Below, piece after piece: positions 1-64,000 of a stretch of 64,000 nucleotides of DNA; positions within the stretch are counted from its first letter, which is position 1, and each line of letters starts with the position of its first letter. Both the position numbers and the translations under genes were made by a program. The DNA is taken from the NCBI GenBank assembly GCA_947650365.1, contig CANTAL010000026.1, positions 1,426,001 to 1,490,000 of the forward strand, given 5' to 3'. The notes under the pieces were generated by a model. That model ran no database searches. It was not told the origin of the DNA and was given only the letters and a program-made list of their open reading frames with translations. This DNA is from Chamaelirium japonicum. Its lineage: Eukaryota; Streptophyta; Magnoliopsida; Liliales; Melanthiaceae.

Positions 1-530
1 GAATTAATTAGAATGGATCGTACGAATGAATTAGAACGGATCCACCGAATGAGATAGAATGGATCATACGAATGAATTAGAATGGATCGTATGAATGAAT
101 TAGAATGGATCGTGCGAATGAATTAGAATGGATCATAGGAATGAATTAGAATGGATCGTGCAAATGAATTAGAATGGATACATTCATGCGAATGAATTAG
201 AATGGATCGTACGAACGAATTAGAATAGATCGTGCGAATGAATTAGAATGAGTCGTATGAATAAATTAGAATGGTTACATTCGTGCGATTGAATTAGAAT
301 TGATCGTACGAATGGATTAGAATGGATCGTACGAATGGATTAGAATGGAGCGTACGAATGAATTAGAATGGATCGTACAAATGAATTAGAAAGGTTACAT
401 TTGTAAGAATGAATTAGAATGGATCGTACGAATGAATTAGAATGGATCGTACGAATGGATTAGAATGGATCGGATCGTGCGAATGAATTAGAATGGATCG
501 TACGAATGGGTTAGAATGGATCGTACGAAT
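1..530 (+). repeat. F block
   Basis: F-oriented 23- and 28-bp monomers. It includes a GGATCC variant at 38 and a six-base slip (GGATCGGATCG) at 467. It ends where GGATCGTACG runs directly into AATGTAACC of the opposite orientation. Confidence 0.9.
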
Positions 531-806
531 GTAACCATTCTAATTCATTCGTACGATCCATTCTAATTCATTCGTATGATCCATTCTAATTCATTCCTAC
601 GATCTATTCTAATTCATTCGTACGATCCATTCTAATTCATTCGTATGATCCATTCTAACTCATTCGGTGGATCCATTCTAATTCATTCGCACGATCCATT
701 CTAATTCATTCGCACGAATGTATCCATTCTAATTCATTCGTACGATCCATTCTAATTCGTTTGCACGATCCATTCTAATTCATTCTCACGATCCATTCTA
801 ATTCAT
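531..806 (-). repeat. R block
   Basis: Twelve or so R monomers with the CGGTGGATCC variant at 669. It ends at ATTCATAAGAATGG, one of the few strand switches that lie outside the CGTACG core. Confidence 0.9.
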
Positions 807-1080
807 AAGAATGGATCGTACGAATGAATTAGAATGGATCGTGCGAATGAATTAGATTGAATCGTACGAATATACTAGAATGGATACATTCGTGTGAATG
901 AATTAGAATGGATCGTACGAATGAATTAGAATGGATCGTGCGAATGAATTAGAATGGATACATTCGTGCGAATGAATTAGAATGGATCGTACGAATGAAT
1001 TAGAATGGATCGTGCGAATGAATTAGAATGGATACAATCTAGCGAATGAATTAGAATGGATCATAGGAATGAATTAGAAT
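807..1080 (+). repeat. F block
   Basis: Short F run in which 28-bp monomers are frequent. The switch at its end joins TTAGAAT to GATCCTTTC, so F monomer bases 11-15 abut the R form outside the core. Confidence 0.88.
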
Positions 1081-1308
1081 GATCCTTTCTAATTTATTCG
1101 TACGATCCATTCTAATTCATTCGTACGATCCATTCTAATTCATTCGCTTGAATGTATCCATTCTAATTCATTCGCACGATCCATACTAATTCATTCGTAC
1201 GATCCATTCTAATTCATTCGCACGAATGTATCCATTCTAATGCATTCATACGTTTCATTCTAATTCATTCGCACGATCCATTCTAATTCATTCGTACGAT
1301 CCATTCCT
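1081..1308 (-). repeat. R block
   Basis: Short R run. It ends CCATTCCTATGAATTAG, a rare joint that is matched at 9744 in the second higher-order copy (CCATTCTTATGAATTAG). Confidence 0.88.
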
Positions 1309-4000
1309 ATGAATTAGAATGGATCTTACGAATGGATTAGAATGGATCGTACGAATGAATTAGAATGGATCGTACGAATGAATTATAATGGATCGTACGA
1401 ATGAATTAGAATGGATACATTCGAGCGAATGAATTAGAATAGATCGTACGAATGAATTAGAATGGATCATAGGAATGAATTAGAATGGATCGTGCAAATG
1501 AATTAGAATGGTTACATTCGTGCGAATGAATTAGAATGGATCATAGGAATGAATTAGAATGGATCGTACGAATGAATTAGAATGGTTACATTCGTGCGAA
1601 TGAATTAGAATGGATCGTACGAATGGATTAGAATGGATCGTACGAATGGATTAGAATGGATCGTACGAATGGATTAGAATGGATCGTACAAATGAATTAG
1701 AAAGGTTACATTTGTAAGAATGAATTAGAATGGATCGTACGAATGTATTAGAATGGATCGTACGAATGAATTAGAATGGATCGTACGAATGAATTAAAAT
1801 GGATCGTAGGAATGAATTAGAATGGATCGTACAAATGAATTAGAATGGATCGTACGAATGAATTAGAATGGATCGTACGAAAGAATTAGAATGGATCGTA
1901 TGAATGAAGTAGAATGGATCGTACGAATGGATTAGAATGGATCGTACGAATGGATCATGCGAATGAATTAGAATGGATCATACGAATGCATTAGAATCGA
2001 TCGTACGAATGAATTAGAATGGATACATTCGTGCGAAAGAATTAGAATGGATTGTGCGAATGAATTAGAATGGATTGTGGGAATGAATTAGAATGGATCG
2101 TGCGAATGAATTAGAATGTAGCGTATGAATGAATAAGAATGGTTCGTACGAATGAATTAGAATGGATACATTCGAGCGAATGAATTAGAATGGATTAGAA
2201 TGGATCGTACGAATGAATTAGAATAGATCGTACGAATGAATTAGAATGGATCGTACGAATGAATTAGAATGGATCGTACGAATGAATTAGAAAGGTTCCA
2301 TTCGTGAGAATGAATTAGAATGGATCGTACAAATGAATTAGAATGGATCACGCGAATGGATTAGAATGGATCGTACGAATGGATTAGAATGGATCGAACG
2401 AATGAATTAGAATGGATCATGCGAATGAATTAGAATGGATCGTACGCATGAATTAGAATGGATCGTACGAATGAATTAGAATGGATACATTCGAGCGAAT
2501 GAATTAGAATGGATCGTACGAATGAATTAGAATGGATCATAGGAATGAATTAGAATGGATCGTGCAAATGAATTAGAATGGATACATTCGTGTGAATGAA
2601 TTAGAATGGATCGTAGGAATGAATTAGAATGGATCGTACGAATGAATTAGAATGGTTACATTCGTGCGAATGAATTAGAATGGATCGTACGAATGGATTA
2701 GAATGGATCGTACGAATGGATTAGAATGGATCGTACGAATGAATTAGAATGGATCGTACAAATGAATTAGAAAGGTTACATTTGTGAGAATGAATTAGAA
2801 TGGATCGTACAAATGAATTAGAAAGGTTACATTTGTGAGAATGAATTAGAATTGATCGTACGAATAATGGATCGTACAAATGAATTAGAATGGATCATGC
2901 AAATGAATTAGAAAGGTTACATTCGTGAGAATGAATTAGAATGGATCGTACGAATGAATTAGAATGGATCATGCGAATGAATTTGAATGGATCGTACGAA
3001 TCAATAAGAATGGATCGTAGGAATGAATTAGAATGGATCATACGAATGAATTAGAATGGATCGTGCGAATGAATTAGAATGGATACATTTGTCTGAATGA
3101 ATTAGAATGAATCATGCGAATGAATTAGAATGGATCATACGAATGAATTAGAATGGATCCACCGAATGAGTTAGAATGGATCATACGAATGAATTAGAAT
3201 GGATCGTACGAATGAATTAGAATGGATCGTACGAATGAATTAGAATGGATCATACGAATGAATTAGAATGGAGCGTACGAATGAACTAGAATGGATACAT
3301 TTGTGCGAATGAATTAGAATGGATCATATGAATGAATTAGAATGGATCGTGCGAATGAATTAGAATGGAGCGTACAAATGAACTAGAATGGATACATTCG
3401 TACAAATGAATTAGAATGGAATGGATCGTGCGAATGAATTAGAATGGATCGTGCGAATGAATTAGATAGGTTACATTCGTGAGAATGAATTAGAATGGAT
3501 CGTACGAATGAATTAGAATGGATCATGCGAATGAATTTGAATGGATCGTATGAATGAATAAGAATGGATCGTACGAATGAATTAGAATGGATACATTCGA
3601 GCGAATGAATTAGAATAGATCGTAGGAATGAATTAGAATGGATCATACGAATGAATTAGAATGGATCGTGCAAATGAATTAGAATGGATTGTTCGAATGA
3701 ATTAGAATGGATACATTCGTGCGAATGAATTAGAATGGATCATAGGAATGAATTAGAATGGATCGTACGAATGAATTAGAATGGATCGTACGAATAGATT
3801 AGAATGGATCGTACGAATGGATTAGAATGGATCGTACGAATGAATTAGAATGGATCGTACAAATGGAATAGAATGGATCGTACGAATGAATTAGAATGGA
3901 TCGTGCGAATGAATTTGAATAGATCGTACGAATGAATTAGAATGGATCATATGAACGAATTAGAATGGATCGTAAGAATGAATTAGAATGGATACATTTG
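1309..4000 (+). repeat. F block, 2.7 kb
   Basis: Continuous F array. Local oddities are a partial-monomer expansion (GGATTAGAAT) near 2176-2205, a truncated monomer CGAATAATGG at 2861, repeated AAAGGTTACATTTGTGAG monomers, a GGATCCACC variant at 3155, and a module at 3383-3646 that recurs in both orientations across the window. It ends GATACATTTGTACGATCC, a core switch. Confidence 0.92.
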
Positions 4001-5340
4001 TACGATCCATTCTAATTCATTCGTACCATTCTAGTTCATTCATACAATCCATTCTAATTCATTTGCACGATCCATTCTAATTCATTCCTATGATCCCTTC
4101 TAATTCATTCGTACGATCCATTCTAATTCATTCGCACGAATGTATCCATTCTAATTAATTCGTACGATCCATTCTAATTCATTCATATGATCCATTATTA
4201 TCAATTCGTACGATCCATTCTAATTCATTCCTACGATCCATTCTAATTCATTCGCACGAATGTATCCATTCTAATTCATTTGCACGATCCATTCTAATTC
4301 ATTCCTATGATCCATTCTAATTCATTCGTACGATCCATTCTAATTCGTTCATATGATCCATTCTAATTCATACGTACGATCCATTCTAATTCGTTCGCAC
4401 GATCCATTCTAATTCATTCGCATGATCCATTCTAATTCTTTCATATGATCCATTCTAATTCATTCGCACGAATGTATCCATTCTAGTTCATTCGTACACT
4501 CCATTCTAATTCATTCGTACGCTCCATTCTTATTCATCGCATAAATGTATCCATTCTAACTCATTCGTAATATCCATTCTAATTCATTCGCACGATCGAT
4601 TCTAATTCATTCGTATGATCCATTCTAATTCAATCGTACGATCCATTCTAATTCTTTCGTACGATCTATTCTAATTCATTCGCACGATCTATTCTAATTC
4701 ATTCGTACAATCCAGTCTAATTCATTCGTATGATCCATTCTAATTCATTCGTACGATTCATTCTAATTCATTCGTATGATCCATTCTAATTCATTCGCAC
4801 GAATGTATCCATTCTAATTCATTCGTACAATCCATTCTAATTCATTCGCACGATCCATTCTAATTCATTCGTATGATCCATTCTAATTCATTCCTACGAT
4901 CTATTCTAATTCATTCGCTCGAATGTATCCTTTCTAATTCATTTGTACGATCCATTCTAATTCATTCGTACGATCCATTCTAATTCATTTGGACGAATGT
5001 ATCCATTCTAATTCATCCGCACGATCCATTCTAATTCATTCCTACGATCCATTCTAATTCATTCGCACGAATGTATCCATTCTAATGCATTCGTACGATC
5101 CATTCTAATTCATTCGTACGATCCATTCTAATCCATTCGTACGATCCATTCTAATTCATTCTCACAAATGTAACCTTTCTAATTCATTCGTACGATCCAT
5201 TCTAATTCATTCGTACGATTCATTCTAATCCATTCGTACGATCCATTCTAATCCATTCGCACGAATGTAACCATTCTAATTCATTCGTACGATCCATTCT
5301 AATTCAGTTCTACGATCCATTCTAATTTATTTGCACGAAT

Positions 5341-6810
5341 ATACGATCCATTCTAATTCATTCGCACAAATGTATCCATTCTAATTCATTCGTACGATCC
5401 ATTCTAATTCATTCGTATGATCTATTCTAATTCATTCGCACGAATGTAACCATTCTAATTCATTCGCACGACCCATTCTAATTTTCATTCATACAATCTA
5501 TTCTAATTCATTCGCACGAATGTATCCCTTCTAATTCATTCGCACAATCCAATATAATTCCAACGTACGATCCATTCTAATTCATTCACATGATGTATTC
5601 TAATTCATTCGTATGTATCCATTCTAATTCATTCCATTCTAATTAATTCGCACAAATGTATCCATTCTAATTCATTCGTACGATCTATTCTAATTCATTC
5701 GCACGAATGTATCCATTCTAATTCATTCGTACGATCCATTCTAACCCATTCAGTGGATCCATTCTATTTCATTCGTACGATCCATTCTAATCCATTCTAA
5801 TTCATTTGCACAATCCATTTTAATTCATTTGTATGATCCATTCAAATTCATTTGCATGATCCATTCTAATTCATTCGTACGATCCATTCTAATTCATTCT
5901 CACGAATGTAACCTTTCTAATTCATTTGTATGATCCATTCAAATTCATTCGTACGATCCATTCTAATCCATTCGTACGATCCATTCTAATCCATTCGTAC
6001 GATCCATTCTAATTCACTCGTACAATCCATTCTAATTCATTCGTACGATTCATTCTAATTCATTCCTACGTACGATCCATTCTAATTCATTCGTACGATC
6101 CATTCTAATTCGTTCATACGATCCATTCTAATTCATTCTCATGAATGTAACCTTTCTAATTCATTCGTACGATCCATTCTAATTCATTCGCACGAATCCA
6201 TTTTAATTCATTCGCATGAATCCATTCTAATTCATTCGTACGATCCATTCTAAGTCATTCGTATGATCCATTCTAACTCATTCGGTGGATCCATTCTAAT
6301 TCATTCGTACGATCCATTCTAATTCATTCGCACGATCCATTCTAACTCATTCGTACGATCCATTCTAATTCATTTGTACAATCCATTCTAATTTATTTGC
6401 ATGAATATACAATCCATTCTAATTTATTAGCACGATCCATTCTGATTCATTCGTACGATGCATTCTTATTCATTGATACGATCCATTCTAATTCATTCGC
6501 ACGATCCATTCTAATTCGTTCGCTCGAATGTGTCCATTCTAATTCATTCGTACGATCCATTCTAATTCGTTCATACCATCCATTCTAATCCGTTCGTACG
6601 ATCCATTCTAATTCGTTCGTACGATCCATTCTTATTCATTCGTACGATCCATTCTAATTCATTCGCACGATCCATTCTAATTCATTCGAATGATCCATTC
6701 TTATTCATTCCTACAATCTATTCTAATTCATTCGCATGATCCATTCTAATTCATTCGTTCGATCCATTCTAATTCATTCGTATGATCCATTGTAATTTAT
6801 TTGCATGAAT
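5341..6810 (-). repeat. Internal 1.4-1.5-kb duplication, unit 1
   Basis: Inside the R block of copy 1, rare marks recur in the same order further on: ATACGATCC after a TTATTTGC monomer (5341 and 6811), ATTTTCATTC (5481 and 6951), CCTACGTACG (6065 and 7579) and ATTTATTTGC (6391 and 7764). Offsets run from 1373 to 1514 bp because monomers were gained and lost. Higher-order copy 2 carries a single version of the ATTTTCATTC-to-GGTGGATCC stretch near 13.8-14.1 kb. Confidence 0.75.
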
Positions 6811-8280
6811 ATACGATCCATTCTAATTCATTCGCACAAATGTATCCATTCTAATTCATTCGTACGATCCATTCTAATTCATTCGTATGATCTATTCTAA
6901 TTCATTCGCACGAATGTAACCATTCTAATTCATTCGCACGATCCATTCTAATTTTCATTCATCCGATCTATTCTAATTCATTCGCACGAATGTATCCATT
7001 CTAATTCATTCGCACAATCCAATCTAATTCAAACATACGATCCATTCTAATTCATTCACATGATGTATTCTAATTCATTCGTATGTATCCATTCTAATTC
7101 ATTCGTACGATCCATTCTAATTAATTCGCACAAATGTATCCATTCTAATTCATTCGTACGATCCATTCTAATTCATTCGCACGAATGTATCCATTCTAAT
7201 TCATTCGTACGATCCATTCTAACCCATTCGGTGGATCCATTCTAATTCATTCGTACGATCCATTCTAATCCATTCTAATTCATTCGCACGATTTATTCGT
7301 ACGATCCATTCTAATTCATTCGCACGATCCATTCTAATTCATTTGTACGATCCATTCAAATTCATTCGCATGATCCATTCTAATTCATTCGTACGATCCA
7401 TTCTAATTCATTCTCACGAATGTAACCTTTCTAATTCATTTGTATGATCCATTCTAATTCATTCGTACGATCCATTCTAATCCATTCGTACGATCCATTC
7501 TAATCCATTCGTACGATCCATTCTAATTCATTCGTACAATCCATTCTAATTCATTCGTACGATTCATTATAATTCATTCCTACGTACGATCTATTCTAAT
7601 TCATTCGTACGATTCATTCTAATTCATTCCTACGTACGATCCATTCTAACTCATTCGGTAGATCCATTCTAATTCATTCGTACGATCCATTCTAATTCAT
7701 TCGCACGATCCATTCTAACTCATTCGCACGATCCATTCTAATTCATTTGTACGATCCATTCTAATTTATTTGCACGAATATACGATCCATTCTAATTCAT
7801 TCGCACGATCCATTCTAATTTATTTGTACGATCCATTCTTATTCATTCATACGATCCATTCTAATTCATTCGCACAATCCATTCTAATTCATTCGTACGA
7901 TCCATTCTAATTCATTCGTATGATCCATTCTAACTCATTCCTACGATCTATTCTAATTAATTTGCTCGAATGTATCCATTTTAATTCATTAGTACGATCC
8001 TTCCTAATCCATTCGTACGATCCATTCTAATTCATTCTCACGAATATAACCTTTCTAATTCATTTGTATGATCCATTCTAATTCATTCGTACGATCCATT
8101 CTAATTCATTCGCACGAATCCATTCTAATTCATTCACACAATCCATTCTAATTCATTCGTACGATCCATTCTAATTCATTCGTATGATCCATTCTAACTC
8201 ATTCGGTGGATCCATTCTAATTCATTCGTACGATCCATTCTAATTTATTCGCACGATCCATTCTAATTCATTCGCACAAA
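6811..8280 (-). repeat. Internal 1.4-1.5-kb duplication, unit 2
   Basis: Second unit of the duplication that starts at 5341. The CATTCACATGATG and GTATGTATCC variants near 7065-7090 pair with those near 5585-5615. The right edge is placed by adding the offset and is approximate. Confidence 0.65.
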
Positions 8281-8470
8281 TGTATCCATTCTAATTCATT
8301 CGTACGATCCATTCTAATTCATTCGCTCGAATGTATCCATTCTAATTCATTTGCACGATCGATTCTAATTCATTCCTATGATCCATTCTAATTCATTCGC
8401 ACGATCCATTCTAATTCATTCGTACGATCCATTCTAATTCATTCACACGATCCATTCTAATTCATTTGTA

Positions 8471-9046
8471 CGAACAAATTAGAATGGATCGTACGAATGA
8501 ATTAGAATGGATCGTATGAATGAATTAGAATGGATTGTACGAATGAATTAGAATGGATCCACCGAATGAGTTAGAATGGATCATACGAATGAATTAGAAT
8601 GGATCGTATGAATGAATTAGAATGGATCGTGCGAATGAATTAGAATGGATCATAGGAATGAATTAGAATGGATCGTGCAAATGAATTAGAATGGATACAT
8701 TCGTGCGAATGAATTAGAACGGATCGTACGAACGAATTAGAATGGATCGTGCGAATGAATTAGAATGAATCGTACGAATGAATTAGAATGGTTACATTCG
8801 TGCGAATGAATTAGAATGGATCGTACGAATGGATTAGAATGGATCGTACGAATGGATTAGAATGGAGCGTACGAATGAATTAGAATGGATCGTATAAATG
8901 AATTAGAAAGGTTACATTTGTGAGAATGAATTAGAATAGATCGTACGAATGAATTAGAATGGATCGTACGAATGAATTAGAATGGATCGGATCGTGCGAA
9001 TGAATTAGAATGGATCGTACGAATGGATTAGAATGGATCGTACGAA
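8471..9046 (+). repeat. F block
   Basis: Counterpart of block 1-530, with the GGATCC variant at 8555 and the GGATCGGATCG slip at 8984. Confidence 0.9.
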
Positions 9047-9249
9047 TGTAACCATTCTAATTCATTCGTACGATCCATTCTAATTCATTCGTATGATCCA
9101 TTCTAATTCATTCCTACGATCTATTCTAATTCATTCGTACGATCCATTCTAATTCATTCGCACGATCCATTCTAATTCATTCGTACGATCCATTCTAATT
9201 CATTCGCACGATCCATTCTAATTCATTCTCACGATCCATTCTAATTCAT
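9047..9249 (-). repeat. R block
   Basis: Counterpart of 531-806 but three monomers shorter; it lacks the GGTGGATCC monomer. It ends at the same non-core ATTCATAAGAATGG joint. Confidence 0.9.
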
Positions 9250-9521
9250 AAGAATGGATCGTACGAATGAATTAGAATGGATCGTGCGAATGAATTAGAA
9301 TGAATCGTACGAATATATTAGAATAGATACATTCGTGTGAATGAATTAGAATGGATCGTACGAATGAATTAGAATGGTTCGTGCGAATGAATTAGAATGG
9401 ATACATTCGTGCGAATGAATTAGAATGGATCGTACGAATGAATTAGAATGGATCGTGCGAATGAATTAGAATGGATACATTCGAGCGAATGAATTAGAAT
9501 AGGTCGTAGGAATGTATTAGA
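9250..9521 (+). repeat. F block
   Basis: Counterpart of 807-1080. The terminal joint reads TTAGAACGATCC and differs slightly from copy 1. Confidence 0.88.
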
Positions 9522-9751
9522 ACGATCCATTCTAATTTATTCGTACGATCCATTCTAATTCATTCGTACGATCCATTCTAATTCATTCGCTCAAATGTAT
9601 CCATTCTAATTCATTTGCCCGATCCATTCTAATTCATTCGTACGATCCATTCTAATTCATTCGCACGAATGTATCCATTCTAATGCATTCGTACGATTCA
9701 TTCTAATTCATTCACACGATCCATTCTAATTCATTCGTACGATCCATTCTT
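9522..9751 (-). repeat. R block
   Basis: Counterpart of 1081-1308, ending CCATTCTTATGAATTAG. Confidence 0.88.
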
Positions 9752-12200
9752 ATGAATTAGAATGGATCTTACGAATGGATTAGAATGGATCGTACGAATG
9801 AATTAGAATGGATCGTACGAATGAATTAGAATGGATACAATCGAGCGAATAAATTAGAATAGATCGTACGAATGAATTAGAATGGATCATAGGAATGAAT
9901 TAGAATGGATCGTGCAAATGAATTAGAATGGATATATTCGTGCGAATGAATTAGAATGGATCGTAGGAATGAAATAGAATGGATCGTACGAATGAATTAG
10001 AATGGTTACATTCGTGCGAATGAATTAGAATGGATCGTACGAATGGATTAGAATGGATCGTACGAATGAATTAGAAAGGTTACATTTGTGAGAATGAATT
10101 AGAATGGATCGTACGAATGGATTAGAATGGATCGTATGAATGAATTAAAATGGATCGTAGGAATGAATTAGAATGGATCATACAAATGAATTAGAATGGA
10201 TCGTACGAACGAATCAGAATGGATCATACGAACGAATTAGAATAGATCGTATGAATGAATTAGAATGGATCGTACGAATGGATTAGAATGGATCGTACGA
10301 TTGGATCATGCGAATGAATTAGAATGGATCATATGAATGAATTAGAATCGATCATACGAATGAATTAGAATAGATACATTCGTGCGAAAGAATTAGAATG
10401 GATTGTGCGATTGAATTAGAACGGATTGTGCGAATGAATTAGAATAGATCGTGCGAATGAATTAGAATGGATCGTATGAATGAATATGAATGGATCGTAC
10501 GAATGAATTAGAATGGATACATTCGAGCGAATGAATTAGAATGGATTAGAATGGATCGTACGAATGAATTAGAATGGATCGTACGAATGAATTAGAAAGG
10601 TTACATTCGTGAGAATGAATTAGATTGGATCGTACGAATGAATTAGAATGGATCATGCGAATGGATTAGAATGGATCGTACGAATGGATTAGAATGGATC
10701 GAACGAATGAATTAGAATGGATCGTGCGAATGAATTAGAATGGATAGTACGAATGAATTAGAATGGATCGTACGAATGAATTAGAATGGATACATTCGAG
10801 CGAATGAATTAGAATAGATCGTACGAATGAATTAGAATGGATCATAGGAATGAATTAGAATGGATCGTGCAAAGGAATTAGAATGGATACATTCGTGCGA
10901 ATGAATTAGAATGGATTATAGGAATGAATTAGAATGGATCGTACGAATGAATAAGAATGGTTACATTCATGCGAATGAATTAGAATGGATCGTACGAATG
11001 GATTAGAATGGATCGTACGAATGGATTAGAATGGATCGTACGAATGAATTAGAATGGATCGTACAAATGAATTAGAAAGGTTACATTTGTGAGAATGAAT
11101 TAGAATGGATCGTACGAATAATGGATCGTACGAATGAATTAGAATGGATCATGCAGATGAATTAGAAAGGTTACATTCGTGAGAATGAATTAGAATGGAT
11201 CGTACGAGTGAATTAGAATGGATCATGCGAATGAATTTGAATGGATCGTACGAATGAATAAGAATGGATCGTAGGAATGAATTAGATTGGATCATACGAA
11301 TGAATTAGAATGGATCGTACGAATGAATTAGAATGGATACATTCGTGCGAATGAATTAGAATGGATCGTGCGAATGAATTAGAATGGATCCACCGAATGA
11401 GTTAGAATGGATCATACGAATGAATTAGAATGGGTCGTACGAATGAATTAGAATGGATCGTATGAATGAATTAGAATGGATCATACGAATGAATTAGAAT
11501 GGAGCATACGAATGAACTAGAATGGTTACATTCGTGCGAATGAATTAGAATGGATCATACGAATGAAATAGAATGGATCGTGCGAATGAATTAGAATGGA
11601 GCGTACGAATGAACTAGAATGGATACATTCGTACAAATGAATTAGAATGGAATGGATCGTGCGAATGAATTAGAATGGATTATGCGAATGAATTAGAAAG
11701 GTTACATTCGTGAGAATGAATTAGAATGGATCGTACGAATGAATTAGAATGGATCATGCGAATGAATTTGAATGGATCGTACGAATGAATAAGAATGGAT
11801 CGTACGAATGAATTAGAATGGATACATTCGAGCGAATGAATTAGAATAGATCGTAGGAATGAATTAGAATGGATCATACGAATAAATTAGAATGGATCGT
11901 GCAAATGAATTAGAATGGATTATTTGAATGAATTAGAATGGATCATACGAATGAATTAGAATGGATCGTACGAATGGATAAGAATGGATCATATGAATGG
12001 ATTAGAATGGATCGTACGAATGGATTAGAATGGATCGTACGAATGAATTAGAATGGATCGTACGAATGGAATAGAATGGATCGTACGAATGAATTACAAT
12101 GGATCGTGCGAATGAATTTGAATAGATCGTACGAATGAATTAGAATGGATCATATGAACAAATTAGAATGGATCGTATGAATGAATTAGAATGGATACAT
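9752..12200 (+). repeat. F block, 2.4 kb
   Basis: Counterpart of 1309-4000, about 240 bp shorter. It shares the CGAATAATGG truncation (11115), the GGATCCACC variant (11386) and the recurring module at 11680-11877. Confidence 0.92.
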
Positions 12201-15200
12201 TCGTACGATCCATTCTAATTCATTCGTACCATTCTAATTCATTCATACAATCCATTCTAATTCATTTGCACGATCCATTCTAATTCATTCCTATGATCCA
12301 TTCTAATTCATTCGTACGATCCATTCTAATTCATTCGCACGAATGTATCCATTCTAATTCATTCGTACGATCCATTCTTCTCCATTCGTACGATCCATTC
12401 TAATTCATTCCTACGGTCCATTCTAATTTATTCGCACGAATGTATGCATTCTAATTCATTTGCACGATCCATTCTAATTCATTCCTATGATCCATTGTAA
12501 TTCATTCGTACGATCCATTCTAATTCATTCGCTCGAATGTATCCATTCTAATTCATTCGTACGATCCATTCTAATTCGTTCATATGATCCATTCTAATTC
12601 GTTCGTACGATCCATTCTAATTCATTCGAACGAATGTATCCATTCTAATTCATTCCTATGATCCATTGTAATTCATTCGTACGATCCATTCTAATTCATT
12701 CGCTCGAATGTATCCATTCTAATTCATTCGTACGATCCATTCTAATTCGTTCATATGATCCATTCTAATTCTTTCATATGATCCATTCTAATTCATTCGC
12801 ACGAATGTATCCATTCTAGTTCATTCGTACGCTCCATTCTAATTCATTCTTGCGCTCCATTCTTATTCATCGCACAAATGTATCCATTCTAATTCATTCG
12901 TACGATCCATTCTAATTCATTCGTATGATCGATTGTAATTCATTCGTATGATCCATTCTAATTCAATCGTACGATCCATTCTAATTCTTTCGTACGATCT
13001 ATTCTAATTTATTCGCACGATCTATTCTAATTCATTCGTACAATCCAGTCTAATTCATTCGTATGATCCATTCTAATTCATTCGTACGATTCATTCTAAT
13101 TCATTCGTATGATCCATTCTAATTCATTCGCACAAATGTATCCATTCTAATTCATTTGTACAATCCATTCTAATTCATTCGCACGATCCATTCTAATTCA
13201 TTCGTATGATCCATTCTAATTCATTCCTACGATCTATTCTAATTCATTCGCTCGAATGTATACTTTCTAATTCATTTGTACGATCCATTCTAATTCATTC
13301 GTACGATCCATTCTAATTCATTTGTACGAATGTATCCATTCTAATTCATTCGCACGATCCATTCTAATTCATTCCTACGATCCATTCTAATTCATTCGCA
13401 CGAATGTATCCATTCAAATTCATTCGTACGATCCATTCTAATTCATTCGTACGATCCATTCTAATCCATTCGTACGATCCATTCTAATTCATTCTTACAA
13501 ATGTAACCTTTCTAATTCATTGTACGATCCATTCTAATCCATTCGTACGATCCATTCTAATCCATTCGTACGATCCATTCTAATTCATTCGCACGAATGT
13601 AACCATTCTAATTCATTCGTACGATCCATTCTAATTCATTCCTACGATCCATTCTAATTTATTTGCACGAATATACGATCCATTCTAATTCATTCGCACA
13701 AATGTATCCATTCTAATTCATTCGTACGATCCATTCTAATTCATTTGTATGATCTATTCTAATTCATTCGCACGAATGTAACCATTCTAATTCATTCGCA
13801 CGATCCATTCTAGTTTTCATTCATACGATCTATTCTAATTCATTCACACGAATGTATCCATTCTAATTCATTCGCACAATCCAATCTAATTCAAACGTAC
13901 GATCCATTCTAATTCATTCACATGATGTATTCTAATTCATTCGTATGTATCCATTCTAATTCATCCGTACGATCCATTCTAATTTATTCACACAAATGTA
14001 TCCATGCTAATTCATTCGTATGATCCATTCTAATTCATTCGCACGAATGTATCCATTCTAATTCATTCGTACGATCCATTCTAACCCATTCGGTGGATCC
14101 ATTCTAATTCATTCATACGATCCATTCTAATTCATTCGCGCGATTCATTCGTACGATCCATTCTAATTCATTCGCACGATCCATTCTAATTCATTTGTAC
14201 GATCCATTCAAATTTATTCGCATGATCCATTCTAATTCATTCGTACAATCCATTCTAATTCATTCTCACGAATGTAACCTTTTTAATTCATTTGTATGAT
14301 CCATTCTAATTCATTCGTACGATCCATTCTAATCCATTCATACGATCCATTCTAATCCATTCGTACGATCCATTCTAATCCATTCGTATGATCCATTCTA
14401 ATTCATTCGTACAATCCATTCTAATTCATTCGTATGATTCATTCTAATTCATTCCTACGTACGATCCATTCTAATTCATTCGCACGAATGTAACCATTCT
14501 AACTCATTCGTACGATCCATTCTAATTCGATCATACGATCCATTCTAATTCATTCTCACGAATGTAACCTTTCTAATTCATTTGTATGATCCATTCTAAT
14601 TCATTCGTACGATCCATTCTAATTCATTCGCACGAATCCATTCTCATTCATTCGCACAATCCATTCTAATTCATTCGTACGATCCATTCTAATTCATTCG
14701 TATGATCCATTCTAATTCATTCGCACAAATGTATCCATTCTAATTCATTCGTACGATCCAATCTAATTCATTCGTATGATCTATTCTAATTCATTCGCAC
14801 GAATGTAACCATTCTAATTCATTCGCACGATCCATTCTAATTTTCATTCATACGATCTATTCTAATTCATTCGCACGAATGTATCCATTCTAATTCATTC
14901 GTACGATCCATTCTAATTCATTCGTACGATCCATTCTAATTCATTCTCACAAATGTAACCTTTCTAATTCATTTGTGCGATCCATTCTAATTCATTCGTA
15001 CGATCCATTCTAATCCATTTGTACGATCCATTGTAATCTTTTCGTACGATCCATTCTAATTCATTCGCACGAATGTTTCCATTCTAATTCATTCGTACGA
15101 TCCATTCTAATCCATTCGTACGATCCATTCTAATCCATTCGTACGGTCCATTCTAATTCATTCGCACAAATGTATCCATTCTAATTCATTCGTACGATCC

Positions 15201-15258
15201 ATTCTAATTCATTCGCACGATCCATTCGTACGATCCATTCTAATTCATTCGTATGATA
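12201..15258 (-). repeat. R block, 3.1 kb
   Basis: Counterpart of 4001-8470 without the internal duplication. It holds ATTTTCATTC-type monomers at 13813 and 14840 and GGATCC at 14095. About 400 bp near 14.54-14.95 kb recurs almost unchanged near 36.64-37.05 kb. It ends GTATGATACATTCGTGCG, a core switch. Confidence 0.92.
14548..14948 (-). repeat. 400-bp duplicated segment, left copy
   Basis: Matches 36645-37045 at a constant offset of 22,097, fixed by GCACGAATCC (14630 and 36727) and ATTTTCATTC (14840 and 36937), with only scattered base changes between them by eye. Confidence 0.85.
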
Positions 15259-15592
15259 CATTCGTGCGAATGAATTAGAATGGATCATACGAATGAATTA
15301 GAATGGATCGTGCGAATGAATTAGAAATGATCATACGAATGAATTAGAATGGATCGTACGAACGAATTAGAATGGATCGTATGAACGAATTAGAATGGAT
15401 CGTACGAATGAATTAGAATGGATACATTCGAGCGAATGAATTAGAATGGATCGTGCGAATGAATTAGAATGGATTGTACGAATGAATTAGAATGGTTACA
15501 TTCGTGAGAATGAATTAGAATGGATCGTACGAATGAATTAGAATGGATCATGCGAATGAATTTGAATGGATCGTACGAATGAATTAGAATGG
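15259..15592 (+). repeat. F block
   Basis: Short F run ending in the GGCC-centred perfect palindrome at 15576-15609. Confidence 0.9.
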
Positions 15593-15609
15593 CCATTCTA
15601 ATTCATTCG
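15576..15609. repeat. 34-bp perfect palindrome, GGCC centre
   Basis: An F monomer stops at GAATGG and is met head-on by CCATTC of an R monomer. The arms are CGAATGAATTAGAATGG and its exact complement, and homology continues outward with mismatches. Monomer phase is broken here, unlike at core switches. Confidence 0.93.
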
Positions 15610-16011
15610 CACGATCCATTCTAATTCATTTGTACGATCCATTTTAATTCATTCGCATGATCCATTCTAATTCATTCGTATGATACATTCGTGCGAATGA
15701 ATTACGTACGATCCATTCTAATTCATTCGTACGATCTAATTCATTCGTATGATCCATTCTAATTCATTCGAACGAATGTAACCATTGTAATTCATTCGTA
15801 CGATCCATTCTAATTCATTCGTACGATCGATTCTAATTCATTCGTACAATCCATTCTAATTTATTCGCACGATCCATTCTAATTCATTCGTATGATCCAT
15901 TCTAATTCATTCCTACGATCTATTCTAATTCATTCGCTCGAATGTATCCATTCTAATTCATTCGTACAATCCATTCTAATTCATTCGTACGATCCATTCT
16001 AATTCATTTGC
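15593..16011 (-). repeat. R block with one reversed monomer
   Basis: R monomers interrupted by a single F monomer at about 15683-15704 (GATACATTCGTGCGAATG). A truncated monomer (GTACGATCTAATTC) lies just after it. The block ends CATTTGCAAATTAG. Confidence 0.85.
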
Positions 16012-17544
16012 AAATTAGAATGGATCGTACGAATGAATTAGAATGGATCATACGTGAATTAGAATCGATCGTGCGAATGAATTAGAATGGATCGTACGAA
16101 TGAATTAGAATGGATACATTTGTGCGATGAATAAGAATGGATTGTGCGAATGAATTAGAATAGATTGTACGAATGAATTAGAATGGATCGTGCGAATGAA
16201 TTAGAATGGATCGTATGAATGAATTAGAATGGATCGTGCGAATTAATTAGAATGGATCGTACAGATGAATTAGAAAGGTTACATTTGTGAGAATTAATTA
16301 GAATAGATCGTACGAATGAAGTAGAATGGATCGTACGAATGAATTAGAATGGATACATTCGTGCGAATGAATTAGAATGGATCGTAGGAATGAATTAGAA
16401 TGGATTGTACGAATGAATTAGAAAAGTTACATTTGTGCGAATGAATTAGAATGGATCGTACGAATGAATTAGAATGGATCGTGCGAATGAATTAGAATTG
16501 ATCATACGAATAAATTAGAATGGATTATACGATTGAATTAGAATGGATCATACGAACGAATTAAAATGAATCGTACGAGTGGATTAGAATGGATCGTACG
16601 AATGGATTAGAATGGATCGTACGAATGAATTAGAATGGATCATACAAATGAATTAAAAAGGTTACATTCGTGAGAATGAATTAGAATGGATCGTACGAAT
16701 GAATTAGAATGGATCATGCGAATGAATTTGAATGGATCGTACGAATGAATTTGAATGGATCGAACGAATGAATTAGAATGGATACATTCGAGCGAATGAA
16801 TTAGAATAGATCGTAGGAATGAATTAGAATGGATCATACGAATGAATTAGAATGGATCGTGCGAATGAATTAGAATGGATCATACGAATGATTTAGAATG
16901 GATCGTACAAATGAATTAGAATGGATCGTATGAACGAATTAGAATGGTTACATTCGTGCGAATGAATTAGAATGGATCGTACAAATGAATTAGAATGGAT
17001 CGAACGAATGAATTAGAATGGATACATTCGAGCGAATGAATTAGAATAGATCGTAGGAATGAATTAGAATGGATCATACGAATGAATTAGAATGGATCGT
17101 ACGAATGAATTAGAATGGATCGTACGAATGAATTAGAATGGATACATTCGAGCGAATGAATTAGAATGGATCGTAAGAATGAATTAGAATGGATCGTCCG
17201 AATGAATTAGAATGAATCGTACGAATGCATTAGAATGGATCGTATGAACGAATTTGAATGGATCGTACGAATGGATTAGAATGGATCGTACGAATGAATT
17301 AAAATTGATCGTCTGAATGAATTAGAATGGATCGTACGAATGAATTAGAATGGATCATAGGAATGAATTAGAATGGATCGTACGAATGGATTAGAATGGA
17401 TCGTACGAAAGAATTAGAATGGATCATATGAAAGGATTAGAATGGATCGTACGAATGAATTAGAATGGATCATGCGAATGAATATGAATGGATCGTACGA
17501 ATGAATAAGAATGGATCGTACGAATGAATTAGAATGGATCGTAC
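16012..17544 (+). repeat. F block, 1.5 kb
   Basis: F array with one TGCGATGAATAAGAATGG monomer near 16115 and the recurring module at 16640-16837. It switches at GTACGAATGTATCC. Confidence 0.9.
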
Positions 17545-18333
17545 GAATGTATCCATTCTAATTCATTCGTACGATCCATTCTAATTCGTTCATATGATCC
17601 ATTCTAGTTTGTTCGTACGATCCATTCTAATTCATTCGCACGATCCATTCTAATTCATTCGCACGATCCATTCTAATTCTTTTATATGATCCATTCTAAT
17701 TCATTCACACAAATGTATCGATTCTAGTTCATTCGTACGCTCCATTCTAATTCATTCGTACGCTCCATTCTTATTCATCGCACAAATGTATCCATTCTAA
17801 TTCATTCGTACGCTCCATTCTTATTCATCGCACAAATGTATCCATTCTAATTCATTCGTACGAACCATTCTAATTCATTCGCATGATCGATTCTAATTCA
17901 TTCGTATGATCCATTCTAATTCATTCGTACGATCCATTCTAATTCTTTCTTACGATCCATTCTAATTCATTCGCACGATCTACTCTAATTCATTCGTACA
18001 ATCCATTCTAATTCATTCGTACGATCCATTCTAATTCATTCGCACTATCCATTCCAATTCATTCGTACGATCCATTCCAATTCATTCGTACCAATGTATC
18101 CATTCTAATTCATTCGTACGATCCATTCTAATTCATTCATACGATCTATTCTAATTCATTCACACGAATGTATCCATTCTAATTCATTCGCACAATCCAA
18201 TCTAATTCAAACGTACGATCCATTCTAATTCATTCACATGATGTATTCTAATTCATTCGTACGATCCATTTCAATTCATTTGTACGATCCATTTTAATTC
18301 ATTCGCATGATCCATTCTAATTCATTCGTATGA
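17545..18333 (-). repeat. R block
   Basis: Contains two tandem copies of the CGCTCCATTCTTATTCATCG monomer (near 17761 and 17812) and the CACAATCCAATC / CACATGATG variants near 18190-18245, also seen near 5.5, 7.0 and 13.9 kb. It ends GTATGATACATTCATACG. Confidence 0.9.
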
Positions 18334-18457
18334 TACATTCATACGACTGAATTAGAATGGATTGTACGAATGAATTAGAATGGATCGTACGAATGAATTA
18401 GAATGGATCCTGCGAATGAATTAGAATGGATCGTACAAATGAATTAGAATGGATCGT
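18334..18457 (+). repeat. F block, about 5 monomers
   Basis: Short F run entered at GATACATTCATACGACTG (a joint reused at 58060, 60190 and, as TTCGTACGACTG, 61703) and left at GGATCGTACGATTC. Confidence 0.88.
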
Positions 18458-19387
18458 ACGATTCATTATAATTCATTCGTACGATCCATTCTAATGCATT
18501 CGTACGATTCATTCTAATTCATTCGCACGATCCGTTCTAATTCATTCATATGATCCATTCTAATTTATTTGCACAAATATACGATCCATTCTAATTTATT
18601 CGCAAGAATGTATCCATTCTAATTCATTCGTACAATCCATTCTAATTTATTCGTACAAATGTATCCATTCTAATTCATTCGTACGATTCATTCTAATTCA
18701 TTCGCACGATCCATTCTAATTCATTCGTACGATCCAATCTAATTCATTCGCACGAATGTATCCATTCTAATTCATTCGTACAATCCATTCTTATTCATTC
18801 GCACGATCCATTCTAATTCATTCGTATGATCCATTCTAATTCATTCCTACGATCTATTCTAATTCATTCGCTCGAATGTATCCATTCTAATTCATTCGTT
18901 AGATCCATTCTAATTCATTCGTACGATCGATTCAAATTCATTCGCATGATCCATTCTAATTCATTCGTACGATCCATTCTAATTCATTCTCACGAATGTA
19001 AACTTTCTAATTCATTCATTCGATCCATTCTAATTCATTCGTACGATCCATTCTAATTCATTCTCACAAATGTAACCATTCTAATTCATTCGTACGATCC
19101 ATTCTAATTCATTCCTACCATCCATTCTAATTCATTCGTACGATCCATTCAAATTCATTCGCATGATCCATTCTAATTCATTTGTACGATCCATTCTAAT
19201 TCATTCTCACGAATGTAACCTTTCTAATTCATTTGTATGATCCATTCTAATTCATTCGTACGATCCATTCTAATCCATTCGTACGATCCATTCTAATCCT
19301 TTCGTACGATCTCGTACGATCCATTCTAATTCATTCGTACGATCCATTCTAATCCATTCGTACAATCCATTCTAATTCAATCGTATG
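18458..19387 (-). repeat. R block
   Basis: Carries the recurring module at 18826-19056 in R orientation. It ends GTATGATACATTCGTGAG, the same joint as at 37814. Confidence 0.9.
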
Positions 19388-20680
19388 ATACATTCGTGAG
19401 AATGAATTAGAATGGATCGTACGAATAAATTAGAATGGATACATTCGTGCGAATGAATTAGAATGGATCGTACAAATGAATTAGAATGGATCGTACGAAT
19501 GAATTAGAATGGATCATGCGAATGAATTAGAAAGGATTGTACGAATGAATTAGAATGGATACATTGGTGCAAATAAATTAGAATGGATCGTGCGAATGAA
19601 TTAGAATGGATCGTACGAATGAATTAGAATGGATATATTTATGCGAATGAATTAGAATGAATTAGAATGGATACATTCGTACGAATGAATTAGAATGGAT
19701 ACATTTGTGCAAATGAATTAGAATGGATCGTGCGAATGAATTAGAATGGATCGTACGAATGAATTAGAATGGATCGTACGAATGAATTAGAATGGATCGT
19801 ACGAACGAATTAGAATGGATCGTATGAACGAATTAGAATGGATCGTACGAATGAGTTAGAATGGATACATTCGAGCGAATGAATTAGAATGGATCGTACG
19901 AATGAATTAGAATGGATCATAGGAATGAATTAGAATGGATCGTGCAAATGAATTAGAATGGATACATTCGTGCGAATGAATTAGAAAGGATCGTACGAAT
20001 GAATTAGAATGGTTACATTCGTGCGAATGAATTAGAATGGATCGTACGAATGGAGTAGAATGGATCGTACGAATGGAGTAGAATGGATCGTACGAATAAA
20101 TTAGAATGGATCGTACGAATGGATTAGAATGGATCGTACGAATGAATTGGAATGGATTGTGCGAATGAATTAGAATGGATCGTATGAATGGATTAGAATG
20201 GATCGTAGGAATGAATTAGAATGGTTACATTCGTGCGAATGAATTAGAATGGATCGTAGGAATGAATTAGAAAGGATCGTACGAATAAATTAGAATGGTT
20301 ACATTCGTGCGAATGAATTAGAATGGATCGTACGAATGGAGTAGAATGGATCGTACGAATGGATTAGAATGGATCGTACGAATGAATTAGAATGGATCGT
20401 ACGAATGGATTAGAATGGATCGTACGAATGAATTAGAATGGATTGTGCGAATGAATTAGAATGGATCATATGAATGAATTAGAATGGTTACATTCGTGCG
20501 AATGAATTAGAATGGATCGTACGAATGGTTTAGAATGGATCGTACGAATGGATTAGAATGGATCGTACGAATGAATTAGAATGGATACATTCGAGCGAAT
20601 GAATTAGAATGGATCGTACGAATGGATTAGAATGGATCGTACGAATGGATTAGAATGGATCGTACGAATAGATTAGAATG
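19370..20680. repeat. 1.3-kb duplicated segment, left copy
   Basis: Matches 37797-38950, starting just before the R-to-F switch. The offset is 18,427 at two points 244 bp apart (19387 and 19631), then 18,463 near 19873 and 18,274 at the GAATGGTTTAG monomer (20523 and 38797). Confidence 0.75.
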
Positions 20681-23246
20681 GATCGGATGAACGAATTAGA
20701 ATGGATCGTACGAATGAATTAGAATGGATCATAGGAATGAATTAGAACGGATCGTGCGAATGAATTAGAATGGATCATAGGAATGAATTAGAATGGATCG
20801 TGCGAATGAATTAGAATGGATCGAACGAATGAATTAGAATGGATACATTCGAGCGAATGAATTAGAATGGATCATAAGAATGAATTTGAATGGATACATT
20901 TGTGCGAATGAATTTGAATGGATTGCACGAATTGAATTAGAATGGATCATACGAATGAATTAGAATGGATCATGCGAATGAATTAGAATTGATCATACGA
21001 ATGAATAAGAATGGATCGTACGAATGAATTAGAATGGATCAAATGAAAGAATTAGAATGGATCGTGCGAATGAATTAGAAAGGATCGTACGAATGAATTA
21101 GAATGGATATATTCGTGCGAATGAATTAGATTGCATCGTACGAATGAATTTGAATGGATTGTACGAATGAATTAGAATGGATCGTACGAATGAATTAGAA
21201 TGGATCATGCGAATGAATTAGAATAGATCGTACGAATGAATTAGAATGGATCATACAAATAAATTAGAATGGATCATAGGAATGAATTAGAATGGATCAT
21301 GCAAATGAATTAGAATGGATCGTACGAATGGATTAGAATGGATCGTACGAATGAATTAGAATGGATCATACAAATGAATTAGAAAGGTTACATTCGTGAG
21401 AATGAATTAGAATGGATCGTGCGAATGAATTAGAATGGATCGTACGAACGAATTAGAATGGATCGTACGAACGAATTAGAATGGATCGTACGAATGAATT
21501 AGAATGGATACATTCGAGCGAATGAATTAGAATGGATCGTACGAATGAATTAGAATGGATCATAGGAATGAATTAGAATGGATCGTGCAAATGAATTAGA
21601 ATGGATACATTAGTATGAATGAATTAGAATGGATCGTACGAATGAATTAGAATGGTTACATTCGTGCGAATGAATTAGAATGGATCGTACGAATAAATTA
21701 TAATGGATCGTACGAATGGATTAGAATGGATCGTACGAATGAATTATAATGGATCGTACAAATGGATTAGAATGGATCGTACGAATGAATTAGAATGGAT
21801 CATGCGAATGAATTTGAATGGATCGTACGAATGAATTAGAATGGATCGAACGAATGAATTAGAATGGATACAGTCGAGCGAATGAATTAGAATAGACCGT
21901 AGGAATGAATTAGAATGGATCATACGAATGAATTAGAATGGATCGTGCGAATGACTTAGAATGGATTGTACGAATGAATTAGAATGGATACATTCGTGCG
22001 AATGAATTAGAATGGATCGGTCGAATAAATTAGAATGGATCGTACGAATAAATTAGAATGGATCGTGCGAATGAATTAGAATGAATCGTACGAATGCATT
22101 AGAATGGATACATTCGTGCGAATGAATTAGAATGGATCGTACGAATGAATTAGAATGGATCGTGCGAATGAATTAGAATGGATCGTACGAATGAATTAGA
22201 ATGGATCGTGCGAATGAATTAGAATGGATCGTACGAATGAATTAGAATGGATACATTTGTGCAAATGAATTAGAATGGATCGTACGAATGAATTAGAATG
22301 GATCGTACGAATGAATTAGAATGGATACATTTGTACGAATGAATTAGAATGGATCGTGCGAATGAATTAGAATGGATCGTACGAATGAATTATAATGGAT
22401 CGTACGAATGAATTAGAATGGATCTTGCGATTGAATTAGAATAGATCGTACGAATGAATTAGAATGGATACATTCGTGCGAATGAACTAGAATGGATACA
22501 TACATTCATGCGAATGAAGTAGAATGGATCGTATGAATGAGTTAGAATAGATCGTATGAATGAATTAGAATGGATTGCATGAATGAATTAGAATGGATCA
22601 TACGAATGAATTGGAATGGATCGTACGAATGAATTAGAATGGATACATTCATGCAAATGAATTAGAATGGATCGTACGAATGAATTAGAATGGATCGTAC
22701 GAATGAATCCGAATGGATCATTCGTATGAATGAATTAGAATGGATCGTACGAATGAATTAGAATGGATCGTACAAATGAATTAGAATGGATACATTTGTG
22801 CGAATGAATTAGAATGGATCGTACAAATGAATTAGAATGGATCGTATGAATGAATTAGAATAGATCGTACGAATGAATTAGAATAGATCGTACGAATGAA
22901 TTAGAATGGATCGTAGGAATGAATTAGAATGAATCGTACGAATGCATTAGAATGGATCGTATGAATGAATTAGAATGGATCGTACGAATGAATTAGAATG
23001 GATACATTCATGCGAATGAATTAGAATAGATCGTACGAATGAATTAGAATGGATCGTACGAATGAATTACAATGGATCGTGCGAATGAATTAGAATGGAT
23101 CGTACGAATGAATTAGAATGGATCATACAAATGAATTAGAAAGGTTACATTCGTGAGAATGAATTAGAATGGATCGTACGAATGAATTAGAATGGATCAT
23201 GCGAATGAATTTGAATGGATTGTACGAATGAATTAGAATGGATCAT
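19388..23246 (+). repeat. F block, 3.9 kb
   Basis: Long F run. Its first 1.3 kb is duplicated at 37.8-39.0 kb. An irregular stretch near 22707-22730 (GAATCCGAATGG then ATCATTCGTATGAATG) looks like a small rearrangement. It ends GGATCATACGATCC, a core switch. Confidence 0.92.
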
Positions 23247-24319
23247 ACGATCCATTCTAATTCATTCTCACAAATGTATCCATTCTAATTCATTCGTATG
23301 ATCCATTCTAATTCATTCGCACGATCCATTCTAATTCATTCGCACGAATATATCCATTCTAGTTCATTTGTACGATCCATTCTAATTCATTCGTACGATC
23401 CATTCTAATTCATTCGCACGATCCATTCTAATTCATTCGTACGATCCATTCAAACTCATTCGTACGATCTATTCAAATTCATTCGCACAAATGTAACCAT
23501 TCTAATTCATTCGTGCGATTCATTCTAATTCATTCGTATGATCCATTCAAACTCATTCATACGATCCATTCTAATTCATTCGTACGATCCATTCTAATTC
23601 ATTTGTATGATCCATTCTAATTCATTCACACAAATGTATCCATTTTAATTCATTCGTACGATCCATTCTAATTTATTCATACGATCCATTCTAATTCATT
23701 CGCACGATCCATTCTAATTCATTCGTACGATCCATTCTAATTCATTCGCACGAATGTATCCATTCTAATTCATTCGTCTGATCCATTCTAATTCATTCGT
23801 ACAATGCGTTCTAATCCATTCGTATGATCCATTCTAATCCATTCGTACGATCTATTCTAATTCATTTGTACGAATGGATCCATTCTAATTCATTAGTACG
23901 ATCCATTCTAATTCATTCTTACATTCCATTCGAATTCATTCGCACGAATGTATCCATTCTAATTCATTCGTACAATCCATTCTAATTCATTCGTATGATC
24001 CATTCTAATTCATTCCTATGATCCATTCGCACAAATGTATCCATTCTAATTCATTTGTACGATCCATTCTAAGTCATTCGTACGATCCATACTAATTCAT
24101 TCGTACGATCCAATCTAATTCATTCGTACAATGCATCCTAATTCATTCGTACGATCTATTCTAATTCATTCGCACAAATGTATCCATTCTAATTCATTCG
24201 TACGATCTATTCTAATTCATTCGCACGATCCATTCTAATTCATTCGTACGATCCATTCTAATTCATTCGCACGATCCATTCTAATTCATTCGTACGATCC
24301 ATTCTAATTCATTCGCACG
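23247..24319 (-). repeat. R block, 1.1 kb
   Basis: R run with several ACTCATTC variants near 23452-23560. It ends CGCACGATACATTTGTGCG, a core switch. Confidence 0.9.
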
Positions 24320-27300
24320 ATACATTTGTGCGAATGAATTAGAATGGATCGTACGAATGAATTAGAATGGATCGTACGAATGAATGAGAATGGATCGTAC
24401 AAATGATTTATAAAGGTTACATTTGTGAGAATGAATTAGAATGGATCGTACGAATGAATTAGAATGGATCGTACGAATGGATTAGAATGGATCGTACGAA
24501 TGAATTAGAATGGATCGAAGGAAAGAATTAGAATGGATACATTCGAGCGAATGAATTAGAATAGATCATAGTAATGAATTAGAATGGATCGTACGAATGA
24601 ATTAGAATGGATACATTCGTGCGAACGAATTAGAATGGATACATTCGTGCGAATGAATTAGAATGGATCATAGGAATGAATTAGAATAGATCGTGCAAAT
24701 GAATTAGAATGGATACATTCGTGCGAATGAATTAGAATGGATCGTAGGAATGAATTATAATGGATCGTACGAATGAATTAGAATGGTTACATTCGTGCGA
24801 ATGAATTAGAATGGATCGTACAAATGGATTAGAATGGATCGTACAAATGAATTGGAATGGATCGTACAAATGAATTAGAAAGGTTACATTTGTGAGAATG
24901 AATTAGAATGGATCGTACGAATGGATTATAATGGATCGTACGAATGGATTAGAATGGATCGTACGAATGGATTAGAATGGATCGTACGAATGAATTAGAA
25001 TGGTTCCTGCGAATGAATTAGAATGGATTGTACGAATGAATTAGAATGGATACATTTGTGCGAATGAATTAGAATGGATCGTGCGAATGAATTAGAATGT
25101 ATATATTTATGCGAATGAATTAGAATGGATCGAACGAATGAATTAGAATGGATACATTTGTGCGAATGAATTAGAATGGATCATACGAATGAATTAGAAT
25201 AGATATATTCGTGCGAATGAATTAGAATGGATCATACGAATGAATTAAAATGGATCGTACGAATGAATTAGAATGGATCGTGCGAATGAGTTAGAATGAA
25301 TCGTACGAATGCATTAGAATGGATATATTCGTGCGAATGAATTAGAATGGATCGTACGAATGAATTAGAATGGATCGTGCGAATGAATTAAAATGAATCG
25401 TACGAATGAATTAGAATGGATCGTACGAATGAATTAGAATGGATACATTTGTACGAATAAATTAGAATGGATTGTACGAATGAATTAGAATAGATTGTAT
25501 GAATAAATTAGAACGGATCGTACGATTGAATTAGAATTGATCGTGCGAATGAATTAGAATGGATACATTCTTGCGAATGAATTTGAATGGATCGTATGAA
25601 TGAATTAGAATGGTTACATTCGTGCAAATGAATTAGAATGGATCGTACGAATAAATTAGAATGGATACATTCGTGCGAATGAATTAGAATGGATCGTACG
25701 AATGAATTAGAATGGATCATGCGAATGAATTAGAATGGATACATTTGTGCGAATGAATTAGAATGGATCGTGCGAATGAATTAGAATGCATCGTACAAAT
25801 GAATTAGAATGGATCCACCGAATGAGTTAGAATGGATCATACGAATGAATTAGAATGGATCATACGAATGAATTTGAATGGATCGTTCGAATGAATTAGA
25901 ATGGATCGTACGAATGGATTAGAATGGATCGTACGAATGAATTAGAATGGATCATACAAATGAATTAGAAAGGTTACATTCGTGAGAATGAATTAGAATG
26001 GATTGTACGAATGAATTAGAATGGATCATGCGAATGAATTAGAATGGATCGTACGAATGGTTTAGAATGGATCGTACGAATGGATTAGAATGGATCGTAC
26101 GAATGAATTAATGGATCGTACGAATGAATTAGAATGGATCATAGGAATGAATTAGAATGGATCGTGCAAATGAATTAGAATGGATACATTCGTGCGAATG
26201 AATTAGAATAGATCGTAGGAATGAATTAGAATAGACCATAAGAATGAATTAGAGTGGTTACATTCGTGCGAATGAATTAGAATGGATCGTACGAATGGAT
26301 TAGAATGGATCGTACGAATGGATTAGAATGGATCGTATGAATGAATTAGAATGGATCGTACAAATGAATTAGAAAGGTTATATTTGTGAGAATGAATTAG
26401 AATGGATCGTACGAATGAATTAGAATAGATCGTACGAATGGATTAGAATAGATCGTACGAATGAATTAGAATGGATCGTACGAATCCATTAGAATGGATC
26501 GTACAAATCCATTAGAATGGATACATTCGTGCGAATGAATTAGAATGGATCGTACGAATGAATTAGAATCGATCGTGCGAATGAATTAGAATGGATCGTA
26601 CGAATGAATTAGAATGGATACATTTGTGCGAATGAATTAGAATGGATCGTACGAATGAATTAGAATAAATCGTACGAATTAATTAGAATGGATCGTACAA
26701 ATGAATTAGAATGGATACATTTGTGCGATGAATAAGAATGGAGCGTACAAATGAATTAGAATGGATCGTATGAATGAATTAGAATGGATCGTACGAATGG
26801 ATTAGAATGGATCGTACGTATGGATCATGCGAATGAATTAGAATGGATCGTACGAATGAATTAGAATGGATCGTACGAATGAATTAGAATGGATGCATTC
26901 GTGCGAATGAATTAGAATGGATTGTGCGAATGAATTAGAACGGATTGTGCTAATGAATTAGAATGGATCGTGCGAATGAATTAGAATGGATCGTATGAAT
27001 GAATAAGAATGGATCGTACGAATGAATTAGAATGGATACATTCGAGCGAATGAATTAGAATGGATTAGAATGGATCGTACGAATGAATTAGAATGGATCG
27101 TACGAATGAATCAGAATGGATCGTACGAATGAATTAGAATGGATCGTACGAATGGATTAGAACCCATTGTACGAATGAATTAGAATTGATCGTACGAATG
27201 GATTAGAATGGATCGTACGAATGAATTAGAATGGATCGTACGAATGAATTAGAATGGATACATTCGAGCGAATGAATTAGAATGGATCGTACGAATGAAT

Positions 27301-28939
27301 TAGAATGGATCATAGGAATGAATTAGAATGGATCGTGCAAATGAATTAGAATGGATACATTCGAGCGAATGAATTAGAATGGATCGTAGGAATGAATTAG
27401 AATGGATCGTACGAATGAATTAGAATGGTTACATTCGTGCGAATGAATTAGAATGGATCATACGAATGGATTAGAATGGATCGTGCGAATGAATTAGAAT
27501 GGATCGTACGAATGAATTAGAATGGATCATACGAATGAATTAGAATGGATCGTACGAACGAATTAGAATGGATCATACGAATGAATTAGAATGGATACAT
27601 TCAAGCGAATGAATTAGAATGGATCTTACGAATGAATTAGAATGGATCGTGCGAATGAATTATAATGAATCGTGCGAATGCATTAGAATGGATCGTATGA
27701 ACGAATTAGAATGGATCGTACGAATGAATTAGAATGGATACATTCGAGCGAATGAATTAGAATGGATCATACGAATGAATTAGAATGGATCGTGCGAATG
27801 AATTAGAATGGATCGTACGAATGAATTAGAATGGATCGTGCGAATGAATTAGAATCGATCGTACGAATGAATTAGAATGGATCGTACGAATGAATTAGAA
27901 TGGATCATACGATTGAATTTGAATGGATCGTACGAATGAATTAGAATTGATACATTTGTGCGAATTAATTAGAATGGATCGTACGAATGAATTAGAATGG
28001 ATCGTACGAATGAATTAGAATGGATCGTATGAATGAATTAGAATGGATAGTGCGAATGAATTAGAATGGATCATACGAATGAATTAGAATGGATACATTC
28101 GTGCGAATGAATTAGAATGGATCGTACGAATGAATTAGAATAGATCGTACAAATGAATTAGAATGGATCGTGCGAATGAATTAGAATGGATCATAGAATG
28201 GATCATGCGAATGAATTAGAATGGATACATTTGTACGAATAAATTAGAATGGATTGTACGAATGAATTAGAATGGATTGTATGAATAAATTAGAACGGAT
28301 CGTACGAATGAATTAGAATTGATCGTGCGAATGAATTAGAATGGATACATTCTTGCGAATGAATTTGAATGGATCGTACGAATGGATCATACGAATGAAT
28401 TAGAATGGATACATTCGAGCGAATGAATTAGAACGCATTGTACGAAAGAATTAAAATGGATCATGCGAATGAATTAAAATGGATCGTACAAATGAATTAG
28501 AATGGATCGTGCGAGATTAGAATGGATTGTACGAATGGATTAGAATGGATCGTACGAATTAGAATGGGTCGTACGAATGAATTAAAATGGATACATTCAT
28601 ACGACTGAATTAGAATGGATCTTGCGAATTAATTATAATGGATCGTACGAATAAATTTGAATGGATACATTTGTGCGAATGAATCTGAATGGATTGTATG
28701 AATGAATTAGAATGGATCGTACGAACGAATTAGAATGGATCGTACGAACGAATTAGAATGGATCGTATGAACGAATTAGAATGGATTGTACGAATGAATT
28801 AGAATGGATACATTCGAGCTAATGAATTAGAATGGATCGTACGAATGAATTAGAATGGATCATAGGAATGAATTAGAATGGATCGTGCAAATGAATTAGA
28901 ATGGATACATTCGTGCGAATGAATTAGAATGGATCGTAC
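24320..28939 (+). repeat. F block, 4.6 kb (longest)
   Basis: The longest single-orientation run. It includes a GGATCC variant at 25811, a TGCGATGAATAAGAATGG monomer near 26717 and a partial-monomer expansion near 27055. At about 28395-28730 it holds an inverted copy of the R block that follows. It ends at a perfect palindrome centred on 28939/28940. Confidence 0.92.
28395..28730 (+). repeat. Inverted-duplication arm (left)
   Basis: Reading the reverse complement gives the same order of rare marks as 28950-29296: CATTCAGATTC, TAATTAATTCGC, CAGTCGTATG, a truncated TAATTCGTACG monomer, CTAATCTCGCACG, ACAATGCGTTC, then CATTCGCTCG. Shared truncations make independent origin very unlikely. The edges are approximate. 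Confidence 0.85.
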
Positions 28940-28956
28940 GTACGATCCATTCTAAT
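28923..28956. repeat. 34-bp perfect palindrome, core duplicated
   Basis: The F-to-R joint GGATCGTAC meets GTACGATCC, so the core reads CGTACGTACG. Arms pair perfectly for 17 bp each side of 28939/28940. The copy at 30579/30580 pairs for 8 bp before a mismatch. Confidence 0.9.
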
Positions 28957-29296
28957 CCATTCGTACGATCCATTGTAATTCATTCATACAATCCATTCAG
29001 ATTCATTCGCACAAATGTATCCATTCAAATTCATTCGTACGATCAATTATAATTAATTCGCACGATCCGTTCTAATTCAGTCGTATGAATGTATCCATTT
29101 TAATTCATTCGTACGATCCATTCTAATTCGTACGATCCATTCTAATCCATTCGTACGATCCATTCTAATCTCGCACGATCCATTCTAATTCATTTTTACG
29201 ATCCATTTTAATGCATTCGCATGATTCATTCTAATTCATTCGTACAATGCGTTCTAATTCATTCGCTCGAATGTATCCATTCTAATTCATTCGCAC
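28940..29296 (-). repeat. R block
   Basis: R run rich in truncated monomers (TAATTCGTACG near 29127 and CTAATCTCGCACG near 29166). The same block recurs exactly 1,640 bp downstream, and its reverse complement lies upstream at about 28395-28730. Confidence 0.9.
28950..29296 (-). repeat. Inverted-duplication arm (right)
   Basis: Partner of the arm at 28395-28730, separated from it by about 220 bp of F monomers. The arms could in principle fold into a hairpin stem of more than 300 bp. Confidence 0.85.
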
Positions 29297-30579
29297 AAAT
29301 GAATTAGAATGGATCGTACGAATGAAATAGAATGGATTAGAACGCATTGTACGAATGAATTAGAATGGATCATGCGAATGAATTAGAATGGATCGTGCGA
29401 ATGAATTGGAACGGATCGTACGAATGAATTAGAATGGATCGTACGAACGAATTAGAATGGATTGTACGAACAAATTAGAATGGATCGTACGAACGAATTA
29501 GTACGAACGAATTAGAATGGATCGTACGAACGAATTAGAATGGATCGTACGAAAGAATTAGAATGGATCGTATGAACGAATTAGAATGGATCATACGAAT
29601 GAATTAGAATGGATACATTCGACCGAATGAATTAGAATGGATCGTACGAATGAATTAGAATGGATCATAGGAATGAATTAGAATGGATCGTACGAATGAA
29701 TTAGAATGGATTAGAACGCATTGTACGAATTAATTAGAATGGATCATGCGAATGAATTAGAATGGATCATACGAATGAATTAGAATGGATCGTGCGAATG
29801 AATTAGAATGGATCGTGCGAATGAATTAGAATGGATCGTGCGAATGAATTAGAATGGATCGTGTGAATGAATTAGAATCGATCGTACGAGCGAATTAGAA
29901 TGGATCGTACGAACGAATTAGAATGGATCGTACGAACGAATTAGAATGGATCGTATGAACAAATTAGAATGGATCGTACGAATTAATTAGAATGGATACA
30001 TGCGAGCGAATGAATTAGAATGGATCGTACGAATGAATTAGAATGATTCGTGCGAATGAATTAGAAGGGATCATACGAATGAATTAGAATGGATCGTGCG
30101 AATGAATTGGAATGGATCGTACGAATGAATTAGAATGGATCCACCGAATGAGTTAGAATGGATCATACGAATGAATTAGAATGGATCGTACGAATGAATT
30201 AGAATGGTTACATTCGAGTGAATGAATTAGAATAGATCGTAGGAATGAATTAGAATGGATCATACGAATGAATTAGAATGGATCGTGCGAATGAATTAGA
30301 ATGGATTGTATGAATGAATTAGAATGGTTACATTCGAGCGAATGAATTAGAATAGATTGTACGAATGAATTAGAATGGATCATAGAAATGAATTAGAATG
30401 GATCGTGCAAATGAATTAGAATGGATACAATCGTGCGAATGAATTAGAATGGATCGTACGAATGAATTAGAATGGATCATAGGAATGAATTAGAATGGAT
30501 CGTGCAAATGAATTATAATGAATACATTCGTGCGAATGAATTAGAATGGATCGTAGGAATGAATTAGAATAGATCGTAC
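29297..30579 (+). repeat. F block
   Basis: F run with a cluster of GAACGAATT variants (29430-29600), truncated GAATTAGTACGAACG monomers near 29495 and GGATTAGAACGCATTG near 29335 and 29705. GGATCC lies at 30137. Confidence 0.9.
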
Positions 30580-30936
30580 GTACGATCCATTCTAATCCAT
30601 TCGTACGATCCATTATAATTCATTCATACAATCCATTCAGATTCATTCGCACAAATGTATCCATTCAAATTCATTCGTACGATCCATTCTAATTAATTCG
30701 CACGATCCATTCTAATTCAGTCGTATGAATGTATCCATTTTAATTCATTCATACGATCCATTCTAATTCGTACGATCCATTCTAATCCATTCGTACGATC
30801 CATTCTAATCTCGCACGATCCAATCTAATTCATTTGTACGATCCATTTTAATTCATTCGCATGATCCATTCTAATTCATTCGTATAATGCGTTCTAATTC
30901 ATTCGCTCGAATGTATCCATTCTAATTCATTCGCAC
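30580..30936 (-). repeat. R block
   Basis: Near-identical repeat of 28940-29296 at offset 1,640, with the same truncated monomers. Confidence 0.92.
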
Positions 30937-32104
30937 GAATGAATTAGAATGGATCGTACGAATGAATTAGAATGGATTAGAACGCATTGTACGAATGAAT
31001 TAGAATGGATCATGCGAATGAATTTGAATGGATTGTGCGAATGAATTAGAATGGATCGTACGAATGAATTAGAATGGATCGTACGAACGAATTAGAATGG
31101 ATCGTACGAACGAATTAGAATGGATCGTACGAACGAATTAGTACGAACGAATTAGAATGGATCGTACGAACCAATTAGAATGGATCCTACGAACGAATTA
31201 GAATTGATCGTAAGGATGAAGTAGAATGGATAAATTCGAGCGAATGAATTAGAATGGATCGTACGAATGAATTAGAATGGATCATAGGAATTAATTAGAA
31301 TGGATCGTACGAATGAATTAGAATGGATTAGAACGCATTGTACGAATTAATTAGAATGGATCATGCGAATGAATTAGAATGGATCATACGAATGAATTAG
31401 AATGGATCGTGCGAATGAATTAGAATGGATCGTACGAACGAATTAGAATGGATCGTACGAACGAATTAGAATGGATCGTACGAACGAATTAGAATGGATC
31501 ATACGAATGAATTAGAATGGATACATTCGAGCGAATGAATTAGAATGGATCGTACGAATGAATTATAATGGTTCGTGCGAATGAATTAGAATGGATCATA
31601 TGAATGAATTAGAATGGATCGTGCGAATGAATTAGAATGGATCGTACGAATGAATTAGAATGGATCCACCGAATGAGTTAGAATGGATCATACGAATGAA
31701 TTAGAATGGATCGTACGAATGAATTAGAATGGTTACATTCGAGCGAATGAATTAGAATAGATCGTAGGAATGGATTAGAATGGATCATACGAATGAATTA
31801 GAATGGATCGTGCGAATGAATTAGAATGGATTGTATGAATGAATTAGAATGGTTACATTCGAGCGAATGAATTAGAATGGATCGTACGAATGAATTAGAA
31901 TGGATCATAGGAATGAATTAGAATGGATCGTGCAAATGAATTAGAATGGATACATTCGTGCGAATGAATTAGAATGGATCGTACGAATGAATTAGAATGG
32001 ATCATAGGAATGAATTAGAATGGATCGTGCAAATGAATTAGAATGGATACATTCGTGCGAATGAATTAGAATGGATCGTAGGAATGAATTAGAATGGATC
32101 GTAC
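30580..32104. repeat. 1,640-bp tandem duplication, unit 2 (shortened)
   Basis: Repeats unit 1 through the GAACG variant cluster and the GGATCC variant (31662), with about 115 bp lost, then merges into an ordinary F array. The right edge is approximate. Confidence 0.8.
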
Positions 32105-32757
32105 GAATGAATTAGAATGGTTATATTCGTGCGAATGAATTAGAATGGATCATACGAATGGATTAGAATGGATCATACGAATGAATTAGAATGGATCGTG
32201 CGAATGACTTAGAATGGATTGTACGAATGAATTAGAATGGGTACATACAAATGAATTAGAATGGATACATTCATGCGAATGATTTAGAATGGATCGTAGG
32301 AATGAATTAGAATGGATCGTACGAATGAATTAGAATGGTTACATTCGAGCGAATGAATTTGAATGGATTATACGAATGAATTAGAATGGATCGTACGAAT
32401 GAATTAGATCGTACGAATGAATTAGAATGGATCGTACGAATGAATTAGAATGGATACATTCGTGCGAATGAATTAGAATGGATCGTACGAATGAATTAGA
32501 ATGGATCGTGCGAATGAATTAGAATGGATCGTACGAATGAATTAGAATGGATACATACAAATGAATTAGAAAGGTTACATTCGTGAAAATGACTTAGAAT
32601 GGATCGTACGAATGAATTAGAATGGATCGTATGAATGAATTAGAATGGATACATTCGAGCGAATGAATTAGAATGGATCCTACGAATGAATTAGAATGGA
32701 TCATAGGAATGAATTAGAATGGATCATGCAAATGAATTAGAATGGATACATTCGAGC
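30937..32757 (+). repeat. F block, 1.8 kb
   Basis: Up to about 32.1 kb it repeats 29297-30579 with roughly 115 bp lost (GGATCC at 31662 against 30137). A truncated monomer (GAATTAGATCGTACG) lies near 32401. It ends CATTCGAGCGATCC. Confidence 0.9.
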
Positions 32758-32845
32758 GATCCATTCTAATTCGTTCGTACGATCCATTCTAATTCATTCG
32801 TCGGATCCATTCTAATTCATTCGTACAATCCATTCTAATTCATTC
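32758..32845 (-). repeat. R block, about 4 monomers
   Basis: Four R monomers between core switches at CATTCGAGCGATCC and CATTCGTGCGAATG. One carries the unusual CGTCGGATCC core. Confidence 0.88.
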
Positions 32846-34129
32846 GTGCGAATGAATTAGAATGGATCGTACGAATGGATTAGAATGGATCGTAGGAATG
32901 AATTAGAATGGATCGTACGAATGGATTAGAACGTATTGTACGAATGAATTAGAATGGATCGTACAAATGAATTAGAATGGATACATTCGTGCGAAAGAAT
33001 TAGAATGGATCATACAAATGAATTAGAATGGATCGTGCGAATGAATTAGAATGGATAGTGCGAATGAATTAGAATGGATCGTACGAATGAATTAGAATGG
33101 ATACATTCGTGCGAATGAATTTGAATGGATCGTACGAATATATTAGAATGGATCGTACGAATGAATTAGAATGGATCGTACGAATGGATTAGAATGGATC
33201 GTACGAATGGATTAGAATGGATCGTACGAATGAATTAGAATGGATCATACAAATGAATTAGAAAGGTTACATTCGTGAGAATGAATTAGAATGGATCGTA
33301 CGAATGGATTAGAATGGATCGTACGAATGGATTAGAACGCATTGTACGAATGAATTAGAATTGATCGTACGAATGAATTAGAATGGATACATTCGTGCGA
33401 ATGAATTAGAATGGATTGTACGTATGAACAAATAAATTAGAAAGGTTACATTCGTGCGTTCCATTCTAATTCATTCGTACGAATGAATTAGAATGTATAC
33501 ATTCGAGCGAATGAATTAGAAAGGATCGTATGAATGAATTAGAATGGTTATATTCGTGCGAATGAATTAGAATGGATCGTACGAATGAATTAGAATTGAT
33601 CATACGAATGAATTATAATGGATCGTATGAATGAATTAGAATGGATCGTCCGAATGAATTAGAATGGATCGTACGAATAAATTAGAATGGATCGTCGGAA
33701 TGAATTAGAATGGATCATGCGAAAGAATTAGAATAGATCGTACGAATGAATTAGAATGGATCGTACGAATAGATTAGAATGGATCATACGAATGCATTAG
33801 AATGGATCATACGAATGAATTAGAATGGATCGTACGAATGAATTAGAATGGATCATGCGAATGAATTTGAATGGATCGTACGAATGAATTAGAATGGATC
33901 GAACGAATGAATTAGAATGGATCCATTCGAGCGAATGAATTAGAATATATCGTAGGAATGAATTAGAATGGATTATACGAATGAATTAGAATGGATCATG
34001 CGAATGAATTAGAATAGATCGTACGAATGAATTAGAATGGATCGTACGAACGAATTAGAATGGATCGTATGAACGAATTAGAATGGATCGTATGAATGAA
34101 TTAGAATGGATCGTACGAATGAATTAGAA
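32846..34129 (+). repeat. F block with one reversed monomer
   Basis: F run with a single R monomer at 33459-33480 that forms a 34-bp perfect palindrome with the next F monomer. Copies of the recurring module lie near 33835-33975. It ends GAATTAGAAATTCATTCG, a non-core switch. Confidence 0.88.
33462..33495. repeat. 34-bp perfect palindrome at a one-monomer flip
   Basis: A lone R monomer (CATTCTAATTCATTCGT) is followed at once by its complement in F. The centre lies at GTAC, 33477-33480. Confidence 0.92.
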
Positions 34130-36078
34130 ATTCATTCGTACGATCCATTCTAATTCATTCGCACGAATGTATCCATTCTAATGCATTCGTACGATCCATT
34201 CTAATTCGTTCATACAGTCCATTCTAATTCGTTCGTACGATCCATTCTAATTCGTTCGTACGTACGATCCATTCTAATCCATTCGTACGATCCATTCTAA
34301 TCCATTCGTACGATCCGTTCTAATTCATTCGCATGAATGTAAGTATTCTAATTCATTCATACGATCCATTCTAATTCATTCCTACGATCCATTCTAATTC
34401 ATTCGCACGAATGTATCCATTCTAATTCATTTGCACGATCCATTCTAATTCATTCCTATGATCCATTCTTATTCATTCATACGATCCATTCTAATCCATT
34501 CATACGATCCATTCTAATTCATTCGTATGATCCATTCTAATTCATTCGTATGATCCATTCTAATTCATTAGCATGAATGTATCCATTCTAATTTATTCGT
34601 ACGATCCAGTCTAATTCATTCGTACGATCCATTCTAATTCATTCTCACGAATATAACCTTTCTAATTCATTTGTATGATCCATTCTAATCCATTCGTACG
34701 ATCCATTCTAATCCATTCGTATGATCCATTCTAATCCATTCGTACGATCCATTCTAATTCATTTGTACGATCCATTCTAATTCATTCGTATGAATGTATC
34801 TATTCAAATTTATTCGTACGATCCAGTCTAATTCATTCGTACGATCCATTCTAATTCATTCGTATGATCCATTCTAATTCATTCGCACGATCCATTCAAA
34901 TTCATTCGCACGATCCATTCTAATTCATTCGTACGATCCATTCTAATTCATTCATACGATCTATTCTAATTCATTCGTACGATCCATTCTAATTCATTCG
35001 CACGATCCATTCTAATTCATTCGTACGATCCTTTCTAATTCATTCGAATGTATCCATTCTAATTCATTCGTACGATCCATTCTAATCCATTCGTACGATC
35101 CATTCTAATCCATTCGTACGATCCATGCTAATTCATTCGCACAAATGTATCCATTCTAATTCATTCGCTCGAATGTATCCATTTTAATTCATTCATACAA
35201 TCCATTCAAATTCATTCGTACGATGCAATCTAATTCATTCGCACAAATCTATCTATTCTAATCCATTCATACGATCCATTCTAATCCATTCGTACGATCC
35301 ATTCTAATCCATTCGTACGATCCATTCTAATTCATTCTCACAAATGTAACCTTTCTAATTCATTTGTACGATCCATTCTAATTCATTCGTATGATCCATT
35401 TTAATTTATTCACACGATCTATTCTAAATCATTCGTATGATCCATTCTATTTCATTCGCTCGAATGTATCCATTCTAATTCGTTCGTACGATCTATTCTA
35501 ATTCGTTCGTACGATCCATTCTAATTCATTCGTACGATCCATTCTAATCCATTCGTATGATCCATTCTAATTCATTCGTACAAATGTATCTATTCTAATT
35601 CATTCGTACGATGCGTTCTAATCCATTCGTACGATCCATTCTAATCCATTCGTACGATCCATTCTAATTCATTCGTATGATCCATTCTAATTCATTCGTA
35701 CGATCCATTCTAATTCATTTGCATGAATGTATACATTCTAATTTATTCGTACGATCCAGTCTAATTCATTCGTACGATCCATTATAATTCATTCGCACGA
35801 ATATATCCATTCTAATTCATTCGCACGAATATATCCATTCTAATTCATTCGTACGATCCTTTCTAATTCATTCGCACGATCCATTCTAATTCTTTTATAT
35901 GATCTATTCTAATTCATTCGCACGAATGTATCCATTCTAGTTCAATCGTACGCTCCATTCTAATTCATTCATACGCTCCATTCTTATTCATCGCACAAAT
36001 ATATCCATTCTAATTTATTCGTACGATCCATTCAAATTCAATCGTATGATCCATTCTAATTCATTCGCACAAATATAT
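34130..36078 (-). repeat. R block, 1.9 kb
   Basis: Contains CATTCGTTCGTACG variants near 34240-34265 and 35480-35520, the CGATGCAATC and GATGCGTTC monomers (35221 and 35610) and the ACGCTCC / TTATTCATCGC module (35930-36000). It ends AAATATATCGTACGAATG. Confidence 0.9.
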
Positions 36079-36521
36079 CGTACGAATGAATTAGAATGGA
36101 TCATACAAATGAATTAGAAAGGTTACATTCGTGAGAATGAATTAGAATAGATCGTACGAATGAATTAGAATGGATCATGCGAATGAATTTGAATGGTTCG
36201 TACGAATGAATTAGAATGGATCGAACGAATGAATTAGAATTGATACATTCGAATGAATTAGAATGGATCGTACGAATGAATTAGAATAGATCGTACGAAT
36301 GAATTAGAATGGATCGTACGAATAAATTAGAATGGCTCGTGCAAATGAATTAGAATGGATCGTACGAATGAATTGGAATGGATCCACCGAATGAGTTAGA
36401 ATGGATCATGCGAATGAATTAGAATGGATCGTACGAATGAATTAGAATGGATACATTCGTGCGAATAAATTAGAATGGATCGGACAAATGAATTAGAATT
36501 GATCGTGCGAATGAATTAGAA
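36079..36521 (+). repeat. F block
   Basis: Short F run with part of the recurring module (36170-36255) and GGATCC at 36380. It ends GAATTAGAATTCATTCATTCG, where an EcoRI-like GAATTC forms at a non-core switch. Confidence 0.88.
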
Positions 36522-37816
36522 TTCATTCATTCGCTTGAATGTATCCATTCTAATTCATTCCTTCGATCCATTCTAATTCATTCGTACGATCCATTCTAAT
36601 CCATTCGTACGATTCATTCTAATTCATTCGTACGATCCATTCTAATTCATTCTCACAAATGTAACCTTTCTAATTCATTTGTATGATCCATTCTAATTCA
36701 TTCGTACGATCCATTCTAATTCATTCGCACGAATCCATTCTCATTCATTCGCACAATCCATTCTAATTCATTCGTATGATCCATTCTAATTCATTCGTAT
36801 GATCCATTCTAATTCATTCGCACAAATGTATCCATTCTAATTCATTCGTATGATCCAATCTAATTCATTCGTATGATCTATTCTAATTCATTCGCACGAA
36901 TGTAACCATTCTAATTCATTCGCACGATCCATTCTAATTTTCATTCATACGATCTATTCTAATTCATTCGCACGAATGTATCCATTCTAATTCATTCGTA
37001 CGATCCATTCAAATTCATTCGTACGATCCATTCTAATTCATTCGTACAATCCATTCAAATTCATTCGTACGATGCAATCTAATTCATTCGCACAAATGTA
37101 TCTATTCTAATTCATTCGTACAATGCGTTCTAATCCATTCGTACGATCCATTCTAATCCATTCGTACGATCCATTCTAATTCATTCGCACGAATGTAACC
37201 ATTCTAATTCATTAATACGATCCATTCTAATTCATTCGCACAATCCATTCTAATTCATTCGTACGATCCATTCTAATCAATTCGTACGATCCATTCTAAT
37301 TCATTCGTACGATCCATTCTAATTCATTCGTATGATCCATTCTAATTCATTTGTACGATCCATTCTAATTCATTTGCATGAATGTATCCATTCTAATTTA
37401 TTCGTACGATCCAGTCTAATTCATTCATACGATCCATTCTAATTCATTCGCACGAATGTATCCATTCTAATTCATTCGTACGATCCATTCTAATTCATTC
37501 GCACGATCCATTCTAATTCATTCGTACGATCCATTCTAATTCATTCGTACGATCCATTCTAATTCATTCGCACAAATGTATCCATTCTAATTCATTCGTA
37601 CGATCCATTCTAATTCATTCGCACGATCCATTCTAATTCATTCGTACGATCCATTCTAATTCATTCACACGATCCATTCTAATGCATTCGTACGATCCAT
37701 TCTAATTCATTCGCACGAATGTATCCATTCTAATGCATTCGTACGATCCATTCTAATTCATTCGTACGATCCATTCTAATCCATTCGTACAATCCATTCT
37801 AATTCATTCGTATGAT
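36522..37816 (-). repeat. R block, 1.3 kb
   Basis: Its 36645-37045 stretch repeats 14548-14948 at a constant offset of 22,097 bp. CGATGCAATC and ACAATGCGTTC monomers follow (37070-37135). It ends at the GTATGATACATTCGTGAG joint shared with 19387. Confidence 0.9.
36645..37045 (-). repeat. 400-bp duplicated segment, right copy
   Basis: Partner of 14548-14948. It also shares the rare ATTCTCATTCATTCGC monomer. Confidence 0.85.
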
Positions 37817-38950
37817 ACATTCGTGAGAATGAATTAGAATGGATCGTACGAATAAATTAGAATTGATACATTCGTGCGAATGAATTAGAATGGATCGTAC
37901 AAATGAATTAGAATGGATCGTACGAATGAATGTGAATGGATCATGCGAATGAATTAGAATGGATTGTACGAATGAATTAGAATGGATACATTTGTGCGAA
38001 TGAATTAGAATGGATCGTGTGAATGAATTAGAATGGATCATATGAATGAATTAGAATGGATATATTTCTGCGAATGAATTAGAATGGATCGAATGAATGA
38101 ATTAGAATGGATACATTTGTGCGAATGAATTAGAATGGATCGTACGAATGAATTAGAATGGATCGTACGAATGAATTAGAATGGATACATTTGTGCGAAT
38201 GAATTAGAATGGATCGTGCGAATGAATTAGAATGGATCGTACGAATGAATTAGAATGGATCGTACGAATGATTTAGAATGGATCGTACGAACGAATTAGA
38301 ATGGATCGTACGAATGAATTAGAATGGATACATTCGAGCGAATGAATTAGAATGGATCGTACGAATGAATGAGAATGGATCATAGGAATGAATTAGAATG
38401 GATCGTGGAAATGAATTAGAATGGATACATTCGTGCGAATGAATTAGAATGGATCGTAGGAATGAATTAGAATGGATCGTACGAATGAATTAGAATGGTT
38501 ACATTCGTACGAATGAATTAGAATGGATCGTACGAATGGATTAGAATGGATCGTACGAATGGATTAGAATGGATCGTACGAATGAATTAGAATGGATCGT
38601 ACAAATGAATTAGAAAGGTTACATTTGTGAGAATGAATTAGAATGGATCGTACGAATGAATTAGAATGGATCGTACGAATGGATTAGAATGGATCGTATG
38701 AATGAATTAGAATGGATTGTGCGAATGAATTAGAATGGATCGTATGAATGAATTAGAATGGTTACATTCGTGCGAATGTATTAGAATGGATCGTACGAAT
38801 GGTTTAGAATGGATCGTACGAATGGATTAGAATGGATCGTACGAATGAATTAGAATGGATACATTCGAGCGAATGAATTAGAATGGATCGTACGAATGGA
38901 TTAGAATGGATCGTACGAATGGATTAGAATGGATCGTACGAATGGATTAG
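37797..38950. repeat. 1.3-kb duplicated segment, right copy
   Basis: Partner of 19370-20680. It includes the shared GGATATATTT monomer (38058 against 19631). Confidence 0.75.
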
Positions 38951-39452
38951 AATGGATTGTACGAATGAATTAGAATGGATCATACAAATGAATTAGAAAG
39001 GTTACATTCATGAGAATGAATTAGAATGGATCGTACGAATGAATTAGAATGGATCGTACGAATGAATTAGAATGGATACATTCGAGTGAATGAATTAGAA
39101 TGGATCGTACGAATGAATTAGAATGGATCATAGGAATGAATTAGAATGGATCGTGCAAATGAATTAGAATGGATACATTCGTGCGAATGAATTAGAATGG
39201 ATCATAGGAATGAATTAGAATGGATCATACAAATGAATTAGAATGGTTACATTCGTGCGAATGAATTAGAATGGATCATAGGAATGAATTATAACGGATC
39301 GTGTGAATGAATTAGAATGGATCGTACGAATGAATTAAAATGGATCGTACGAATGAATTAGAATGGATCATACGAATGAATTAGAATGGATACCTTTGTG
39401 CATATGAATTAGAATGGATTAGAATGGATTAGAATGGATCGTACGAATGAAT
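37817..39452 (+). repeat. F block, 1.6 kb
   Basis: Duplicate of the start of the 19388 block (offset 18,427 at both 37814 and 38058). It ends in a ten-base expansion, AGAATGGATT three times at about 39410-39440, then the non-core switch GAATGAATTCTAATTCC. Confidence 0.9.
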
Positions 39453-42400
39453 TCTAATTCCATTCAAATTCATTCGTACGATCCATTCTAATTCATTCGT
39501 ACAATCCATTCAAATTCATTCGCACGATCCATTCTAATTCATTCGCACGATCCGCTCTAATTAATTCGTACGAATGTATCCATTCTAATCGTACAATCCA
39601 TTCTAATTCATTCGCACGGTCCATTCCAATTCATTCGTATGATCTAATTCTAATTCATTCGTACGATCCATTCTAATTCATTCGTACGATCCATTCTAAT
39701 CCATTCGTACGATCCATTCTAATCCATTCATATGATCCATTCTAATTCATTCGTACGATCCATTCTAATTCATTCGTATGATCCATTCTAATTCATTCGT
39801 ACGATCCATTCTAATTCATTCGCACGATCCGTTCTAATTCATTCCTATGATCCATTCTAATTCATTCGCACGAATGTAACCATTCTAATTTATTCGTACG
39901 ATCCATTCTAATTCATTCCTAAGATCCATTCGAATTCATTCGCACGAATGTATCCATTCTAATAAATTTGCACGATCCATTCTAATTCATTCCTATGATC
40001 CATTCTAATTCATTCGTACGATCCATTCTAATTCATTCGCTCGAATGTATCCATTCTAATTCATTCGTACGATCCATTCTAATTCATTCGTACGATCCAT
40101 TCTAATTCATTCTCACAAATGTAACCTTTCTAATTTATTTGTATGATCCATTCTAATTCATTCGTACGATCCATTCTAATCCATTCGTACGATCCATTCT
40201 AATCCATTCGTACGATCCATTCTAATCCATTCGTACGATCCATTCTAATCTATTCGTATGATCCATTCTTATTCATTCGCACGATCCAGTCTAATTGATT
40301 CGCACGATCCATTCTAATTCATTCGAACGAATGTATCCATTCTAATTCATTCGTAAGATCCATTCTAATTCATTAATATGATCCATTCTAATTCATTCGT
40401 ATGATCCATTCTAATTCACATGCACAAAGGTATCCATTCTAATTCATTCGTACGATCCATTCTAATTCATTCATATGATCCATTCTAATTCATTCGTACG
40501 ATCCATTCTAATTCATTCGCACGATTCGTTCTAATTCATTCGTATGATCCATTCTAATTCATACACACGAATGTAACCATTCTAATTCATTCGTCCGATC
40601 CATTCTAATTCATTCGTCCGATCCATTCTAATTCATTCGTAAGCTCCATTCTTATTCATCGCACAAATGTATCCATTCTAATTCATTTGTACGATCCATT
40701 CTAATTCATTCGTACGATTTATTCTAATTCATTCGTACGATCCATTCTAATTCATTCGCACAAATGTATCCATTCTAATTCATTCGTACGATCCATTCTA
40801 ATTCATTCGCACGATCCATTCTAATTCATTCGTACGATCCATTCTAATTCATTCGCACGAATGTATCCATTCTAATGGATTCGTATGATCAATTCTAATT
40901 CATTCGTACGATCTATTCTAATCCATTCTAATTCATTCGTACGATCCATTCTAATTCATTCTCACAACTGTAACCTTTCTGATTCATTTGTACGATCCAT
41001 TCTAATTCATTCGTACGATCCATTCTAATCCATTCGTACGATCCATTCTAATTCATTCGCACAAATGTAACCATTCTAATTCATTCTTACGGTCCATTCT
41101 AATTCATTCCTACGATCCATTCTAAATCATTTGCACGATCCATTCTAATTCATTCCTATGATCCATACTAATTCATTCGTACGATCCATTATAATTCATT
41201 CGTACGATCCATTCTAATCCATTCGTACGATCTATTCTAAACCATTCGTACGATCCATTCTAATTCATTCGTACGATCCATTCTAATTCATTCTCACGAA
41301 TGTAACCTTTCTAATTCATTTGTATGATCCATTCTAATTCATTCGTACGATCCATTCTAATCGATTCGTACGATCCATTCTAATTCATTCGAAAGATCCA
41401 TTCAAATTCATTCGTATGATCCATTCTAATTCATTCGTATGATCCATTCTAACTCATTCGGTGGATCCATTCTAATTCATTTGTACGATCCATTCTAATT
41501 CATTCGCACCATCCATTCTAATTCATTCGCACAAATGTATCCATTCTAATTCATTCGTACAATCCATTCTAATTTATTCGCATGATCCATTTTAATTCAT
41601 TCGTACGATCCATTCTAATTCATTTGTACGATCCATTCTAATTCATTCGCACGAATGTATCCATTCTAATTTATTCATACGATCCATTCTAATTCATTTG
41701 CACGAATGTAACCATTCTAATTCATTCGTACGATCCATTCGTACGATCCATTCAAATTCATTCGCAAGAATGTATCCATTCTAAGTCATTCGCACGATCA
41801 ATTCTAATTTATTCGTACAATCCGTTCTAATTTATTCATACAATCCATTCTAATTCATTCTTACAATCCATTCTAATTTATTCGTACAAATGTATCCATT
41901 CTAATTCATTCGTACGATCCATTCAAATTCATTCGTACGATTCATTTTAATTCATTCGCACGATCCATTCTAATTCATTCGTACGATCCATTCTAATTCA
42001 TTCGCACGAATGTATCCATTCTAATGCATTCGTACGATTCATTCTAATTCATTCGCACGATCCATTCTAATTCATTCGTACGATCCATTTTAATTCATTC
42101 GTATGATCCATTCTAATTCATTCGCATGAATATATCTATTCTAATTCATTCGTATGATCCATTCTAATTCATTCGCACAAATGTATCCATTGTAATTCAT
42201 TCGTTCGATCCATTCTAATTCATTCGCATAAATATATCCATTCTAATTCATTCGTACGATCCATTCTAATTCATTCGCACGATCCATTCTAATTCATTCG
42301 CACAAATGTGTCCATTCTAATTCATTCGTACAATCCATTCTAATTCATTCGCAGGATCCATTCTAATTCATTCGTACGATCCATTCTAATCGATTCGTAT

Positions 42401-43014
42401 GATCCATTCTAATCCATTCGTATGATCCATTCTAATTCATTCTCACAAATGTAACCTTTCTAATTCATTTGTACGATCCATTCTAATTCATTTGTACGAT
42501 CCATTCTAATCCATTCGTACGATCCATTCTAATTCATTCGCACGAATGTAACCATTCTAATTCATTCGTACGATCCATTATAATTCATTCCTACGATCCA
42601 TTCTAATTCATTCGCACGAATGTATCCATTCTAATTCATTTGCACGATCCATTCTAATTCATTCCTATGATACATTCTAATTCATTCGTACAATCCATTC
42701 TAATTCATTCGCACGAATGTATCCATTCTAATTCATTCGTACGATCCATTCTAATTCATTACTATGATCTATTCTAATTCATTCGCTCGAATGTATCCAT
42801 TCTAATTCATTCCTTCGATCCATTCTAATTCATTCGTACGATCCATTCTAATCCATTCGTACGATCCATTCTAATTCATTCGTACGATCCATTCTAATTC
42901 ATTCTCACAAATGTAACCTTTCTAATTCATTTGTACGATCCATTCTAATTCATTCGTACGATCCATTCTAATTCATTCGTACGATCCATTCTAATTCATT
43001 CGCACAAATGTATC
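39453..43014 (-). repeat. R block, 3.6 kb
   Basis: Regular R array with GGATCC at 41463 and a TTATTCATCGC monomer near 40650. It ends CAAATGTATCGTGCG, a core switch made inside a 28-bp-type monomer. Confidence 0.92.
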
Positions 43015-44041
43015 GTGCGAATGAATTAGAATGGATCGTACGAATAAATTAGAATGGATCGTGCGAATGAATTAGAATGGATCGTACGAATGAATTAGAA
43101 TGGATCGTGCGAATGAATTAGAATAGATCGTACGAATGAATTAGAATGGATACATTTGTGCGAATGAATTAGAATAGATCGCACGAATGAATTAGAATGG
43201 ATCGTACGAATGAATTAGAATGGATCGTACGAATGAATTAGAATGGATCGTACGAATGAATTAGAATGGATACATTTGTGCGAATGGATCATAGGAATGA
43301 ATTAGAATGGATCATACGAATGAATTAGAATGGATTGTACGAATAAATTAGAATGGATACATTCGTGCGAATGAATTAGAATGGAATGTAAGAATGAATT
43401 AGAATGGATCGTACTAATGAATTAGAATGGATCCATTCGTACAAATGAATTAGAATGGATCGTACGAATGGATTAGAATGGATCATACGAATGGATTAGA
43501 ATGCATTGTACGAATGAATTAGAATGGATTGGACGAATGAATTAGAATGGATACATTCGTGCGAATGAATTAGAATGGATCGTACGAATGAATTAGAATG
43601 GATCGTGCGAATGAATTAGAATGGATCGTATGAATAAATTAGAATGGATCGTACGAATGAATTAAAATGGATACATTTGTGCGAATGAATTAGAATGGAT
43701 CGTACAAATGAATTAGAATGGATCGTATGAATGAATTAGAATGGATCGTATGAATGAGTTTGAATGGATCATAAGAATGAATTAGAATGAATTGCACGAA
43801 TGAATTAGAATGGTTACATTCGTGCGAATGAATTAGAATAGATCGTACGAATGAGTTTGAATGGATCGTACGAATGAATTAGAATGGATCGTACGAATGA
43901 ATTAGAATCGATCGTACGAATGAACTAGAATGGATATATTCGTGCGAATGAATTAGAATGGATCGTGCGAATGAATTAGAATGGATCATACAAATGAATT
44001 AGAATGGATACATTTGTGAGAATGAATTAGAATGGATCGTA
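43015..44041 (+). repeat. F block, 1.0 kb
   Basis: Regular F run with an irregular GTGCGAATGGATCATAGG truncation near 43278. It ends GGATCGTATGATCC. Confidence 0.9.
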
Positions 44042-47000
44042 TGATCCATTCTAATTCATTCGTACAATCCATTCAAATTCATTCGCATGATCCATTCTAA
44101 TTCATTCGTACGATCCATTCTAATTCATTCTCACGAATGTAACCTTTCTAATTCATTTGTATGATCCATTCTAATTCATTCGTACGATCCATTCTAATTC
44201 ATTCGCACGATCCATTCTAATTCATTCGTACGATCCATTCTAATTCATTCGTACGATCTATTCTAATTCATTCGCACGAATGTATCCATTCTAATTCATT
44301 CGTACGATCCATTCCAATTCATTCGTATGATCCATTCTAATTCATTCTAATTCATTCGTACGAATGTAACCATTCTAATTCATTCGTACGATCCATTCTA
44401 ATGCATTCGTACGATCCATTCTAATTCATTCGTACGATCCATTCTAATTCATTCGTACAATCCAGTCTAATTCATTTGTACGATCCATTCTAATTCATTC
44501 GCACAAATGTATCCATTCTAATTCATTCGTACGATCCATTCTAATTCATTCGTACGATCCATTCTAATTCATTCGTACGATCCATTCTAATTCATTCATA
44601 CGAATGATCCATTCGGATTCATTCGTACGATCCATTCTAATTCATTCGTACGATCCATTCTAATTCATTTGCATGAATGTATCCATTCTAATTCATTCGT
44701 ACGATCCATTCCAATTCATTCGTATGATCCATTCTAATTCATTCATGCAATCCATTTTAATTCATTCATATGATCCATTCTAACTCATTCATACGATCCA
44801 TTCTAATTCATTCGCATGAATGTATGTATCCATTCTAGTTCATTCGCACGAATGTATCCATTCTAATTCATTCGTACGATCTATTCTAATTCAATCGCAA
44901 GATCCATTCTAACTCATTCGTACGATCCATTATAATTCATTTGTACGATCCATTCTAATTCATTCGCACGATCCATTCTAATTCATTCGTACAAATGTAT
45001 CCATTCTAATTCATTCGTACAATCCATTCTAATTCATTCGTATGATCCATTCTAATTCATTCGCACAAATGTATCCCTTCTAATTCATTCGTACGATCCA
45101 TTCTAATTCATTCGCACGATCCATTCTAATTCATTCGTACGATCCATTCTAATTCATTCGCACGATCCATTCTAATTCATTCGTACGATCCATTCTAATT
45201 CATTCGCACGAATATATCCATTCTAATGCATTCGTACAATTCAATCTAATTCATTCGCACGATCCATTCTAATTCATTCGACCGATCCATTCTAATTCAT
45301 TCGCACGAATGTATCCATTCTAATTCATTCGTACAATCCAATCTAATTCATTCGCACGATCCATTCTAATTCATTCGTATGATCCATTCTAATTCATTCC
45401 TACGGTCTATTCTAATTCATTCGCTCGAATGTATCCATTCTAATTCATTCGTTCGATCCATTCTAATTCATTCGTACGATCCATTCAAATTCATTCACAT
45501 GATCCATTCTAATTCATTCGTACGATCCATTCTAATCCATTCGTACGATCCATTATAATTCATTCGTACGATCCATTCTAATCCATTCGTACGATCCATT
45601 CTAATTTATTCGTACGATCCATTCTAATTCATTCGCACGAATGTAACCATTCTAATTAATTCGTACGATCCATTCTAATTCATTCCTACGATCCATTCTA
45701 ATTCATTCGCACGAATGTATCCATTCTAATTCATTTGCACGATACATTCTAATTCATTCCTATGATCCATTCTTATTCATTCGTACGATCCATTCTAATT
45801 CATTCGCTCGAATGTATCCATTCTAATTCATTCGTACGATCCATTCTAATTCGTTCGTACGATCCATTCTAATTCATTTGCACGATCCATTCTAATTCAT
45901 TCTCACGAATGTAACCTTTCTAATTCATTTGTATGATCCATTCTAATTCATTCGTACGATCCATTCTAATCCATTCGTACGATCCATTCTAATTCATTTG
46001 CACGATCCATTCTAATTCATTCCTATGATCCATTCTAATTCATTCGTACGATCCATTCTAATTCATTCTCACACATTCGCACGATCCATTCTAATTCATT
46101 CGTACGATCTATTCTAATTCATTCGCATGATTCATTCTAATTCATTTGTACGATCCATTCTAATTCATTCGTACATTCCATTCAAATTCATTCGTACGAT
46201 GCAATCTAATTCATTCGCACGAATATATCCATTCTAATTCATTCGTACGATCCTTTCTAATTCATTCGCACGATCCATTCTAATTCTTTTATTTGATCCA
46301 TTCTAATTCATTCGTACGATCCATTCTTATTCATTCGTATGATCAATTCTAATTCATTCGCACGATCCATTCTAATTCATTCGTATGATCCATTCTAATT
46401 CAATTCGTGCAATCCATTCAAATTCATTCGCATAAATGTATCCATTCTAATTCATTCGTATGATCCATTCTAATTCATTCGCTCGAATGTATCCATTCTA
46501 ATTCATTCGTACGATCCATTCTAATTCATTCGCACGATCCATTCTAATTCATTCGTACGATCCATTCTAATTCATTCGTATGATCAATTCTAATTCATTC
46601 GCACAATCCATTCTAATTCATTCGCACGATCCATTATAATTCATTCGTACGATCCATTCTAATTCATTCGCACGAATGTATCCATTCTAATTCATTCGTA
46701 CGATCCATTCTAATTCATTCGCACGATCCGTTCTAATTCATTCCTATGATCCATTCTAATTCATTCGTACGATCCATTCTAATTCGTTCGTACGATCCAT
46801 TCTAATCCATTCGTACGATCCATTCTAATCCATTCGTACGATCCATTCTAATTCATTCGGTCGAATGTATCCATTCTAATTCATTCGTACGATCCATTCT
46901 AATCCATTCGTACGATCCATTCTAAACCATTCGTACGATCCATTCTAATTCATTCACACGAATGTAACCATTCTAATTCATTCATACGATCCATTCTAAT

Positions 47001-47938
47001 TCATTCGCACAATCTATTCTAATTCATTCGTACGATCCATTCTAATCCATTCGTACGATCCATTCTAATTCATTCGTACGATCCATTCTAATTCATTGTC
47101 ACAAATGTAACCTTTCTAATTCATTTGTACGATCCATTCTAATTCATTCGTACGATCCATTCTAATCCATTCGTACGATCCATTCTACTCCATTCGTACG
47201 ATCCATTCTAATTCATTCGCACGAATATAACCATTCTAATTCATTCGTACGATCCTTTCTAATTCATTCCTACGATCCATTCTAATTCATTCGCACGAAT
47301 ATATCCATTCTAATTCATTTGCACGATCCATTCTAATTCATTCCAATGATCCATTCTAATTCATTCGTACGATCCATTCTAATTCATTCGCTCGAATGTA
47401 TCCATTCTAATTCATTCGTACGATCCATTCTAATTCGTTCATATGATCCATTCTAATTCGTTCGTACGATCCATTCTAATTCATTCGTACGATCAATTCT
47501 AATTCATTCGCACGATCCATTCTAATTCATTCGCACGATCCATTCTAATTCATTTGCACAAATGTATCCATTCTAATTCATTCTTACGATCCATTCTAAT
47601 TCATTCGTACGATCCATTCTAATTCATTCGCACAAATGTATCCATTCTAATTCATTCGTTCGATCCATTCTAATTCATTCGCATAAATATATCCATTCTA
47701 ATTCATTCGTACGATCCATTCTAATTCATTCGCACGATCCATTCTAATTTATTTGCACAAATGTATCCATTCTAATTCATTCGTACAATCCTTTCTAATT
47801 CATTCGCATGATCCATTCTAATTCATTCGTACGATCCATTCTAATTCATTTGTACGATCCATTCTAATTCATTCGCACGAATGTATCCATTCTAATTTAT
47901 TCGTACGATCCATTCTAATTCATTCTCACGAATGTATC
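44042..47938 (-). repeat. R block, 3.9 kb
   Basis: Long R array. Part of the recurring module lies at 45360-45510. Truncations are near 44340 (CATTCTAATTCATTC), 44600 (CATACGAATGATCC) and 46070 (CTCACACATTCGC). It ends GAATGTATCATACG. Confidence 0.92.
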
Positions 47939-48845
47939 ATACGATTGAATTAGAATGGATTGTACGAATGGATTAGAATGGATCGTACGAATGAATTAGA
48001 ATGGATCGTACGAGATCGTATGAATGGATTAGAATGGATCGTACGAATGGATTAGAATGGATCGTACGAATGAATTAGAATGGATCATACAAATGAATTA
48101 GAAAGGTTACATTCGTGAGAATGAATTAGAATGGATCGTACAAATGAATTAGAATGGATCATGCGAATGAATTTGAATGGATCGTACGAATGAATTAGAA
48201 TGGATCGTAGGAATGAATTAGAATGGATCGTACGAATGAATTAGAATGGTTACATTTGTGAGAATGAATTATAATGGATCGTACTAATGAATTAGAAAGT
48301 TTACATTCGTGAGAATGGATTAGAATAGATCGTACGAATGAATTAGAATGGATCATGCAAATGAATTTGAATGGATCGTACGAATGAATTAGAATGGATC
48401 GAACGAATGAATTAGAATGGATACATTCGAGCGAATGAATTAGAATAGATCGTAGGAATGAATTAGAATGGATCAAACGAATGAATTAGAATGGATCGTG
48501 CGAATGAATTAGAATGGATTGTACGAATGAATTAGAATGGATACATTCGTGCGAATGAATTAGATTGGATCGTATGAATGAATTAGAATGGATCGTGCGA
48601 ATGAATTAGAATGAATCGTACGAATGAATTAGAATGGATACATTTGTACGAATAAATTAGAATGGATTGTACGAATGAATTAAAATGGATACATTCTTGC
48701 GAATAAATTAGAATGGATCGTATATTTGTGCAAATAAATTAGAATGGATCATACGAATGAATTAGAATGGATCATGCGAATGAATTAGAATGAATCGTAG
48801 GAATGCATTAGAATGGATCGTACGAATGAATTAGAATGAATCGTA
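47939..48845 (+). repeat. F block
   Basis: F run with a GTACGAGATCGTATG truncation near 48010 and the recurring module at 48195-48476. It ends GAATGAATCGTACGATCC, a joint also found at 53374. Confidence 0.9.
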
Positions 48846-48990
48846 CGATCCATTCTAATTCATTTGTACGATCCATTCTAATTCATTCGCACGATCCATT
48901 CTAATTCATTCGTACGATCCATTCTAATTCATTCGTATGATCAATTCTAATTCATTCGTACAATCCATTCTAATTCAGTCGTATGAATAT
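48846..48990 (-). repeat. R block, about 6 monomers
   Basis: Short R run ending in CAGTCGTATGAATATATC, then F. Confidence 0.88.
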
Positions 48991-49754
48991 ATCATACGAA
49001 TGAATTAGAATGGATCATGCGAATGAATTAAAATGGATCGTACAAATGAATTGGAATGGATCGTACGAATGAATTAGAATACATCATATGAATGAATTAG
49101 AATGGATCATATGTTTGAATTAGATTGGATTGTGCGAATGAATTAGAATGGATACATTCGTGCGAATGAATTAGAATAGATCGTATGAATGAATTAGAAT
49201 GGATCGTACGAATGAATTAGAATGGATACATTTGTACGAATGAATTGGAATGGATCGTACGAATGAATTGGAATGGATAGGGCGAATGAATTAGAATGGA
49301 TTGTACGAATGAATTAGAATGGATTGTACGAATGAATTAGAATAGATCGTGCGAATGAACTAGAATGGATCGTATGAAAGAATTAGAATGGATCGTACGA
49401 ATGAAATAGAATGGATCATACGAATGAATTAGAATCGATCGTGCGAATGAATTAGAATGGGTCGTACGAATGAATTAGAATGGATACATTTGTGCGATGA
49501 ATAAGAATGGAGCGTACGAATGAATTAGAATGGAGCGTACGAATGAACTAGAATGGATACATTCGTGTGAATGAATTAGAATGGATCATATAAAAGAATT
49601 AGAATGGATCGGGCGAATGAATTAGAATGGATCGTGCGAATGAATTAGAATGGATCGTACGAACGAATTAGAATGGATCGTACGAACGAATTAGAATTGA
49701 TCATATGAACGAATTAGAATGGATCGTACGAATGAATTAGAATGGATACATTCG
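48991..49754 (+). repeat. F block
   Basis: Carries the TGCGATGAATAAGAATGG / GGAGCGTACG / GAACTAGAATGG module (49490-49555), an inverted match to the R modules near 4.5, 12.8, 17.7 and 35.9 kb. It ends CATTCGTACGATCC. Confidence 0.9.
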
Positions 49755-51235
49755 TACGATCCATTCTAATTCATTCGTACGATCGATTCTAATTCATTCG
49801 TACGATCCATTCAAATTCATTCGCATGATCCATTCTAATTCATTCGTACGATCCATTCTAATCCTTTCTTATGATCCATTCTAATTCATTCGTACGATCC
49901 ATTCTAATCCATTCGTACGATCCATTCTAATTCATTCCTATGATCCATTCTAATTCATTCGTATGATCCATTCTAATTCATTCATACGATCCATTTTAAT
50001 TCATTCGTACGATCCATTCTAATCCATTCGTACGATCCATTCTAATTCGTTCATACGATCCATTCTAATGCATTCGTACGATTCATTCTAATTCATTCGC
50101 ACGATCCTTTCTAATTCATTCGTACGATTCATTCTAATTCGTTCGTACGATCCATTCTAATTCATTCGTATGATCCATTCTAATTCATTCCTACGATCTA
50201 TTCTAATTCATTCGCTCGAATGTATCCATTCTAATTCATTCGTTCGATCCATTCTAATTCATTTGTACGATCCATTCTAATTCATTCGCACGAATGTAAC
50301 CATTCTAATTCGTTCATACGATCCATTCTAATTCATTTGTATGATACATTCTAATTCATTCGTATGATCTATTCTAATTCATTCGCACGATCCATTCTAA
50401 TTCATTCGTATGATCCATTCTAATTCATTCCTACGATCTATTCTAATTCATTCGCTCGAATATATCCATTCTAATTCATTCGTTCGATCCATTCTAATTC
50501 ATTCGTACGATCCATTCAAATTCATTCGCATGATCCATTCTAATTCATTCGTACGATCCATTCTAATTCATTCTCACGAATGTAACCTTTCTAATTCATT
50601 TGTATGATCCATTCTAATTCATTCGTACGATCCATTCTAATCCATTCGTACGATCCATTCTAATCCACTCGTACGATTCATTCTAGTTCGTTCGTACGAT
50701 CCATTCTAATTCATTCGTATAATCCATTCTAATTTATTCATATGATCAATTCTAATTCATTCGCACGATCCATTCTAATTCATTCGTACGATCCATTCTA
50801 ATTCATTCGCACGAATGTAACCATTCTAATTCATTCGTACGATCCATTCTAATTCATTCCTACGATCCATTCTAATTCATTCGCACGAATGTATCCATTC
50901 TAATTCATTCGTACGATCCATTCTAATTCATTCGTACGATCTATTCTAATTAATTCTCACAAATGTAACCTTTCTAATTCATTTGTACGATCCATTCTAA
51001 TTCATTCGCACGATCCATTCTAATTCATTCGTACGATCCATTCTAATTCCTTCGCACGATCCATTCTAATTTATTCGTACAATCCGTTCTAATTCATTCG
51101 CACAATGCATTCTTATTCATCGCACAAATGTATCCATTCTAATTCATTCGTACGATCCATTCTAATTCATTCGCACGATCGATTCTAATTCATGTATGAT
51201 CCATTCTAATTCATTCTTACGATCCATTCTAATTT
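49755..51235 (-). repeat. R block, 1.5 kb
   Basis: Holds two close versions of the recurring module (about 50150-50300 and 50410-50607). Short truncated monomers occur near 51195. It ends CTAATTTGCGAATG. Confidence 0.9.
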
Positions 51236-51774
51236 GCGAATGAATTAGAATGGATCGTACGAATGAATTAGAATGGATTGTACGAATGAATTAGAATGGA
51301 TACATTCGAGCGAGTGAATTAGAATAGATCGTAGGAATGAATTAGAATGGATCATACGAATGAATTAGAATGGATCGTGCGAATGAATTAGAATGGATTG
51401 TACGAATGAATTAGAATGGATACATTCGAGCGAATGAATTAAAATAGATCGTAGGAATGAATTAGAATGGATCATACGAATGAATTAGAATGGATCGTGC
51501 GAATAAATTAGAATGGATCGTACGAATGAATTAGAATGGATCGTACGAATGAATTAGAATGGATCGTACGAATGAATTACAATGGTTACATTCATTCGAA
51601 TGAATTAGAATGGATCATACGAATGAATTAGATCGTACAAATGAATTAAAATGGATCGTACGTAATTCATTCGCACGAATGTATCATACGAATGAATTAG
51701 AATGGATCATGCGAATGAATTAAAATGGATCATACAAATGAATTAGAATGGATCGTGCGAATGAATTAGAATGG
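51236..51774 (+). repeat. F block with one reversed monomer
   Basis: F run with a single R monomer at about 51662-51683 (TAATTCATTCGCACG). It ends at the second GGCC-centred palindrome. Confidence 0.87.
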
Positions 51775-51791
51775 CCATTCTAATTCATTCG
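51758..51791. repeat. 34-bp perfect palindrome, GGCC centre (second)
   Basis: Same GAATGG/CCATTC head-on joint as at 15592, but the flanking monomer variants differ on both sides, which suggests a separate event. Confidence 0.93.
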
Positions 51792-52112
51792 TACGATCCA
51801 TTCAAATTCATTCACATAATCCATTCTAATTCATTCATACGATCCATTCTAATTCATTCTCACGAATGTAACCATTCTAATTCATTCGTACAATCCATTC
51901 TAATTCATTCGCACGATCCATTCTAATTCATTCGCTCGAATGTATCCATTCTAATTCATTCGTACGATCCATTCTAATTCGTTCATACGATCCATTCTAA
52001 TTCGTTCTTACGATCCATTCTAATTCATTCGTATGATCCTTTCTAATTCATTCGCAAGATCCATTCTAATTCATTCGTATGATCCATTCTAATTCATTCG
52101 CACGAATGTATC
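51775..52112 (-). repeat. R block
   Basis: Short R run from the 51774 palindrome to the core switch GAATGTATCATACGAATG, the same joint as at 51683. Confidence 0.89.
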
Positions 52113-53374
52113 ATACGAATGAATTAGAATGGATCGTACGAATGGATCGTGCGAATGAATTAGAATGGATCGTACGAATGAATTAGAATGGATACATTTG
52201 TGCGAATGAATTAGAATGGTTCGTACGAATGGATTAGAATGGATCGTACGAATGAATTAGAATGGATCGTATGAATGAATTAGAATGGTAACATTCGTGC
52301 GAATGAATTAGAATGGATCGTACGAATGGATTAGAATGGATCGTACGAATGGATTAGAATGGATCGTACGAATGAATTAGAATGGATCGCACAAATTAAT
52401 TAGGAAGGTTACATTTGTGAGAATGAATTAGAATGGATCGTACAAATGAATTAGAACGGATCGTACGAATGAATTAGAATGGATACATTTGTGCGAATGA
52501 ATTAGAATGGATCGTACGAATGAATTAGAATGGATCATACGAACGAATTAGAATGGAACATATGAACGAATTAGAATGGATCGTACGAATGAATTAGAAT
52601 GGATACATTCGAGCGAATGAATTAGAATGGATCGTACGAATGAATTAGAATGGATCATAGGAATGAATTAGAATGGATCGTGCAAATGAATTAGAATGGA
52701 TACATTCGTGCGAATGAATTAGAATGGATCGTACGAATGAATTAGATTGGATCGTGCGAATGAATTAGAATAGATCGTATAAATAAATTAGAATGGATCG
52801 TACGAATGAATTAGAATGGATCGTACGAACGAATTAGAATGGATTGTATGAACGAATTAGAATGGATCGTACGAATGAATTAGAATGGATACATTCGAGC
52901 GAATGAATTAGAATAGATCGTAGGAATGAATTAGAATGGATCATACGAATGAATTAGAATGGATCATAGGAATGAATTAGAATGGATCGTGCGAATGAAT
53001 TAGAATGGTTACATTCGTGCGAATGAATTAGAATGGATCGTACGAATGGATTAGAATGGTTCGTACGAATGAATTAGAATGGATCGTACAAATGAATTAG
53101 AAAGGTTACATTTGTGAAAATGAATTAGAATGGATCGTACGAATGGATTAGAATGGATCGTACGAATGGATTAGAATGGATCATACGAATGAATTAGAAT
53201 GGATCATACGAATGAATTAGAATGGATCGTACGAATGAGTTAGAATGGATCATACGAATGAATTAGAATAGATCGTACGAATGAATTAGAATGGATACAT
53301 TCGAGCGAATGAATTAGAATAGATCGTAGGAATGCATTAGAATGGATCGTACGAATGAATTAGAATGAATCGTA
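52113..53374 (+). repeat. F block, 1.3 kb
   Basis: F run that ends with GAATGAATCGTACGATCC, the same joint as at 48845. Confidence 0.9.
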
Positions 53375-54948
53375 CGATCCATTCTAATTCATTTGTCCGA
53401 TCCATTCTAATTCATTCGCACGAATGTATCCATTCTAATTCATTCGTACAATCCATTCTAATTCATTCGCACGATCCATTATAATTCATTCGTATGATCC
53501 ATTCTAATTCATTCCTACGATCTATTCTAATTCATTCGCTCGAATCTATCCATTCTAATCCATTCGTATGATCCATTCTAATTCATTCGTACGATCCATT
53601 CTAATTCATTCGAATGATACATTCTAATTCACTCGTATGATCCATTCTAATTCATTCGTACGGTCCATTCTAATTCATTCGCTCGAATGTATCCATTCTA
53701 ATTCATTCGTACGATTCATTCTAATTCATTCGTACGATCCATTCTAATTTTCATTCGTACGATCTATTCTAATTCATTCGCACGATCTATTCTAATTCAT
53801 TCGCACGAATGTATCCATTCTAATTCATTTGCACGATCCATTCTAATTCATTCCTATGATCCATTCTAATTCATTCGTACGATCCATTCTAATTCATTCG
53901 TTCGATCCATTCAAATTCATTTGTACGATGCAATCTAATTCATTCGCACAAATGTATCTATTCTAATTCATTCGTACAATGCGTTCTAATCCATTCGTAC
54001 GATCCATTCTAATCCATTCGTAAGATCCATTCTAATTCATTCGTATGATCCATTCTAATTCATTCGTACGATCCATTCTAATTCATTTGCATGAATGTAT
54101 CCATTCTAATTTATTCATACGATCCATTCAAATTCATTCGCACAATCCATTCTAACTCATTCGCACAAATGTATCCATTCTAATTCATTCGTACGATCCA
54201 TTCTAATTCATTCGCACGATCCATTCTAATTCATTCGTACGATCCATTCTAATTCATTCGTACGATCCATTCTAATTCATTCGTACGATCCATTCTAATT
54301 CATTCCAACGATCTATTCTAATTCATTCGCACGATCCATTCTAATTTATTCGTACGATCCATTCTAATTCATTCATACGATCTATTCTAATTCATTCGCA
54401 CAAATGTAACCATTCTAATTCATTCGTACGATTCATTCTAATTCATTCGTATGAGCTATTCTAATTCATTCGTACGATCCATTCTAATTCATTCGTACGA
54501 TCCATTGTAATTCATTCATACAATCCATTCAGATTCATTCGCACAAATGTATCCATTCAAATTCATTCGTACGATCCATTCTAATTAATTCGCACGATCC
54601 ATTCTAATTCAGTCGTATGAATGTATCCATTTTAATTCATTCGTACGATCCATTCTAATTCATTCGTACGATCTAATTCATTCGTACGATCCATTCTAAT
54701 CCATTTGTACGATCCATTCTAATTCGTTCATATGATCCATTCTAATTCATTCGTATGATCCATTCTAATTCATTCGTATGATCAATTCTAATTCATTCGC
54801 ACGATCCATTCTAATTCATTCGTACGATCCATTCTAATTCATTCGCACGAATGTAACCATTCTAATTCATTCATACGATCCATTCTAATTCATTCCTACA
54901 ATCCATTCTAATTCATTCGCACGAATGTATCCAATCTAATTCATTCGT
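53375..54948 (-). repeat. R block, 1.6 kb
   Basis: Contains an ATTTTCATTC monomer at 53747, the CGATGCAATC / ACAATGCGTTC pair (53925-53985) and a third copy of the CATTCAGATTC / CAGTCGTATG stretch (54497-54660) known from the 29-kb blocks. It ends in a 28-bp perfect palindrome. Confidence 0.9.
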
Positions 54949-54962
54949 ACGAATGAATTAGA
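54935..54962. repeat. 28-bp perfect palindrome at an R-to-F core switch
   Basis: TCTAATTCATTCGT meets ACGAATGAATTAGA, centred on 54948/54949. After one mismatch, three more bases pair on each side. Confidence 0.92.
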
Positions 54963-56150
54963 ATGGATCGTACGAATGGATTAGAATGGATCGTACGAAT
55001 GGATTAGAATGGATCGTACGAATGATTTAGAATGGATCATACAAATGAATTAGAAAGGTTACATTCGTGAGAATGAATTAGAATGGATCGTAGGAATGGA
55101 TTAGAATGGATCATACGAATGAATTAGAATAGATCGTGCGAATGAATTTGAATGGATTGTATGAATGAATTAGAATGGATACATTCGTGCGATCCATTCT
55201 AATTCGTAGGAATGAATTAGAATGAATTAGAATGGATCGTACGAATGAATTTGAATAGATCGTACGAATGGATTAGAATGGATTCGTACAATGCATTCTA
55301 ATTCATTCGTACGATTCATTCGAATTCATTCGTATGAGCTATTCTAATTCATTCGTATGATCCATTCTAATGAATTAGTACGATTCATTCTAATTCATTC
55401 GTACGATCCATTCTAATTCATTCGCACGAATGTATCCATTCTAATGCATTCGTACGATCCATTCTAATTCATTCGTATGATCCATTCTAATTCATTCGTA
55501 CGATCCATTCTAATTCATTCGTACGATCCATTCAAATTCATTCGCACAAATGTATCCATTCTAATTCATTCGTACGATCCATTCTAATTCAGTCGCACGA
55601 TCCATTCATTCATTCGCATGATCCATTCTAATTCATTCGTACGATCCATTCTAATAAATTCTCACGAATGTATCCATTCTAATTCATTCGCATGATCCAT
55701 TCTAATTCATTCGTATGAATGAATTACAATGGATCGTACGAATGAATTAGAATGGATCATACGAATGAATTAGAATAGCTCATACGAATAAATTAGAATG
55801 AATCGTACGAATGAATTTGAATCGATCATATGAATGAATTAGAATGGATCGTGCAAAAGAATTAGAATGGATACATTCGTGCGAATGAATTAGAATGGAT
55901 CGTAGGATCCATTCTAATTGATTCGTACGATCCATTCTAATTCATTCGCACGAATGTATCCATTCTAATTCATTCGTACAATCCATTCTAATTCATTCGC
56001 ACGATCCATTCTAATTCATTCGTACGATCCATTCTAATGCATTCGTACGATTCATTCTAATTCATTTGCATGATCCATTCTAATTCATTCGCACGATCCA
56101 TTCTTATTCATTCATAAGATCCATTCTAATTCATTCGCACAATCGTACGA
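54949..56150. repeat. Finely shuffled F/R patch
   Basis: Orientation changes every few monomers: F 54949-55190, R 55191-55206, F 55207-55282, R 55283-55714 (with about ten F bases at 55371-55380), F 55715-55904, R from 55905. Several monomers are truncated, such as CAGTCGCACGATCC followed by ATTCATTC near 55590-55612. Confidence 0.8.
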
Positions 56151-58321
56151 TCCATTCTAATTTATTCGTACGATCCATTCTAATTCATTCGTACGATCTA
56201 TTCTAATTCATTCGCATGATCCAATCTAATTCATTCGTATGATCCATTCTAACTCATTCGGTGGATCCATTCTAATTCATTCGCACGATCCATTCTAATT
56301 TATTCGTACGATCCATTCTAATTCATTCGTACGATCTATTCTAATTCATTCGCATGATCCATTCTAATATATTCGTACCATCCATTCTAATTCATTCGTA
56401 CAATCCATTCTAATTCATTTGCATGAATGTATCCATTCTAATTTATTCGTACGAATGAATTAGAATGAATTAGAATGGATCGTACGAATGGATTAGAATG
56501 TACCGTACGAATGGATTAGAATGCATCGTACGAATGGATTAGAATGGATCGTACGAATGAATTAGAAAGGATCATACAAATGAATTAGAAAGTATCGTAT
56601 GAATGGATTAGAATGGATCGTACGAATGGATTAGAATGGATCGTACGAATGAATTAGAATGGGTCGTACAAATGAATTAGAAAGGTTACATTTGTGAGAA
56701 TGAATTAGAATGGATCGTACGATGGATTAGAATGCATTGTACGAATGAATTAAAATGGATACATTTGTACGAATGAATTACAATGGATCGTACGAATGAA
56801 TTAGAATGGATCGTACGAATGAATTAGAATAGATCATACGAATGAATTACAATGGATACATTCGAGCGAATGAATTAGAATAGATCGTAGGAATGAATTA
56901 GAATGGATCATATGAATGAATTAGAATGGATCATGCGAATAAATTAGAATGGATCGTACGAATGAATTAGAATGGATCGTACGAATGAATTAGAATGGAT
57001 CGTATAAACGAATTAGAATGGCTCATACGAACGAATTAGAATGGATCGTATGAACGAATTAGAATGGATCGTACAAATGAATTAGAATGGATACATTCGA
57101 GCGAATGAATTAGAATGGATCGTACGAATGAATTAGAATGGATCATAGGAATGAATTAGAATGGATCATGCAAATGAATTAGAATGGATACATTCGTGCG
57201 AATGAATTAGAATGGATCGTACGAATGATTTAGAATGGATCGTGCGAACGAATTAGAATGGATCGTACGAATGAATTAGAATGGATACATACAAATGAAT
57301 TAGAAAGGTTACATTCGTGTGAATGAATTAGAATGGATCGTACGAATGAATTAGAATGGATCGTACGAATGAATTAGAATGGACACATTCGAGCGAATGA
57401 ATTAGAATGGATCATACGAATGAATTTGAATGGATCATAGGAATGAATTAGAATGGATACATTCGTGCGAATGAATTAGAATGGATCGTACGAATGAATT
57501 AGACTGCATCGTACGAATAAATTAGAATGGATACATTCATACGAATGCATTTGAATGGATCGTACGAATTAATTAGAATGGATCATACGAATGAATTAGA
57601 ATGGATCATACGAATGAATTAGAATGGATCGTGCGAACGAATTAGAATGGATCGTATGAACGAATTAGAATGGATCGTACGAATGAATTAGAATGGATAC
57701 ATTCGAGCGAATGAATTAGAATGGATCGTACGATGCAATCTAATTCATTCGCACGATCCATTCTAATTCATTCGTACGATCCATTCTAATTCATTCGTAT
57801 GATCCATTCTAATTTATTCATTCAAATATATCCATTCTAATTCATTCGTACGATCCATTCTAATTCATTCGCACGATCCATTCTAATTCATTCGCACGAA
57901 TGTAACCTTTCTAATTCATTCATACGATCCATTCTAATTCATTCACACGATCGATTCTAATTCTTTCACATGTTGTATTCTAATTCATTCGTACGATCAA
58001 TTCCAATTCATTTGTACGATCCATTTTAATTCATTCGCATGATCCATTCTAATTCATTCGTATGATACATTCATACGACTGAATTAGAATGGATTGTACG
58101 AATGAATTAGAATTGATCATACGAATGAATTAGAATGGATCATACGAATGAATTAGAATGGATCCATACGAACGAATTAGAATTAGAATGGTTACATTCG
58201 TGCGAATGAATTATAATGGATCGTACAAATGGATTAGAATGGATCGTACGAATGGATTAGAACGCATTGTACGAATGAGTTAGAATAGATACATTTGTGC
58301 GAATGAATTAGATTGCATCGC
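56151..58321. repeat. 2.15-kb higher-order repeat, copy A
   Basis: Composed of R 56151-56451, F 56452-57731, R 57732-58064 and F 58065-58321. Marks shared with copy B are AACTCATTCG (56251 and 58405), ATTTATTCGTACG (56441 and 58618), GATGCAATC (57732 and 59863) and GCATCGCGTACG at the end (58315 and 60446). Confidence 0.92.
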
Positions 58322-60449
58322 GTACGATCCATTCTAATTCATTCGTACGATCTATTCTAATTCATTCGCATGATCCAATCTAATTCATTCGTATGATTCA
58401 TTCTAACTCATTCGGTGGATCCATTCTAATTCATTCGTACGATCCATTCTAATTCATTCGCACGATCCATTCTAATTTATTCGTACGATCCATTCTAATT
58501 CATTCGTACGATCTATTCTAATTCATTCGCATGATCCATTCTAATATATTCGTACGATCCATTCTAATTCATTCGTACAATCCATTCTAATTCATTTGCA
58601 TGAATGTATCCATTCTAATTTATTCGTACGAATGAATTAGAATTAATTAGAATTGATCGTACGAATGGATTAGAATGTATCGTACGAATGGATTAGAATG
58701 CATCGTACGAATGGATTAGAATGGATCGTACGAATGAATTAGAATGGATCATACAAATGAATTAGAAAGGATCGTACGAATGGATTAGAATGGATCGTAC
58801 GAATGGATTAGAATGGATCGTACGAATGGATTAGAATGGATCGTACAAATGAATTAGAAAGGTTACATTTGTGAGAATGAATTAGAATGGATCGTACGAT
58901 GGATTAGAGTGCATTGTACGAATGAATTAAAATGGATACATTTGTACGAATGAATTAGAATGGATCGTACGAATGAATTAGAATGGATCGTACGAAAGAA
59001 TTAGAATGGATCATACGAATGAATTACAATGGATACATTCGAGCGAATGAATTAGAATAAATCGTAGGAATGAATTAGAATGGATCATACGAATGAATTA
59101 GAATGGATCGTGCGAATGAATTAGAATGGATCGTACGAATGAATTAGAATGGATCGTATGAACGAATTAGAATGGCTCGTATGAACGAATTAGAATGGAT
59201 CGTATGAACGAATTAGAATAGATCGTACAAATGAATTAGAATGGATACATTCGAGCGAATGAATTAGAATGGATCGTACGAATGAATTAGAATGGATCAT
59301 AGGAATGAATTAGAATGGATCGTGCAAATGAATTAGAATGGATACATTCGTGCGAATGAATTAAAATGGATCGTACGAATGAATTAGAATGGATCGTGCG
59401 AATGAATTAGAATGGATCGTACGAATGAATTAGAATGGATACATACAAATAAATTAGAAAGGTTACATTCGTGTGAATGAATTAGAATGGATCGTACGAA
59501 TGAATTAGAATGGACACATTCGAGCGAATGAATTAGAATGGATCATACGAATGAATTAGAATGGATCATAGGAATGAATTAGAATGGATACATTCGTGCG
59601 AATGAATTAGAATGGATCGTACGAATGAATTAGACTGCATCGTACGAATAAATTAGAATGGATACATTCATACGAATGCATTAGAATGGATCGTACGAAT
59701 TAATTAGAATGGATCATACGAATGAATTAGAATGGATCATACGAATGAATTAGAATGGATCGTGCGAACGAATTAGAATGGATCGTATGAACGAATTAGA
59801 ATGGATCGTACGAATGAATTAGAATGGATACATTCGAGCGAATGAATTAGAATGGATCGTACGATGCAATCTAATTCATTCGCACGATCCATTCTAATTC
59901 ATTCGTACGATCCATTCTAATTCATTCGTATGATCCATTCTAATTTATTCGTTCAAATATATCCATTCTATTTCATTCGTACGATCCATTCTAATTCATT
60001 CGCACGATCCATTCTAATTCATTCGCACGAATGTAACCTTTCTAATTCATTCGTACGATACATTCTAATTCATTCACACGATCGATTCTAATTCTTTCAC
60101 ATGATGTATTCTAATTCATTCGTACGATCAATTCCAATTCATTTCTACGATCCATTTTAATTCATTCGCATGATCCATTCTAATTCATTCGTATGATACA
60201 TTCATACGACTGAATTAGAATGGATTGTACGAATGAATTAGAATTGATCATACGAATGAATTAGAATGGATCATACGAATGAATTAGAATGGATCCATAC
60301 GAACGAATTAGAATTAGAATGGTTACATTCGTGCGAATGAATTATAATGGATCGTACAAATGGATTAGAATGGATCGTACGAATGGATTAGAACGCATTG
60401 TACGAATGAATTAGAATAGATACATTTGTGCGAATGAATTAGATTGCAT
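58322..60449. repeat. 2.13-kb higher-order repeat, copy B
   Basis: R 58322-58626, F 58627-59862, R 59863-60195, F 60196-60449. It begins with one more R monomer than copy A (offset 2154 rises to 2177), then loses about two F monomers, so the offset returns to 2131. Confidence 0.92.
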
Positions 60450-61957
60450 CGCGTACGATCCATTCTAATTCATTCGTATGATCTATTCTAATTCATTCGC
60501 ATGATCCAATCTATTTCATTCGTATGATCCATTCTAACTCATTCGATGGATCTATTCTAATTCATTCGTACGATCCATTCTAATTTATTTGCACGATCCA
60601 TTCTAATTTATTCGTATGATCCATTCGAATTCATTCGTACGATCTATTCTAATTCATTCGCATGATTCATTCTAATATATTCGTACGATCCATTCTAATT
60701 CATTCGTACAATCCATTCTAATTCATTTGCATGAATGTATCCATTCTAATTTATTCGTACGAATGAATTAGAATGAATTAGAATGGATCGTACGAATGGA
60801 TTAGAATGTATCGTACGAATGGATTAGAATGCATCGTACGAATGGATTAGAATGGATCGTACGAATGAATTAGAATGGATCATACAAATGAATTAGAAAG
60901 GATCGTACGAATGGATTAGAATGGATCGTACGAATGGATTAGAATGGATCGTACGAATGAATTAGAATGGATCGTACAAATGAATTAGAAAGGTTACATT
61001 TGTGAGAATGAATTAGAATGGATCGTACGATGGATTAGAATGCATTGTACGAATGAATTAAAATGGATACATTTGTACGAATGAATTAGAATGGATCGTA
61101 CGAATGAATTAGAATGGATCGTACGAATGAATTAGAATGGATCATACGAATGAATTACAATGGATACATTCGAGCAAATGACTTAGAATAGATCGTAGGA
61201 ATGAATTAGAATGGATCATACGAATGAATTAGAATGGATCGTGCGAATGAATTAGAATGGATCGTACGAATGAATTAGAATGGATCGTATGAACGAATTA
61301 GAATGGCTCGTACGAACGAATTAGAATGGATCGTATGAACGAATTAGAATGGATCGTACAAATGAATTAGAATGGATACATTCGAGCGAATGAATTAGAA
61401 TAGATCGTACGAACGAATTAGAATGGATCATAGGAATGAATTAGAATGGATCGTGCAAATGAATTAGAATGGATACATTCGTGCGAATGAATTAGAATGG
61501 ATCGTACGAATGAATTAGAATGGATACATTCGTGCGAATGAATTAGAATGGATCGTACGAATGAATTAGAATGGATCTTGCGAATTAATTAGAATGGATC
61601 GTACGAATGAATTAGAATGGATACATACAAATGAATTAGAAAGGTTACATTCGTGTGATCCATTTTAATTCATTCTCATGATCCATTCTAATTCATTCGT
61701 ATGATACATTCGTACGACTGAATTAGAATGGATTGTACGAATGAATTAGAATTGATCATACGAATGAATTAGAATGGATCATACGAATGAATTAGAATGG
61801 ATCCATACGAACGAATTAGAATTAGAATGGTTACATTCGTGCGAATGAATTATAATGGATCGTACAAATGGATTAGAATGGATCGTACGAATGGATTAGA
61901 ACGCATTGAACTAATGAATTAGAATAGATACATTTGTGCGAATGAATTAGATTGCAT
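60450..61957. repeat. 2.13-kb higher-order repeat, copy C, with deletion
   Basis: R 60450-60757, F 60758-61656, R 61657-61704, F 61705-61957. After GGTTACATTCGTGTG it jumps straight to the end of the inner R block: the offset to copy B falls from 2182 to 1508, a loss of about 674 bp with breakpoints in an F and an R part. It gained one 23+28 pair near 61510-61560. Confidence 0.9.
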
Positions 61958-63727
61958 CGCGTACGATCCATTCTAACTCATTCGTACGATCCATTCTAAT
62001 TCATTCGCTCGAATGTATCCATTCTAATTCATTCGTACGATCCATTCTAATTCATTCGTATGATCCATTCTAATTCATTCTCACGAATGTAACCTTTCTA
62101 ATTCATTTGTATGTTCTAATTCATTCTCACAAATGTATCCATTCTAATTCATTCGTACGATCCATTCTAATTCATTCGCACGAATATATCCATTCTAATT
62201 CAATCGTACGATCCATTCTAATTCATTCGTACGATCCATTCTAATTCATTCGCACGATCCATTCTAATTCATTCGTACGATCCATTCTAATTCATTCGTA
62301 CGATCTATTCTAATTCATTCGTACGATCCATTCTAATTCATTCGTACGAATGTATCCATTCTAATTAATTCGTACGATCCATTCTAATTCATTCCTATGA
62401 TCCATTCTTATTCATTCGCACGATCCATTCTAATTCATTCAAACGATCCATTCAAATTCTTTCGTACGATCCATTCTAATTCATTCGTATGATCCATTCT
62501 AACTCATTCGGTGGATCCATTCTAATTCATTCGTACGATCCATTCTAACTCATTCGCACGATCCATTCTAATTCATTCGTACGATCCATTCTAATTCATT
62601 CGCACAAATGTAACCATTCTAATTCATTCATACAATCTATTCTAATTCCTTCGGATGATCCATTCTAATTCATTCGTACGATCCATTCTAATTCATGTGT
62701 ACGATCCATTCTAATTCATTCGCACGAATGTATCCATTCTAATTTATTCGTACGATCCATTGTAATTCATTTGCATGAATGTAACCATTCTAATTCATTC
62801 GTACAATCCATTCAAATTTATTCGTACAAATGTATCCATTCTAATTCATTCGTACGATCCATTCTAATTCATTCGTACGATCCATTCTAATTCATTCGTA
62901 CGATCCATTCTAATTCATTCGTATGATCCATTCTAACTCATTCGGTGGATCCATTCTAATTCATTCCTACGATCCATTCTAATTCATTCGTACGATCCAA
63001 TCTAATTCATTCGTATGATCCATTCTAATTCATTCGCACGAATGTATCCATTCTAATTCATTCGTACGATCCATTCTAATTCATTCGCACTATCCATTCT
63101 AATTCATTCGCACAATCCATTCTAATTCATTCATACGATCCATTCTAATTCATTCCTACAACCTATTCTAATTCATTCGCTCGAATGTATCCATTCTAAT
63201 TCATTCGTTCGATCCATTCTAATTCATTCGTACGATCCATTCAAATTCATTCGCATGATCCATTCTAATTCATTCATACGATCCATTCTAATTCAATCGT
63301 ATGATCCATTCTAATTCATTCGCACAAATGTATCCATTTTAATTCATTCTTACGTTCCATTCTAATTTATTCATACGATCCATTCTAATTCATTCGCACA
63401 ATCCATTCTAATTCATTCGTACGATCCATTCTAATCCATTCTAATTCATTCGCACGAATGTATCCATTCTAATTCATTCGCACAAATGTATCCATTCTAA
63501 TTCATTCGTATGATCCATTCTAATTCATTCCTACGATCTATTCTAATTCATTCGCTCGAATGTATCCATTCTAATTCATTCGCTCGATCCATTCTAATTC
63601 ATTCATACGATCCATTCAAATTCATTCGCATGATCCATTCTAATTCATTCGTACGATCCATTCTAATTCATTCTCACGAATGTAATCTTTCTAATTCATT
63701 TGTATGATCCATTCTAATTCATTCGTA
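61958..63727 (-). repeat. R block, 1.8 kb
   Basis: R array with GGATCC variants at 62513 and 62947, a truncation GTATGTTCTAATTC near 62110, and the recurring module at 63510-63707. It ends GTATGATACATTTGTGCG, a core switch. Confidence 0.9.
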
Positions 63728-63860
63728 TGATACATTTGTGCGAATGAATTAGAATGGATCATACGATTGAATTTGAATGGATCGTACGAATAAATTAGAA
63801 TGGATACATTTGTGCAATGAATAAGAATGGAGCGTACGAATGAATTAGAATGGAGCGTAC
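63728..63860 (+). repeat. F block, about 5 monomers
   Basis: Short F run with TGCAATGAATAAGAATGG and two GGAGCGTAC monomers. It ends at an untypical joint, GCGTACATCATTTGAACG. Confidence 0.87.
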
Positions 63861-64000
63861 ATCATTTGAACGATGCAATCTAATTCATTTGCATGAATGT
63901 ATCTATTCTAATTCATTCATACAATGCGTTCTAATCCATTCGTACGATCCATTCTAATCCATTTGTACGATCCATTCTAATTCATTCGCACGAATGTAAC
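63861..64000 (-). repeat. R block, cut by window end
   Basis: R monomers beginning with CGATGCAATC and including ACAATGCGTTCTAATCC, the pair also found near 35.2-35.6, 37.1 and 53.9 kb. Confidence 0.88.

What the first reader, a model, noticed from the sequence alone, without database searches (positions are those of the whole stretch)
1..64000. Short-monomer satellite with about 63 strand switches
Most tandem satellites run head-to-tail for long distances. Here a 23-bp monomer flips strand on average about once per kilobase, in blocks from one monomer to 4.6 kb. The flips are seen directly as GAATTAGAATGG turning into CCATTCTAATTC. Such dense strand mosaicism points to repeated inversion or strand-switching repair or replication within the array, which may be an undescribed mode of satellite evolution.
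Basis: partly seen in the sequence, partly recalled or inferred. Interest (0 to 1): 0.78.

Follow-up and report, generated by a model that had tools for sequence, protein, structure and literature searches.

The report
Known strand-flipping centromere repeat of Chionographis
The window is a piece of the known centromere satellite of the plant Chionographis japonica, whose tiny repeat units really do change strand about once per thousand bases; this was already published, but the flips favour an 8-letter palindrome inside the repeat and many of them are copied rather than made anew.

Summary
A two-strand model finds 63 switches in the window, or 65 when the 28-bp variant is modelled too; 3 simulated one-strand arrays gave none. 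Twenty loci hold 254 switches in 248.8 kb of satellite (1.02 per kb; 1 to 21 per 10-kb sample).

The source is the Chionographis japonica assembly: its 12 largest contigs sum to 1090.67 Mb and its N50 is 81.11 Mb, against 1090.73 and 81.11 Mb in print. The repeat is Chio1/Chio2, the holocentromere satellite. Its mixed forward and reverse orientation is already published.

What I add: switches are not placed at random. 76 of 254 are fold-backs at the 8-bp dyad TCGTACGA, against 1,282 of 40,000 random joins. Exact dyad fold-backs number 5,655 and 4,823 genome-wide, against 58 and 0 at two non-dyad axes. Many switches are copies: 11 in each arm of a roughly 11-kb inverted duplication match in order and class, and one junction type occurs 108 times. 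Best reading: palindrome-assisted strand switching, then amplification. Raw reads were not available.

The parts
1..64000 (.). Chio1/Chio2 satellite array, both orientations interleaved
   Evidence: TRF period 23; HMM 63 or 65 switches; 52% of bases on + strand
162..189 (+). example of the 28-bp variant (Chio2 type): 5 extra bases give a short piece of the opposite strand, here CATTCATGCGAATG across the unit end (consensus CATTCGTGCGAATG)
   Evidence: read directly; Chio2-type states cover 21.8% of the window
23240..23253 (.). example of a head-to-head (+ to -) switch at the 8-bp dyad (GGATCATACGATCC); 12 window junctions fall in this core class, 8 of them by the strict 14-mer rule
54942..54955 (.). 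example of a tail-to-tail (- to +) switch at TCGTACGA (CATTCGTACGAATG); 10 window junctions fall in this core class, 8 of them by the strict rule
14971..25682 (+). left arm of a large inverted duplication (about 97-98% identical to the right arm in most 500-column bins)
   Evidence: 11 junctions
41643..52396 (-). right arm of the same inverted duplication, 11 junctions in mirrored order and of the same core classes; about 16 kb lie between the arms
56192..61387 (.). tandem duplication of an approx. 2.1-kb mosaic unit (56192-59256 vs 58346-61387, 98.2% identical) carrying the same switches
1..4075 (.). segment duplicated at about 8466-12278 (96.9% identical), with corresponding switches in both copies
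794..818 (+). junction type CATTCTAATTCATAAGAATGGATCG, 108 exact copies genome-wide; in the window also at 9237 (+) and 9740 (-), that pair 503 bp apart
28940..29296 (-). 357-bp reverse block that matches, inverted, a segment just upstream (28392-28745, 96% identical); a second copy of the block lies at 30580-30936

Best explanation
This is the CENH3-associated holocentromere satellite Chio1/Chio2 of Chionographis japonica. Strand switches form when a broken or stalled array end is rejoined, or re-primed, on the opposite strand at a short self-complementary motif, chiefly the 8-bp dyad TCGTACGA of the 23-bp consensus unit. The palindrome lets a forward unit and a reverse unit pair in register, so the join costs no sequence. 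The result is a head-to-head or tail-to-tail junction whose two arms are unrelated beyond the general level of the array. Junctions are then multiplied with their flanks by tandem and inverted segmental duplication and spread among centromere units. Shown here: the mosaic, the dyad preference, the asymmetric arms, and the copying of junctions. Inferred: the molecular step (microhomology-mediated template switch or end joining), its timing, and that breaks at the dyad start it. CENH3 binding is from the literature.
For: Assembly totals match the published C. japonica genome, and the units differ as printed, by 5 bp plus one substitution. Microhomology at junctions: mean 2.68 bp in 254 junctions against 0.74 in 600 random joins; 7 bp or more in 49 of 254 against 8 of 600. 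Core classes (single linkage, so near-variants are included): 72 head-to-head and 49 tail-to-tail dyad junctions of 253. Stricter 14-mer rule: 37 of 128 and 39 of 126, against 386 of 20,000 and 896 of 20,000 random joins. At lineage level 49 and 33 of 184 by class, 54 of 184 by the strict rule. Genome-wide exact fold-backs at TCGTACGA 5,655 (head-to-head) and 4,823 (tail-to-tail), against 58 and 0 at two non-dyad axes, whose 11-bp arms are about as common or commoner in the samples (6,663 and 3,056, against 4,583 and 3,342). Dyad junctions sit in as many Chio1/Chio2 contexts as random sites do: 15 distinct, null 13-21.5; and 13, null 10-16.5, which fits recurrent origin. Amplification.
Against: About half of the 253 junctions are not in the two dyad classes, by the strict rule about 70% are not, and 92 of 254 show no microhomology by my measure. 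Seven of the 39 strict tail-to-tail matches belong to another core class whose 28-bp unit resembles the dyad join by itself. In the sampled loci exact 22-bp fold-backs are few: 6 and 3 at the dyad, and 2 at the non-dyad GG/CC axis, so the large contrast rests on the genome-wide counts. Dyad length alone does not predict use: tail-to-tail at the 4-bp GATC has 4,339 exact copies, head-to-head at the 4-bp AATT only 73. Copy counts mix origin with amplification; one head-to-head context is over-represented (12, against a null 97.5% limit of 10), so some 'lineages' share an older ancestor. The sister species Chamaelirium luteum shares TTCGTACGA yet its arrays are reported as uniformly oriented (PMC12722358), so the dyad is not sufficient. 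No unshared switch was seen between recent duplicates.
Confidence: 0.6

Rival explanations
1. A small number of ancient switch events, some at dyads by chance, were amplified to very many copies; there is no dyad-directed mechanism, only descent with shuffling by gene conversion. (The odds given for the rivals overlap one another and the best explanation; they are not meant to add to 1.)
For: One junction outside the two dyad classes has 108 exact copies; the 100 listed places lie on 8 contigs and include 19 plus/minus pairs exactly 503 bp apart. 28 junctions shared and none private between recent duplicates. 249 junctions collapse to 184 lineages at a strict threshold.
Against: Dyad junctions occur in 18 and 19 of 20 sampled loci, in 49 and 33 flank lineages, and in as many Chio1/Chio2 contexts as random sites. 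Several different dyad axes are well filled while two non-dyad axes are rare or absent.
Confidence: 0.27
2. Simple two-ended inversions: a segment between two dyads flips in place, leaving a head-to-head junction at one end and a tail-to-tail junction at the other.
For: Both dyad junction kinds are common and of similar number genome-wide, 5,655 and 4,823.
Against: Neighbouring junctions are not paired as dyad head-to-head with dyad tail-to-tail beyond chance: 51 observed, 51.4 (SD 3.9) expected. Later shuffling could hide old pairs.
Confidence: 0.2
3. Hairpin fold-back (snap-back) replication, giving long inverted duplications centred on each switch.
For: One large inverted duplication in the window with arms of about 11 kb; a 357-bp reverse block that matches a segment just upstream. 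A looser identity measure gave 28 of 225, 17 of 207 and 8 of 174 junctions above 0.93 at 60, 120 and 200 bp, without a matched tail control.
Against: With a matched background the arms of 195 testable junctions are no more alike than random arms: 0 of 195 above the 99.9% background. Short blocks have no overall excess of local inverted source copies (104 blocks, 312 controls, p = 0.11).
Confidence: 0.1
4. Assembly or read-chimera artefact.
For: Not excluded by direct inspection of reads, which I could not do.
Against: Switches at similar density in 20 loci; the same junction recurs on separate contigs and chromosome scaffolds; duplicates about 97-98% identical carry the same junctions; a read of roughly 15 kb (my figure) would hold about 15 switches. 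The published assembly is HiFi at 58.5x.
Confidence: 0.03

Closest known systems
Chio1/Chio2 satellites of Chionographis japonica (Kuo et al. 2023, PMC10264360)
   Same: 23- and 28-bp units differing by 5 bp and one substitution, 8-bp dyad, mixed forward and reverse arrays, 12 scaffolds of the same total length: this is that repeat and that assembly
   Different: Nothing in kind; the breakpoint analysis and the inherited junction cassettes are not in the passages and sections I read
Chama satellite of Chamaelirium luteum (PMC12722358)
   Same: Shares the 9-bp TTCGTACGA; centromeric, dyad-rich
   Different: 60-bp unit; arrays reported as consistently oriented, with structure kept over hundreds of kilobases
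Macro-dyad satellites TmSat1/TmSat2 of Tribolium madens (PMC13081366)
   Same: Centromere-region satellite arrays that change orientation, with recurring inversion sites
   Different: Mostly two multi-kilobase subarrays per array and inversion sites 98-99% conserved; here mostly short blocks, asymmetric arms and 47 core classes
Human beta-satellite and HSat arrays with mosaic inversion structure (PMC9186530, passages)
   Same: Strand-mosaic satellite arrays
   Different: Other sequences; switch density and breakpoints not compared here

Membership tests
Chio1/Chio2 (C. japonica holocentromere satellite) | 23-bp and 28-bp units; the shorter lacks 5 bp and differs by one substitution | tested here: met
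   GAATGAATTAGAATGGATCGTAC and GAATGAATTAGAATGGATACATTCGTGC (my reading, used as a template) differ by ACATT and A/G; published description. The published monomer letters are in a figure I could not see.
Chio1/Chio2 (C. japonica holocentromere satellite) | Contains TTCGTACGA, with the 8-bp dyad | tested here: met
   Reverse strand reads CATTCGTACGATCC; the 9-mer is given in PMC12722358
Chio1/Chio2 (C. japonica holocentromere satellite) | Lies in the C. japonica assembly (12 scaffolds, 1090.73 Mb, N50 81.11 Mb) | tested here: met
   12 largest contigs sum to 1090.67 Mb, N50 contig C8 = 81,106,678 bp, C13 = 3.9 Mb (paper)
Chio1/Chio2 (C. japonica holocentromere satellite) | About 16-17% of the genome | tested here: inconclusive
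   Rough extrapolation 293-303 Mb of 1,519 Mb, 19-20%, from exact 23-mer counts; near the printed value but above it
Chio1/Chio2 (C. japonica holocentromere satellite) | Mixed forward and reverse orientation | tested here: met
Chio1/Chio2 (C. japonica holocentromere satellite) | Bound by CENH3 | not testable with these tools
   Published ChIP-seq only
Tribolium-type macro-dyad satellite arrays | Arrays built as symmetric direct and inverted subarrays | tested here: not met
   0 of 195 junctions with arms more alike than the 99.9% background; one large inverted duplication seen in the window
Tribolium-type macro-dyad satellite arrays | A few highly conserved inversion sites | tested here: inconclusive
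   Two core classes hold 121 of 253 junctions, but there are 47 classes in all

The most novel reading that the evidence does not exclude
The 8-bp dyad TCGTACGA, suspected by others of marking or breaking these centromeres, is the recurrent strand-exchange site of the whole holocentromere satellite. Between about 30% (strict rule) and 48% (core classes) of some 300,000 switches (my extrapolation) would stem from palindrome-register joins between opposite strands, and the 28-bp Chio2 unit would itself be a fossil double switch that was then amplified.
Probability: 0.4. Interest if true: 0.6.

Novelty: already known. Interest (0 to 1): 0.35.

Why it matters
If dyad-centred switching holds up, it ties a DNA motif shared by two sister centromere types to a concrete rearrangement signature. 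It then becomes testable why arrays carrying the same motif stay uniform in Chamaelirium luteum but scramble in Chionographis japonica, where one kind of centromere unit spread along every chromosome.

Tried and rejected
Species by gene: COX1 showed a plant-type mitochondrion (my reading of the protein); the 18S family search failed and was not repeated. The species came from recalling the unit lengths, then from the paper and scaffold totals. Searching papers for the unit letters found 3 unrelated papers.

Fold-back origin: a first measure hinted at some symmetric junctions; with a matched background none of 195 stood out. Local templated inverted copies: a few clear cases (28940-29296; L028 7705-7884; L021 4288-4487) but no overall excess, 104 blocks against 312 controls, p = 0.11. 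Paired inversions: no pairing. Block lengths: near exponential, p about 0.05 both in the window and overall, so no firm statement.

Dropped rows: the 20th 10-kb sample, L031, holds no satellite and is not among the 20 loci (19 samples plus the window). Of 254 junctions, 253 were clustered by core (one too near a locus end), 249 had 300-bp flanks and 195 had both 150-bp arms inside single blocks. In one search only lineages with four whole units on each side were scored: 41 of 49 and 28 of 33. In one search only blocks of 100-600 bp were used.

Full report
What was checked. The window is one satellite with a 23-bp unit from end to end. Adding the 28-bp variant as a second template gave 65. Three simulated one-strand arrays gave none, and even the shortest blocks are favoured on their called strand by at least 10^8. 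GC skew changes sign along the window in step with long blocks.

Where it comes from. The window is C38:1426001-1490000 of a 1.519-Gb genome. A plant-type mitochondrial COX1 and the unit lengths led me to recall Chionographis japonica, and the paper confirmed it. The 12 largest contigs (C1; C10 and C12; the rest) sum to 1090.67 Mb, and the N50 contig of the whole assembly is C8, 81,106,678 bp. Kuo et al. 2023 (PMC10264360; I read the abstract, matching passages and sections 8, 14 and 29) report 12 scaffolds of 1090.73 Mb with N50 81.11 Mb. The units differ by 5 bp and one substitution, as that paper says of Chio1 and Chio2. The reverse strand holds TTCGTACGA, the 9-mer that PMC12722358 (passages and section 12) reports as shared with Chama.

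What was already known. Kuo et al. [quoted passage not shown] The 2025 paper contrasts the frequently alternating orientation of Chio arrays with the uniform Chama arrays, and suggests the 9-mer may favour hairpins and breaks. Strand-mosaic satellites are known elsewhere: human beta-satellite and HSat arrays (PMC9186530, passages) and Tribolium macro-dyads (PMC13081366, passages). Microhomology-mediated repair and inversions have been described in maize CEN10 (PMC4806543, passages). In nine literature searches I saw no listed paper that places Chio breakpoints on the dyad; supplements and most subscription papers were not available, and the other listed papers were seen as listings only.

Switches across the genome. 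Twenty 10-kb samples were fetched; 19 hold satellite and one (L031) does not. With the window that makes 20 loci, 248.8 kb of satellite and 254 switches, from 1 to 21 per 10-kb sample. The samples were chosen by hand and lean on C38 and C1. The exact 23-mer occurs 1,110,541 times forward and 1,124,000 times reverse genome-wide, which extrapolates to about 293-303 Mb of satellite.

Where in the unit they fall. Single-linkage clustering of the cores of 253 junctions gave 47 classes. The two largest are head-to-head (72) and tail-to-tail (49) joins at TCGTACGA, present in 18 and 19 of 20 loci; they include slipped and mutated variants. A stricter rule, a 14-mer fold-back core with at most one mismatch, gives 37 of 128 and 39 of 126, against 386 of 20,000 and 896 of 20,000 random forward/reverse joins; 37 and 32 of these lie in the two classes and 7 in a class built on the 28-bp unit. 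Microhomology of 7 bp or more occurs in 49 of 254 against 8 of 600. Perfect 22-bp fold-backs counted over the whole assembly: TCGTACGA 5,655 head-to-head and 4,823 tail-to-tail; GATC 2,056 and 4,339; AATT 73 and 2,333; non-dyad controls 58 and 0. The control arms are not rare in the samples, but in the samples themselves exact fold-backs are few, 6 and 3 at the dyad and 2 at the GG/CC control. So dyads are preferred, but not simply by length. The tail-to-tail GATC pattern itself contains the 8-bp dyad twice, so its class is ambiguous.

The 28-bp variant. Its five extra bases turn the unit into GGATACATTCGTGCGAATG, which contains a short piece of the opposite strand followed by a tail-to-tail dyad join. 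It looks like a fossil double switch (inference from the letters). Three more core classes, of 27, 19 and 15 junctions, have this piece in their central member.

Copies, not events. In the window 14,971-25,682 matches 41,643-52,396 inverted, at about 97-98% in most bins. Each arm holds 11 junctions, in mirrored order (position sums 67,246 to 67,366) and with the same core class in 11 of 11; 10 are confirmed by alignment and 8 of 11 pairs pass the strict flank threshold. Further direct duplications are 96.8-98.2% identical. Across all loci 24 recent duplication pairs share 28 junctions and none is private; a long private inversion would have broken the alignment, and some pairs overlap, so this is a weak test. 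One junction type has 108 exact copies; the 100 places listed lie on 8 contigs and include 19 plus/minus pairs exactly 503 bp apart. By flanks, 249 junctions form 184 lineages and the 64 scored window junctions 46.

How it forms. Hairpin fold-back predicts symmetric arms: none of 195 exceed background. Two-ended inversion predicts neighbouring head-to-head and tail-to-tail dyad junctions: 51 seen, 51.4 expected. Single switches between unrelated places at a shared palindrome fit both results, and the variety of unit contexts around dyad junctions equals that of random sites, but later shuffling could also erase pairing and symmetry. I therefore hold dyad-assisted switching followed by amplification at 0.6, and pure descent from few events as the main rival. 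The dyad cannot be sufficient, since Chama arrays carry it and are reported as uniform.

Verdict. Real, known, and now better resolved. The dyad link is a useful lead rather than a surprise.

Noticed in passing
L034 (C1:1366501-1367800), about position 513: Abrupt edge between GC-richer non-satellite DNA and the Chio array on chromosome scaffold C1, with a switch about 700 bp inside; such edges are anchors for haplotype comparison.
   Followed up: no
genome G000, many small contigs: 59 contigs carry a full-length mitochondrial COX1 match of the same score, so many small contigs are probably redundant mitochondrial pieces.
   Followed up: no
L015 (C38:900001-910000): A 9.3-kb stretch on one strand with a single switch at its edge, and a 1.8-kb direct duplication at 99.4% identity; recently amplified stretches may be strand-uniform.
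   Followed up: no
window, throughout: Apparent higher-order periods of 74, 97 and 120 bp fit a 28-bp unit recurring every 3 to 5 units.
   Followed up: partly
L019-L029, core class 4: A junction class with core CCATTATGGATACATTC has 15 copies in 8 loci, none of them in the window, hinting at regional junction repertoires.
   Followed up: no
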